Assembly (NCBI GenBank): GCA_013115135.1
Contig: JABANP010000099.1
Coordinates: 62,001-126,000, forward strand
Direction of reading: 5' to 3'
From: Perkinsus olseni
Lineage: Eukaryota > Perkinsozoa > Perkinsida > Perkinsidae
DNA length: 64,000 nt
The position numbers were made by a program, and so were the translations under genes. Of the stretch, positions 1-64,000 are shown one piece after another. The notes under the pieces are model-generated. The model ran no database searches. It was not told the origin of the DNA and saw nothing but the letters and a program-made list of their open reading frames with translations. Position 1 is the first letter of the stretch. Every line of letters starts with the position of its first letter.

Positions 1-408
1 TTAGTGATGTTGTTTGTTACTGGTCAACTTTTCTGATGTTTTGTGGACCTGTACGTTGCCCCTGTTAAATAACGTCCTTTAAGATTTCTTAGACATTATT
101 GGGTCGAGTTGGGTCAATAGTATCAATATGAGGAATGGTGGCAATGACCACCGGGGCGGCGCGAACGACGGCAAGGATCAATCCCGTGGCTGAGAACGAG
201 CACGTAGGAATTGCGATCGCCATAGTCATTCACCGGGTCTAGTCTTCCCAGGTAGGCCATTTCCTTGCGGGAACTCTCGCTGTGTAAGTCTGTTACTCAT
301 TATGCGCCGATCGTCTTGTGCATGCGTGCATAGCTTATTCCCCTCGAGAGAGTAAGCTAAGAAGCAGAAGATAGAAGACTTTATACTCCTTCTCGCCTTG
401 CGTTGACT

Positions 409-681
409 ATGAGCAACAACGGAGAATCAACAAAGTCACACCGATGCCTACAGTGGGTTTCGAGGAAGCACGGCGAGCCACCAGTCTGTATGGCAACAAC
501 CACGTGTGGCCCAACTGGGGTCTGGAATCCCGGATCCCGGGAATGCTTTCACCGCTGCTACTACCAATCCGGTATCATGCCCCGTGGTGGTCGCCAGTCT
601 TATTCGTCTGCACCAACCGCAAACTCATCTCATGTTTCCTTCGGCATTAGAAGAACTGTGGGTCTTTTGCAATACCGGTGA
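409..681 (+). CDS. Small Cys-containing hypothetical protein, unit 1
   Basis: A 90-residue ORF from an ATG (the in-frame TTG two codons upstream is not used here). It contains six cysteines, including HRCLQW, PPVCMA and a CFHRCYY motif, and has no signal peptide. I do not recognise a family. Its only support is that the ORF stays open in the second tandem copy (4393-4665) despite a cluster of substitutions (ATTTCGPTG becomes ATVACGPPG). It is not preserved in the third, diverged unit. It could be a chance ORF or an exon of a larger gene. Confidence 0.3.
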   Translation: MSNNGESTKSHRCLQWVSRKHGEPPVCMATTTCGPTGVWNPGSRECFHRCYYQSGIMPRGGRQSYSSAPTANSSHVSFGIRRTVGLLQYR

Positions 682-1375
682 TGACAGAACAAATTCGATC
701 AAGAAAATTCAGACCGACTACAGCCTGTAGTCTACAGGTCACTTGGGTGCGCCGCAGTTGGTGCTCTGTAGTCTCCAGGATCGCCACACGTGAAGGGCAT
801 CCTACAGCTGCAATGGCACCAAGTTTTTACACTTATAACCAGAACGTCCTTCCAGATTTCCTATACATCACTGGAATCACGTTGGGTCAATAGTATTACT
901 GGTGTAAGTACTCCAGGCTATGTCCAACTGGACGGCTCGAACGACGGCAACTGTCAGTGACAGTGACACTCCTATCCTTGGGAACCACCACGCAGGAATT
1001 GCTCAAGCGCCATCCACGCCATGGATTGCACGGAGCCATCTCGCAGCGCTCGTGACATCGCTGCATCTAGGGAGTCTCCCAGGATGGCACTCTGTATAGC
1101 CGCGGCCGCGTGTTGTCCACTCGGGGCCCCGACGGTGCCGCCCCGTGGCTCGAGTCACGCAAGCCCGGGGCGCTGCCAACGGTCGACAGGCGCCAGCATG
1201 GTCCGTTTCATCATCGGATAGTAGACTCATGTAGCATGAGTGAGTGTGGCCCCTTACGACGACCCATGTTTCGCTACATCAGTCAAGGAAGTTTGCCGAG
1301 GAAACGTTCTGCCAAATTCCGTCCGTGATGCGACACAGGAGCGGGGAGTATGTCCTGCCGGCGTAGGCTCTCAGG

Positions 1376-1440
1376 TAGTGACAGACTGTCACTGACAGTG
1401 TCACCATCACAGTGACCAACACAGTGTCACTGTGACATTC
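1376..1440. repeat. GTGAC/GTCAC palindromic repeat
   Basis: A short run of interleaved GTGAC, GTCAC and CAGTG words that can fold on itself many ways. Equivalent runs lie at 5345-5403 and 13265-13350, always about 600-750 bp upstream of a secreted-protein gene, and a shorter one lies at 950-972. The conserved position could mean a regulatory role or just shared ancestry of the repeat units. Confidence 0.7.
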
Positions 1441-2010
1441 CGTCGCACAAAAATATATACCAGGAGTGTTGGCCCAGTGCCACTATCAAAGCTATTTCGG
1501 ATCTCGAGCTCGAATATCACGGCTAGCTTACATAATGTAAGTTACATTGCCGTCTAAAGGCTCCCGCTTTCTTCAATCCTGTCCCGTAGCGACACAAGGG
1601 GCCAGGTGACATGCCGCGGAGCGGTCCTTAGCCTTCTTTGTCCTCATCCTACCTTCAGAAAGTTCATCTCGTGCTTTCCCTGACGTTAGAGGACTGTAGA
1701 TCCTCGGCAATACCAGCGGTGGGAGAACGGACTCGATAGAAGAAAATTCGGACTGGTTAGAAGTCACCCAGGCGCGCCGCGGTTGGCACTCTGTCTCCAA
1801 GGCTGCCACTCGTGGGTGAACGTGAGCGCTATAGCGCGAGAGATTCCTACTCTCATCCTCCTATCCGCCATCCGAGCTTTCTAACGGGGAGTCTCTGATC
1901 GGTGTGGCGGCTCCGGATCGTGCTTCCATCGTGGAAGCCCCATCCAATTTTCTTGCAATTTCTTCGCTCTCTGCCGAGTCCAAATGCGTGCTTGCTTTCA
2001 GCTTTCGGTT

Positions 2011-2436
2011 ATGTCCGCTCTCTCCCAACTCATCGTCCTTCTATTCTGTATTCTACCCTCTCATGCACAGAAATGTGTACCGTCGAGCATCTACACGTAT
2101 GTCGGCACAGAAGCGGTCCCCGGCTCTCCGCTCGATCTTTATGGGTCTCCGGTCACAGCTCTAAGATTCGGCCGCGTTCCATTTACAACGACCTGTTCAG
2201 TTAGATTCAACATGACTGTCGGTGGTCTATCTGGTTCGTTCCCCGCTCTATATACTTCTGACACTGATGGTACCTTACGCCTTTACCGGGTCTCACAAGT
2301 GCCACATGGTTTCGAGGATGAGTTCTACAGGGTCGCAAAGGAAGGCGCAACTCTGTCTTACTTGTCTTCCTACTCTAGGGGGGAAGTATACTATATGACT
2401 TGGGATGGTGGATATACATATTACGAGCGTTCGTAG
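2011..2436 (+). CDS. Small secreted protein, tandem family member 1
   Basis: A 141-residue protein starting at the second in-frame ATG (MSALSQLIVLLFC), which gives a clean signal peptide with predicted cleavage after SHA. An upstream ATG at 1984 would add nine residues (MRACFQLSV) but is not conserved in the third copy. The mature part is about 120 residues, rich in Tyr, Ser and Gly, with two cysteines (one just after the cleavage site, one in TTCSVRFNMTV) and no repeat or membrane segment. The family is not recognised; it resembles the small secreted proteins that parasitic protists amplify in tandem, which is inference. Differences from copy 2 cluster just after the cleavage site. A spliced RNR2 fragment follows about 700 bp downstream in the same repeat unit. 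Confidence 0.75.
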   Translation: MSALSQLIVLLFCILPSHAQKCVPSSIYTYVGTEAVPGSPLDLYGSPVTALRFGRVPFTTTCSVRFNMTVGGLSGSFPALYTSDTDGTLRLYRVSQVPHGFEDEFYRVAKEGATLSYLSSYSRGEVYYMTWDGGYTYYERS

Positions 2437-3113
2437 AGGTAGGTCGCTCTGCTCTCCCGACTACACGTCTCACTTTCGTAAAGAAAGTCTCGTCGCGTCG
2501 ACTCAGCAGCTACTGGTCGGCGACTTTCATCCCAGTATGCTTTTTTTTCTGAAGCGAACGGTTATCTTATAGCATTCAATTATCGGCGCTCGATCAGTAA
2601 CAAAATATATGTGTTAACTCTCTCTCTATTATGAGTTTCATCTGGGAGCGGTATCCTGGGTACTGCGACTCGGAGTTCTGCCATTTTGCCAGCTGTGCTA
2701 CCGAAATGGTTGCACACTATACCAAGGCTTCTATAGGTCTTCTCAAGTCTCGCGTCTGAAGTAGCTGGGGGATCTGAGTGCTCACTGAGTACGGGAACCC
2801 AGTGCTAGAATGTCGCATAAGGGGGGATCGGGATACGACATGGCGTGAATGCCGTGCAGTTCTGTAGCGGGAGCTGGCGCGAGACGGTGGGCTGAGCCCA
2901 CTGGGCTCATCCGTGAATTCGACGGACTGAGTTTGAACTTTTATCCGTGATCGCCGATCACTGATCGGTTGAAGACGAGTGGAGAGTCTCGACTGGAAAC
3001 TCCACTCTCGGTAGATCTTTGAAGGCATTCTACTTCACCGACTGAGATGGTGCGGAGTTCTCCCTTGACGAGGACTTCTGATAAGCAAACTCCTTCACCT
3101 TACAGCCAACACG

Positions 3114-3505
3114 ATGGATGCACTGCTCGTTGTGCAGAGCGCGGTTAACGTGGAGAGGGAGTTCATCACGGATTTTCTTCCCGTGGGTCTGATCGGCATG
3201 AACTCTGAGCTCATGGGAAGGTACATCGAGTTCGTCGCAGATCGCCTGCTTGTGGTAATAACGGCGGTGGTGGATCCTGCAGCTCGTTATGGTCTTTCTC
3301 AGGCTCTAGGGTGCTCTAAAACCTATCACAGCACCAACCCGTTCGACTGGATGACGATGATTTCTCTCCAAGGGAAAACCAACTTTTTCGAGAAAAGAGT
3401 TGGTAAGGGAGGGATCTATCACTGGGCATGCCTCATCCGATTTTTGTGGCGCGCGAAATACAGCTGTCTACAGTGCTCCAAATTAATTTGGAATATAGTC
3501 TTTAA
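3114..3505 (+). pseudogene. Ribonucleotide reductase small subunit (R2) C-terminal fragment, unit 1
   Basis: The translation carries R2 hallmarks: [38 protein letters not shown] and [14 protein letters not shown]2 is the diiron/tyrosyl-radical subunit of the enzyme that makes dNTPs. Two GT-AG introns are visible: 3252-3302 (51 nt, joining ADRLL to [17 protein letters not shown]) and 3403-3473 (71 nt, containing the GTGGCGCGCG motif). All metal-ligand and radical-Tyr exons upstream are missing. After the second intron the frame ends in [10 protein letters not shown] instead of the usual acidic/Phe R1-binding tail. A truncated duplicate trapped in the tandem unit is the simplest reading. It keeps its splice sites, so it may still be transcribed. 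Confidence 0.8.
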
Positions 3506-3580
3506 ACTTAATTTCGCGTCAACCACTGAGAGTTGGAACATGATTCATTGTATAGTAACGCTTTAAATGCTACATGAAAT

Positions 3581-3624
3581 AATGAGGCCGCATTTTTGAG
3601 TGTGGTATAGTGGCCTCATTTTTT
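3581..3624. terminator. GC-stem hairpin followed by T-run
   Basis: AATGAGGCC and GGCCTCATT flank a loop of about 24 nt and are followed by TTTT. The stem is kept in the second unit (from about 7337) with a compensating loop change. It lies just downstream of the RNR2 fragment. It may be an RNA 3'-end structure or a small palindromic repeat; function unproven. Confidence 0.35.
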
Positions 3625-4392
3625 CCGAGAAAGAGTGACTGCTGGCTTCTGTTTTTCGGAATTTGTACATCGTCATTATCAGGTGAATATCAGAAACACG
3701 GTGTGATGGCATCTGCCGCCTCCGGTGGCGACTCGCGGGACCATGGGGCTGAGTTCTCCCTCGACGAGGACTTCTGATGTGCTCAGGCTCTCGACCGTTT
3801 CTGATCTTGGTCCGCTTCGGCTGCTGCTCTACTGTGGTAGTAATTAGTTGCAAGCGAAAGAAGGCCAGGGAGCTCTCCTGAATATCTATGCTGGCTGGCA
3901 TGAGGTCATGCTCGGCTGAGCAGAGTGAGTTGATTATGATGAAGCTGTAGGTGGTGTAGTAGGGCTGAGTAGCTGTTATTAGTGATGTTTGTTACTGGTC
4001 AACTTCTCTGATGTTTTGTGGACTATCGACCCCTGTACGTTGCCCTTGTTGAATAACGTCCTCTGATATTTCTTAGACGTTATTGGGTCGAGTTGGGTCA
4101 ATAGTATCAATATGAGGAATGGTGGCAATGTCCACCGGGGCGGCGCGAACGACGGCAAGGATCAATCCCGTAGCTCAAAACAAGCACCCAGGAATTGCGA
4201 TCGCCATAGTCATTCACCGGGTCTAGTCTTCCCAGGTAGGCCATTTCCTTGCGGGAACTCTCGCTGTGTAAGTCTGTTACTCATTATGCGCCGATCGTCT
4301 TGTGCATGCGTGCATAGCTTATTCCCCTCGAGAGACTAAGCTTAGAAGCAGAAGATAGAAGACTTTATACTCCTTCTCGCCTTGCGTTGACT

Positions 4393-4665
4393 ATGAGCAA
4401 CAACGGAGAATCAACAAAGTCACACCGATGCCTACAGTGGGTTTCGAGGAAGCACGGCGAGCCACCAGTCTGTATGGCAACAGTCGCGTGTGGACCACCT
4501 GGGGTCTGGAATCCCGGATCCCGGGAATGCTTTCACCGCTGCTACTACCAATCCGGTATCATGCCCCGTGGTGGTCGCCAGTCTTATTCGTCTGCACCAA
4601 CCGCAAACTCATCTCATGTTTCCTTCGGCATTAGAAGAACTGTGGGTCTTTTGCAATACCGGTGA
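4393..4665 (+). CDS. Small Cys-containing hypothetical protein, unit 2
   Basis: Copy of the 409-681 ORF in the second tandem unit; 90 residues from ATG. The only dense run of differences is a handful of substitutions near residue 34 to 39, all of which keep the frame open. Family unknown. Confidence 0.3.
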   Translation: MSNNGESTKSHRCLQWVSRKHGEPPVCMATVACGPPGVWNPGSRECFHRCYYQSGIMPRGGRQSYSSAPTANSSHVSFGIRRTVGLLQYR

Positions 4666-6036
4666 TGACAGAACAAATTCCATCAAGAAAATTCAGACCG
4701 ACTACAGCCTGTAGTCTACAGGTCTCTTGGGTGTGCCGCGGTTAGTGCTCTGTCTCCAGGACCGCCACACGTGAAGGGCATCCTACAGCTACAAGGGCAC
4801 CAAGTTTGAACACTTATAACCAGAACGTCCTTCCAGATTTCCTATACATCACTGGAATCACGTTGGGTCAATAGTATTACTGGTGTAAGTACTCCAGGCT
4901 ATGTCCAACGGGACGGCTCGAACGACGGCAACTGTCGCTCCTATCCTTGGGAACCACCACGCAGGAATTGCTCAATCGCCATCCACGCCATGGATTGGAC
5001 GGAGCCATCTCGCAGCGCTCGTGACACCGCTGCATCTAGAGAGTCTCGCAGGATGGCACTCTGTATAGCCACGGCCGCGTGTTGTCCACTCGGGGCCCCG
5101 ACGGTGCCGCCCCGTGGCTCGAGTCACGCAAGCCCGGGGCCCTGCCAACGGTCGACAGGCGCCAGCATGGTCCGTTTCATCATCGGATAGTAGACTCATG
5201 TAACATGAGTAAGTGTGGCCCCCTACGACGACCCATGTTTCGCTACATCAGTCAAGGAAGTTTGCCGAGGAAACGTTCTGCCAAATTCCGTCCGCGATGC
5301 GACACAGGAGGGGGGGTATGTCCTGCCGGCGTAGGCTCTCAGGTAGTGACAGTGTCACCATCACAGTGACCAACACAGTGACACTGTGACATTCTGGTGA
5401 CACAAAGATGTATACCAGGAGTGTTGGCCCAGTGCCACTATCAAAGCTATTTCGGATCTCGAGCTCGAATATCACGGCTAGCTTGCATAATGTAAGTTAC
5501 ATTCCCGTCTGGAAGCGCCCGTGTGCCTCAATGCTGTCCCGCAGTGACACACGGGGCCAGGTGACATGCCGCGGAGCGGTCCTTAGCTTTCATTGTCCTC
5601 ATCCTACCTTCAGAACGTTCATCTCGTGCTTTCTCCGACGTTGAAGGACTGTAGATCTTCGGCAATACCAGCGATGGGAGAACGGACTCGATAGAAGAAA
5701 ATTCGGACTGGTTAGAAGTCACCCAGGCGCGCCGCGGTTGGCACTCTGTCTCCAAGGCTGCCACTCGTGGGTGAACGTGAGCGCTATAGCGCGAGAGATT
5801 CCTGCTCTCATCCTCCTATCCGCCATCCGAGCTTTCTAACATTGTTATGGTTGTTAGACTAACAAGCAATCAGCTGGCGTTGGCTTACTGAGCAGCAGCT
5901 GTAGCGTCTCCTGGGAGTCTCTGATCGGTATGGCGGCTCCGGACCGTGCTTCAGTCTTGGAAGCCCCATCCTATTTTCTTAGAATTTCTTCGCTCTCTGC
6001 CGAGTCCAAATGCGTGCTTGCTTTCAGCTTTCGGTT

Positions 6037-6462
6037 ATGTCCGCTCTCTCCCAACTCATCGTCCTTCTATTCTGTATTCTACCATCCCATGGGCGGGAAT
6101 GTGTACCGTCGAGCATCTACAGGTACACAACCACACACGCGGTCCTCGGCTCTCCGCTCGATCTTTATGGGTCTCCGGTCACAGCTCTAAGATTCGGCGG
6201 CGTCCCATTTACAACGACCTGTTCAGTTAGATTCAATATGACTGTCGGTGGTCTATCTGGTTCGTTCCCCGCTCTATATACTTCTGACACTGATGGTACC
6301 TTACGCCTTTACCGGGTCTCACAAGTGCCACATGGTTTCGAGGATGAGTTCTACAGGGTTGCAAAGGAAGGCGCAACTCTGTCTTATTTGTCTCCCTACT
6401 CTAGGGGGGAAGTATACTATATGACTTGGGATGGTGGATATACATATTACACGCGTTCGTAA
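6037..6462 (+). CDS. Small secreted protein, tandem family member 2
   Basis: The 141-residue paralogue of 2011-2436, with the same signal peptide core. Compared codon by codon with copy 1 over the 150-codon frame I count 11 amino-acid changes and 7 silent ones. Eight of the replacements fall between SHAQK and AVPG, right after the signal peptide: AQK to GRE, T to R, VG to TT, E to H and P to L. The C-terminal 90 residues are almost identical. The pattern suggests either local diversifying selection or a small conversion tract. The 600 bp downstream, including the RNR2 fragment, is also duplicated. Confidence 0.75.
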   Translation: MSALSQLIVLLFCILPSHGRECVPSSIYRYTTTHAVLGSPLDLYGSPVTALRFGGVPFTTTCSVRFNMTVGGLSGSFPALYTSDTDGTLRLYRVSQVPHGFEDEFYRVAKEGATLSYLSPYSRGEVYYMTWDGGYTYYTRS

Positions 6463-6872
6463 AGGTAGATCTCTCTGCTCTCCCGACTCCACGTCTCACT
6501 TTCGTAAAGAAGGTCTCGTCGCGTGCAGCAGCTAGTGGTCGGCGACTTTCATCCCAGTATGCTTTTTTTCTGAAGCGAACGGTTATCTTATAGCATTCAA
6601 TTATCGGCGCTCGATCAGTAACAAAATATATGTGTTAACTCTCTCTCTATTATGAGTTTCATCTGGGAGCGGTATCCTGGGTACTGCGACTCGGAGTTCT
6701 GCCATTTTGCCAGCTGTGCTACTGTACCGAAATAGTTGCACACTATACCAAGGCTTCTATAGGCCTTCTCAAGTCTCGCGTCTGAAGTAGCTGGGGGATC
6801 TGAGTGCTCACTGAGTACCCTTGACGAGGACTTCTGATAAGCAAACTCCTTCACCTTACAGCCAACACGAAG

Positions 6873-7268
6873 GATGCACTGCTCGTTGTGCAGAGCGCGG
6901 TGAACGTGGAGAGAGAGTTCATCACGGATTCCCTTCCCGTGGGTCTGATCGGCATGAACTCTGAGCTCATGGGAAGGTACATCGAGTTCGTCGCAGATCG
7001 CCTGCTTGTGGTAGTAATGACGGTGGTGGATCCTGCGGCTCGTTATGGTCTTTCTCAGGCTCTAGGGTACTCTAAAACCTATCACAGCACCAACCCGTTC
7101 GACTGGATGACGATGATTTCTCTCCAAGGGAAAACAAATTTTTTCGAAAAGAGAGTTGGTAAGGAAGGGGTCTATCGCTGGGTAGTTGCTCCTCCGAATT
7201 TTGTGGCGCGCGAAATACAGCTGTCTACAGTGCTCCAAATTAATTTGGAATATAGTCTGAAAACTTAA
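6873..7268 (+). pseudogene. Ribonucleotide reductase small subunit (R2) C-terminal fragment, unit 2
   Basis: Second copy of the RNR2 fragment. The ATG used as the first codon in copy 1 is AAG here, so the fragment has no obvious start. Introns at 7008-7058 (51 nt) and from about 7157 to the acag before tgctcc are kept with GT-AG ends, and the exons still read NPFDWM and [10 protein letters not shown]. The spliced tail would read [12 protein letters not shown] and stop at 7266-7268, again without the normal R1-binding C-terminus. Confidence 0.75.
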
Positions 7269-7739
7269 TTTCGCGTCAACCACTGAGAGTTGGAAGATGA
7301 TTCATTGTATAGTAACGCCTTAAATGCTACATGAAATAATGAGGCCACATTTTTGAGTGTGGTATAGTGGCCTCATTTTTTCCGAGAAAGAGTGACGGTA
7401 GGCTTCCGTTTTTTTCCCGAATTTGTACATCGTCATTATCAGGTGAATATCAGAAACACGGTGTGATGGCATCTGCCGCCTCCGGTGGCGACTCTTCGGA
7501 CCATGGGGCTGAGTTCTCCCTCGACGAGGACTTCTAATGTGCTCACGCCCTCGACGGTTTCTGATCTTGGTCTGTTTCGGCTGCTGTTCTGCTGTGGTAG
7601 TAATTAGTTGCAAATGAAAGAAGGCCAGGGAGCTCTCCTGAATATCTCTGCTGGCTGGCATGAGGTCATGTTCGGCTAAGCAGACTGAGTTGATTATGAT
7701 GAAGCTAGTGGTAGTGCAGTAGGGCTGAGTAGTTGCTAT

Positions 7740-8512
7740 TAGTGATGTTGTTTGTTCCTGGGAAACTTTTCTGATGTTTTGCGGACTATCGACCCCTATA
7801 CGGTACCCTTTGTTGAAGAACGTCCTCTTAGATTTCTTGGACGTTATTGGGATCGAGTTGGGTCAATAGTATTATTGGTGTGGGTAATGGTGGCTGTACC
7901 CACCGGGTCGAAGTGGAAGACGGAAACCATCACTCCTATCACAGGGAATTGCTTGATAGCCAGCCACGCCATGCGTTCCACGGTGCCATCTCGCAGCGCT
8001 CGTGATACCGGCGCATATAGTGAGTCTCAGGAAGGGACGACGAGCCGGTAGTTTGCATAGCCACGGCCGCATGTGGGCCATTCTGGGATGCTTACTAGCC
8101 CAAGTCACGGGGCCCCGTGGCTCGAGCCCCGCAGACCCGAGGCAAGGCTAACGGTCGACAGGAGTGCCGACGGTGACACCATCCGCCAGCTTCTGTCTCT
8201 CGTTGTCGGTCTCATGATCGGATATTCGACTCGTGTAACACGAGTGAGGGTGGCCTCCTACGATGACCCATGTTTCGCTACGTCAATCGAGGAAGCTTGC
8301 CGAGGAAGCGTACTGCGGCAGTACTACTGCCAAATCCTGCCCGCGATACGACACAGGAGCTGGGTGTTGTCTGCCGGAACAGGCAACCCAGAGCCAGCCG
8401 AGTATAAGTTGCGGAGCGAGCGGAGCATATCCTACAACAACAGGCATTCGCGCGTTGTGCGTGCGTGTAGACAATTTCTCGATAACTAACGGGTTCCAAC
8501 GGACAAGCTATA
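7740..8512. repeat. Start of third, diverged tandem unit (no gene seen)
   Basis: The first about 120 bases match the starts of units 1 and 2 (ttagtgatgttgtttgtt...). After that similarity becomes patchy, but landmarks persist (tcgcagcgctcgtgataccg; the acggtcgacaggagtgc region). No convincing gene. The stretch ends at the TA target site of the transposon at 8513. Confidence 0.7.
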
Positions 8513-11500
8513 CAGTACGCGCCGTCTAGAAACGCGCAAACTGGGCGGGCATTTTTTTCCTTCATCTTGACGAGTTTGAACCTAAGTCCTTTCCCATTGG
8601 ATTCGCCATACTTGGTTACCCTTAAATTCCAAGTCGCGCCCTTAAATTTTTAAGGGCGCGACTTGGGATTTTAAGGCTTAAAACTCGACAAAAAGTGTTT
8701 TGGTCATTTTTAGTCGAAGCGCCCAAAATTCTATGCCGGTCTCAGCCATTTTTACTCCTTAATGACCCTAATCTCCAAAGCCCAATATCAAAATAAAGAG
8801 TTAATGGGAGATACTTATTGGAAGCACACACAAGTTGAAAAAATTAGGCTACACGTCTTCGGTTAAACTTGCCAACGTTGGACTGGCCTGTGGAAGCAGG
8901 CAACATTGGCGCTGGCCCTCGATATTTTCGGCGCTCCTTTCTCAGTCGCTTTATCTCCTTCATGCTCATCCCAGCTACGCAGCACTTGAGATACTTCCTG
9001 GATGACCTGAAGTGCTTGCGAATATGAGACATATTATTGCAAATATTAATAATACGAGTGGGAGTTGATAGGGCCTATCAACTCATTTGTTAGCCTATCA
9101 GATAGGCTAACAAATGACAGGTGCAATCACAGATCGGCATTGACTGATCAAATCATATCACTCGATTAGTAATGATGAGATGAATGATAATAGCTAGAAT
9201 CATCATCTACACAATACAGCTGAAGCTTCCTGTGTTGAAGGACGGATCATGGTCGTCACGACCAGGTCGTGGTTGGATCGTGAGTAGAGGAAGAATTGAC
9301 AGAGCAGCACATTATCATGGCGCGCTCGCCACAGTTGCGGTTGAGGTTGGTAGGCACATGACGACGGCGCAGATCTTCGCATGGTTCGGGTACAGTGAGA
9401 CCAGGCGCGGTTTACTCAAGAAGTGACCGTGGAAATCGCCGTCGTTGGGTAGAGGCGTGTGCTCGAGGCCTCTCTTCAGAAAAGGAACTTCTTGACGAAT
9501 CGCCTCCTTCCAAGCGCAGGCCACTCCTTTAAATATAGAGACAAGCTGGGCCGTCGCTTCATTCCACTCTGGTCGATCGAAGCGTCCAAGCCTTGGACTC
9601 CAAGGGTGGCCACTGGCCAGGTACAGAAAATCGTCTCTGAACCTGGCCTTCACCTCAGTGATCAAGTCTTTGAGAAATGGGAACATAACATCGAGAAGAG
9701 AGTCCTGGACATGACCCGAGCGGGGCAATGAGCGAAACTTGTCAACATCGAGCTCCGCTAACTGTCGCTCGACCCCGGGCTTGACGTTCGTAGCCTTGGC
9801 ATTGAGGCCATCCTCGGGATACTTGCAGTGTATTGGATCCCTGTCGGTCATTGACCGACGGTCAAGAAGACGCACCCAAGCTTCCCATCAATGAGGGTCT
9901 TGACGGCCTCACTGCGTTCTGCGAAATTCACAAGGCACCGTTCATTGTTGTAGTAGCCATCGACCGACACGTCCAAAACAGACCCGGTGCGTTTACCAGG
10001 CACGACAGGATCGTCGTTGCTGACAGCAACTTGCTGTAGCGGATGAACCCGAAGATCTCTGACAGAAAGTCTGAGGTCATCTCGGTCCGACCAAGTGACT
10101 TCTGTCGCGGCTTAGTGAAAGTCCCATCCGACCAGTAGCGGCGCTGTGTATCCCCGCTATGATGAATCTTCTCATCTTGGGAGATCAGTATATGAGTGGC
10201 AGCGCTATTCTCTGCCTCCTCTAGGGTATAGTGTCCATTGTCTGTAGAGGGGCCGGACCTCCTCCAATTCCTTATAGAGGCGCTGCCTATCAGCCACAAC
10301 AATGTCGTGACGACATCTTCCCTCTCGTGCCCATCCACATAAAGTGTATTCTTCGCCGAATGTACCGAGAACCCTAGAGCAGGCAGTCACCGAAGAATTG
10401 TACGATTGGAATACTTGTCTCCCTCTCCGAGCTCCATATCTGAGTTGACCCACTCAGGCAAAGCATCAGCCGTCAAGTTGGGACTGCCGTCCTTGCCAAT
10501 AGAGTTTGCCTTGACGTAATGTCGGAACCTCTCCCGGAAGCCCTGATATTCAGCGTCAAAGAGGGGAGTCCTAACCTCCGAGTGCTTCCCGCGACGATCC
10601 TCCTCCAAGTGATGAGCAGGCTCGAAGTCATGGCACCATCTGTGAACGGAGGACGGCTTGAGGTCAAATAAGCCAGCCGCGAAATCTTCAACTACCTCGC
10701 GCGACTGCCATCGGATGGCAGCCATCCCCAGTAACCGTAGAACTGTGTCAGAGGGACGTAGACAGCCAGCCTCTCCTTCAAGTGGAGAGACACGTCGTCC
10801 AAAGGGTTCGTTGATTGCAGAGCTTCCCGTAAGCTAGACACGCCATCATCGCGTTCCTGCCTCTTCTTCTGCCGAAGCTCCCTGACAACCTTACTCTGCG
10901 GCCTCGAGCCTTTCGGTGGCAAATTCACCGAAATTCACTTCTGACGCTTGACAGATGGTTTGAGCTTATCCTTACGGTCAGCAGCACGCTTCTGAGCCTT
11001 TTGTTAGGGGCTAGTTTCTAGTGTTGTAGCCGTGAACGTGGTGTCGGACAACACGTCGGACAACTTTTCCTTTCGACTTCGCCTTCTTGCCAGATGCACC
11101 GGAAACTTCCGCTTGAGTCTTCAACCTCAGAGATTTTCTTTTCACGCAACTCAGTCGAACCGATAGCACGCTTGTGGTGGGTAGTCAGGTCATCCTCTGC
11201 ATTGGAAGCTGTCTGCGCAGCAGAAGTGGTGGAACTTCGGCTAGGCCCGATCTCTTCGGGGGTTGGCATCTGCTCTGGGAGGACCATTCAATAAAAACAT
11301 AATTCAGGTGTGCGATCGTTGCAAGGTGGGAAGGGCCGGAGTGGGTCAATACCGTAAACGCCCCCAGAACGCTAGGTGCGCACTATGAGAAAAAGGCGCT
11401 AGGGTCAGGTGCACAAAAATGACCAAAATATTTTTTATCGAGTTCTAAGGGCGCGCCTTGGATTTATGGGTAACCAAGTATGTAGAGATTGTCCCTATAC

Positions 11501-11761
11501 TGCACAATATTTGTCTCCGATTTTAGGTTTTGCTGTGTCGCATATAGCGTGATGCTAGAGCGCATTACTCAGGTTTTATTGTTATTTAAGCGCGTGTGAA
11601 GCCTTCGACCTTTACTCATAACGAGTGCTTTGGGTTCGCTCTAGTTTGCTAGAGCATCTTTGCTTCAGCCTGTTGTTTGAGAATTCAATGGAAAGGAATT
11701 AGGTTCAAACGAAGGAAAAAAGTGCCCGCCCAGTGCGCGCGTTTCTAGATGGCGCGTACTG
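8513..11761 (-). mobile_element. Complete-length Tc1/mariner-superfamily-like DNA transposon with broken transposase
   Basis: The element is bounded by TA on both sides (8511-8512 and 11762-11763), a TA target-site duplication. It has long imperfect terminal inverted repeats beginning CAGTACGCGCC and running on through TCTAGAAACGCGC, GGGCGGGCA and CTTTCC. Inside lies a minus-strand transposase split over at least three frames. TA duplication plus CAGTA-starting ends fit the Tc1/mariner (pogo-like) superfamily. The transposase motifs VDGHEREDVV, SQDEKIHH and SDFLSEIFGF are of the type seen in large pogo-like transposases with a YVDGHERxDVV motif in fungi and protists (from memory of the family, not a search). 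An internal perfect hairpin lies at 8627-8661 and two more at 9065-9083 and 9083-9118. Confidence 0.88.
9315..11287 (-). pseudogene. Degraded pogo-like DDE transposase
   Basis: Read on the minus strand, coding-like blocks follow one another in different frames. A basic N-terminal block lies at 11287-11018 and a Lys/Arg-rich block at 10928-10692. A helix-turn-helix-like block with an HRWCHDFEP motif lies at 10725-10387. The catalytic region lies at 10338-9928, with VDGHEREDVV continuing out of frame into VADRQRLYKELEEVRPLY, then SQDEKIHH (first catalytic Asp) and a KPRQKSLGR/SDFLSEIFGFIRY block. A C-terminal block with KYPEDGLN and FRDDFLYLA lies at 9875-9315. At least two frameshifts separate the blocks, so the protein cannot be made as one chain. 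It lies entirely inside the transposon and is its autonomous gene, now dead. Confidence 0.8.
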
Positions 11762-11763
11762 TA

Positions 11764-13260
11764 CACCATTCCGAAGAGCACACGTGAGAACCCCCGTTGA
11801 AAATAGGGGGGGCATCCGAAACCGAGCTTCCGAGTTCAAAACAAGAGATAATAACCACAAATTCGATTTATAATGGGGAAAATTTCCGTTTTTTGCCGAT
11901 TTTCACAAAATTTTTCTCCAACTAGGAATCTAATGTGTTTGCCCACCGACTTTCGTGCGGTTCGAGGCTACTCATGGCTCAGCTTTTCCCTTCCTCGGAA
12001 GGTCATGCCATCCTATAACATTATGATTCTGCAAGGTTGATAGGAAGGCAAGGCGCAGCCACAGGCTGCGATGTGCCAGACTATCAACCGGTCAAAACCC
12101 GCAGAAATCAGGACGCTTCGGGGACAGCCTCCCCGAACCTTGCGCGAAGGAACACAACGTGACAACTCGCGCGCCCAGTGCTTATTACTATGAAACGCTC
12201 GGGCCGGCGACAAAAGTATCGCTAGGGGCGCCTCCTCAGGAACGGTTCCTCGGCGCTCGATTTTTCCCCATCCCGCACCCACCCGGGATACTTCTCTTCG
12301 CATGTCCTCGTCTCGCTCGACGACGCTCCCAGAAACTGCCAACCGGCAACCGGCACCGCCGGTCAGCAGCAGCAGCAGCAGGGAGCTGTGAGTCACAGCC
12401 TGCGACCTGCCGAGCACCCGAAGCCGCTTTCGAGTAGTATGTGGCGCGTGAAGACTCTGCAGTACGCAAGCTACACGGCATAAGGGCTCTGACCGCACTC
12501 GGCAGCCAGCTGGCAGTGGCAGCCCGCTGGCAGAAGGAGGAACTAGGGGCTCGTCACGGCGATGACATCGCCGAAGCGAGTCACTACTTTGAGATCGCTG
12601 TGAACGTCTTGGCCATCAGGGCCAATCAATATTCGACGTCATAGGGTTCCTCCTTAGCCACTGTTTGGACTAGCGTCATCTCCCGCACGGCGAGACGCGC
12701 AACTGTCGATCAGTCGGCATGGTAAGGAGCCGTTCGACGCCTCTGCTCAGCTGTTCATCTCCACCGCCTGTGGAGTCCACAGTGTGGGCCACAGAAGCTG
12801 CCAGCTCAACTTGTCAGGGTGGGTGTCTGGCTCAATCAGCGGTCAGTGACATCCGTCAGTCATCACCCACCAAGTATGGCCACCCGCTCGGGTCGCGGTC
12901 TGTCCGCCTCTCTCTCACCCATTGTTTGGACAGTTCGTGATTTCGTTGCGGGGTTTGCTCGCTCTAATCCTTACTCTAAGTCGATCGGCATAGGGACCCT
13001 ACTCGATATCCCGAGGGATCGTTTGTCAGAAAAATGACATCCGTGGGATTCGAACCGGCGACTTTCACGAAAGTGCTCGATGCAGCATTCATATTACTCA
13101 TCGTCGGTGTTGAACTCACCTAGCACGTCTCTCCAAGTTTTCAACGGACAATCGAGTACCGCACGCAAGCCGAATTACACTCTTTACGTCGCGCAAGATC
13201 CGCCCCTTCGTCTCGAAGACCTAGTATCAGTAGAGAGCAATCTGCACCCACCGGACGGGT
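11764..13260. other. Intergenic stretch without a supported gene
   Basis: Continuation of the third tandem unit or unrelated spacer. It contains a CAG trinucleotide run at about 12362-12380, GC-rich overlapping ORFs on both strands (12.0-12.65 kb) with no recognisable motif or signal peptide, and a tRNA T-arm-like sequence on the minus strand (about 13030-13050, GGTTCGAATCC read on that strand, followed by TTTTT). I see no gene I can defend. Confidence 0.5.
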
Positions 13261-14037
13261 AGGGACACTGTCTTTATGACGGTGTCACTGACATTATGAC
13301 AGTGTCACTGTCACTGTGACCAACACAGTGACACTGTGACATTCTGGTGACACAAAGATGTATACCAGGAGTGTTGGCTCAGTGCAACTATCAAAGCTAT
13401 TTCGGATCTCGAGCTCGAATATCACGGCTAGCTTGCATAATGTTAGTTACATTCCCGTCTGGAAGCGCCCGCATGCCTCAGTGCTGTCCCGCAGTGACAC
13501 GAAGGGCCACGTGACATGTCCCGGGTGGCCTCCACTTTTTTTTGTCCTCATTCCGCCTCTAGAAGATTCATCTCGTGCTTTCTTCGACGTTGAAGACCAA
13601 CGGGTCTCCGGAAATACCGGCCATAGAAGAACGAATCCTATAGGAGAAAATTGAGACTGATTACGGGTCACTCAGGTGCGTCGCGGCTAGCTCTGCGTCT
13701 CCAAGGCCGTCATTCGTATGTGAACGTGAGCGCTATAGCGCGATAGATTCTCGCTCTCATCGTCCCACTCATGGGCCTGTTTTCCATCATCCGAGCTTCC
13801 TCTCAACCAGCTAGCCGGCCTCGGGCTAGAGGCAGCAGCACTTATAGCGCCTCATAACAAACATCCCAGGAGTTCCTGATTGGTGTGGCGGCTCCGGGCA
13901 GGCTTCCCACTGTAAGCCTCGTCTCATGTGAGTGGTATCATATTTTTCCACGCTTCCGCCGATGAATGGGGGCCCTGATTCCCTGACTCGGAATGTTCCG
14001 ACCCTTCCCTTCAGCTTTTGGACCAAAAGTTTTGGTT

Positions 14038-14460
14038 ATGCCCACTCTCTCCCAACTCATCGTTCTGCTGTTCTGTATCCAACCCTCTCATGGACAGGAA
14101 TGTCTACCGACGGGTGTCTACAGCTACCTCAACACAGACGCCGAGCCCGGCTCTCCGCTCGATCTTTATGGTTCCCCGATCACAAGTCTGTCGTTTTACT
14201 CCCCATGGGGAGAATTGTGTGCAGTCCGATTCAATATGACTGTCGATGGAAGATCTGGTTCGTTCACCGCTCGATATACTGTTGGCGCTCTTAATTTCGT
14301 AGACCTTTACTCTCTTTCACAAGTGCCACTTTACTTCAAGCATATGCTGGACAGGGTCGCAATCGAAGGCGTGAGTCTCTCTTTTATACTTCGTCTGATT
14401 AGGGAGGACGGATACAGTATGTTTTGGGATGATGGAGTTACACGTTACAAGCGTTCGTAG
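14038..14460 (+). CDS. Small secreted protein, diverged family member 3
   Basis: A 140-residue homologue of 2011-2436 starting at MPTLSQLIVLLFC, which supports the choice of the internal ATG in the other copies. Signal peptide, then the shared skeleton C-x-PTGVYSYL, GSPLDLYGSPITSLSF, AVRFNMTV, GSFTARYT, SQVP and YKRS at the C-terminus, with many replacements elsewhere. Both mature cysteines are kept. Upstream (13270-13800) and downstream (to about 14660) sequence also matches the tandem units, so this is the secreted gene of an older, interrupted third unit. Confidence 0.75.
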   Translation: MPTLSQLIVLLFCIQPSHGQECLPTGVYSYLNTDAEPGSPLDLYGSPITSLSFYSPWGELCAVRFNMTVDGRSGSFTARYTVGALNFVDLYSLSQVPLYFKHMLDRVAIEGVSLSFILRLIREDGYSMFWDDGVTRYKRS

Positions 14461-14469
14461 AGGTAGATC

Positions 14470-17400
14470 TCTCTGCTCTCCCGACTTCAAGGTTCACTTT
14501 CGTAGAGGAAGTTTCGTCGTTCGCACCACCTAGTGGTCTGCGACTTTCATCCCAGTATGCATTTTTTCTGAAGCGAATGGTTCTCTTACAGTATTTGATT
14601 ATTGGCGCTCGATCAGTGGCAAGATACATATGTTAACTCTCTCTCTATTATCAGCCTCGTAACTCACGAGTCGTTAGGCGCATCACCGATAGCAGTATTC
14701 ACGGGATGCTGACTGGGAGCGGTATCCCTTGTGCTGCGGCTCGGTGTTCGTGTTACCGAAAGGGTTGCAGGCGTATACAACGGCTTCTATTGACCTTCTC
14801 AAGTCTTACGTCGAATGCAGTGGGGCACCTGAGCGCTCACGGACTCTGAGCCTGGCTCAGTGAGCCAAGATGGTGATGAGCGCAACGGGGAATCGCCACA
14901 CGACATAGTGTAATGCCAAGTAGTGAGCAGCCTGCCGCGACCCATGGTGACGAGATCCAGAGCAGTTGCTCATCAAAAACGGACGCTGATTCAGTGTTCA
15001 TATTCAGCGTCGCTGGATATGGCTCGTGAACCTTTCGCTCGCCCTTATCATTAAACGGTTGACCGTTACGTTACAGCTATATCAACAATCGATTCCTCTC
15101 TAGGAGTGTTTCGGGAGGGTCATAAGACTTGTGTTATTAGTGAGGAGAGTGCACGGAAGAATTAAGGTGCAGACGCGACAGGACGTATTCGAGCGGGTCA
15201 ACGAGATAAGATTCCACGGTGGTTGCCGAGCGAGGATGAGTTCCGAAAATCACTTCCTTTAGCTTAAATTAAGCTGCTTAATACGCCGTCTCCCATTCAT
15301 GTTCAACATCTTTGCGGGGATGGGCCCCGACTCTGCGTGACAACGTGTGTGCAACTTCGAACGCGTTAACCTGCACAATTTGGTGGATAAGAACTGGGCT
15401 GGAGCCCCTGGAAAATCAGTCAGCGCCGCTACGGAGCGTTGTGTTCTGTTGGGTGTGTAAGGCGGAGGCACGCTAAGGAGCTGCGGCAGATACCGTGCAG
15501 TTTCACTTTCTCTTCTCAGATTGCTGAGTATACGTAGGAACAAAGCACTGACATGGTCCGACATACTGATACAACTACGAAACGCAACAAACCAGAAAAA
15601 TGTTTAGTATGACCGATGTTTAGGGTACCGATTTGGGTATTTTTCCCTCAGATATGTGTGATGATAAGGCTATTCTCTTCAGGGAAACCGGCTTCTCCAG
15701 ATGTTGCGTAATGATCTTGAGTGCACAGGCTACAGAACGCGTTCTAGAGCTAAACTCGCAAATTGCACTTGGCCAGAGCGTAATTGTCGTCGAGCCTGTG
15801 TTCGATGATTTATGCTTGGCCAATACTCATAACCACATTATAAGGAGTAAGAGCTGGCTGCTGCCGGCGATGATTGAGAGTATTTCGGCTGCGCCAATCT
15901 TGAAAGTGAAGTCGAAACACAAGAGATACGGGATCGTTCAACTTCTTCGTACTACGCAACGGTACAATTGAGCCAGATTACTGCAGCTGGGAGGAGGGCT
16001 GCTCAGGTGAATTATGTGACGGACAGTGCTCGTATCCAATGACGTGTCCGAGCATCAGCTGACCGGGAAAAGTCGCGTTTGACAGTCGAGCAGACATGCC
16101 TCCCACAGCTGAGGAGATAGCGAAGCAGGGCAGCGCATTTGCACAACAGTTAATAAAAAAACGGGGGTAAGTCACTCAACCAAACATAACGGGACATTGG
16201 ACGGTATGAGTGTGCTGGTAGGATGGAGCAATCCCAGTTCGTATGACCCCGGCTTCCCTGTACAAACAGCTATTCTGTTTCGTGTGTGCTCACCAGCAAA
16301 ACAGGGTGGGAGTTCGCCTTACCAGGCCGTCTGCGTTTTTTAAGTGGAACTGGTGTGGGGGCAGGAGGCCGTTGGGATCCTGGCGCTGGAAAACTTCCCA
16401 GGGAACAGATCTGGTCAGGGCCTAGCCAGGTCTGTTCGGCATGCGATATAGGCCTCGGAACCGACCCGAACAAGTACATAAAAGATTGGGTTCGAGAAGG
16501 AGTGCGAATTCGTCAGTCACAGAATAAAGGCCCTCAAAACGGTACCAACGGGAATGGACTCTCTGTCTCTTTTAACTGGCTTTAAGCCCTGTGGCATGGC
16601 GCTTGCCTCAAACAGCCACACTGTGCTGACTCAGCACCGCTGAGATATAGTGCACGATGACAGCGCCATTAACGTCACGCGAGTCGTCTCCTGAGGAGAC
16701 TCTGCTCATTGTCTCCCGGTGTGTTACGCTCCGTCTATGACATGGACTCTATGTTTATGCGTGCAGAGCAGTCTGGGTAATAGCTCATTCGCATCTCACA
16801 AGCTCCCTTTGGCGTTGCGTTCCACGCGTGAGTAAGAGGAATACAACACGGTGCTCTCTATAATATGAAGTCTTCGTATGCTTCTAAACTCATTTTTCGA
16901 CACTGCTCCGGTGAACTAGCCCGTGCTCCCTCTCAGAGGAGACGTGCGCAGGGGAGTCCTCTGCGCACGTTGTTATCAGCAGCTCTTCGTTCCCTTTCTC
17001 CTGAGGCCCTTCATATGTTTCTAATTCCCGTCTGTCGCCCTGATTGGAGGCGCCAACGCCGGCGTGCGCCATGGCCTTTGATTCTCGCCATACAGCCCGA
17101 ACCAGCTGCGCAACACAAACCGTCGGTGGGCTTGAAGGTGATAGTCGTAACGTTGAAGGGACGAACCTCGAGTCAGGGTTGTCGATTCCGATAAAATCGT
17201 AAAACGATTTCCGAAAATCGAATTTCATGGTGAAACTTCGATGAAATTCCTTTCATTATCGGAAAAAGCAAATTTGTCGCTCCGTCGAACAGCGACGGAT
17301 CATTCTTCCCTACCCCAGGGGGTAGTACCAAGGGGTAGTACCCCTTGAGCTCCTCTTGGTTCCTGGACCAGGAACGCTTGTAGACATTGTCTTTTGACGA

Positions 17401-17640
17401 CGCCACGGATAGTATCTCAGCCTCCTTCGTTAATAAGTTGCCATTGCCGACCAGTCATTGCCAATGACTGGTCGGCAATGACCAGTGACTCTTTGGTGAG
17501 TCACCATCGGTGGCTAACTGTCCCAAAAAACTAAGGGATTAATAACCAAACAGTCAACCTAATACGCCGATCTCGTCGTCTCACCTAGGAACTGAGGTTG
17601 TCTTCGTTGCTTACTCATTTATCTTTTCCTCTCTCAGGAC
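14470..17640. other. Long stretch without a supported gene
   Basis: The first about 200 bases match the 3' flank of the secreted-protein genes. Beyond that I see scattered ORFs under 120 codons (for example 15633-15971 plus strand) without recognisable motifs or splice-linked neighbours. An inverted repeat lies at about 16937-16969 (ACGTGCGCAG versus CTGCGCACGT). Probably decayed repeats. Confidence 0.45.
17442..17480. repeat. Perfect 19-bp hairpin
   Basis: CATTGCCGACCAGTCATTG is followed, after one base, by its exact reverse complement. A second, smaller palindrome (GTGACTC/GAGTCAC) follows immediately. Probably the tip of a fold-back element near the retrotransposon debris. Confidence 0.8.
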
Positions 17641-18088
17641 TTCGAGAAGGTTGCTTATCACAGGCCAGTTATCGAGAAGCTTTTGGAGATATTATACAGC
17701 TGATAACCAACGTGTGGATCGGAACCACGGGTTTCTATTGTTGGCACTAGTGTTCCTTTCATGAATATATACAATCGATTGATGAAAGACTGCTTCAAGA
17801 ATTTCGCTGTGGTTGAGCACAACGAAGTGGTATCTCCGAACTGCCCTGCTGGAGTATTTTGAGAGTCTGACTCGTCGGGACTTAGATCCGGTTTCTCCTC
17901 GTTCATGAGGTATTTGGCCACCAAAGCATTCTGGTGACTTAGACATCCCACACTCAGGCATATAGTGACACTATAATAGTGCCACCACCAGGCGCCGGTT
18001 GACGAGACATATCTGACCTAACTAGGTCCCGCGAACTTGCTGACATTCGCAGCATTGTCAGTCGAAACTGCTGTCACGATGAGTCCTC

Positions 18089-19060
18089 CTAAAACAGAAG
18101 ACAACAGTGAGCGTTTATAGTTGCCTCGCGTTGATTTTGGGGAGTTACGCGCGAAACCCTGATGAGTGTCTTACTTTCTTGCAGAGGGCGAATGCACTCG
18201 TTCTCTAGAAAGCTTTTTATGCAAACAGATGTTTCTTTTTCTCCAACCTCGAGCTCGCGGCCCTTGAAGGGCACAACTGTTGAGCCATACACGATACAAG
18301 CCGCAACCACCTGATTTGACTTATTTGGAGGAACCCAGTAATCCATCATCAGAGCCACGCTATTTAAACCAGCTCTTGTTTCAATGTCCAAGAGCACTTC
18401 CGGGGAGCCTGACAGCTCTAATGCTGCGCTGATAGAATTAACAGAGTTAACATCCGCATGTAATCGTTCGAAAAAACCATTATGAGCACCAGAATAGGAT
18501 GCGGAACACAGATAACCACTTTATATGGTCGTGATTTAAAGAACAATTGGAATCCCCAGCTCAAAAATAAAGGCTTTTTGTCTGATACTATACATTTCAG
18601 ATTAGATTCCGAACGAAAGAAGGTATCTAGGGCAGTGACTGCCCGGCAGTCACAATAGCAGAAGTGAGTCGATCAGCAAGTGTATTCCACTGAAACTCAC
18701 TGCATGGACAAGCAATAACAAGATTATATCGAGGAACGACCGACGAAAAGTGATAGTGTCGATGTCGAGCTGAACATCGGGCCACATATATCCATGGCCA
18801 CCACTTCAAACACTTGAATATTAGATTGCCACGAGGGGTCCCCTCGGAGGGGATGCATCCGAGAGCCTTCCGGAAGGCAGCCTGACCTCGCAGTTTATCA
18901 CAGGTAGGGCATTGTTCGCAATGTCGTCGACACAATCGTGCAATACCATGAACTACGCACTTGTTACCGAGTAAACGAAGATTCAACGATAACGATCAGT
19001 CAATGGTGATGTGAGTGATATATAATGCAATATCGGGAAGGTCATATTTATTACATACTG
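18089..19060 (-). pseudogene. LTR-retrotransposon integrase remnant
   Basis: On the minus strand, a zinc-binding block (HGIARLCRRHCEQCPTCDK, the HHCC type) is followed by VFEVVAMDICGPM, the start of the DDE integrase core with its first Asp. That block is in a different frame from the flanking blocks. Further down come SVVPRYNLVIACPC and then NGFFERLHADVNSVN, matching the NG-x-x-ER-x-H block of retroviral-type integrases, followed by a C-terminal stretch to 18089. Frame changes and missing pieces show it is dead. It points to an LTR retrotransposon; BEL/Pao is suggested by the neighbouring fragment. Confidence 0.65.
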
Positions 19061-19474
19061 CCACAGTATTGCCTCGTGGAATGAACAAGCCCTGCAATCG
19101 AAGTTTTGTCCGAGTAGAATAACACGTAGTTAGAGGTGCTCCACTAGAGCAGAAAACGGTAGAAAGTCGCGTTCGCAGGTAAAACCAACTAAAATCGCGT
19201 TTGGAAGTTCTCAAAGTTCTCTCCTGATCGTTCTCAACGTTGATGATTCTACGAGTAGATTGCTACACGAGTGATATTGCATTGTCTTATACCATCTCGT
19301 ACTTTTTCCGTAATTTCCACTCTTTCCTCGAATTTCATCACTTCATTTTTCATGTCCGAAATTTCAAGGAACTTTAACTTTCGACAACTCTGGTCTCACT
19401 GATAGCCTTCAAGTTGCACCTGTACGTGGTTACCGTCTCCGGTCTTTCAGCATGTTGACCCTCCCTTCAATTTA

Positions 19475-20110
19475 GTGTCGAGTGATGTCCCTACTCTCAA
19501 CTCAAATGACCTTCAGTCCGTCTCTCCCCTGACCCTGCGAGAATCGCTATCGTGGCTTGCCAGTATCTATGACCCTCTTGGAACAGTCGCTGAAACCGTG
19601 CTCCGTGACAAACTTGTACTTCGTTATGCTCATCGATGTGGTATTACCTTTGATAAACTACTGCTAGACCCATTGTATCGTCGATCCTACAAAGTCGACC
19701 AAGCCCTCAAAAGCCCCAAGCCTGCCCCTCGATTAGTTGATCATCGAGTTCTACATGTCTTTGTCGATAGCTCCAGCTATGCACATGGGTGCTCTGTTCT
19801 CGACAGTAGGTTACTGTCAGTAACATGAACAGGATATATGATAAGGCCACATCGATCAATTATCCGACCCGAAGTGACGACTCAGTCGGACCGGCCGACA
19901 AAAACGCGTTGTCAATTAGTCGGGTTAGACGGACCCTTCAAGTGTCAGGAGTGCCACACTTGTCTGATACTTCTCGTTCCCTCTCTCGCCAGACTGAATC
20001 TGGCCCGAGCTCGTGTCATGAGCCGGTGAACAGGTGGCACCAGGTTCAGTCTAGCGAAGTACCACGAAACCGAACGAATTGTGTGGGTTTGGACGACTGG
20101 TCTATGTGCC
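19475..20110 (+). pseudogene. BEL/Pao-like reverse transcriptase / RNase H fragment
   Basis: The plus-strand block LTLRESLSWLASIYDPLG is the conserved BEL/Pao region after the RT catalytic core (R-x-x-LS...SI-x-DPLG). It is followed by LRDKLVLRYAHRCGITFD and then HVFVDSSSYAHGCSV, which matches the start of the RNase H domain with its first catalytic Asp. The chain breaks after about 117 residues. The catalytic RT motif itself is absent upstream. It lies next to, but on the opposite strand from, the integrase remnant, so the two are either from different insertions or from a rearranged element. Confidence 0.65.
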
Positions 20111-20491
20111 GCTCATGATAGGTGATAGGAGTGATGCTCGAGGAGTCTTATTCCGAATAAGTTATTCGTGACCATCAACGCCAATTCTTACTACACCCTC
20201 AATAAGGCTCCCTTATCCTATCTTGATTCAATAAGAAACTTGAACGAAGCTACCAACTGCGATACAGATTGAACCCGTCAGATTCCTGGCTTGAAGCTAA
20301 ATCACGGTCGCCGATTACATGACATTCTGAATTGCAGGGACTCGGTGTTACAGGGACTGAGCTACAGACGGTGAGGGAGTGACGGGGCCGGATGCTGTCT
20401 CATCGTCTCATGTGGAGCCACTCCTCTGGCTTCTCATCCCGCGATTATTGAATTGATAGCATTCCCCTACTACACGGCCATTCAACAGCAT

Positions 20492-20552
20492 AGTTCCATA
20501 ACTACACGGCTCTTGCTTCAACACGAAGCAACAGCCGTGTAGTATTGGAACT
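20492..20552. repeat. 61-bp near-perfect hairpin
   Basis: AGTTCCA, then ACTACACGGCT and TTGCTTC, a five-base loop, then GAAGCAA, AGCCGTGTAGT and TTGGAACT. The arms pair over almost their whole length. A partial repeat of the arm (ctactacacggccattc) lies just upstream at 20468, hinting at a terminal-repeat relationship. Likely part of a fold-back or LTR-end structure. Confidence 0.85.
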
Positions 20553-20799
20553 ATTGATTCAGCCAAAGCATTCCAAGGAGGTCATTCTTGTGCGATGCAG
20601 CGGAAGATGCGCAAAGATACTCGCACTTTAAAACGGCCTCGACTAAGAGCTATTACTATATGACCTTGGATCCCTCGTGACCTAAGATCTGTGCTGATAT
20701 ATGTCTAATGCTTAGACCCTAATCCTCCCGAAGCAGATGACCCCGGGGACTCCGCGCATTCTGATTCGCCGTCTCTTCATCATTCAAAGATCTCCTATT

Positions 20800-21350
20800 C
20801 ATGAACGATTTTAACGCGACCGTGCAAGCGACGAATCGACTTCGCCATTTGATTGAGTCTAACGCCGGAAGTGAACGCAGTGAGTCGCCAACGGCCGAAA
20901 CGTGTAAGCTCATTGCATTGGAAGCGATGGAACGAGAGGCTAACGAAAGCGTGGTCTAGAACTTCCGACGGCGCAACACTGTCCCGGAGAAACAAAGACT
21001 CGCCACGCGACATGGCACAACAACCGCCAATCTTCTCTGTGCTACTTTCGCACGGGCGATCTTCCGAAGATCGCCAGATATCCCACTCCGCTTGTTGGGT
21101 GTGTAGGCGGCAGCGCCAATAGCAACCACGCTTCTGCACGCTTCCTCGATTCGATTTTGCACTAATCTCTAGTCCCTGGATGAGCCCCAACTGCCCGTCT
21201 GTCGCGCGTACGTCCTCACTCACGTACGAGAGTAACGGCCAGAGCGCTATCGGGTATTCGAAAAACAGTCGCAATACGACGTAGGAAAGGCTTTCCTCCG
21301 TTACATTGGTCCAGGTACCCGCACCGCTGCAGTTTTTTTCCAATCAATCA
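20800..21350 (+). other. Possible decayed coding region
   Basis: From ATG at 20803 a plus-strand frame reads MNDFNATVQATNRLRHLIE and stays open for about 50 codons. After stops it resumes with protein-like stretches (RNTVPEKQRLATRHGTTTAN; RAIFRRSPDIPLRLLGV; RYIGPGTRTAAVFF). A 182-codon ORF overlaps on the other strand. It may be a broken retroelement gag-like gene; I cannot name it. Confidence 0.25.
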
Positions 21351-21944
21351 TACCACGCTGACCATAACTGAGGCCCAGGGCTTGTGGGACTTCTACAGAC
21401 CCTGGCAGCAGATGACAAACCCTAAGAGCTTTCTGCCTCTCGCGAAGCTACTACTGGAGTGTTTTCAGCTCTTTTTCGCTACACACGCTACCATTGGGGA
21501 TTGAAGTGCAAAAAAGTGCTGGGGACAACGAAATCGAACATCCCATTTGCGAAGTTGAATTTTCCAGTGCCGCGAAATTGAAGGTTCCAAGGACCGCTCA
21601 CGAATATTGAAAGTTCGAATGCGAAATTGAAGTTCCCTATTGCGAAGTTGAAAGTTCCATCTTGTCGAAATTGAACTCACGAAGGGCCAACGTGCGGATT
21701 CGAAAGTCCCAACGGGGAATTGAATGTTCCACGTGCGGAATAGATATTCCCGTTTCAGATTCGTACCGTACATCCAACATCGCCCGCCTCGGCGAACTTG
21801 ATGGAGACACGCACTGTCGAACTAGATGTTGATAAGGGGTAGTAAACTGAGAACGGCTAGAACCGAGGAGATTTTCGCTTTAATGGGAGCTGAGCCCGTT
21901 CGCGTCGTGTAGGTGATCATCAAGATTTAGTTCGCCTCGTGAAG

Positions 21945-22238
21945 ATGAGGTTATCCTTATTTGTAACCCTTCTGCTCTTCCTCTCTGCAGTCATTGTTGA
22001 CAGTGGTGGGAGCAGTGACAGCAGGGGTGGTAACGGCGGGACCGGTGGTAACGGTGGTAACGGCGGTAACGGTGGTAACGGTGGTAACGGCGGTACCGGT
22101 GGTAACGGCGGCAACGGCGGCAGTGGCAGCGGCGGTGGTAACGGCGGCAATGGTGGCAACGGCGGTCCCGATGGTCCTGGTGGATATGGCGGTAACGGCG
22201 GCAATTGCGGCAATGGCCGCCTTCTCTTCTTTGCTTGA
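21945..22238 (+). CDS. Glycine/asparagine-rich secreted protein
   Basis: From the ATG at 21945 the protein starts MRLSLFVTLLLFLSAV, a strong signal peptide, and then consists almost wholly of GGN-type triplets (GGNGGNGG...) for about 70 residues before ending CGNGRLLFFA. The length is 97 residues. Such Gly-rich repeats occur in wall and extracellular-matrix proteins; no enzymatic role is implied. The antisense strand of the repeat encodes a Pro-rich ORF (22492-21920), which is the expected shadow of GGN codons. I chose the plus strand because only it has a signal peptide at the right place. Confidence 0.6.
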   Translation: MRLSLFVTLLLFLSAVIVDSGGSSDSRGGNGGTGGNGGNGGNGGNGGNGGTGGNGGNGGSGSGGGNGGNGGNGGPDGPGGYGGNGGNCGNGRLLFFA

Positions 22239-22499
22239 AGTGGCCCTACAGAGGAGCTCGGCAAGTGCTCTTTTGAGCGATGTGATTCCATCTTGATCGA
22301 TTTTGTTGACATGCTATTATTGACATTTCTGTTGGGCTTTTGCTCGCATAGCGAGCCGTCCGGTTTTTGTGGCTTTAGCCCTGCCTCTGGTCGTGGTCTG
22401 CGTTCCGAGGCTAGTGCGTAGATTCGCTCAAGCTCAGCATATCTGTTGAACAGATTCTGTTCGTATCTTGAGGTTACCATTGCCTTGCGCAAGTCAGTG

Positions 22500-23740
22500 T
22501 CAACTTGACGGGACTTGAAATTGAATCGATATCCGCAGTATTCGTGACATCACCAAAATCAGAACCAACCTCGATCCTCTGTCCTTTCCCACTGGAGTGT
22601 GGCTACGACGACCCTACTGTTTTCGTCTCATTGGTAACCGATCGAAGCTCTCCCACTGCATCTTGCGGCGCGAGTCCTGCTGCACCTGGTGCATTCCCAA
22701 CGTCTATCAACTCAAAGGGCACCGCCAGCCGCCACGCTAGAAACATAGAATTTTCTTCAAAACATGTTGCCCGATTGCTCTTTCGCGCTCTCGACGCTAT
22801 TTAGATGGATGCCAGTACAACCCTGCCACCCTGCAGTCGGACCGTGCCCCGTACTGACATAAGAGGTGTTTATTACGTACCAACTTTTCCGCTCCAGTTC
22901 GGACCAATCTCGGACTTGTGTGAGTACTGGGCCCCAGTACTCCCAGTAACTGGGGCACTCTTAGTTGTGGTACACAATCCCTGCATTCTCGCGTCCCCCA
23001 AGTTCTCAAGCCTTGCCCGTAAAAGCCACATCATCGCGGGAAGAGTAGTAGTCGGGTAGACGAGTTGATTACGGACGAGTGCAGCAGCTGAACCATGAGG
23101 GATGACTTGTGCATGCGTGCACATCTGCACGCAGACGCACATGCAGAGTTGCTGTCGAAGGCTTGTTCGTAAGTGCTTAAGCTACTGAGTATTGCTGTTT
23201 TGAAGCTTCCTCAAGTATGATGCTGGTAAGGGCTGGGAATGGTATCCTTAGTGTTGCCTCTATTTGCAATTCGCTAGAGACTCTGTTGGCGCCTCCCTTC
23301 ACTCTTGTGTTAGAGTCAACTGGGGTACATATGGTAGGATACGGACGACTCGGCACTGGATATACTCGAAGTATCTCACGTAGCCCACCGTTTGCCTCAA
23401 AGTTTTGGCAAGGCGCTTATTGTGGAGGCTACCAGCGAGACCGCTACTAGACCGTGGTCCATGGGCTTCGATTATGGTCTTGATATCAGGGCTCCGTAGG
23501 AAGCCGTCGCCTGTACAGCCGTACCTATTCGTTGCTCTCTTAAGTTCATTTAGTCTGCATGATGATGGGTTCCCTGTGGCGTTGCTCTGTCGTGCATCAC
23601 GTGCCTCAATTGTATGGACGTGGGGCTGGCTTACTACTCCTGGGGGGAACTTCTCATTGGGGAGGCTTTCCTGACAAAAGTTTTCTCAGCTTTGTCTGTC
23701 GCTAGCGGACTCTGGTGAAAGTCATCACCTCGAGCGAGGA
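22500..23740. other. Stretch without a supported gene
   Basis: ORFs of 70-100 codons on both strands overlap each other, without motifs, signal peptides or consistent splice sites. Nothing I can defend. Confidence 0.4.
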
Positions 23741-23747
23741 CAATATA

Positions 23748-25102
23748 CTAGTATATACGGCACTCGTATGTTTTATCATTGAGGCCTTCTCGACTTCGCG
23801 TCGATGATTGCTGCCTCTCGTTGCTCATTCGGTGCGCCACGAGTCGTTCAGCCCGTTCTTCGCTGTTTTTCTTTCGAACCATCTTTGCAATTTCAAATTG
23901 TGACTGCGGGTGAGAAGGGCAGTGCGAAAGTCTGCGCATCAAGCCTCGCGAAGCAAGCATGGGGTGTGTGAGTTTATAGTCCAACTCTGACGGTTCCGGC
24001 TTGGACTCGAATCCGTTGTGCTTAGCGGTGGCCATCGATAGGTGGTTTTCAATTCGTCGGTCTCTGATTTCTCAGCTTGACTCAAGCTGAGAAATTAACC
24101 TGCTTGAGTATCAGGCCTCCTTTCTCTTGGTTTTTGGAGCGGGCTTAGATCCTTTTTTTCTGTCGTAATTTTCGGTTGAATCGTCCGAGTGGGGCTGCTC
24201 GCTTTCTCGGTTGCGAAACTTAGAATCGTTTTCAGTGAGAGAGAATGAATCCTGCCGTGGAGGTCGGGTTCGAGTGCTCTGGGTGGACCGAAAGGGACGA
24301 CCAACAACCTCGACGCTCGTCGAAGAGGGCGCTTCCAATGACGAATCCGAGCGTCTTTTTAGTGGTGGATATTTTCGAAACCCAGATGTCCTTGAGTTGA
24401 ATGGCTGCACCAGTAGAGGGTCTGAGGGTGGACGAGGGAATAGTGGCTTCCGTTCCTGGATGCTTCTCAGAATTGAAGTTAACAGGTGAAAGACGATCCT
24501 GGGAGGGCTATTGACATTGAGGAGAAAGGCGGCCTGTGGGAGAGCAAGGCTCGCTCGAAAGAGCGATGTCCCCAATTTTGGTGAACGCTGGTAGCCTCGC
24601 AGCCTCGTCTGTGTATCCACCGTCGATGATTCTGTTGAGTTTTATGAAGTCAATCAGGAGGGGGCCTCGAATTTCGTCGTCCCGAAAGCATCTTGAAGGG
24701 GACTTGAAAGATTCACAATCATTAATGAAAAACGCCACCACGCAAGCGAGGCTGATCACGTCTGTCAGGCGGCTGACGAAAGTAATAGAATAAATCGCCC
24801 AACTCCTGCCCTCATCCGCACCCTTCAGGACTTCCACCGACTGCGAGTACGTGTTGAGTCGTATAGGGGACCTATCGGGGACTCCCTGGCTGCTGCCTTC
24901 TGGGAGTATGCATCTCCTAGCTGATGATGGCTGATGTCGTTCCATTGCTCATCAGGCTGATTCTGGAGTCCCCTATGTGCCTGAGAGAGATGCGGCGGAT
25001 CTGCATAGGGCGACAGATGGCCCTCAGCGACGAGGAGACGTCGTCGTGCTCCTCGGACTCGGATCGTTCCAGTTCCCAATCCACCCAGGGTGGGTCTAGC
25101 AA
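23748..25102 (-). CDS. Putative minus-strand multi-exon gene, unidentified
   Basis: Several minus-strand blocks look like exons. From 25102 down: an acidic start with SEEHDDVSSSLRAICRPMQ; RSPIRLNTYSQSVEVLKGAD; a hydrophobic, membrane-like block IYSITFVSRLTDVISLACVV (about 24790-24730); DDEIRGPLLIDFIKLNRII; then a basic, Ser-rich C-terminal region (24400-24111, KKGSKPAPKTKRK) and a charged tail (RKKNSEERAERLV, near 23850). The exact exon borders are not settled and a transcript was not traced. A copy of the GTTTATAGTCCAACT element lies within it at 23965-24000. Function unknown. Confidence 0.3.
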
Positions 25103-25199
25103 GACGCCTCTGCTCTGATGCTTCTCCTCAGACCACGGTTTCGTCCGGCGTAGGGCTGTCCATCATCAGCGAGCGCGAAGGGAGGTTCGAGTACCGCCA

Positions 25200-28035
25200 T
25201 TGCCACTAGGGGTGCGGGCTGACCCGGTAGGCTGGGATTGGGCGGCGTTTTGGTCACTAATTATAAAAAGTAGTGTCTGAAAATAGACTCGTCAGACAGT
25301 GGTTATATATTATGTTTAGAACGCTCGGTTTGGAGCGGTATGAAAGTCCTTAGGACGAGAACCCACCCAGCTTGATAAAAGTAAAGTTGGGTTGATATGG
25401 TTATGATCCTGTTGTGTGACATACGCCACAATGATGATCTGTAAGTTACTTAAAAACTTTGTCGGTCGATGATACCGCGCGTACTTCGACGCCTGTAGAG
25501 TGATTATTATAGTCTTTATTATGTACTTGATGGGTCGCATGAATTTAGGCCGTATCCCAAACCGAGCACTTCCTGAGCAGAATTAGTCGGTATAAAAAAA
25601 GGGAAATCAGACCGGATTGAATTTTCTGACGCAAGTCGAACTTGCCCACCTGAGTATTATAATTTTTGACATAGTAAGAAAAACCAATCGTAAAAAAGTG
25701 AACTGAAACTAAACTGGTAAGTAACTTATTAAAAATGGTATGTATAAAACTATGAAAAGACTAAATATTCGCACATTGATAACCATCGTCAGCAGGCACC
25801 TCTTCGACGTCGTGTCACTTCATTATCGTCCTCTCCATCATCATCGTCGGAGTTCTCAACGCCCGAGAGGATCCCAGGCAAGAAGGTGTGCTCACGACTG
25901 GCCGTATCAACTGTTGCTGTCTTAGACGCTGTTTTCGCGGCTACTTTGGAACAGTCTTCGCCGCTGGAGCCGCCCGCTGTCGAAAATTCAGGTCGGTGAG
26001 AAGGGGGGGGCGATGGTGCTGCTGTTGCTTGAAGCTTCGCTCCGTCGTAGCATTAGATTTTTCTGAGCTAGCTCCGCCACTTCGTCACAGAGGCTTAGTT
26101 AACATTATTGGTGTGATGCGATAGGTCTAATTAGCTTTACCCATGAGACAGTCTGTCCCACAGTTCTGAGTCGCATCAAAAAATAGAACGCCACCCATTT
26201 TTGACCAACGGTTTAGACCAGCTCGGGACTAATTTCCTTGATCGGAGTAAATTAGAGAATGACTGAACGTGTTCTGGGATGGGTTCATGAGAAGATGTGA
26301 CGATCTCAACCTTGGGATCATCTTCCAGTGAAGATCGACTCGCCCATGGTTAAACGTTACCGTCTAGATCCTGAGTGAGGGTCTCTTCCTGAGGATGTCC
26401 ATAACGGTTCATGCTGTGCGTCCAGTAAAAAAATATTGATAGCGATGTGATCCACTGTCCTGATAATCTTTTTCGCCCTATCTTCCACAGCGCGCAATGC
26501 CTTCGTTCCATCGCTTTTTTGCCAAGGCCTAGTTATGTGAGTACCTGTGTGGTTGCTTTAACTGATTTTGCATCTGACACTGGTACAAAACCTGCTTGGG
26601 TGCGATAGAGCTGATATAGATTCGACGACAATAGAGCGCGACATAGATTAGCTTCGAAAGCTTCGCTCAGCTTGCTCTGCGACTGTGAGGCTCTATGCGG
26701 TCGAACAGTAGACCACAGATCTGAGTCGCGGTAACGGCGCCTCGCACACTAGCGTCTTTCGAACCTATCCCATTGTTAGATCATCATAAAATTGGGACCT
26801 TACTGGTCATTAAGCGTATTTTACACCGACAAAAGGTAGAAAAAATTTCAAAATTTTCGAATCCCCAAATGAAATTTTACCCTTTTTCGGATGCGGGGTG
26901 TTGGTATTCTCATGGTACAGATGAGGGAGCCCCTGTCATCGTTAGCTTCCGTTATATAAAATCACTATCCGTATCACTATACAGATACTCTCTCGAAAGC
27001 CCCATCGCGAGCCTTCGCCAAACCCGCATTCAATAACGCATGCCGGTCGGAGTCCCTTCCAAGAGCTGAAGGGCCGATGATGATGGTAAGAGAAGCTCTT
27101 CCAAATGCTCCATTCTTGCTCAGCGTGTCCGTCGCTTTCAGAAGCAGCCCGACCTTAACTCCCCTGAGTGCGTCCAGACGAAGACGTCCGGGCCCGCTGA
27201 GAGCAGGCCTCCCGTCGAGGGTAGGCTGATCGATCCTGCTGCTGCTGTCAATCGGAGCGCTGCACAGTACTTCCGAAAAATCTTGAAATATTTAGCTTTT
27301 CCTCATCTCATAATCGTCTTGAAATTTTCCGAAAAATTATCTAAAAATTCCATAAGCAAAATCTTAATTAATTTTTAGACAAGCTTGAAATTTTTCATGT
27401 CTGTGGCGCGTGCTACCGTTGACGATGATTTCTGAAGTGATTGACGAGCGGTTATTTCATTGCTGAGAAAACGGAAAAACTCCGTTTGCCAGTGGTGATT
27501 CTGATAGCGCCGAGCCGATTCTAGGCGTAGGCAAATTAGTCGGCTGTGGGGTCCCGAGGAGGGATCTCTTCCGCATAGGGTTGGCCGAGGTTTCGGGAGA
27601 ATCCTTGCGGTTGTGACGTTGATGCTTGCGCGTAACAGGAAAAAAGATACCATCATCACCACGCAAAGAAATTATTTCGCGGCCCTGATTTTCTGTAGCT
27701 TCGACGTTTTGTCTTTTGTGGGTTGCAGTCGTCCTTGGCAGATTGCCTGCCGGTGGAAAATGTCTTATTTACACTGGAAAATTACTGCGCTTATTTGCCA
27801 ATTTTTTCGCGAAAAATAGGAAATTTTCAGATTTTTTGGATGAGTGTGTTGGTAGCTTCATGATATACTAGGAGTATCTTTTTTTCTGTGAGGTGCAAGA
27901 GTGTCCACGGGCTCGGCGACGGCGGCATCTCTGAGTGATCTTCCACCGGAGCTCCGATGGTGGCCTGCTGACGGCGAACGGGCGGGGACTCCGGAGGCCT
28001 ACCAGGACTTGTCCTGGATGCGACTCGGTATGAGG
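25200..28035. other. Stretch without a supported gene
   Basis: AT-richer sequence with short ORFs only. It includes an element-like run at 27871-27904 that matches the palindromic intron element at 46298-46344, and an inverted-orientation match to the main element family near 26300-26325 (GATCCCAAGGTTGA on the minus strand). The 5' end of the gene beginning at or before 28070 may lie here. Confidence 0.4.
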
Positions 28036-28069
28036 GCGAGTATCTTAGGTTGACCCGTGCTAGATACAG

Positions 28070-31000
28070 ATTGTGTTGACTCTGCGGCCGGTACTGATCT
28101 CTCAGAATCACCACCGAAGGCAGCCGAAAGCCGAAGCGCCGCGCCATCTTTACTGCCACCCCCACCGTCATTGCCATCGCTCAGAGCCCAGCAGGAAGCG
28201 GTAAGCGCTTTTTCTGATGAGATAATAAGAAAATATCCGTACCACTCTTCTGTTAGGTCGGCCCTCGAGTTCCGTTCATTACTGAGGGCGAGTCAGCTGC
28301 AGCAGCCAAGCGCGGTAAGAAGAGGAAAAGCTTTTACTGCGATATTTCTTTCCATCAGAATCACCCTCGTCAGGCAGTCCAGCTGGGTCTGGCGGGATGG
28401 AGGCTGCGGTGAGTCGCTCGTGGCCGCCGATCGCGTCACTATCTGTGCCGGGCTTGGTGATGTGCAGGCGGTCGGCCGATCTGTCAGTCCTTCGGCTGGG
28501 GAGGGAAGGCCTACTGGAGTGAAGGCAGGTAAGGGTATCTTTGGTTGACCCGTGCTTGATACAGAACGGCTGCACTGATATTAAACTTTCGATGCTCTCG
28601 GCAGATACATCATCATCGTCATCATCGTCAAGCAGCCCCATCAGTGCATCATCATCACCAGTCGCCAGGCCGAGTGAGGGATCCGAGGAGGACGGCCCTC
28701 GGCGGAGTGCCTCGTCGTCGATGCTCTCCTTTACTTCGTCCGACGACGACAGCAGCAGCAGCAGTGATGTTGTGGAGTCTCCGGTAAGGTGGGTATCTTT
28801 GATTCTGTTTGAGACCAGCTTCGACCTTGGCAGCGCTCTTGTGTGATGTTAGTAGAGCATGAGTGAAGCCAGAGTTCAGTGAATTTCTCACACTCGCGTC
28901 CTCGAGCCTTAAGGCCGCTACGCAGACCCTTCACGAAAATAAGTTATACCAACTTTTGCCGAATTCACGAGTTCTCTCTTCCATTTTCCGCGAAGTAAAC
29001 TGCCAATCTTCATTCGTAGGGATGAGTGCTTTGGCATTCCTCAGAGGTCAGACGGGCGAAAATTCACCACTGCTCGACTGTCCTACTCGCGTCATTAACT
29101 GCTCGCTCGGTCAATAAACAAGTTTATTAGATCATGGAAATAATTTCCGCGCGAAAAATCAGCAGTTTTGTAACCACTTCTGCTGGATTTCCCTCTGATT
29201 TTGACAGCCATCTATCCAAAGACGTGCGTGTGCTTTCCGCTGCTTGTGGCATCAGCTCACGAGAGCCGACTTTAAAATTTCGAGCGCTCCAATTTCCACC
29301 CCTGCCGTAGTCGCCTCAGGTGCGAAGGCCGCTGAAACGGCGGTGCGGTGGGAAGAGAGTTCGGATAGCATCACCAGCAGCAGAAGGTATCCAAGGTCGA
29401 CCCTTGCGTTTCACGAACGATCTCCTTCTCAGAGATCCCTCGGCGGCGGCTGTCTCTCGTCGAGCAGGGCGTGACGGTGGAAGCGTTCAACACCGAGCTG
29501 TCGGACATCTTCGGGGTCGAGGTAAGATCGCCGATTGAAGCTTTCCTTATACATCGTGCTGTACATGGTACAATCGCCACGTCTCTCAGCTCAAAGGCCG
29601 CTTCCGGCTGTCACACAAATTTTACACAAAAATGATCTTCCAAAAAACTCTTCGGTCGCCAGCGGCTGCTTAGTATGAAGTCCTGAGCCTTCCCTTCAGA
29701 ACTTTGCTTGGGTATAATCGCCACGTCTCTCTGCAATAAGGGCCCCTTCCGGCTGTCATCACGCCAATAATACACAATAGTCGTCTTTAAAAACTCTTCC
29801 AGTGGCCAGCTCAGGTGAAGCCGCCACGGTCGGGGAGATACCTTCGGTGGTTCGACAAGAGGGCGGGGGAGACGGCGGAGCCGAGCAGGGAGGAGATGAA
29901 GCAGGTGTGGTACGGTCTTCCGATTTTCGCAAAAAAATGATAAATTTATTTTCGCCTGAAAAAAATTTTTGAAAAAAAGTGGTATAGTGCCACACTGTGT
30001 CGAAAAAAGGAAATAAATATTTTTTCAAAAAATATTTATTTTCTTTTTTCGCCTTGTTTTTTCCTATGGTGATGGTCGATTTGGAAGCGACACTTCCTCC
30101 GGGCTAGACTAGGGCTCCTGGCACGTGTGGTTTCGTGCGCATCACCACGGCGGGTTCGCCCAGCACTGAATCAAACTGCCAAAGAGACTGCGCGCTCGCC
30201 CCGAAAGGTTTCATTTTTTCGATTTTTTTGTGCCTAGCCTGCCTCACGGTCGGATACCGGTACCATCCATTCTGTATTTGAAACGCTTAAAGATGATTTC
30301 AGCGTTAATGGCTTTGAATTCTGGGCTCTCGCTGGTGTCAAAAATTGCAGCACCAGGTGGTCTGCTTCTGATCGTCTCTTGTGAATCGATGCAAAAAAAT
30401 TTTGATAATTTTTGGGCTCATGAGCCCGAACTTTTGAAGCCGACCACTCAAACCTAAGCGATAAATGCGACTTCAAAATCACCCACACGTCGCTGGAACA
30501 CCCTCTACCCTTCCACCCTCCTCGATGTTGCTCCCCTCAGGCGCAGATGCCGCTCCATCGGAAGGTCTTCTTCCTGATGGAGCAGCAATCCTCCGCCAAG
30601 GACCTCCCGGATGCTCCCGGCCGAGCTCCTCGCCGGCACCTTCGGCAAGGCGAAGCTGGCGAGCCTGGAGGTGACCATCGTCCGCCTTCCCCCTTCCCTC
30701 ACGTCTGTTGGCAGGAGGATGCCGTTGTGGCGTGGGTGGCTACCCAGGACCCGGCCCGGATGACCCACCGCATCTGTGCGGCAGCGGTGGTCGGGTGTAA
30801 CGGGCGGTGTCCTGGGGCGGCCCCGCCACCTTCGTCATCCGCCTCTTCGCCACCGCCAAGGAGGTGTCGTTCGGCCGGCGGAAGGTGAGGGTGATTTGGG
30901 AAAGGTGTGGTACGTGAGGAATCCCTACGTACTAAGGATCTTATCCTTACTAGAGATATTCTGGGTATTTGATTTTCTGCCAAATCGATCACCGTCGAAT

Positions 31001-32477
31001 CTTCCGATATTTCGCAGCGTATAGGATACAGTCTGTCCCACTAAAAATTTTCGCGTTGGGAAATTTTCGCTAGGTGGCACAGGAAGAGTTTACGAATCAA
31101 ACTCAGCGTTCCAGTATAGCCTTAACAATCTCCTTGCAGCCATCGTCTATCGGAATATCGTTACTATTTTAACGTCGCCCTGTGCAACGTTCTTGCGCAA
31201 ATTTTTTATCCAAAGCGGAAATTTTTACTAAAAATTTGCGCGTTGGATGAAAAATTTGAAAATTTTTTGGTATCGGCAGATGTCATTTATTGTAGCGCAG
31301 CTTTGATTCTGCATCGCGGTCAACGACAATAACTGCGATTCCAGATCTTCGTCGATTTCTACACGTTGATTCAGCGTGTAAAAATCGATCGCGTGATCGA
31401 TTTGAAATGTCCTCCTCCTCAGGCGAAGGTGCGCGGGTACGGCTGGGGCAAGTTGCTGTTGCAGGAGATCGAGCACCATCTGGTGGCCCCCCGCAACAGC
31501 CCCCACCTCCTCGTCGAGAGCGTCGCCGATGCCTGGCGGTGAGTCGCTCTTAGACTGGCTGATCGAGAACACAACCCTCGGGTTGGGGCGGCATTCATTG
31601 TAAAACAGAAGTCACCGCCAAGCGAACGCGTCGGACTTCAAAATGACACGCGCAAACCAGAGCTTCGTCCGCTGGAAGCCAATCTTTGGCCTTTTGTCTT
31701 TGGATCATCGTCAAGATCTAGCTCGGCTCTTCATCGCAGCTAGACAGGGCCCGCGATATAAAGAAAGATTCAATCGTTAGCATAACCGTGGTCTGAGTAT
31801 CCGAAGACCTGTGATAAGATGGGAACCTGACACCCTAGTTTTGCCAACTGGAAGCCAATCCTGGAGCAAGATACGCCGAGCGATATACCCATTGGGGTTT
31901 CCCCGTGATACCCGAAATTGTTCTAGTCTTTACATCGTCCGTGAAAAACACCCAAAATGTGTTTTTCGCGGTCTTCGCCTGCGGCTCAAACTTCATCACT
32001 GACACTGTCATCTTGTTAGTACATGAATATCTTTTCCAGCCGTGAAATGCATGCTTCAACCTAGGATACTACCTACTAAAAAAATACTCCCAAAGAAATT
32101 ATTACAACCTGTCGTCTTACGATAAACGCCCTTAAGCTACATGAATATCTTTTTCTACCCGTGGAATGCATGCTTCAACCTAGGATACTACCCTCCTGAA
32201 AAAAAGATACTCCCAAAGAGATCATGACATACCTGTCGTCGTGTACGATAAACGCCCTTAAGCTACATGAATATCTTTTCCTCCCGTGGAATGCATGCAT
32301 CAACCTAGGATACTAGCGACATATACACCCTTCCCCATCAGGTACTGGTCCAAGCTAGGCTTCGAGCTCCGAAGCTCTCGAGGGGCGGCGTCGAGCGGCT
32401 CTGACGGGCAGCAGCTGAGTCGTTACAATGAGACTCTCATCGGTGTGAAGCCGGTCCGGTCGTTCCGCCGGCCATAA
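28070..32477 (+). CDS. Ser-rich protein with C-terminal GNAT acetyltransferase domain
   Basis: Exons: 28070-28200, 28257-28314, 28359-28408, 28468-28528, 28605-28783, 29320-29386, 29433-29521, 29815-29904, 30541-30670, 30715-30884, 31423-31538, 32342-32477; the first exon is probably not the start. Phases agree except in two exons: 30541-30670 has one base too many (near 30610) and 30715-30884 one too few (near 30810). The N-terminus is Ser/Pro/Glu-rich and disordered, with a basic patch KRRCGGKR. The middle contains RYLRWFDKRAG. The C-terminus has GNAT features: EDAVVAWVATQDP and RICAAAVVGC strands, FVIRLFAT, the acetyl-CoA loop VRGYGWGKLLLQEIEHHL, and AWRYWSKLGFEL spanning the last intron. 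An acetyl-CoA-dependent N-acetyltransferase is likely; the substrate is unknown. Four of its introns contain mobile-element sequence. Confidence 0.7.
28529..28604 (+). repeat. Intron carrying a 28-bp A-type element
   Basis: The 76-nt intron (gtaagg...ggcag) holds the short element at 28535-28562, which begins GTATCTTTGGTTGA and ends GATAC. A near-identical 28-bp copy sits at 28040-28067 just before the upstream exon, ending in the 3' splice site cag. Same family as 51302-51329. Confidence 0.85.
29387..29432 (+). repeat. 46-nt intron whose 5' splice site is the A-element start
   Basis: The intron begins directly with the element: AG then GTATCCAAGGTCGACCC, and ends ccttctcag. Both exon phases (1 to 1) agree with removal of exactly this stretch. 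Here the first GT of the element serves as the donor. Confidence 0.85.
32021..32313 (-). repeat. Tandem array of three A-type elements inside the last GNAT intron
   Basis: Three minus-oriented 43-bp-type copies at 32027-32069, 32145-32188 and 32271-32313 are separated by about 75 bp of shared spacer (taaacgcccttaagctacat). This gives a direct repeat of about 120 bp. Read on the minus strand each begins GTATCCTAGGTTGA and ends near AAGATAT. They lie in the 803-nt intron 31539-32341, antisense to the gene. Confidence 0.9.
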
Positions 32478-33218
32478 GTGTATTGCAGCACCTAAAATTG
32501 GTGATTCGTGTTGGGAGTGGATTTTTGGGCGAGCGAGATTTATCCTGCGCAGGTCTTAGCGGAGCGAAGCGATTATTGTTTAGCATTTTTGTTGAGAGCA
32601 AATAATAATTGCAACCAATCCTAATGACTGATTCGAGCGGCGCTGCGCTGTTGAATCTTTTGCATCGGGGAGGCAGTCGACCGAAGGCGGGATCTTCTGG
32701 AGGTGAGCTGATCGTATTGCGATTTCCATACCACAATTTTCCGAACTCTCGAGTATGAGAATGCCTTTGGGGTGACCAGAGCTGTCATTTTAATATCTTG
32801 CGAATCTTTTGGAATCTTCTTTATACTTCTTTATCATACTATCTTTGTTATGCTTTTTTGAGCGAATCTCTATTATTTTAAGTAAAATTTTGATTTTTCA
32901 TACGGCCGTCGTATTTTTGCTCGGTTAGAACCTGTCCGCACCGTAACGATTTCTCACTGGCTGAATAATAATATCTGTTTTTTTCTGATATCCGATACCA
33001 AATTTTATTGCGATTCATAAACGCTATGATTGTGGTAAACATCATCATCGTCAGCCTGCAGGAAGCCTTTCGGGCCTACCGGAACGGGATTTACACCCAC
33101 TTTTCGGCGTTAAAGCTGTCTCGCGAGTCGCGACCGGGCTTCTAGTGCCCCATAATTTGACTTCATTTCACATCGCTATACACGGATTTTTTTCTGGCGA
33201 ACCTCCGATAAATCAGGA

Positions 33219-35998
33219 TTGATCCGCGATTTTTTTCGCGCCAAATGCTGTCCCAGAATCGGTAGCGTTGATTTACAGAATCGCTGTATCGATCCTGAGA
33301 ATGGTCGTTGCTCAGGCAAGGAGCTGCTGGCCCTCCTTAAAGGGAAGCCGACGTCCTGGGACGAGGCCTCGTCGTCCACGGCGGGGTCTTCGGAGCCCTC
33401 AGCATCCCCTGCATTTGATAGGTTGTTTGGTCGGAGCAACGGGACAGAGTAATAACAGTTTCGGTTTTTTTCGAGAAAAATCGTCGGAAATTTTCGTTTT
33501 CGAAGGTGGAAATTTATACTTGAAATGGTATTATTCGTCGAAAATTTCCTAAATTTTATGTCTTTTTGGTGATAATTGGTACGAAGATTGAAAGATTTAC
33601 GATTCAAATTTACTGAGAGAAAAAGGAATGGTTGCCCTTGTGTCAGTCAAGGCCAAAAAATTTTCGGAAATTTTAGTTTTTTTCCTGAAAAAGATGTTCA
33701 AAGAAGAAAATTTATAATTTAGGAATCACTGACAGCGAGAAAACGCAACGGCCGCACTTTCTCGAGAGTCGCTAAAAATCCCCGGAAATTTTCGTATTTT
33801 TTTCCTATCAGATCTTTCTCCCCTCCTCAAACGACCGATGATGAGAAGCCGTATAAAAGGTATTTGTGTTGGTACTGGCAGAACGGCTATCGCTGCGTCC
33901 ACGGCGACCATTGTCGATTCGCCCATGGTTTCGGTGATATGGGTCATGCGGGTGGTGGTGAAGCGAACGAGGATACTCTGGTTACGATACACGGCTCGGA
34001 GTTCCCTCCGAAAACGCTGATAAAGTGGGGAAAATTCTGGATGTTTTTACCCGCATATAATCGTTCAGATTTCCTTTACTGGGGTGCGACATTCGCTATC
34101 AGAGTGGGCTGTTTTCTCTGGAGGAAAGTGAATTGTTCTTGTCGATGCTGATGAGCGAAAAGCACGTGTCTTGGAACACGGTCGGCTACGGCAGGGACGT
34201 GGTTCAATTTTCGAGCCCCAAAGGGATGAAGTAAGAAGCTCATCGAAATTTTGGGTATTTTTCTGACACCTCTAGTTAGGTATAGCTTTTCCGAGAGCGA
34301 GTATACAGCGGACGCGTTCCCGCCGTTTGTGCTGGGTATCATGCATCGGGTTAAGAGTGTACTGGAGTAAGTTGGGAGAGGTTTTATGCAGAATTGCGGG
34401 GTTCACGATCGGGCGCGTGATTTCGGATTTTGGTGGTATCGTGATTTCTGGTAGAAATTCGGTATTCCGGCCCAGAAATCGTAGGAGGAGAAATGGCGAC
34501 AGTCTGCAATTCTCAGATTTTACGCGCCCAGCTGAGGCTGGGTTTTTTTATTTTTTGTGGGTGATGCCTGTCGGGTTGGAATCGATCAAGATACTTTGGT
34601 GGGTTTACCTGTTTGGAACTTTCGCTGGCGGGTGCGCGAAAAAATTGGGAAAATTTATCTTTTTTCAGGCCTGTCTATGGTCGTGATAAGGTCCAATTTA
34701 ATTATTGTGTAGCGAACGTGTACCGTTCTGGGAGGGCGGGTGAGGGATTCTGTCGAGGATGGTTGGGATGGTATCTTTTTTAGGTGTTACTTACCATAGT
34801 GACAACGAACCGGAGTTGCGAAGTGATTGTCCGATCGCGTGTGTCAGCTTTGGCGCGGAGAGGATATTTTCGCTGAAACGAATGCGGGCGAGGTAGTGGT
34901 GGTGGGGTCGAGGGAATTTTTTGGATTTTTTGTGAAGTCTGGGGTGGTCGAGTTTATTGTAAGTAGGAAAAGTACTAGGTTCGATTAGTGATGAGTATCT
35001 AGGTTAAGCGAGAAAGATTCAGGTGAGGTTGGAAGTAAGACTTCGATTTTGAAATTTGTCTTGAGGTTGTTAAAATTGGTGTTATTGATTTTTTAGAATC
35101 CGATAAATATCAGTTCCAGGGTATTATTACTAGGCCTTCGTAACGAAAAAAGCAGAACTCGGCACGAAGTCTCGGGTTCGAACCCCACCCACGGCTTTTC
35201 TCTGTATTTAGTCGGGTTCATCTGCAACGGTCCACGCTGGTTTTGGTTGGTAGAACAGGGATGAAAGTGATTTTGTATTTTTTATAGAATATATGAATCG
35301 AGACCTTTCGAATGGTATGCATCTCACGAGTTCATTCAGCATAGTCGTGGAGAAAGAATTTGAACGAACGAACGCACGCACAGAAAAGTACAGAAGTGAC
35401 AGTATATGCTCCGCTCGCTTCGCTCGCTCCGCAATTCTAGATACTGATAGATGTCTTAGGGATGATGTTAGTGATGCATATCTAGGTTGAAGCAGGGAAG
35501 ATTCAGGAAAGGTTGGAGCTGCTGCCCGACTGTAAAATTAATTTTATTATTTTCATAACGGAAAATTTCGAAATTTATCTTCGACTTCAGAAGACACTGA
35601 AGTGGATGACTAAAAACGACCAATAGACCAGCGGTTTCATTTTGTTGTGGCGGACTTGACGCAAAAATGTAGGAAAAATAGCGTTATTGAATCGGTTTTT
35701 TTTATTAATATTGACAGATGGAGGGCCTTCCTTACTGCGCAGAGGTTGAGAGATTTCATAGGAATGGTTGGACTCAAATCGATCAGATGATCGATATGTC
35801 AGGTCGAGCACGGCGTACCACGTTCGGCTGGAGAATGGGAGTGTTGTCATCATGGCTGGTGACACCCAAAAGAATTATCTCCATCAGATTACGAAGGAAG
35901 ACTATATTTCTAGCCATTATCCCAGAGTCTCTCTGACCTTCAGGTGGGCCAGGGCAGAGCAGTGGAAATTATTTTTCGAGCGGGTTTGGTCAAGCTAG
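33219..35998 (+). CDS. CCCH zinc finger joined to AlkB-type Fe(II)/2-oxoglutarate dioxygenase
   Basis: Exons: before 33448, 33812-33980, 34103-34230, 34280-34366, 34669-34739, 34784-34892, 35803-35998; phases agree throughout (the 33980 donor is the least certain). The start exon is unresolved. One CCCH zinc finger (C-WYWQNGYR-C-VHGDH-C-RFA-H) suggests RNA or nucleic-acid binding. The dioxygenase then follows the ALKBH2/3 plan: WNTVGYGRDVVQFSSP, FNYCVANVYRSGRAGVTYHS with the metal motif H-S-D (in YHSDNEPEL), PIACVSFGAERIFSL, the second His in NYLHQITKE, and the 2-oxoglutarate-binding RVSLTFR. It probably removes alkyl groups from DNA or RNA bases; the zinc finger hints at RNA. The 910-nt intron 34893-35802 contains two A-type elements and a SINE. 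Confidence 0.85.
35112..35434 (+). mobile_element. tRNA-related SINE, copy 1
   Basis: About 320 bp with a tRNA-like head (B-box GGTTCGAACCC at 35166) and a body containing a conserved TTTTTTATAGAAT block. A tail of alternating gctcgcttcgctcgctccgc words ends in CCGCAA. It is clearly homologous to 37568-37825 and, inverted, to 57876-58207. It sits inside the AlkB gene intron 34893-35802. Confidence 0.85.
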
Positions 35999-36683
35999 CG
36001 GAAATTTTTTAGTCACTTTTATTTTTTGGTTAAATTTTTGACCAGCGTTGTGAAAAGTGAGAATGTTTTGCGGTTGACTGATTGGGAGCTGGGGATCTTT
36101 TGGTAGTGATTATTTTGGTACCATAAAATTCCCAACTCATCAGAAAACCGTAAGAGACTATCGGCTGCGTTATCAGCGTATCTTAGGTTGATGCGTGGTT
36201 TTTACAAATTTCGGTGCTTTTCAAGCTATTGAGGATTGGCGGGGTTGAATGAGACGGAGTTCGTCAATTTCCTGATGTCAGTGCAATATTCAATATTTGA
36301 TATTAGTACCACATCTCCGCCAAATCTATGGATTGAATAAGAGCTGCCATCCGTGAGTAAATGTATTCGCGGCAGCTGCGCCATCAACGGAGCTTGCGGG
36401 ACTTCTGTCTTTAATTCGGCGGCGTCACGTGGCTTCTCTTTCCAGGGTGCACCATACGGATGAGGGAAGCAGCAGTTAAGAGACTCGCAGTTGCCTCAAT
36501 TTCCCGTCGGAAAGGCGGAAGCGAAAATTTTGCATTTGTTCTGTGCGCCCTGTCGAACTCCTTTTCCCTCGGCGGCGGTTGCTTGTCGTACTTGTGGCTG
36601 ATTGATTGACGAGTTGGTGAAGTCGCTGAGATGCAGCAGAATTTTGAGAAGGGACGCACTGCAGTGATGGGCATTGTTGTGTT

Positions 36684-36752
36684 CTAGTGGTTGAGCGCGT
36701 CGCTTTCATTCGGAAGGTCGTGGGTTCTATTCCCAGAATAGGGTATATCAGC
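36684..36752 (+). other. tRNA-like sequence upstream of UPF3
   Basis: An A-box-like TTCTAGTGGTTGAGCGCG and a B-box-like GGGTTCTATTCCC are spaced as in a tRNA (with a four-base-pair T stem), but acceptor and anticodon stems do not close properly. Most likely a decayed tRNA or SINE head rather than a working tRNA gene. Confidence 0.4.
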
Positions 36753-36772
36753 TCCTTGTTTTCGCTATAGCG

Positions 36773-39700
36773 ATGTACCGGCCGAAGGGAAGGGTGATGT
36801 TGTCGACAGTGACCGGACCGAGGCAGGAGGTGGTGGAGGAAGGAAAGCCGGACAAGCAACCGGAGAGGGTTGCTGAGGCGAAGAATGAGAAGGGGTTACC
36901 AACGGATAAGGGAGGGGATGCTCGAGGGAAGGGCAAAGGGAAGAAGGGCGCTGAGGTAGTAATGGCGGGAACAGTTTCTCACGGAAGGACCGCTAGTTAG
37001 TTTGAGAGGGTTGCGTTTAACTAGTGAAGGATCGAAAATTTTCAAATTTTCTTTGCAAAATTTTTGATAAATTCTCGAAAATTTTTCTAAAATTTAAGAT
37101 GCTCTACTCCCTGGCTTCGTGCTGCTGCTACATCGTATTTGTGGTTCGGAGGAATCTCCTTTTTGGTATTATTCTGACCCGAGTGATTTTATTTTCTCAT
37201 ACCCAATTTTTGACTAGAAAGTGCATTTGTGAGGGATTCTGACGAAAAAAAATGGATTCGGAAGGGGAACTCTGCCCGAGTGCTCTTGCCAGGGTCGTAA
37301 GGAGGAGTCCACCCCGCCGACGCCCGGCAAGGGGAAAGGCGGCGGTCGGGCAGGGAAGGGCAAAGGGAAGGGACGGTTGGGTGGTGATGATGATGATGAG
37401 GAGAATTCCAAAGCGAGGAAGGGAAAAGGGTGAGGGGGTTGTTGCTGCGAAATTGGAGGACCTTATTGGCATTTGGCGGTTTTGGGTAATTTTTGTGACC
37501 GCCGGTGATACGAGACGCGCCTTATGGGTTTGTGAGATAGTGCTTCGTGTATTAGATGACCATTTAGGAATATACTCTGTTACTTGGTCTTCGTAGCGAA
37601 AAGCGGGGCTCGGCACTAATGCTCGGGTTCGAACCCCAGCCCGGGCTTTTTTCCGCATTTTTTCGGCTGCATCTACTCCGCGACAGTGCTGGTCGGTAGA
37701 ACGGAGTTGGAAGCGATTTCGTATTTTTTATAGAATTCTCCCGCCGCGAGGTTTCGAGGTGGGGAGAAATAATTTGGGCGAACGAATGCACAAAAGTGAC
37801 AGTTCCTGCTGCGCTGGCTCCGCAACTAGTGGTTACAGGACGATAGAGATGTCTTCGCGTGATGGTATCACGGTGATACTGTTGAGGATGATAGTGATGA
37901 TACTTCGCTCCGTTCGATGCCTCACATTTCGCCTCGCCTTGACCGTTTCGTTTATCTTTGTAACGGTCTGTCCCCAAAGATTCGGTAGTGATGCTAAGTA
38001 TATCGTGTTAATGTGTATAACGCTATCTCACTACTGATGCAGGTTTGTATTGGTTATTATTATTATTATCCTTAACGAAGTTCCTCGGGCTTCATTCTTC
38101 GGGAAACATGGTCCTCGCGAACTTGGGCACTTTGGTCGATCATAAATTCGGCGTGTGTTTCCTCTATCAAAGGTTCTTTTTCAGTGGCGGCGAAGGTGGT
38201 AAGTCGAAGAGCAGCACTCCTGAGAAGGGGAAGGAAATAGACGAGAAAGGCCCGCCGGGGAGCTCGTAAGTCGCGAGGGGTGGAGACGGAGCGAGTTTTG
38301 TGATGTGATTCAGGAGAAAAGTGGTAGTAAGGCTGCTTCCACCGACCATCACTGAAGAACAGCTGTGGAAGTCCATACCGGAAACGGTTAAGGAGAGCGT
38401 GGTGTGGAGGTAGTGGACGGGGAAGGGGCCTTCGGTCCTTGCCGAATGGTCTGGAGGTGATTGCAGATTGGGCTCGGAGTGAAGGAGAGTTGAGAACTGG
38501 AGGCTAACGGGGGTTGGTGAGAATAAATTTCTGCTATTTAAACGGTGCAAAATTTTATTTTTTCCGGGAAATTTCTGAGAATTTTTTTCTGAATTTTCTG
38601 TGCGCCAGAGACATGGTGAAATCGACCATCCTGTATGCTTAACAGCTTCGAGAGTTCTGCCTGGACCCTCAATTAAATTCTCTCTCGACAGTCTTCCTGA
38701 AATCTGAGGGGGGTCGCGCTCTGTTGAGGATTGCAGAAGGCGTCGAGATTCGAGTTTCGTCTGCGGAATGAGGGATAAATTCCGCACTTCTCGTCACGGC
38801 CCTCCCCTCATAACGGGTACAACTCTATCGGGTATCAGATATTTCGTGCCGGGCGTGCAGCCGAAGCGACCTTCGATTACCTCTCCGGCGGTGAATAGTC
38901 GTTGTTACCTCGAGTTTGACTCGAAGCAGAGGGCGGCGGATTTCGTTAATTCTTTCCACGGCCATAAGTTTGTAGATCGTGTAAGGTGGTCGCCTGCTTT
39001 CGGAAGGGGTTGATCGATTGCTCGGTAGTTGGGAGAGACCTATCGGGCGGTGGTTTGTGCGTCGCCGTGGGGCAGGTGTATGCCTGGAGGAAGCGGTCGA
39101 AGGCCTAGGCATAGCAGAGACGTTAAGGAAGGGTCTATTGATAAGTGCAAGTAGGAGAGTTGCTGACTGGGAGGGGGGCGCAGGTTCGATCCCTGCCTCA
39201 GGTATTTTAAGGATTTTATTGCTTCTATTGCCGAGGAGGCCCCGGCAGCGTTGCCAGAACCATTGGAAGGTGATCTTGGGCTTTCAGGGGGATGGAAATT
39301 TCTTGGTTGAAAATTTATTTTCCATTTTTTATGGAAAATCGTGACCGCGTGTAGCTCGCAGGAAACGGGTGGGGGAATCTTAGGTTGAAGCTGGATAGAT
39401 TCAAAAAAGCCTCAGTTACGTGCGACCCTGCGAAGACTCCGCTGGTTGATTACATTAATGATTGGTATAAAGAAAAGGAGAAGCGACGAGAGAAAGAACG
39501 TCGGCGACAAAGGGAGGCGGCGGAAGAGGCTCGGAAGAAGAAAAAACATGCTGCAAAGTAAAAACGACAAGTTGGCTGTCATTCAGTCAGGGGAAACGGT
39601 TTCAGGGAGACTAAGAAGGCTGGTGAGAAGAAGGGAGCGGTAGAACCGCAGGAGGGCAAGAAAAAGTCCAATCGAAGTGGACGAAGCAGCAAAGATGACG

Positions 39701-39804
39701 GTAATTTTCGGTAAATTTTTGTTGAATTTATGGCATATTTTTCAGAATGGTGGTACGATCAGAGCTGGTACGGGTACCGGGGAGGTCGTCGGGGAGGATG
39801 GTGA
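36773..39804 (+). CDS. UPF3: UPF3-like nonsense-mediated decay factor
   Basis: Exons: 36773-36955, 37293-37429, 38185-38265, 38314-38409, 38737-38980, 39212-39269, 39416-39557, 39606-39700, 39746-39804. Every junction is GT-AG and every phase fits, giving 364 residues. The N-terminus is Lys/Gly-rich and disordered. The Smg4/UPF3 domain starts RKVVVRLLPPTITEEQLWK and includes SRCYLEFDSKQRAADFVNSF and FHGHKFVD. Next come DPAKTPLVDYINDWYKEKEK and a highly charged helix. The tail ends WWYDQSWYGYRGGRRGGW. UPF3 links exon-junction complexes to UPF2/UPF1 during mRNA surveillance. The segment corresponding to VEYAPFQ of other UPF3 proteins is short or absent. The choice of the first ATG is tentative. 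The 755-nt intron 37430-38184 carries a SINE and intron 39270-39415 an A-type element. Confidence 0.85.
37568..37825 (+). mobile_element. tRNA-related SINE, copy 2
   Basis: Same family as 35112-35434, with a deleted centre. Head ttacttggtcttcgtagcg, B-box GGTTCGAACCCC at about 37625, ATTTTTTATAGAATTC block, tail ending GCTCCGCAA. It is followed at 37823-37845 by CTAGTGGTTACAGGACGAT, which resembles the D-arm of tRNA-Val. Lies in UPF3 intron 37430-38184. Confidence 0.8.
39374..39402 (+). repeat. A-type element near the 3' end of a UPF3 intron
   Basis: GAATCTTAGGTTGAAGC followed by GATTC: a variant with the terminal repeat changed from GTATC/GATAC to GAATC/GATTC, so the pairing is kept. It ends 13 bases before the 3' splice site of intron 39270-39415. 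Confidence 0.75.
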
Positions 39805-39860
39805 TCTTCTTGTCGGTGAAACGGTCGAAAGATTCCCTCGCGAGTAAGTGGTGGTTGCAT

Positions 39861-39900
39861 GTGTAAGTTTATAGTCCAACTTTTACGGTAACGGCTATCG
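39861..39900 (+). repeat. B-type element (GTTTATAGTCCAACT), downstream of UPF3
   Basis: Matches TAAGTTTATAGTCCAAC plus a small hairpin (ACGGTAACGG-type). It lies 57 bases past the UPF3 stop codon. Other copies: 23965, 41638, 42160 (inverted), 58971, 62455, 62648. Confidence 0.7.
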
Positions 39901-40239
39901 CTGATGTGTAGTTCATTGAAGCTAGCCCGAAGGACTTGTTACGAGTTAAAGTCGTAGGCTTAACACGAGCTTAAGTAACGATAAGAAGAACTTTAATCCT
40001 GAGAGAATCGTTGTGCTGGGCCAACCCTAACAACTCACTCAGGGGCACTTTGTGGCGTTGATGGCGATTGGTCTCTTTTCAGGCGGCTGTAGGTTAGATC
40101 GGTAGAGGGCGAAGAGCTGCTGGCGAGCCGCTGTTGCTGTTTGGAACGCTCGAAACGTGATTATAATATTTTCCTTGAAAAATATATTTTCGTTTTTGCG
40201 TTGAGAAGTTAGTGAAAGATTCGTATCCAAGGTTGAAGC

Positions 40240-41939
40240 ATGCACGCGACGAAGGTGATAGATTCCCATGCCCATCCGCAGATGGGCAAGTTGACGAGTG
40301 TCGCCGCGAGGGCGGAGCTGGTCCGAAGGTGTTCGGAAGTTGGAGTTAAGATGGTGGTTGCGTGCAGTACAGGGCCCGAGGACTGGGACGATGTAAGTCT
40401 GTTCGGGAGATGAAAAAATTTTCGGAAATTTCCCCATTCTTCCGTATTTTAGCTCGAAAAATGGAAATTTGTCAAATTTTTTTGGAAAATTCCGGTTTTC
40501 CCCAGATTTTTCCCGAAAATTCAAGAAATTTACCGGGAAATTTCAGTTTTTTTCGAACATTTTGGGGAGTTTTTTGGAAAATATTGGGTGCTTCGCTCCG
40601 CTATTGGTGTATTGCTCAGACCGCTGGACTGGATCCTTCACTTTATAAGCCGCAAGTGGGTATCCATCCATGGTATGTAACCGAGGAGATGGCCGAGGTC
40701 GAAGCTGGCACTTCATGGGTGCAAAAGATGCGCCAGCTGCTAGAAGCGAATCCGAGTTTCGGCGTGGGTGAAATTGGAATTGATAAAATTAGGGCGAAGG
40801 AGGTGGTGCTGGTGGAGGGGCAAATCGATCGAGTGATCGATTTGGCAGGTTCCGATGGAAATTCAGATGAAGGTTTTTAAAAGGCAGCTGGAGTTGGCGG
40901 CCGAGTTTGGAAGGCCGGTATCTTTGCACTGCGTGCGTGCCTATGGTCAACTTCTGGATTCTCTCAAGGAGGTCGACGAGCGGATACCGGCGATTGTGTT
41001 ACACGCGTAAGGAAGGGCGGTGTCCATACCACATTTCCAGCAAATCTCAGCTGTATCCCAGCGAGATGGGTATCTTTCGTGTATCTTCTTGCTTAGAACT
41101 CAACGGGTTCCGTTGGAATTTAACTCGACGTCGAAAAAATCTTCCCTTGAAATAAGTGGCTTCCTCCGCAACGAGACGACGGGTAAATCTCGATCGACAG
41201 GTACGGCGGAAGCGCCGAGCTCGTGAAGGACTTCCTCAGATGCACTCAAGAACGTAGGTCATCGGCGTTCAGTGTCCGACTAGCGATGGCCTTGGGCTTG
41301 GAACTGATGAAATTCGCGAGGATGTTGTTGTTGATTCAGGGGTGTATTTTAGCGTCTCGGCGAGGAGCCCTAGTCCGGAAGCATCTGGCGGGAGTTCTTA
41401 AAGCCGTGCCGAGGGATCGACTTTTGATAGAAACTGACAGTCCCGACCAGATGCCGCTAGACGTGGAGAGGGCGAAATTAGGTACGTCTCAGAAGCCCGC
41501 GGCGACAATTTTTTTCCGGAAAAATTTGAAAAATTTCCTTTGGTCCTTCGCTTTGTCAAAGACCAGAAATGATCTTCTAGTAGTGAATTCCCTAGGACGG
41601 CGTGCTACCGCGGGTTTGCAACGCTCTCTGTAGTCTGGGTTTATAGTCCAACTAAGCCCGGTAGTATCGGCTTAGTTGTACTTTCCCGGAGTGCTCATTT
41701 CCTGGAGGGGCGTCGTGCACACATTGACAGGAAGGGATTATCAAAAGGCTTCCCTCGGGGTCCGCTGTCACGTCCGCTATTCTTGTTCAGAGCCCGTCGG
41801 TGAAGGCATCAACGACAGCGGACTGATCGACGTCGTTTTGAAGAGGGTGGCCGAAGCGCTCGGACAGGACTGTGACGAAGTGGCTGCTTTTACCAGCGAA
41901 AACGCGGAGAGAGTTTTTGGTGTTTTATCGCCCCCCTGA
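40240..41939 (+). CDS. TatD-family metal-dependent deoxyribonuclease
   Basis: Exons: 40240-40392, 40620-40802, 40849-41006, 41201-41253, 41340-41481, 41791-41939. TatD motifs occur in the right order: VIDSHAH (first metal ligands), VGIHPWY, VGEIGID (catalytic Glu/Asp), RQLELAAEFGRPVSLHCV, HAYGGSAE, RVYFSVSA and RLLIETDSPDQM, with the usual C-terminal TSENAERVFG. TatD enzymes are TIM-barrel nucleases acting in DNA repair and apoptosis-like DNA degradation. Exon 41340-41481 contains one base too many: the frame reading YFSVSA must shift by +1 to reach VRKHLAGVLKAVPRDRLLIE. This is a sequencing error, a real frameshift or decay. Intron 40803-40848 contains a 24-bp palindrome and intron 41482-41790 a B-type element. 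The start codon lies in an A-type-like sequence (40223 onward). Confidence 0.85.
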
Positions 41940-42511
41940 CCGTGTTCCTTCCGAGTAGTTGTTTCTATTGTGTTGCTGATAAAAAGACACCCGTCGGACG
42001 CATCGTGAAACTCCCCGGTAAATTATCCATACTCTGAGGGTGCACGACGATACACTAGACTAAGATGATTTCGATCTGATGGCAACATTGCTTGGCCTGT
42101 TAAACGGGCTGAACTAATCCTCATCCGTGATGCTAGTCAAGCTCAGTGGTACTGTCGTAGACGTTGGACTTTAAACTCACATTAGACTGAGATGGGTCTG
42201 ATAATTGTGTCACGGCTAAGGGACCGTTGTCTCCTTATCATGGTAACAGCTAGTTCCAAAATTGGGCGAATCTTTTTTTCTACTTGGTCGAAAATATGGT
42301 GGTGCCTGGAAGTGTAACGAAGGAAGAGGAAGTATTACTTTCGATTTGGCATATAGAGTTACTGCTCCTTTGCGTTCACCAAAGAAAACAGAATTTTTTC
42401 GGAATTTTCCGGAATTTTTTTTGCCTAGTGTTCAACAAATATGAAACACAATTTTTTCGGAATTTTCCATCATCATTCGGGTTTAGTGTATTTTTGTTTT
42501 TCTCTTTAGCA
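41940..42511. other. TatD-HADH intergenic region
   Basis: About 570 bp without a gene. It holds an inverted B-type element at 42160-42180 and, just before the HADH ATG, a pyrimidine-rich tttctctttag that could be the 3' end of a 5'-UTR intron. Confidence 0.5.
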
Positions 42512-43529
42512 ATGGAAGTAGCCGTTATCGGTAGTGGCATGATGGGTCGCGGTATCTCCGCCTGCATCGCCGCCGGAGGACCCCACCACGTCCGAATGTT
42601 CGACACCAACGCCGAGGCTCTCAAGGACGGGGTACAGAAGGCTATCGAGCAACGAGAATTCCTTCGACAAAATCACATTCCTCCCACCGCGGTCCCCGGT
42701 GAGATCTACGCCGCCGAGTCACTCGAGGCCGCTGTAAAGAACGCCGATTTCGTTTTTGAAGCGGTTATCGAAGACACTGCTGTGAAACAGAGCGTTTTCC
42801 ACCAGATTGAGGCTAGCTGTGAGAAGGAACACTTCGTCATGTGTACCAACACCAGCAGCCTTTCGGTCACGGAGATCGCTTCTAAGCTGGAGAAGCCCGG
42901 TCGCATGCTCGCTGCTCATTTCATCGGACCTGCTTATCTGGTTCCGCTGGTCGAGGTTTGCCCGGGCGAGAAAACTGACGGTGATGCCGTTGAAAAAGTG
43001 GAGAAATTTCTGAGAAGTTGTGGGAAAAAACCGGCAGTGGTGAGTATTTTTTCCCGAAAATTTTCGGTAACTTTTTTGTTTTCAGATGAACAAGGAAATT
43101 GACGGGTTCGTCTGTGCTCGTCTTCAAGCAGTTCTTTATCGGGAGTGTCTCCATCTTGTCAAACTCGGCGTTGCCAGCCCGGAGACCATTGACTCTGTCG
43201 TTTACAACGGCTTCGGCCGGCGCTTCAACACCATCGGCCCCTTCCAGCAAAACGACTTCGCCGGCCTTGACCTCGTCAAGGGAACTCATGCAAGATTCTT
43301 CCCCCAACTCGGAGCGTAAGTGCAAAAAAATCGGGAAAATTTTTTTATTTTTTTCGTCAGGGAAACTCACGATGATCGCAGCGAGACTTTGGTGGCTGAA
43401 GGCAGACTCGGCGTTAAGAATGGCAAGGGCAACTACGACTGGTCTGATGATGACATCAAGCGCGTGGGCGGTGCCCGTGACGCTGAGTTGCTCCGTCGGC
43501 TAAAGTTCGACTTCAAAGATGATGAGTGA
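42512..43529 (+). CDS. 3-hydroxyacyl-CoA dehydrogenase family protein
   Basis: Three exons, 42512-43039, 43086-43315 and 43361-43529, with 46- and 45-nt GT-AG introns, all in phase, giving 308 residues. The N-terminal Rossmann fold has VIGSGMMGRGISACIAAGG (the NAD-binding G-x-G-x-x-G). Then come NTSSLSVTEIAS with the catalytic-site Ser, and HFIGPAYLVPLVEV, the His/Glu region of the family. The C-terminal helical domain has DGFVCARLQAVLYRECL and GFGRRFNTIGPF. The family oxidises 3-hydroxy acids or their CoA esters with NAD. The AHFIGPAYLVPLVEV and FNTIGPF patterns look closer to short 3-hydroxybutyryl-CoA dehydrogenase / L-gulonate dehydrogenase (lambda-crystallin) members than to the multifunctional enzyme. 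A longer upstream reading frame (from 42284) is not used, because it is AT-rich and intron-like. Confidence 0.88.
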
Positions 43530-44215
43530 ATTTATTGAGTACATTTACTATCCAGTTTCTATCAGCATTATTGTCTTTCTTTTTATTGTGACGGATGGCT
43601 CTCGCCGATGGGCTCAGTTGGGGACTCTGTGTAGCGTTGAAATGCAATGCAATCAGATGGGCCATCTGAGATGGCAATCTTTTATAGTGGTCAACTCGAC
43701 TGAAGTGACGGTGGAAATGGTCATAATGTAACGCTCAATAACAACGGCAAAGATACTCGCCGCTATTATCGAGGCAGGGGAAATTTACGATTCAGATAAT
43801 TGGTACAATAGCCTTTTATTCTCTTCATTGCGGAGTCCTTCAATCCATCACTCGACAGATTAAAACGGACAGTAGAGTCCAACCTGATAGGAAATCATGC
43901 AAGCCACCAAAAGGTCGCGAGTTCGATCCCCACCTGAGCTCTTTTTCCATCAGGGTTTGAGATATCGCCTTGGCCACTCGTCGCCATTCAGGAGCCTCGT
44001 CCTCGTCGTGATCACACATCTCCGGGTTTGACCTAAAGATCACAGCGCGTGGCCCGAGACTGTCTCGAAGCGACTCGAACAAAAAATACCGGGAAAATGC
44101 ATCTTTAAGAAATCCTGTTTTGATACACAATTCCTTGGGAAAAATACCGTCAAATTTTTCCGCAATTTTCCTCTTCGAATTTTTCCGGTTGATACCAAAA
44201 CGGTGACGACTCCCC

Positions 44216-46745
44216 CTACCTTCTGATGTGCAGCTGAGTTAAACGATAAACTTCATCTTTAAGGAACTTCTCGAAATTCCGATATTCCTGTGTGTGGTGG
44301 TAGCTCTTCAATAACGAAGATCTGTCATTTCCGCTCCTCTTCTGCGACCGGTATTCCCGAACGCTCCGCATCTTCTTCACCGGCGATGCGTCCGAAGTAC
44401 CACTGGTGTCCGCCGAAAGCGACCTGACGAACGAACAGTGAAAAACAGAGCAGAGAAGCGAGAGTGCGCACGATGATATGGTATTCAGTAAAAATGAGAA
44501 TTTCGATACTGAAAAGCTCACAGTTCCTCCGAGAACAGCCCGGAATGGTTAAGTTGCGTAACGGTTTGGAACGGGCAGCAGGCTCCAAAAATTTTCGCTC
44601 GCCCATTTCATAATAATGTATGACGAAACGGTTCTGAAACGTTGTCAATTTTTATAGTTGTTATCAGTACATCCTTCGAAGGTCATTGATAAGCCTTTCA
44701 AATTGAACGAGCCATCTTAAAGAAGGCGAACATAATAAAGATAGTAACCTTCCATTGGATGACACATCGCGCTGGGGTCGGTCACATTTTAAACTTGGCA
44801 TTTCCCAGGCTCGGAACTCGGTCAAGGAGCATTCGGACTCGGAAGGCTTCAGTATGGACTCTAACAGCTGCTGGACTCACCATAAAGTTATTAAAAAGAA
44901 TCTACTTTTTTAACTTTACGAGAAAGATAACTTCCCTATTTGTATGAATAATAATCGATCAACCGTTTCACAGGAGAAAAACTACTACACTCGGACTTCC
45001 CTTCTCGTTGTTCATATACATCGCACGAACAAAATAAAAATCCAATCCGGAAGGCGTCCCAGTCTACTACCTCTTCTTTGCTACACTTTCTCCCATCCCT
45101 CGCCGAGAGTCACCATCATCCCTGCTGTTGCTCTCCTGCTCATCATCATCATCATCATGTCTGCTCAAGGACCTCTGCCGGGCTCCTGTGGAATGGCGAT
45201 CGTCAACCCGCGCATCACTCGAGGGCGGGGTCGGGGGAGGAGGGGGCGGTTGGATGCTCGGAGGCCTGCTAGACCATGCTGAGGAGCTCCAACTCGATGG
45301 CACTGGTGGGGTAACTGATAAATAATATTTTAAAAAGGTGCCGCCGCCAGGGATCGAACCTGCGCCTATCCTGGCTGGAGGCGTGTGGGGAGGGGGTGGC
45401 GGAGGAGGGGGAGGCGTTCCCGAAGATGGCCGTCCCGCGGGAGTGTCCAATACACGGCCGCGATAATCTTCGGTGGTATCATTCGCTGTGAGTGTTGCTG
45501 GGGGTGACATAAGATCCACTACGGATCCTGTGGGACTGGCCGCTGAGCCCGACAGTCTCGAGAGAATCTTTCGACACGCTTCTGACTCAGCATCAACCTA
45601 AGAAGCGCACCGCACTGGGAAAAATTTAAAATTTTGAAATAGACAAACGCTCGAGGTCTCAGAGGCGTCGTGGAGCTGCTGCCCCCAGCTCAGTAAACGG
45701 TACGAGATCATATCAAACAAATACTGCGAATATTTCCGCATTTTTTTGGGAAAAAAACCCAAAAAATTTGTAATTTTCCGGTAAAATCGATGAGAAACTT
45801 GCATTGGGGACCTCGATCGGGCACAGGCGCATATCTTTGGGAAGTGCTTGCTGACCGAAACTAGCGGAAAAATTCATCGTTATTTTCCTGACCTGCGAGG
45901 TTCATTAAAAAATTACAAAGCAGAAAATATTTTTCCGACGAAGAATCTTTTTTTCTGCCATCCGCCAGGTACTACATCAGGATTCTCTGCCACTTTCTTG
46001 ACGCTATGCAGGACGTCCAAAGCAGAAGTGACCCTCTCCTGGTCGACGGTGCTCCACTGGGCAGACTTTTTCACGCGTAAATTGAGAACGAGTTGAAGAG
46101 CTAATAGGGCGCGCGATGTGACGGAGCCTGGCATAGTGTCAGCTAGGGACAGGATCTGAGTATCCAGAGGTTGAGCGAGGAAGATACGAAAGAAGTTGAA
46201 GCGTACGTATAGTAGAGCGTCGAGGCCGGCTCCCGAACCATCGAACGTATCCAAGACCCCTGAGGTCTCTTGCGACATCAATAGCACGTCAAGATACCTG
46301 TCACTCGAGAATCTTTTTTTCTGTGAAGTGCCAGAGTGACCTACGCTGTTGTTGCCTTTCCGCCAGGATCAGTTGCCTTGGACGCTGACCGCAGAAACGA
46401 CGCTAAATGCGCAGCATGTGAGACCTGCAAAAATGCCGTCACCGGGGATCGAACCCGCGACCTTCCCACCTCCGTCAAGGTCGCCGTTCTTTGATTGATG
46501 AACGGTATGAGCTTCGGCACAGTATTAGCTCTTCTCAGTATCGCATCCCGCGCCTTCGAATGCACCAACGACGTCCGACCGGATTTATCTACCGCGTGCG
46601 AAAGATACGCCTTTCCGACCTATTCTGTATCTTACCAGCCACGAGCTGCCGAAGATACTCAAACTCAGCGTCTTTTGACCGACCCCGAGAGGGCAGACCA
46701 GTCAGGGAGGAAGACATAAGGGGAGCAAACAAGTGCGCCTTCGAC
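44216..46745 (-). CDS. Unidentified minus-strand multi-exon gene
   Basis: Minus-strand exons that splice in phase: 46424-46345 (VSHAAHLASFLRSASKATDP), 46297-45976 (YLDVLLMSQETSGVLDTF..., 107 codons, helical, with ALLALQLVLNLRVKK) and 45723 to about 45636 (YLFDMISYRLLSWGQQLHD). Further blocks lie upstream near 46745-46640 (DAEFEYLRQLV) and downstream at about 44430-44220 (KKMRSVREYRSQKRS, FEKFLKDEVYRLTQL) and 44125-43970 (FESLRDSLGPRAVIFRSN). I do not recognise the family. No signal peptide or membrane segment is clear. Intron 46344-46298 is a 47-nt palindromic element, and another intron carries an inverted A-type element near 45563-45605. Confidence 0.5.
46298..46344 (-). repeat. 47-nt intron made of a GTCACTC/GAGTGAC palindromic element
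   Basis: On the minus strand the intron reads gtag, then GTCACTC...GAGTGAC, then ag. The flanking exons join in phase (2 to 2). A related sequence (GAGTATCTTTTTTTCTGTGA then GTGCAAGAGTG) lies at 27871-27904. A separate intron-sized element family (called D here). Confidence 0.75.
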
Positions 46746-47116
46746 AATAATTGCAAGAAACGCGTCGTCTGGGTACCAGGCGAAGATCCGTATAAAAATT
46801 ACGGTCAAAATGATAGCAGAGAATCTTTTGGTACTATCTTCCGCGCCGTGTTATCTACGGCGACCGGTCAAGTATTCACGTCAAAAGTATCTTGTGAATC
46901 TGTTGTGCGATAAACTCAAAATTGAAAATGAAAATCTCAGAGACGTAAGAAAATCTCGTTCCCTTGACCCGAACAAGCTATCAATATCTTGCCAGATTTT
47001 TTTCAGGAAAATTGCAACCGGAAGTTCATAAAATTCAGTTAATTTTTTCCAAATGCGAGGCGGGTGACGGGTGCTGTAGTACTGTCAAGAAGCAGTACAA
47101 AATTCGGTCTTTCTCG
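46746..47116. other. Stretch without a supported gene
   Basis: Possible upstream exons of the minus-strand gene (for example DDAFLAIIVEGALV read downward from about 46775), not resolved. Otherwise AT-rich. Confidence 0.35.
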
Positions 47117-47364
47117 TAGAGCTGGGCAACCGTACTGAGGTCGAGGATAGTACGGTACAGAGTACGTTTCAAACTGTCAACCTAGTACGGGTACAGAGAA
47201 CTAGTACGTATTAAATAACGCATACGTGTACTGAATTACGCCGTACTTCAAGTACCCCGTACCTGTACGGTACTTGGGAACCACTGCGACGGGTAGTACG
47301 GAGCCGTACTCGTACCCGTACCGTACTCCGTACTAGATCGTACCCGTACTGTCGCCCAACTCTA
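47117..47364. mobile_element. hAT-type MITE with perfect 8-bp target-site duplication
   Basis: A 248-bp non-coding element begins TAGAGCTGGGCAACCGTAC and ends GTACTGTCGCCCAACTCTA (imperfect inverted repeats). It is flanked on both sides by CTTTCTCG (47109-47116 and 47365-47372), an exact 8-bp duplication as hAT transposases make. The TAGAGYTGGGCRAC ends also fit hAT. The interior is a dense series of GTAC-centred words (gtacggtac, cgtacccgtac) able to form multiple hairpins. Confidence 0.93.
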
Positions 47365-48279
47365 CTTTCTCGGACTTTTCTCGCGACAGAAAAAACGCAA
47401 TTTCACTGGGGATGTCCTCACCAGCATTTTCCACTACTTTTTCGAAGGCCCGATCAGTTCTTTCACTAATCAAGCATCTCTTTTCGTACTAATTACTATT
47501 TTTCAGAAATTCGCAGAAGATGCTCCCCGAGATTTTCAACCGTGACATCAAAAAAATTGAAAAAAAAATGAAAAAAAAATTTTGCATCGCGATTCTTGCT
47601 TCGTAAAAAAAGGTATTTTACGTATTACGGGAGGAACTCCTTAGCGTGAAACGGCGGAGGCGGGAAAATGAAAATACGTCAATTTGTTATCGAAGTGCAT
47701 ACCATAAAAAACGCAACTTCCAGCGACGAGAATGATGGTCGAAAATTATCGTCCATGCAGAGATACGCGACCGAAAAATTGGGTGGCCATTATTACCGTA
47801 AATTTGGAATTTACGTAAATTTGTGGAACCATTTAAAAAATTTTCGAACTTGTAGAAATTTTGCGATAAGACGTCGAAAAAATTCGGGAAAAACTTGGAA
47901 ATTTTTATATTTTAGAAAATACACGCACTGAGGTGAGCGCTGCATACCACTCGCCCGATCACCGTACTACCGTTCCTCCCGGGATAAGTATCTTAGGTCG
48001 ACCCATGCTGTTGACAAGTAGCAGAAGAACATAATAATAACGGTTTTGTTATTACTCACTATGTTAACTCGAGACTGAATATAAAATTTGAAACGGCTCG
48101 GAGAGGATCATTGCAGAACAGCTTCGCGCCTCTCTTGGTGGGCGATTCAGCTCGACCTTCTTGACAACTGACTGTCTGCAACAGAATGATGATAAACGTG
48201 CATGAAATTGGCTCTTGGACTGTGCAAGTGAGCCGATCGTTATAACATCCCCTATGAGACGAATCTGAGTGCAATCTGA
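47365..48279. other. AT-rich intergenic stretch
   Basis: No gene supported. Contains an A-type element copy at 47988-48015 (GTATCTTAGGTCGACCC). Confidence 0.45.
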
Positions 48280-48739
48280 ATGGATAGAGGAGAGCTGGCG
48301 CCTGCCAGAGAACGAGTTTGGAGACTTTTTTTGAGTGGAAACGGAATTATACAGGTCTGGCGTAGTACATTGTACGAATCACAGGGGAGAGGTCTATCAA
48401 TGGCCGCAACCAGCCTTGCCGGTACAGGCTACCAATCAACAGTAAGTAGTAAGGACCTGATTGCTCTTTACGGTGCGCAAGTCACGAGGTTCCATCGTCA
48501 GCTGAGACCTGTGGTGGGCTGTTGTAACGTCGAGGAGAGAACGAAGTAACGAACATGATAAAAGACAAACGAAAAGTCGAATGTGGAAATTTAACCATAT
48601 TTTCAGGCGGGACCTTTTCCTTTTTCAAGCGTTTTTTCACTTGCACGCAGACACCACTTCTTGCAATCTTGCCAGTTCTTGCGTTTCCTCTACGCTCATC
48701 ACCCGTCCGACATCAAAGCAGCAGCTCGCGTTGCTTCTG

Positions 48740-49396
48740 ATGTCGATTGCTTCGAGTACTGTTGTTGACGACTTGGACGACTTTTCGGACGTTGATGATG
48801 ATTTTGAGGTCCTAGAGAACGTCACCGCCCTACCCGTTAACGACTGGCAGCTTCTATGCTCTTCCGTGTCCACGTACAAAGGCGTTCTCACCAGCCGATT
48901 AACGGCCCCCATGACGACCCTCAACGTGGCCTTCCGGCAAGCAGCCCCGTCGTTCGAGAAGAACCGGTCAAGGTCGAAGAGCGTTCAGTCGACGACGAGC
49001 ACTAAGGCTAGCAGTGTTATGAACTTCGACCAGTGCCGCAGTATCGCCGAAGATTCCTTCAATATAAGAGACGCTCGAACTGACAAGTACGTTCGCAAAC
49101 TACGAGGGTTGGAAGAAAAAAGTCGCCAAGGTCATCTCCATCGAGTTCATGACGTTCACTATTGCCGTCAGTGCCTGAATAGGTACTGGCCCAGGCACTT
49201 CAAAAGCTGTCGACTGTGTGAGAAGGCTGGTGGACGATACGCTTGGAAGGGGCATGCTGAGGAGGGCATCAACGCCGTCAGTTACTACAGCCACGGTATT
49301 GAGGTCATTGATCGTCGTGAAGGGAGAACGAGGGCTTCTAGGTGGCGAGAGAGGAAGAACGATGAGACGAGAAGGAAGACTGCGGTCGTGTTGTGA
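48740..49396 (+). CDS. Acidic N-terminal, zinc-ribbon-like protein, unidentified
   Basis: From the ATG at 48740 a 218-residue frame reads MSIASSTVVDDLDDFSDVDD, an acidic start. A central basic/Ser region follows (KNRSRSKSVQS). Then comes a likely zinc-binding module YCRQCLNRYWPRHFKSCRLC (C-x2-C, 12 residues, C-x2-C) and a very basic Arg-rich C-terminus. No known family is recognised. The frame extends upstream to an ATG at 48581, but that part is AT-rich, contains an acceptor-like ttttcag, and is probably intronic or UTR. Zinc ribbon plus basic tail suggests nucleic-acid or protein binding. Confidence 0.6.
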   Translation: MSIASSTVVDDLDDFSDVDDDFEVLENVTALPVNDWQLLCSSVSTYKGVLTSRLTAPMTTLNVAFRQAAPSFEKNRSRSKSVQSTTSTKASSVMNFDQCRSIAEDSFNIRDARTDKYVRKLRGLEEKSRQGHLHRVHDVHYCRQCLNRYWPRHFKSCRLCEKAGGRYAWKGHAEEGINAVSYYSHGIEVIDRREGRTRASRWRERKNDETRRKTAVVL

Positions 49397-49401
49397 GCAA
49401 G

Positions 49402-49659
49402 ATGGCGTTTGATATTATTATTACCTTTTTTCTTTGTACGGTTTTTTTCAACTGTACGCTACCAGAGCTGTTCTGTTGTGTGTCTGCTGCTGATGCACAA
49501 GGCTCGCAATTTTGTTTCCTGTTCAGCTTTCTTGGGTTCGAGTGTAGGAGGCCTTGTCGAAGAGTATTTATCTTCTCGGTGGTAACACTAGTAGCGGAAG
49601 TCTGGGTAGAGCGCAAGGGCATTGCGTATGCCGTTATTCGCGGTCCTCGTGGATATTAG
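49402..49659 (+). CDS. Possible small secreted/membrane Cys-rich protein
   Basis: The ATG at 49402, only a few bases after the preceding stop, opens an 85-residue frame. It starts MAFDIIITFFLCTVFFNCTL, a signal-peptide-like hydrophobic segment, followed by several cysteines (FCCVS, FECRRPCRR). It could be chance. No homologue recognised. Confidence 0.25.
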   Translation: MAFDIIITFFLCTVFFNCTLPELFCCVSAADAQGSQFCFLFSFLGFECRRPCRRVFIFSVVTLVAEVWVERKGIAYAVIRGPRGY

Positions 49660-49778
49660 CATAACCTAGTGCAGTGGTAGTAGTTCAAAGGGCACGATAA
49701 GAGTAACTCTCCGACTGAAAAACTCGATGGAACCCATTCAGGAATTGATTTTTACGTTCATGGTTTTTTGCCGATGCA

Positions 49779-50269
49779 GCTGGGAGTCAAAATTGGTTTG
49801 CTAAACGTCGTCCTTTGCGTCTAGTTTCGCTGCTCGTCGAAATGGGGGTATCTGATGTTGGCAGTGTTGTACATGACGCGGGATGGTTGCGAATGATATT
49901 CTTTCCACTTCGCCATCCATTGCAAGCGTTCGAACTCCTAACACCATCACAAGAGAATGGCATTTTCGACAAGAACGAAGTACGAAAAGAGTCTGAGTTT
50001 TAAGCCCAACGCCGAAGACTGGTTCAGTCAACAGACTAGGATCGGTGTATCCTGTTTGTATGAGTTTGGCCAAGTTTACTGAGCACGGAGTATGGCGCTC
50101 AAAAGGGACTCAAAGATACTCTTTTTTCCCTCGTCAGGATCCGCGGAAATACGCGGTCTGCATCGATCGCATTGATGCTGCCGCTACTGCTCGTCAACGT
50201 CTCCGCCATGATGCAGGGCAAATCGATTTTGCAGAAATTGCATCAGTTTCTCTCCTAGCCATTGGCTGA
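49779..50269 (+). CDS. Two or more exons of an unidentified gene
   Basis: An exon after the acceptor-like gccgatgcag reads AGSQNWFAKRRPLRLVSLLV and continues through MGVSDVGSVVHDAGWLRM and LQAFELLTPSQE. A second, after ccctcgtcag at 50141, reads DPRKYAVCIDRIDAAATARQ and ends at the stop 50267-50269 with FAEIASVSLLAIG. The intron between them includes gatactc, an A-type fragment. The 5' part is not located and the function is unknown. Confidence 0.35.
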
Positions 50270-51130
50270 ATAGAGGAGCAGGGCATTCCAAAGGATCGTT
50301 TATCATCAACACTCTCTTCATCAACGTCCAAGAATCCGCCGCAATCTCCTCTCCCGATGCCAATCATGCCGCCGCCAGCCTGCTTCACGTCATGTCCGAA
50401 GGCATCAGTTTTCCCATGGTGTTTTCTCTCACTGGAAGTGGTAGTTCAGTAAGGTTGATGATTCCGCAGGAGCCGGAGAAGGCTTCGGAGCGTATATTAA
50501 TAATTAACCATCATTACTAGCATCATTGAAATGATCATGAATAACAGTGACGACGCTTAGTGAAATCGATCAGATTCGTAGCTCACAGGAGCGCGCGCCA
50601 TTCTAATCGATTTGCAGCTCAAGTTGAAGCGTGGTAAAGACGGATGAAAAGATACGGTCCTTGACCCTTTCCCCCTCACAGGTCTCTACGCGTCAACGTC
50701 GCGTGAGGGTGGCCGGGGTTTTCCCGGTACGAAGTAGAGATCGAACCTGCCATACCCATACGTCCCCCTTGCTGGTGACTCGGTATTGGTTGGGCCCTCC
50801 CTTTCTACACAAATTTTCACCATCTAATCATCTGGGTTTCCGCAATCGCAGTTGTTGGTCCCGGGACTACTTAATCCTCTTTTCACCTTCTTTCTCCCTC
50901 ATGCCTAGTAGGCTGCCCAGTGTGGCATGCCTCCGTCCTCGCCTTTCCTGGCTGCACGACGTAGTTGTGACGAAGTTCCTCTCAAGAGCCTCCGAGCTGA
51001 TGATGAAAGATTGATTAACCTCTGTTGTTTTAAGGCTCTATGGTTGGGTCTAACCATATCGGGATCCGCTTGCGCGGGTCGTGTGATGGGCGATAAGCTT
51101 CGAGCTTGTAATGCCCAGGCAATAAAGTTT

Positions 51131-51152
51131 GAATTGAATTGAATTGAATTGA
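51131..51152 (+). repeat. (GAATT)n pentanucleotide tail
   Basis: About four copies of GAATT directly after AATAAAGTTT. Such short tandem tails are typical of the 3' ends of non-LTR retrotransposons or SINEs, so the upstream 450 bp may be a dead copy; no RT is visible. Confidence 0.55.
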
Positions 51153-51301
51153 CCCTTTCCGCGATGAGCTCGACTGACCTGGATATGTTATTACGAGAGC
51201 TGGAGGGAGTCCGGCAGGTTAAGCTTGCATTGGACGAAAGAGAAGATACTTTAGTTAAAGCCGTATGGGTTATGCAGTTCCCAACCACTATTACAGGACA
51301 G

Positions 51302-51329
51302 GTATCTTTGGGCCGACCGTGCAAGATAC
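51302..51329 (+). repeat. Minimal 28-bp A-type element with perfect 7-bp ends
   Basis: Starts GTATCTT and ends AAGATAC with a 14-bp centre (TGGGCCGACCGTGC). It directly follows an acaggacag acceptor-like sequence. Same length class as the copies at 28040 and 28535. Confidence 0.85.
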
Positions 51330-52641
51330 GAATTAGGTCAAGCTGAGGCATCAGGTGCTATGTGATGCTCGATTGCTGCACAGAATATGTAGCTTCAACT
51401 CTCTTAAGGAGACCTACCGGGTGGGCATGACTTCATCATTATTACTGCGCAACCTCATCGACGACAACGGCGCTTGGGTAGGTATGTCATGGTAGCCTTC
51501 AAGCCCACTGGTGACACTAGGCCACGAAGCGTGTAGTGTCTGCGTACAACAGTCCTTCAAAGGATTTTGGAATATCGTCTTTTTGTCGCCGCTAGCTCCA
51601 ACTGAAGGCTCCAAAATTATCCGAAGGACTGTATGAAGCTTGGCGCTTGGGTAGGTATGTTTTGGATAGCCATCAAGCCTATTGATAAAAAAGTCTGGGG
51701 ACCTTATGTGCGTGCGTGCAACAGCTGTCTATGCTTCAGTCCTCGGAATGAAGTGTCTTTCTCGCCGCTAGCTCCAACTGGAACGAGTTACGAGAAGAGT
51801 GGTATGAGGACTCTTTCGAGTACCCTACTGGATACAAGTTGTATTCAATCGTCCCAGTTGAAGCTGGCGGCGAGAAAAAGACGACATTCCAAAAAATTTT
51901 GGACGACTGTATTAAGAATAGATCATGCTGTACGCATGAAGCTACACCATTTTCCGATCAATAAAACCTTTTTCGCTCAGGTTTAACGATTTTGATACCG
52001 ACTTAGCGAGTGTCATGGGAATCAAAGAATTGCCAAACTTAATTCGCATCGACACCGAATTTTAGTCTACCGAAAAATATTTTTTTGATCGGAAAGCACT
52101 GTAGACAAGACTGTGGCGTAGTGCCCTATGACAGCAATGCTTCGAGTTAGTCGTTTTATCTGATACCACACCAATCGTTTCAGCCCCTGTACCAAGTGGA
52201 CTCCCGAAGGACCCCTTCAGAGCCCCTCAACGTGAACCTGGCCTAGTGCTCTGAGGGTCGTCTCTCCAGTGGCAGGTTGGATGATGACGCTGCTTGAGAG
52301 GCATGCTAGGAAGGGGTGAGTGGGCGACCACTGTTGCGATGGAAAGTCGGTGGGGTGAATTTTGAAGAGAGTTTTGCTAGGTTATTGTGTGTGGTAGGCT
52401 GACGGCCGTGGACTTGTTACGGAATTATTGTGAGGGGTATCCTAGGTTGAACATGGTTCTACGCAGAATGCATGCAATCGACTGGGGAATTTATACAGTC
52501 TGTAATGAGGCCACGGTGCTGCTATGCCTGACTGAATCAGTAGCTGAGAGCTGACTTTTGCCGCTGCTGCTGTGATTTGGCAAACTGGCTTTATTTTTGC
52601 CTGTGACATCATCGTCCATTATTGACCGTGCAGCATTTCAC

Positions 52642-53290
52642 ATGCTGTTGTTTGGTAGGTTCGAAGAGCTCGCTTCGGCGTATCTTATCGAACCCTCTGA
52701 GGAGGTGATGGACCTTCTTCTATTTTATGCTACATCCCTGACCACAATCGCCTACAAGGGTCGATTGTCTCCCTCTTTCCAGTCTCTATTGTCTGCTAAT
52801 GCATCAACCCTAGTGGACCTATCGCTGTCACTGGAAGACCGCTGCCCCGATGGTTTTACATTACCGAAGATGGAGAATCTTTTGACCTTGGACGTCGTGG
52901 ATGGACCTTTCCGAGTTGACTCCGAGCCAGCTTGTTGAAGTACTCGAATCACCGCGTCTGGAGTGTCTGTACTTAGCGGGCGTTGATCTGGTCGAAGATG
53001 AGGGGGTTGGTAGAACCAGGCGGCCGAGGATGAGTTGTGGGCAATTCATAAAAGCAGCTTTGGAGAGCCAGCGACTGATGGAGGTCGTCTTGCAGTGGTC
53101 CGACCCTACCTGTGTAAGACAAGCATCAACCTAAGATTCCATTTTAACTGCAGTTGGATCGACTGGCTGGAGATTCTCCTGCCTGGTTGACGCTGGCGAG
53201 CATGCGAGGGTCGACACTATCTCAATGGAGATGGCTCAGAGTCACCAGCACGGGTGCGCAACGACTGAGTTCCTTCCTACCGGCTACTGT
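52642..53290 (+). CDS. Leucine-rich-repeat protein, fragmentary model
   Basis: The plus frame from ATG 52642 reads MLLFGRFEELASAYLIEP and then LRR-like blocks: STLVDLSLSLEDRCPDGF and MENLLTLDVVDG. A second frame, +1 relative to the first, continues with SELTPSQLVEVLESPRLECL and LYLAGVDLV, up to a donor at 53114. After the 40-nt intron 53114-53153 the exon reads WLTLASMRGSTLSQWRWLRV and ends near 53290. The regular spacing of Leu suggests an LRR solenoid, perhaps an F-box-type receptor. The frame change near 52900 has no intron to explain it. The C-terminus is unresolved; further coding-like blocks lie to 53943. Confidence 0.5.
53114..53153 (-). repeat. 40-nt intron containing an inverted A-type element
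   Basis: The intron gtaagacaagcatcaaccta...ctgcag contains, on the minus strand, GGAATCTTAGGTTGATGC. So the same element supplies introns in antisense orientation too. Confidence 0.8.
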
Positions 53291-53574
53291 ACTTCAGGTG
53301 TGATGGCCTTCCAGTATGGGGACCCTCCGGACTTTGCTGACAAGATGTTCCTGCAACAGTATGAGTATGTTGCTGATGGGGAGAGTCTCGTCAAGGCTGA
53401 GGTAGCAGCCGGGCCGAGTAATGGAAGCAGCTTCACCCGTAATAGAACGCAAGAAGCAAGAATCGTGATGTGATATGAGGTACAATTATTTTGACACGTG
53501 CTTACGCGTCTTCGACTGCTAAATTTGAATACCACATTTTCTGTTTGGATCCCCGAGAAACGTCATTTACCGCA

Positions 53575-53943
53575 CTATCTTAATATTCTGTGTACCGGGA
53601 ATGTTATGGGGACGAAGGTCATTCTTGTTGCGATGGCCGAAGTCCTAGTGGTGTCGAAGCACTATCCCAGATACAGCTCGGAGACCTTCCTGCTGATTTC
53701 TATCGGTATGTCGATAATGAGAAAAAGGCCGTCCTCGGTCAAATTGCCTTGAGGCTTGCCGTAGCGATGGCTGATCGTAACGGCGAAAGGCTCTCTCTAC
53801 CAGGTCAGGTCCCCGCCTTCTCGTCAACTCTCTCAATGGTATGTCGTTTCAGATACCCCGCCGATGGTACGACCTGCGAGGAGGAGCAGCGTGTCCACAC
53901 GAGAGAGCTTCGGGTCTCGCTACGCCCCGTCGGTCATGACTGA
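53575..53943 (+). CDS. Coding-like block, unidentified
   Basis: The plus frame reads LYRECYGDEGHSCCDGRSPS, then LGDLPADFYRYVDNEKKAVL and LRLAVAMADRNGERLSL, and stays open to 53943. It may be the C-terminal part of the LRR gene or a separate gene; no start or splice link was established. Confidence 0.3.
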
Positions 53944-54164
53944 GTCCACGAGGGCGAGCAGCGGTGGTCGATTTAGTAGTCCCTAGTAGTTCCTTCACGT
54001 TACTTTAGTTTGTTCAACGGTGGAAGTAAATTTTCACCGAAAATTTTGGTATGCTGCACGCATGCACATGATAGCACATTCGTTTCGAGTGTTTTTATTT
54101 TTATCTCTATTTTCGCTTTTTTGCGTTTAGTCATTCATTAACAGCTTCCAAGGCTGTTGGGAAT

Positions 54165-57100
54165 ATGTCATCATCATCGCCAGCTCTTAACGAGCGTGCC
54201 GGGACACTGGCATTCAACGTGCTGGACACGCTCCATCGTGAAGGATCGCTGTCGAGGGATGAGATGGAGTTCTATAAAGTGCAATATGAGAGACTTCACA
54301 AGACGATAGCGGAAAGGTTATAAAAATTGGGAAGATTCAGCGTACCAGGTCGAATTGTATCGGTGGATACATCGCCACGATTTTGTGAAATTTTGCGGCT
54401 ATATTTTTCGCAGTTTTTTTTCTGAAGTTTTTTTGTGTTTCCAATATTTTTCGTCGGTCTGGAGTGAGAGAGAGCTTATTGGGAAGGGAAAAGCCCGGTG
54501 GGGAATCTGTACTCTCGCTGATTGCGTTCGTGCCCAGTATGTTGGTTCGGAATTTTTGAGTTGCAAAAGTCGTGAATATCTGAGGTTGGTTTCTGAGCGG
54601 GTAGCGCCCCAATCTTGGACGTTGGATCGTAGTTACGAATCCGAGAAGGAGTTGTTGCAGGAGGGGAAGGATTTGAGTGTGGAACTTACTAAGGAGATGA
54701 TAAAAGTAGAGGGGGAGACCGCGATCGGTTAGGTTGAAATCATACACGAGCGTTTATAGGATGACGGTACTGTCTGGGGAGAAATCTTTCCCGGGGGATC
54801 TTGGGGAATCTTCGTCGTTTTCCACTTGTCTTGCGGGGGGGGGTTATATCGTTATTCAGCAAAGAGAGTTTTAATTCAGGTCGCGAAGTAGGATAATCAT
54901 CTTCGCAACACGTCACAAAAATCAAACATTTTTTCGCTGGTTTCTGTCAGCCATTGGTCGTCATGAGCTTCGAAAAATGTGGTACGAGCGACTGGTCTCG
55001 TTATCGTTGGTGACACGATTGCTTCGGTTGAGAGAATTAAACTGGCGGTGAATAGATATTGCAGGTGTGGAAGTAGCATAAAAATATTCGGCATTTTCTC
55101 TTTACGCTGGTATAATTTTCGTCATTGGAATATTCGACCAGTGGCAAAATCACGTTGTAGTCGTGAGAGTAGCATAAAATTCGGCAGTGATATCCTCTTA
55201 CGCAGCTTTCCTGGCTATATCTAAGTAATGGGAGAAATGGCGTCTTGTGCTGAAAATCTTCCTCTCAGCGATATCATGAGTATTTTGCCTACCGTTCATT
55301 ATTCAAAAATCCCTTGTTTGTTGAGAAATGTGAAGTCATAATTTTGTGGATGACAGGTTGAAAAGGCGAGCATAGAACAGGCAGATGACGCGGCAGCAGT
55401 CGGAGCTGTGAGGGCTAGCGTGAAGAAAATTGCGTCCGAGGTCCAAGTTAGCAACGAGAAGGAGGCAATGTGTGTGCTGCAGGTGATAATTGGGAGGGTG
55501 GTGGAGAGGGTGATTGATGTCTCTTCCTTGGGCTGGTGATGGACCGCTAGACATGTTGATTGCATCGCAGTTTACGAAATGTCATCAGAACTGCGGAATG
55601 TCGATGAGATTAGGATCACAGGTTGTTGTAGTTTTGTTCAGTTCGAGATTATTGTTCAGCGGGCTTCGCTGTTTGGTTATCCTTGTTCCTGCGGCGTACC
55701 AGATGGGGCGTCTCTGAATTTTGATGAGCTGATGAGGATCTCCGTGAAGCGTAGTCTACGAAAGCCCCGTGGACTTCATTCGAATTACGGAGTGATTTTT
55801 GTGGTATATAACAGCTAGGTGATGAGAAGGTGGAAACTGTTTTAACGGGCCATCGTGATGGTTTTGGGAGATTGTGTAGTGTCGTCAAAGGCTTCTCAGT
55901 ATGCCCTCTGCAAGGTTTTTTTCAATGTTTTTTAGTGGCCGAATTTATCAATCCTGGGATATGTTTTTTGCTATGGAACATCGAATTAGATGTCTCAGAA
56001 TTTTATGCTACCGTTCCGTTGATAACCTCTCGATGGGATTCATGGCGAATCTGGTTTAGGCGTTGGAGGTATCTAACGACCTCGTGTCGGTCAGGGAAGA
56101 CATGGCTGATCAGGAGGCGTACGAACGGGCCCTACTAGAGCCCCAGGAAGAGAAAATGAGAAAGGGTAGGGTCGGGTAACATTGTGGGAAGTTTAGTTGG
56201 ATTGGGAAAGTTGCTGGGGGTTGGTGATGTGATCCGGTTGGGAACTGCTGATCACGATTTCTCTTTTTCGCCGGATTTCCGTTTTTTCCTATCATTATTT
56301 TTGTATTATTTTTGCGAAAAAATCACGGCTTGGTGAAATGTGAGATCAAAAAGACAGGAAACAATTCCGTCGATTTTTTTTGGGAAAATTTCTGTTTAAT
56401 AATTTTTTGTCTTCCCATCTTTGTGTGTTCCTGTCTTTATCTTCCCCGTCAATCATGTTGTGTCTCACCGTAGCTGTGGAGGAGCTGTCCGAAAAGCTAG
56501 CAAATGGGAGACAGGAGAAGGAGGCAATAGAAGATGATATTAAGAAAACTGATGAGGTAGTAGAATTGGAAGGCTTCAATCCAGCGAGGAATCGCGGAGG
56601 GGTCTTGGTGACTTTTGGTGGCCCTGGGGGAAGGAAAGGTTCGAAAATTATCCGCACGAAAAAAAAGATTCTCTTCGGGAGCTGGTGAAGGAATCCAGGT
56701 CGTCTAGCCAAGTCCGCTCGAGTGGTACGCTCCTACCATCCGGAGTGGTACGCATCCGGAGAGACGATCCGGATGCGTCTCGCGTGCCGACTAAATTGCT
56801 CTGCTGGGGTTTTACTAATTTGGTCTGGAAATGGTGTAGAAGCATTATGGGCCGAGTCGGCACATATGTAAGTTTGTTTGGGTTTATCTCAGGAAGTGGG
56901 GAAGTTGCGGTATAGAATGGGAGAGGAGAGAAGGGGTCTGAGGGAGGCGGAGGAAGACTTCTACAGACTGCGGGTGGGAGAGAGAGTTTCAGTGTTCCGA
57001 GTTGACGGTGGTTGGGCGATTCAGGATGATCCCGAGAGGTTGGGAAAAGAAATTGGGAGAAATCTTGAAGTTCTTGGGGAAGATCAGAACGGCTGTGGAG

Positions 57101-60100
57101 GAGGAGAGGAAGGAAATCGCGAAGGTATGCGGAGGGGCTGTGGGGTGCTTCGAAAACGCTGCTTGAGTTTTCCGAAAGTGAATTTTGCGATGAAAAATGT
57201 GGAAATTTTTTCATTTTTTTTCGGGTAAAACTGCACTGTGGTCAGGCGGAGAAAAATATTGATAAGAAAGAAGAGAGCATGGTGGAGGTGAGGAAGGAAG
57301 CGAAGCCGTTGAGGATGAGAATCCAGACGATTAATGATACGGTAAAGAGGGGACCTTCTGGCCGTAGTAGGCATGCCCATTGACTCTCAATCGATTGGCC
57401 TGCTCTTGCGGGACCTGTTTGTCTGGTTGAGGCGTTGATAAAGGGGTAATTTGTGACCCGTGTAAGCTACCCATTCCGGAGGAGTATGATTCTGTTTCAA
57501 CTCAAAAAAAGATGAAGTGGGGAGAGGAATTGCTTGATAGTAGCATTTATTGCGGATTTTCATTCTCCCTGTCATTTTTTTCTGTCCCTATTTTCATGTT
57601 GGTTGTTACGAATTTTTGGCAGAGAAATTCCGGGCCTAGGATTCGAACCCGGGACTCCGGGGTGCGCTGGCTATGTCGAGTAAAGGAGGCCCGGCATTTC
57701 GCCTAGTTTATGATTTTTGTGGGCGTCTCTGTGATATTCTTCTTTTTTCAGATTGAGGTTATGAATCAAGGGCTAACGCAGATTAAGGTAAAGCTGTCGA
57801 ATGAGCGGGAGAGGTAGTAGAAGTACTGGAACCGAGAATCGAACTCGGGACCTATCGCGTGTGAGGCGATCGTCATTGCGGAGCGAGCGAAGCGAGCGGA
57901 GCATATACTGTCACTTCTGCGCTTTTTTTGTGCGTTCGTTCGTTGGTTCGTTCAAATTATTTCTCAACGACTATGTCGATTCAACTCGCGAGACGCATAC
58001 CATTCGAAAGCACGTGGTTTGTGTATTCTATAAAAAATACGAAATCGGTCTCATCCCTGTTCCACTAAGCAAAACCGTCGTGGACCGTTGTAGACGAAAC
58101 CGAAAAAATACGGAAAAAAGTCCGTGCTGGGGTTCGAACCTGAAACTCTGTGTCGAGCTCCGCTTTTTTCGTTACGAAGGCCTAGTAACCAACTAGACCA
58201 TTCCAGCGGTGGGTACCAGGGGGTAGCTTTAATCTAGGTACATGGAGGAGGTATCTAGGAAGGTCGGACTGGACATGCAGCTGAGGCAGTGCAAAGACAA
58301 TTTCCTTCACGCTCAAGTGAGACTATGATCGCGTATCCAAGGTCGATGCTGGCTTGTTGCAGAATGAGGCCACTCGGAAGGATAAACAACTCTACAGAGC
58401 GAAGAGGGACACTAAGCAAGCTATGATCAAGCAGGAGAGGGCGGAGGTGGCGTTGAAGGCTGCGGAGGTGATTCTGAGGGGCATTCGAGGGGAGGAAATT
58501 ACTATTTTAGTACAAACTGCTGTGTGTGAGTTTGAGCTACGACAATCCGGCCTAGTTGCTTTTTTGTGGGCCGCAGTTACGAAGGTTAACGTTAGCGATG
58601 CGCTCCGTTGAAGGCTACGGAGGTGATTCTGAGGGGCATTCGAGGGGAGGAAATTACTATTTTAGTACAAACTGCTGTGTGTGAGTTTGAGCTACGACAA
58701 TCCGGCCTAGTTGCTTTTTTGTGGGCCGCAGTTACGAAGGTTAACGTTAGCGATGCGCTCCGTTGAAGGCTACGGAGGTGATTCTGAGGGGCATTCGATG
58801 GGAGGAAATTACTATTTTAGTAGAAACTGCTGTGTGTCGAGTTTGAGCTACGACAATCCGGCCTAGTTGCTTTTTTGTGGGCCGCAGTTACGAAGGTTAA
58901 CGTTAGCGATGCGCTCCGTTGAAGGCTACGGAGGTGATTCTGAGGGGCATAAATTGCTTTTTTGATTGTCGTGTGTGTGAGTTTGAAGTCCAATACCGAC
59001 AACGGCGTAGTTAGGCTACCACTGATGTACTTTTCTGAGGGGGATGGCCCAGCTTGTTTGGGATGTATTTGCATTTCAAACTTTCTATTTTCAGTAGCTT
59101 TTTGTTCACCTATTTTTTGGGAAAAAAGGATTTTCGGTTGTTTTCATCTACTTAGTTTTTTTTTCGAGAAAAAATTTCCGATACTTGTTCTTGAACTAGT
59201 ATTATGGCAAGGAGTGAGATATTGATTTGTGCAACGAATTCGTTCGTTTCAGGACGAAATGGAAGAGGCTGTTGGCGAAGGGGAGAAGATGGCGAGTGAT
59301 GACAAGAAACAAGAATCTTTACTCGAGGAAGTTCAGGCGGAGGTTGACCTCTTCATGGCAGCCTTCATGCGGCAGGAATCCATGGACCATCATAAAAGTG
59401 GCAAATTTTTCGTAGTTGTGGTGGATTTTTTCCTGGGCAGAGATGGACTATGAGGGCCTCCTTGCGAGGCTTGCTGATCAACAGAAGGAGCTGCAGGTAG
59501 TAGTGGAGGATATGCTGTTGGCTGTAGTGAGGCCAACTCTGAAATACAGAAGCGGGGAGCGCATAAGTTTGTGTGTGAAATTCAATCCCGGTGTGGATTT
59601 TGTATTTTACTCGCCTCAACCCAGCCAAAGGCAATGCGCTCTCTGTTTCGAATGGAACGGTCTTATTATATCATTGGACTGCCAGTCTCTGCGGACTGCC
59701 AGATGAAATCGCGGAACTCGAAGGAGACGGCCTCAAGCCAAGCTCTTCACAAAACCAATTCGAGGGACTTGAATACACCAATCCTGAGCTTCCGAACCGA
59801 TCCTTAAAGTGCATCATTTCGGGTGTGATATCCAATTCCGGGATCGATTCGAACGGGGGGTGAGTGCGCTACCATAGCTTGGTTCGACACTGAACAGACT
59901 AAAGGCGTTTCTCTTACAGCTGAAATTGCTCATACCATCACAATCGTAACTCATCTTGCACTCTCCCGGCGGTACTCGTACTGTACCGATGTTTTGACGG
60001 AGGTCTTCCAGGCTTTGGGAAAGGCGGAAGCTTCGGCAAAGCAGAGGGAAAGGTTTTTGATCAGTCAACGTGAAAAGCTGAATCGGGATACAGAGTTGGT

Positions 60101-63100
60101 GAAGAAACTTTGCAAGCAGACCTTGGGCGAGGTATGTATACAATCGATCATCAGGGCGCGCGCTAAATGCATCGCGTGGTAGGTGCAGATGAAAGTAGCG
60201 GAGGAAGCGGACCAGCGGAGGAAATTGGAAAGTTGTGGTATGCGACAAAAGGAGTCCCGATCGGCCTACGAGATAATCAAGAATGAGCGGAATAAGTGCT
60301 ATCTTGCTATCTTGCGCCCACTTGCATTTCCTCAACGCTGAAGGTATCTTAACTTGATCCAGACGGCTTCTCAGAGAGTTAGTGAGATGCAGGAGAAGTA
60401 CCGAATGTTGAATAATGAAGCGGACGTTTTACAAGGGGAAAGTCACGCCAAGGGAAAGGCGGTGGAAAAGGCCAAGACCGAAGCGGCGAAGTGGGGGAAT
60501 TTCGTGGCGCAGTGACGATTTTCGAGATTTCTGCGCTTTTTCGAGATAATGGTTTCGGGAATATTTCTCATAGTGATGGGAATGTTGCCATTTGTTATAG
60601 ATTTTTGCCGAAACTTTTCGGGTTTTCCGGAAATTTTCCGGAATTTTCCCCGTTTTTCCATCAGGCAGAGAAGCATCAGAGATCGACTGTTGAGTGAATA
60701 TAATAAGATGAACAACAAGGGTCACGAACTTAACGATGAGGTTGGGAAAAATTCCCGAAAATTTCCGGAAATTTCTTTCTCGGACAGGTCGAGCGAAATG
60801 TTTCGGATATTGACAAGTTGAACTATATGATAAACAACCAGGAGAGGAAGCTGGAGGATATCGGCGAGAAGTAGTGACGGGTGCGGTGGAGGGTCCAAAA
60901 ATCAGGCGGAGCGAAGGTCGTTTTGTCTCTTATAAAAGCGCCCCTTCCGAAGTCGGGCCTTGACGCACGTATAAGCTTTGGGGCGTTAGGAATGGTGATC
61001 GATCTCCGAATCAATCGTAACTGTTTTGGCCTGCCATTGGCAGCAGTAGTAAAAGTACCGACGGTGGCTTTGTCGGTGGATCTCCTACTTAGTTTGGAGT
61101 ATGAGTTAGTTGGATCTGTTGCGGCTAGGTTAGTCAATAGGAAACCATTCATTCGTAATCACGATTTTGAGGGCGATGGGCTTACGCTTTATAGCTGCTC
61201 GAGCATTGTCTGCTGGAGGGTCTTGGCGGTTAGAAATAGAAAATTCGATTTTTTCCGCCCAAAATTTGTGTGGATTACCGATTTCAAATCGGTTTCTTCG
61301 TAGTTGTGCAATTACAAATCGGCGATTTGTAAGGCGGAAGAAACGCCTTAGAAATGATGGCTTTGGAGTCGGACAGCCAGGGTTAAGGTTGATACCAAAT
61401 TTCGTTGAGCAGGAGTTTTTATGGCCAGGTATGAGGCGACGCTGGAGGACCGGAATTTTGCCGGCGTGGAGCTGATTGATCGAAATGACGAGCTCTGCGT
61501 ATTATGGGAGAAGTTTAATTCTTTGGAAGGGCGGACGGCGAAGGTAGTAGTCGATAGAGTATCTTAGGTTGATGCGTGCATTTTACGGGTGGGAAAGATA
61601 CTCATGTAGGTCTCGGATATGATACGATGAGAGTAATGATGAGTTTTTTTGTAACGGAAAAACCGGAGCTCCACGCAAACTTTCCGGATTCGGGGTCGAT
61701 CGATCATAGTCGCCGAGAAATAATTTGAACGAACCAAGGGAGCGAATAAGGCTCCGCCCGCTTCTGCAATTTCCCTGGAAGTGTATTTTAAGGAGGTAGT
61801 ATCCAAGGTTGATGCTCGTATTTCGCGGGTGGAAAAGATACTCATGTGATTCACGCGGGAGTATCTTTTTTCAGGGGTCGGTGGCGATGTTGAAGCTCTC
61901 GGAAGATATTCGACAGCGGACGTTGGCAGCGGGTCAGCTACGAGGAGAGGTAATGAGGGAAACGAACGCTAGAGGTGTCAGAAAAATTTAAAATGGAATT
62001 TTTTCAGTTGGATATTATCAAGAAGCAGCTCCAAGTCGCATCCACGAATGCTGGAATCGATCGTCAGGGCGAGCGCGCTTTGCAATCGGGTATCGGACTT
62101 GTTGGGGTGGAAAAAATAGCGTATCTTTTAGTTGGGATACACCCGTCCAGTGTCGGGTCGGGGCCGTTGATGGTGGGCGAAGCTGATGGAGCTGTTGTGG
62201 TAGAAAAGATGAAGGTGAGCGTATCTTAGGTTGACCCTAGGATTTCGTAGGTGGGGAAGATACCTTTTGTCAGGAGCAGCTGGCTGCGTTGATTGAGAAG
62301 TCGGCGATGCTGTCGAAAGAGTTGGAGGACCCGAATAGTGTTTTTCGGAAATGGCGAGAACTGGAGGGAAAAGTAATTAGGGAAAATTGGTTTTTTCCTG
62401 AAAATCAGGAAAAGTTTTAGGATTTCTTATCTGCACGGTGGTTGCAAAAAACTTTGTGTGTGAGTTTACAGTCCGACGCACGAAAACGAATTATCTGTTC
62501 AACAGGGGTGGTAGTGGTAACTTTCCTTCGTCGAGAACGACGTGCTCCGGCGGGCTAGCGGCGCTTCCTGTTCAACGGTGGAGTTTCACCCGTGATGTGA
62601 AAAACATTTCACATTTCACATCGCGAAATTCAATTCATTCGACTGGTTAGTTTATAGTCCAACTGAGCCGGTAGTCTCGGCTGTGGTTTTACGCTTCTTT
62701 TCGATGTGTTGCGTATCTTAGGACCTCGACAGGGACATTCTTGCGGCAAAGATACGCCTACTAGAGGAGAGGTTAAATGATAAGAAGGAAACACTGGTGG
62801 AAAAGGTACGAAATTTTCGGGGAAAATTTCATTAATTTTTGCGTGAATTTCTCGATTTCGCGGAGGATTTTGAACTATGTGGTCGAATGAATTTGTTAGG
62901 GTGGAGTTTTTTCCGAAAAAATCGGGGAAAATAGCGGAAATCATCTCCGTAAATTTCGCGATTTTTCGGAGGACGATGTGTTTCAGGGAATTATTGAGGG
63001 AAGGCTTTTTTCGGAAAATTTTGAGGGAAATAACAGAAAATCCGGGGAAATTAGTGACAAATTTTTGGACTGTGGTGGGAGAGACGGGAAATTTTTGATC

Positions 63101-63936
63101 GGGCATTGATGATCGTTGATGGCAGGATATGATTTTGGAGGAATTGGAGCCGCTGTGCAGCAAAGTGGCAGCCCGAGTTGCCGAGGGAAAAGAAGAAAAA
63201 CTGATTCTGATGCAAAAAGTAGAAAATTCTGAGGGGTAATTTCGTGGCGCGTGACGGTGGTGTAGGTGAATTCGCTACAGCAGACTCTGCGGGATTTGAC
63301 GAGGAAGTTGGTTTCGGCGGTTTCCGAGTTGTCGATGTATCAAGCGACAGCGTTGGATGGCGAGGGAGAGAATAGGAAGCTGCAGGCTCTGGTTGACGAA
63401 GCGGTGGAGAGGTTACGAGTTGGCGATGTTGTGGTATGTAATTTGGGAGGGGCTGGTGAGAGTATCTTGAGGTTGGTTATAGGTCGATGTGAGTTGGTGG
63501 ATAGTAAAAAATTCGTTCATAATTTTTGGTGAGGATCTCGTAAGGTAGCGCTGGATGCTGGTTTTTTCGGGCGGAGCGGAGCTCGTCGTTTTGGAGATGT
63601 TAGCGAAAAGCGGACGGTGAAAATTTCTTAGCCGACACGAAATGACAAGAATTGGGGAATTTTTGGTATCCAGTTGGTTGGAGGATGCGTTCAGGTGTAG
63701 TTGATTCAGAGAATCAGGATGGGAGTTAATTATCAGTATCTTAGGTTGACCCTGGGCAAAGATGAGGGAGAAAGATATCATTTTCGGTGTTAGGAGCCTG
63801 TAGTACCCTTCCCTGGTGAATCGGAAGTGCTGCTGCAGCGGGCCAGGAGAGGGGAGGAAATTGAACATGAACACACGCTGGAAAGGCAGAGAAAAAAGAA
63901 GGAAAAAGAGGAAGCGAACGACCCCAATGCTGTTCG
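54165..63936 (+). CDS. CCDC146/MBO2-like axonemal coiled-coil protein (3' end outside window)
   Basis: Start MSSSSPALNERAGTLAFNVL at ATG 54165. Clear exons: 54165-54316, 54633-54727, 55357-55482, 56060-56165, 56474-56556, 56893-56973, 57246-57341, 57752-57813, 58238-58316, 58363-58467, 59253-59397, 59441-59496, 60012-60131, about 60189-60293, about 60378-60492, 60665-60740, 60788-60870, 61429-61543, 61875-61949, from about 62010 to 62214, 62274-62372, 62722-62805, 63126-63218, 63266-63433, 63794-63936. Almost all are in phase; the gaps 54728-55356, 55483-56059 and 56974-57245 are unresolved. The product is heptad-rich throughout. GSLSRDEMEFYKVQYERLH, KELLQEGKDL, VELIDRNDELCVLWEK and LEDPNS...WRELEGKD match the CCDC146/MBO2 pattern as I remember it. 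That family works at centrioles and flagellar axonemes. Its introns are the main home of the repeat families described here. Confidence 0.72.
57630..57694 (-). other. Shortened tRNA-like sequence in a CCDC146 intron
   Basis: On the minus strand a perfect 7-bp acceptor stem (CCGGGCC/GGCCCGG) encloses 51 nt that include GGGTTCGAATCC (B-box) and GCCAGCGCACC. The D-arm and anticodon arm are shrunken, for a total of 65 nt. It looks like a deleted tRNA or SINE head. Confidence 0.5.
57814..58237 (+). repeat. 424-nt intron almost filled by an inverted tRNA-Val/SINE composite
   Basis: Both flanking exons (57752-57813 ending in phase 2, 58238-58316 starting with one base) join in frame. Between the splice ends lie only about 10 bp, the tRNA-Val-like/SINE composite (57824-58207, minus) and about 30 bp. 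Confidence 0.85.
57824..58207 (-). pseudogene. tRNA-Val(CAC)-like sequence split in its D-loop by SINE copy 3
   Basis: On the minus strand 58207-58186 reads GCTGGAATGGTCTAGTTGG plus TTA: acceptor 5' strand, positions 8-9 and the left D-arm. 57875-57824 gives TGAC, then an anticodon arm ATCGC-CTCACAC-GCGAT (perfect 5-bp stem, anticodon CAC = Val), a variable loop, a T-arm CCGAG-TTCGATT-CTCGG (perfect) and TTCCAGT, which pairs with GCTGGAA over 7 bp (one G-T). The D-stem GTC/GAC also closes. Between the halves lies about 310 bp of the same SINE found at 35112 and 37568. The SINE head may itself share this 5' half. Confidence 0.65.
58317..58362 (+). repeat. 46-nt intron with A-type element core
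   Basis: The whole intron is gtgagactatgatc + GTATCCAAGGTCGATGC + tggcttgttgcag, between two in-phase coiled-coil exons. The element's right end (AAGATAC) is missing or replaced by the acceptor region. Confidence 0.8.
58468..58970 (+). repeat. 155-bp tandem repeat that duplicates a splice donor
   Basis: The units start at 58468, 58623, 58778 and 58934 (the last truncated); the first three are almost identical. Each begins with the intron start gtgattctgagg, and units 2-4 are preceded by GTTGAAGGCTACGGAG, a copy of the last 16 bases of the upstream exon (GTTGAAGGCTGCGGAG). So the array has repeatedly copied the exon-intron junction. Each unit also carries a B-type-like GTGAGTTTGAG segment. 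Lies in CCDC146 intron 58468-59252. Confidence 0.92.
61544..61874 (+). repeat. Composite intron: A element, SINE fragment, A element
   Basis: The 331-nt CCDC146 intron contains 43-bp A-type copies at 61559-61601 (GTATCTTAGGTTGATGC...AAAGATAC) and 61799-61841 (GTATCCAAGGTTGATGC...AAAGATAC). A truncated SINE (about 61640-61780, recognisable by gtaacggaaaaa, gccgagaaataatttgaac and gctccgcccgc) lies between them. Both A copies extend into the same CTCATGT. Confidence 0.88.
62215..62273 (+). repeat. 59-nt intron that is essentially one A-type element
   Basis: gtgagc, then the 43-bp element 62221-62263 (GTATCTTAGGTTGACCC...GGGAAGATAC), then cttttgtcag. The flanking exons read ...VVEKMK and EQLAALIEKS in phase 0. 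The cleanest example in the window. Confidence 0.92.
62373..62721 (+). repeat. CCDC146 intron with two B-type elements
   Basis: B-type copies at 62455-62485 (GTGAGTTTACAGTCC) and 62648-62685 (TAGTTTATAGTCCAACTGAG then CCGGTAGTCTCGGC). The intron's last bases, GTATCTTAG, are the start of an A-type sequence that continues into the exon. Confidence 0.8.
63219..63265 (+). repeat. 47-nt intron with C-type motif
   Basis: gtagaaaattctgaggg + TAATTTCGTGGCGCGTGACGG + tggtgtag; the flanking exons join in phase 0. The same motif opens the introns at 60493 and 63937 and occurs in both RNR2-fragment introns. Confidence 0.75.
63736..63779 (+). repeat. A-type element near the 3' end of a CCDC146 intron
   Basis: A 44-bp copy starting GTATCTTAGGTTGACCC and ending AAAGATATC, 14 bp before the acceptor ttag at 63793. 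A partial copy (GTATCTTGAGGTTGG) lies at 63462 in the same intron. Confidence 0.85.
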
Positions 63937-64000
63937 GTAGGGAATTTCGTGGCGCGCGGTCATTCGGTGAGCGATTGGTTCCGCCGTGAACCTCATGATC

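Follow-up and report, generated by a model that had tools for sequence, protein, structure and literature searches.

How new introns arise is a long-standing question, with introners among the leading sources of mass intron gain. Perkinsus olseni is a clam parasite whose genus is sister to dinoflagellates and near Amoebophrya. A 64-kb stretch of its DNA (the window, i.e. the whole stretch analysed) carries repeated copies of a tiny element, named here A-type. The first-pass annotation listed 23 positions of such copies in this window, interpreted them as introner-like elements and placed at least nine of them in introns with in-phase joins in five genes. Do these copies form a true family, do they reside in introns and could they have created them?

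The A-type repeat family is real, with thousands of copies genome-wide. The 14-mer GTATCTTAGGTTGA has 26 matches in the window (up to three mismatches, both strands) against 4.41 expected, a count reached by none of 100 shuffles of the window. Genome-wide it occurs in 758 exact copies, versus 0 for the reversed pattern, and in 3,964 copies with up to two mismatches, versus 326. A weight matrix of 32 positions, scored in bits, finds 20 window copies with a cut-off of 13 bits. Raising the cut-off to 20 bits leaves 17 copies in the window, and 200 kb of sampled genome (stretches picked by location) yield 10; three 200-kb controls of shuffled sequence had 0–2 matches at all thresholds of at least 12 bits. 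The density of these strong copies is about five-fold higher in the window than in the sampled genome. Repeat discovery by BLAST recovered only other families. Eighteen of the 23 positions first listed reach 13 bits. Two others, 45563 (on the minus strand and starting at 45606) and 60344, score lower and lie within two mismatches of the 14-mer, while 34994, 35478 and 63462 appear in neither the matrix nor the 14-mer list. Minus-strand copies among the listed positions are the three near 32 kb, 45563 and 53123.

The anatomy of the element was derived from 66 copies scoring at least 22 bits. Their best-conserved part covers offsets 0–31 and not the two ends alone, with conservation of the core inflated by the choice of copies via this left core; within these offsets, several positions carry almost no information. 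The ends of the unit are GTATCTTAGG. The right arm, AGATA[CT], is present in 26 of the 66 copies, at a spacing of 28 nt in 11 and of 43–47 nt in 15, and is absent in the other 40. Thus, the two size classes initially described (28 and 43–44 bp) persist as a tendency, and the inverted ends then seen as shared are often lost. Sequences along the whole intron are not near-identical between copies; since conservation is limited to offsets 0–31, the family is introner-like and not a proven introner. Beyond the core, some copies also have ...GATACRRAAYAGGTCRAG in common, as read by eye. The signs of a hairpin kept by covariation are mixed: compensated end pairs are clear at two copies (39375 and 45606), against six variant left arms opposite an unchanged right arm in the right-arm listing of the 66 copies. 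The flanking duplications expected at first pass did not emerge: permuting the flank pairs gave direct repeats at least as long as those around the 66 copies. No target duplication is detectable, longer ones included, and a 2-nt TA duplication would be indistinguishable from a consensus donor GTA followed by the element end.

Window copies on the plus strand begin with two of 28-nt spacing. The first (28040..28067, 39.6 bits, GTATC...GATAC) is identical over offsets 0–31 in the homologous contig. It lies in a probable 36-nt intron (28028..28063) that ends at the right arm, GTGCTAG|ATAC, with open joins; a second in-frame acceptor follows after 6 nt, and each option leaves two open frames. The second (28535..28562, 36.3 bits) has a donor GTAAGG 6 nt on its 5′ side and lies in a probable 76-nt intron (28529..28604; open join, two open frames). 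Copies without the right arm are found at 29387..29418 (27.9 bits, CCAAG variant), 36178..36209 (38.1 bits) and 47988..48019 (34.1 bits). The copy at 39375..39402 (34.0 bits) has the compensated ends GAATC...GATTC, also found in the homologous contig. It overlaps a possible 30-nt intron (39369..39398, acceptor GGATAG|ATTC; open join, two open frames) of a UPF3-like gene, and the match of the joined protein to UPF3 is weak (E 0.0069, 16.9 bits, with a Pfam cut-off of 24). Other plus-strand variants are CCAAG at 40223..40254 (30.9 bits), at the start of an ORF labelled TatD-like by eye from its translation, CCTAG at 52437..52468 (33.2 bits, present in the homologous contig) and CCAAG at 58333..58364 (31.0 bits). 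The last of these supplies, with its right part, the acceptor TTGCAG|AA of a 46-nt intron (58317..58362; open join in one frame), both sides of which are conserved in the homologous contig. Four copies have a 43-nt spacing: 61559..61601 (39.6 bits), 61799..61841 (29.7 bits), 62221..62263 (33.5 bits) and 63736..63778 (32.2 bits). The second starts 3 nt after the donor of a 79-nt intron (61796..61874), and the third lies in a 59-nt intron (62215..62273) with a donor GTGAGC 6 nt on its 5′ side; both joins are open in one frame. Weak or degenerate plus-strand copies occur at 50614..50645 (18.4 bits; the site is alignable in contig C96 and scores below 13 bits there) and 60344..60375 (two mismatches to the 14-mer, below 13 bits). 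The copy at 51302..51329 (15.4 bits), first presented as an ordinary 28-bp copy, does have the 28-nt spacing, with a decayed core at which the homologous contig differs in 3 of 14 sites.

On the minus strand, three copies spaced ∼120 bp apart lie at 32027..32069 (34.9 bits), 32145..32188 (35.7 bits) and 32271..32313 (36.0 bits), with spacings of 43, 43–44 and 43 nt. A weak copy at 28803..28834 (14.2 bits) is the same in the homologous contig. The copy at 45575..45606 (two mismatches to the 14-mer) has the compensated ends GCTTCTT...AGAAGC and is conserved in the homologous contig. Finally, the copy at 53108..53139 (35.3 bits) is perhaps antisense to a gene, with an acceptor CCTAAG|ATTC and a tentative 24-nt intron on the plus strand (53112–53135; open join).

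Open joins are thus seen at six window copies (28040, 28535, 39375, 58333, 61799 and 62221) and, less surely, at 53139. Because 49% of random joins of similar size leave one frame or more open, in-phase joins alone are weak evidence, and firm introns come from recognisable proteins encoded outside the window. The nine in-phase introns in five genes were not reproduced. Assignment of strand by codon usage failed, the wrong strand scoring higher for verified copies such as the one at locus L007.

Wherever the host protein is recognisable, copies sit in introns. Their presence in introns of unrelated genes is firm for a CDK12/13-like kinase, proteasome alpha-5 (PSMA5) and a MORN protein, and weaker for a RING-type gene and the window genes. 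In the kinase, three introns carry elements and the exons join without a gap once these are removed. In PSMA5 and the MORN protein, the exons join equally without a gap across an element-bearing intron, and the MORN join fits the periodicity of the repeat. Borders of GT-AG type were found in every join tried, joins having been looked for as such. The PSMA5 and MORN copies are antisense, and their acceptor is the left end of the element read backwards, CCTAAG|ATAC; the copy in kinase intron 3 is sense, and the acceptor is its inner right end, GTTAG|ATAC. A rule restricting copies to the sense orientation just after a donor was dropped because of the two antisense cases. These three introns are 46–47 nt long and their junctions keep the length of the protein, as would a non-canonical cut one base further (TA...GA), which gives the same protein. 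Collectively, the best-documented cases support an element end acting as splice acceptor in both orientations.

Protein relatives bear on what stood at these sites before. In alpha-5, 117 of 120 listed relatives carry the motif, all with the same spacing; at the position that the element-end TAC encodes, 102 of these 117 have Y and 15 have F. The Perkinsus chesapeaki record (P0189, a cluster of seven sequences) is identical through the junction (YTKYRAAAIG). The tyrosine at this junction is ancestral; therefore, insertion at G^TA^C with duplication of TA fits. In the MORN protein, the second repeat match starts with the residue that TAC encodes (residue 1), a position usually occupied by Tyr. 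At the kinase junction, relatives mostly have L and not Y.

These findings point, with a probability of roughly 0.55, to an introner-like element of Perkinsus, old and non-autonomous, that spread into genes both ways and persists as short spliced introns or as part of them. These odds rest on the recognisable proteins and not on the window joins. A short, nearly palindromic DNA unit would spread into genes in either orientation, and the ordinary spliceosome would remove the resulting short introns, of which the unit would form the whole or a part. Either end could supply the acceptor, the unit finishing with AG|ATAC in the direction of transcription. Creation of introns by insertion is likely, short of proof. 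The interpretation first given to the copies as introners therefore stands in part, for the family, the intron residence and the element-end acceptors, and not for polymorphism or duplications.

The most economical insertion would use a target G^TA^C, of which only TA would be duplicated, giving exon-G-TA-[unit]-TA-C-exon. The donor GT would then consist of the target G and the T of the first TA, and the acceptor AG would end up one base before the second TA, at what is presumably the exact junction base. Splicing would restore frame and length, and the sole change in the mRNA would be target G to A. It is tempting to propose, tentatively, that the element makes introns both ways, as a palindromic unit of ∼45 bp that, inserted at GTAC with TA duplication, would in either orientation create a donor at the target G and place an acceptor AG|A ahead of the second TA. 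If so, each new copy would be a frame- and length-preserving intron changing at most one mRNA base, and thousands of copies would therefore be tolerable inside genes. As a putative mobilising enzyme, a Tc1/mariner-like transposase would fit TA. Stowaway-like and Tc1/mariner MITEs duplicate a TA target and have inverted ends that are short, which would suit the Perkinsus element with its presumed TA duplication, and the unit is, to our knowledge, shorter than any of them.

The simple insertion model does not predict the many sense copies in which the donor is often 3–26 nt upstream and the acceptor further downstream. In favour of the element reading, donor-like sites (score of at least 5) occur within 30 nt upstream of 29 of 66 copies, compared with 14.6% of control places at the same loci, and are concentrated 4–11 nt 5′ of the core. 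The mirror test on the antisense side gave no excess (17 of 66 copies, versus 23.0% in controls), so that PSMA5 and MORN, with some weaker cases, are what supports the antisense class.

This clustering of donors before the core is what would be expected if the core acted in cis on splicing, as a branch site, an acceptor or a site bound by a splicing factor, and were kept by selection in a non-mobile module, the likeness between copies being due to function and local duplication. Such an explanation, which we consider unlikely though not negligible, also agrees with copies that have core positions in common and vary freely between them, and with comparisons of homologous contigs. Between these contigs, divergence is 1.1% in the 14 core bases (3 of 266 sites) and 5.6% in the rest of the element (35 of 627 sites), a comparison somewhat biased by the choice of copies via the core; flanks diverge by 7.0–9.1% upstream and by 4.1% downstream, where they are partly exon. 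The slow divergence suggests a possible host-level function of the core; it may also reflect just the splice site itself. Empty sites, favourable to the same explanation by their absence, were not seen: all 18 window copies compared have the site in the homologous contig, as do three copies of the kinase locus in the homologous stretch (two further contigs). The lineage-specific or polymorphic introns anticipated at first pass were thus not encountered among these 18 and three comparisons, a result that counts against recent mobility. Elsewhere, locus L041 has a 96% copy on contig C591, no second copy of loci L008 and L002 was found, and the search at locus L033 matched short repeats only. Against a splicing signal stand the occurrence of both orientations inside introns (antisense in PSMA5 and MORN, sense in the kinase), unexpected for a strand-specific RNA signal, and the likeness that some copies show by eye beyond the core.

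Less probable still is a small MITE-like repeat that lands mostly in pre-existing introns, where it is harmless, so that the introns are not its product. Tandem arrays within introns agree with it, as do good independent donors and acceptors outside the element, found at 28535, 61799 and 62221, in kinase introns 1 and 2 and at locus L036. It is disfavoured by PSMA5, MORN and kinase intron 3, with their acceptors at the element end, lengths of 46–47 nt and length-keeping junctions, because an insertion at random into an old intron would not coincide exactly with the acceptor. Chance or low complexity, which the five-fold enrichment of the window, some degenerate first-pass positions and the frequency of open random joins might suggest, is already refuted by the genome-wide and shuffled controls.

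An ordinary spliceosome agrees with the U1, U2 and U6 snRNA genes, which are present in the genome and of ordinary type. The motif GTATCC resembles a minor-class (U12-type) donor. A U12-type or snRNA-pairing motif was nevertheless discarded: these three snRNAs are ordinary, and none pairs contiguously with the whole 14-base core, the longest run being 14 pairs to U1 (G-U allowed), mostly outside the core.

Comparison with known systems reveals a mixed resemblance. In Amoebophrya A25 and A120, introners have mostly non-canonical splice sites, inverted repeats of 8–20 nt and direct repeats of 3–5 nt over the boundaries, U1 was not found, and a similar inverted-repeat arrangement also occurs among canonical introns, in 1% of them in A25 and 15% in A120 (Farhat et al. 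2021, PMC7789003). The Perkinsus family shares with this early-branching dinozoan parasite the repeated introns with inverted repeats able to bring intron ends together. In contrast to that account, all Perkinsus joins tried can be drawn as GT-AG, U1 is present, arms are ∼7 nt and direct repeats, apart from a possible TA, were not seen. Introner families across eukaryotes (e.g. Micromonas and Aureococcus) have median lengths of 30–654 nt, and some carry one splice site and take the other from the target; TIRs are given for 72 of 177 and TSDs for 49 of 130 families tested, and Perkinsus is absent from the main text (Gozashti et al. 2022, PMC9860276). The Perkinsus copies, at 30–50 nt, fall within this range and would follow the same one-site logic, whereas they have mainly core and arms in common, unlike those families as there described, which are defined by intron–intron similarity. 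By our reading, this introner-like family is old and has no earlier description from Perkinsus in the open-access literature searched, in which no intronic repeat of Perkinsus is reported in titles or abstracts among the matches listed. Such a very small family, whose splice sites look ordinary and whose two ends both hold acceptors, would illustrate how splicing can remove a palindromic unit inserted in either direction.

Finally, tandem arrays of the unit, with a period of 38–40 bp, directly precede exons that resemble UbiA/COX10 (Pfam E 7e-7, below cut-off), a trypsin-like Deg protein (Pfam E 0.001, below cut-off) and RPC1 (Pfam above cut-off, plus a PDB match).

The case that A-type copies reside in introns rests mainly on conserved proteins encoded outside the window. 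In a CDK12/13-like kinase gene (L007; best PDB matches CDK13, E 3.5e-65, and CDK12, E 2.9e-64), copies or remnants occupy three introns, and no gap interrupts the alignment of the joined protein at any of their junctions. A one-base frame change near position 1065 within this coding run is perhaps an assembly error. In the gene for proteasome alpha-5 (PSMA5, L002), a 47-nt intron is built around an antisense copy. At the junction, the joined protein is gapless against alpha-5 chains, and it is identical through this point to a Perkinsus chesapeaki alpha-5 record. Another antisense copy (L041) constitutes a 46-nt intron that falls exactly at the boundary of two MORN repeats, which span residues 5-24 (first exon alone) and 25-47 (joined protein). 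A RING-like gene (L036; Pfam E 0.0007, just below cut-off) has a sense copy inside a 55-nt intron whose donor GTAAGTTG matches the U1 5' end. Tandem arrays of the unit, with a 38-40-bp period and 17, 8 and 6 units (L029, C21:121800; L030, C26:68300; L031, C10:39400), directly precede exons resembling COX10/UbiA (below cut-off), RPC1 and trypsin-like (below cut-off) proteins. Copies in recognisable genes very likely reside in introns, and most others probably do. Open joins of the kind cited in the first-pass annotation exist at six window copies (28040, 28535, 39375, 58333, 61799 and 62221), but a random join of comparable size leaves at least one frame open in 49% of trials, so these are supporting evidence only.

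The family numbers a few thousand copies in the assembly searched (61.5 Mb, 968 contigs). Its exact 14-base core occurs 758 times, the reversed control never; with at most two mismatches the counts are 3,964 and 326. The window contains 26 cores against 4.4 expected, and a weight matrix built from 68 copies gives 20 matches of at least 13 bits, covering 18 of the 23 positions first annotated. At 20 bits or more, 17 matches in the 64-kb window compare with 10 across 200 kb sampled by place, an approximately five-fold enrichment lying wholly right of 28 kb (at 13 bits or more, 0 matches in the first 28 kb and 20 in the remainder). From 32 kb onward, the window has a mostly positive GC skew. Among 66 copies, picked by their core, information content is high at offsets 0-13, at 19 and at 26-31; several intervening positions carry almost none, and positions beyond this stretch are at background level. 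The right arm AGATA[CT] occurs at two preferred spacings in 26/66 copies. Accordingly, the two reported size classes are spacings of a right arm missing from most copies. Past the window end (~64432-64720; L049, L050), three more 44-nt copies lie within 300 bp, just after a weaker one, with spacing that differs between the two homologous contigs. The heptamer GTATCTT is in about four-fold excess in a 264-kb sample (95 versus 19-27 in shuffles), often outside recognised copies and sometimes just ahead of acceptor-like sites.

In transcription order, the antisense copies of PSMA5 and MORN share the acceptor CCTAAG|ATAC, as tentatively does window copy 53139, with ATTC; kinase intron 3, with its sense copy, uses GTTAG|ATAC, which is also possible at 28040. 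Acceptors at the element end in both orientations fit a palindromic DNA unit and not a strand-specific RNA signal. Donor-like sites are in excess near sense copies (29/66 versus 14.6% in controls) and not near antisense ones (17/66 versus 23.0%); antisense introns are therefore proven for two genes only. In alpha-5, the TAC following the junction encodes a residue that is Y in 102 relatives and F in 15, out of 117 showing the motif (of 120 listed), with identical motif spacing in all 117. Thus, the intron entered without length change, and the TAC most plausibly belongs to the target. The target would be G^TA^C with TA duplicated; splicing would then leave at most one base of the message altered, G to A, a change that would be silent in PSMA5 and MORN had the codons there first read AAG and GTG. 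The proteins leave the junction base free, since a cut one base further gives the same residues.

An introner-like origin by insertion appears somewhat the better reading, with several observations weighing on the other side. Many sense copies lie in introns whose donor and acceptor are independent of the element, an arrangement that a simple insertion model does not predict and that counts against it. The flanking duplications and polymorphic copies expected at first did not materialise: flanking direct repeats are no longer than in permuted flank pairs, and none of 18 window copies (16 in two comparisons, including the weak 51302 and 60344, and 28834 and 50614 in a third; 32069, 32188, 32313 and 36178 left out) lacks its site in C96, the diverged second copy of the window (82-95% identity by piece). 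The site of 50614 is present there below 13 bits; 52437 has no BLAST match in one comparison but aligns in another. Both further contigs, C275 (94%) and C226 (92%), carry all three kinase-locus copies. One C96-only match (L057:1867) falls in unaligned sequence. No sign of active mobility emerges from the homologous contigs compared. L041 has a second copy on C591 (96% identity); none was found in the assembly for L008 and L002. These second copies, here called homologous contigs, are possibly haplotypes. A window reading frame encodes a 3-hydroxyacyl-CoA dehydrogenase whose identity is 99% with a protein of Perkinsus olseni and 85% with P. marinus, so P. olseni is very probably the species assembled.

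Between homologous contigs, the core diverges least (3/266 sites), a value lowered by picking copies by their core, with a 13-bit threshold that still tolerates several mismatches. The rest of the element differs at 35/627 sites, the upstream flank at 16/228 (near) and 82/905 (far), and the downstream flank at 50/1,214. These sums omit the doubtful 51302 (3/14 core sites differ) and 60344 (0/14), as well as 52437, 28834 and 50614. This is moderate evidence that the core still matters for splicing. The homologous contig does not align along window 58451-58950, which holds a tandem repeat of 155-bp units (3.2 copies, 98%).

No description of the A-type repeat for Perkinsus was found among the open-access titles and abstracts listed; one Perkinsus study gives GT/AG introns of 39-1622 bp, and the passages of it available mention no repeat. 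A second short repeat, AATTTCGTGGCGC(G), lies close after donor-like sites (window 60498, 63238 and 63943, also L014:2840 and L016), in genes that also contain A-type copies, and is possibly a second intronic family. U1 and U2 snRNA genes adjoin in tandem units of ~3.4 kb and U6 lies in units of ~1.9 kb, across contigs C41, C871, C270, C16 and C586 of G000, the genome assembly. By eye, non-coding parts of L007, L050 and others repeatedly show the tRNA-like GGTTCGATCCC, also in reverse, possibly as tRNA-derived repeats.
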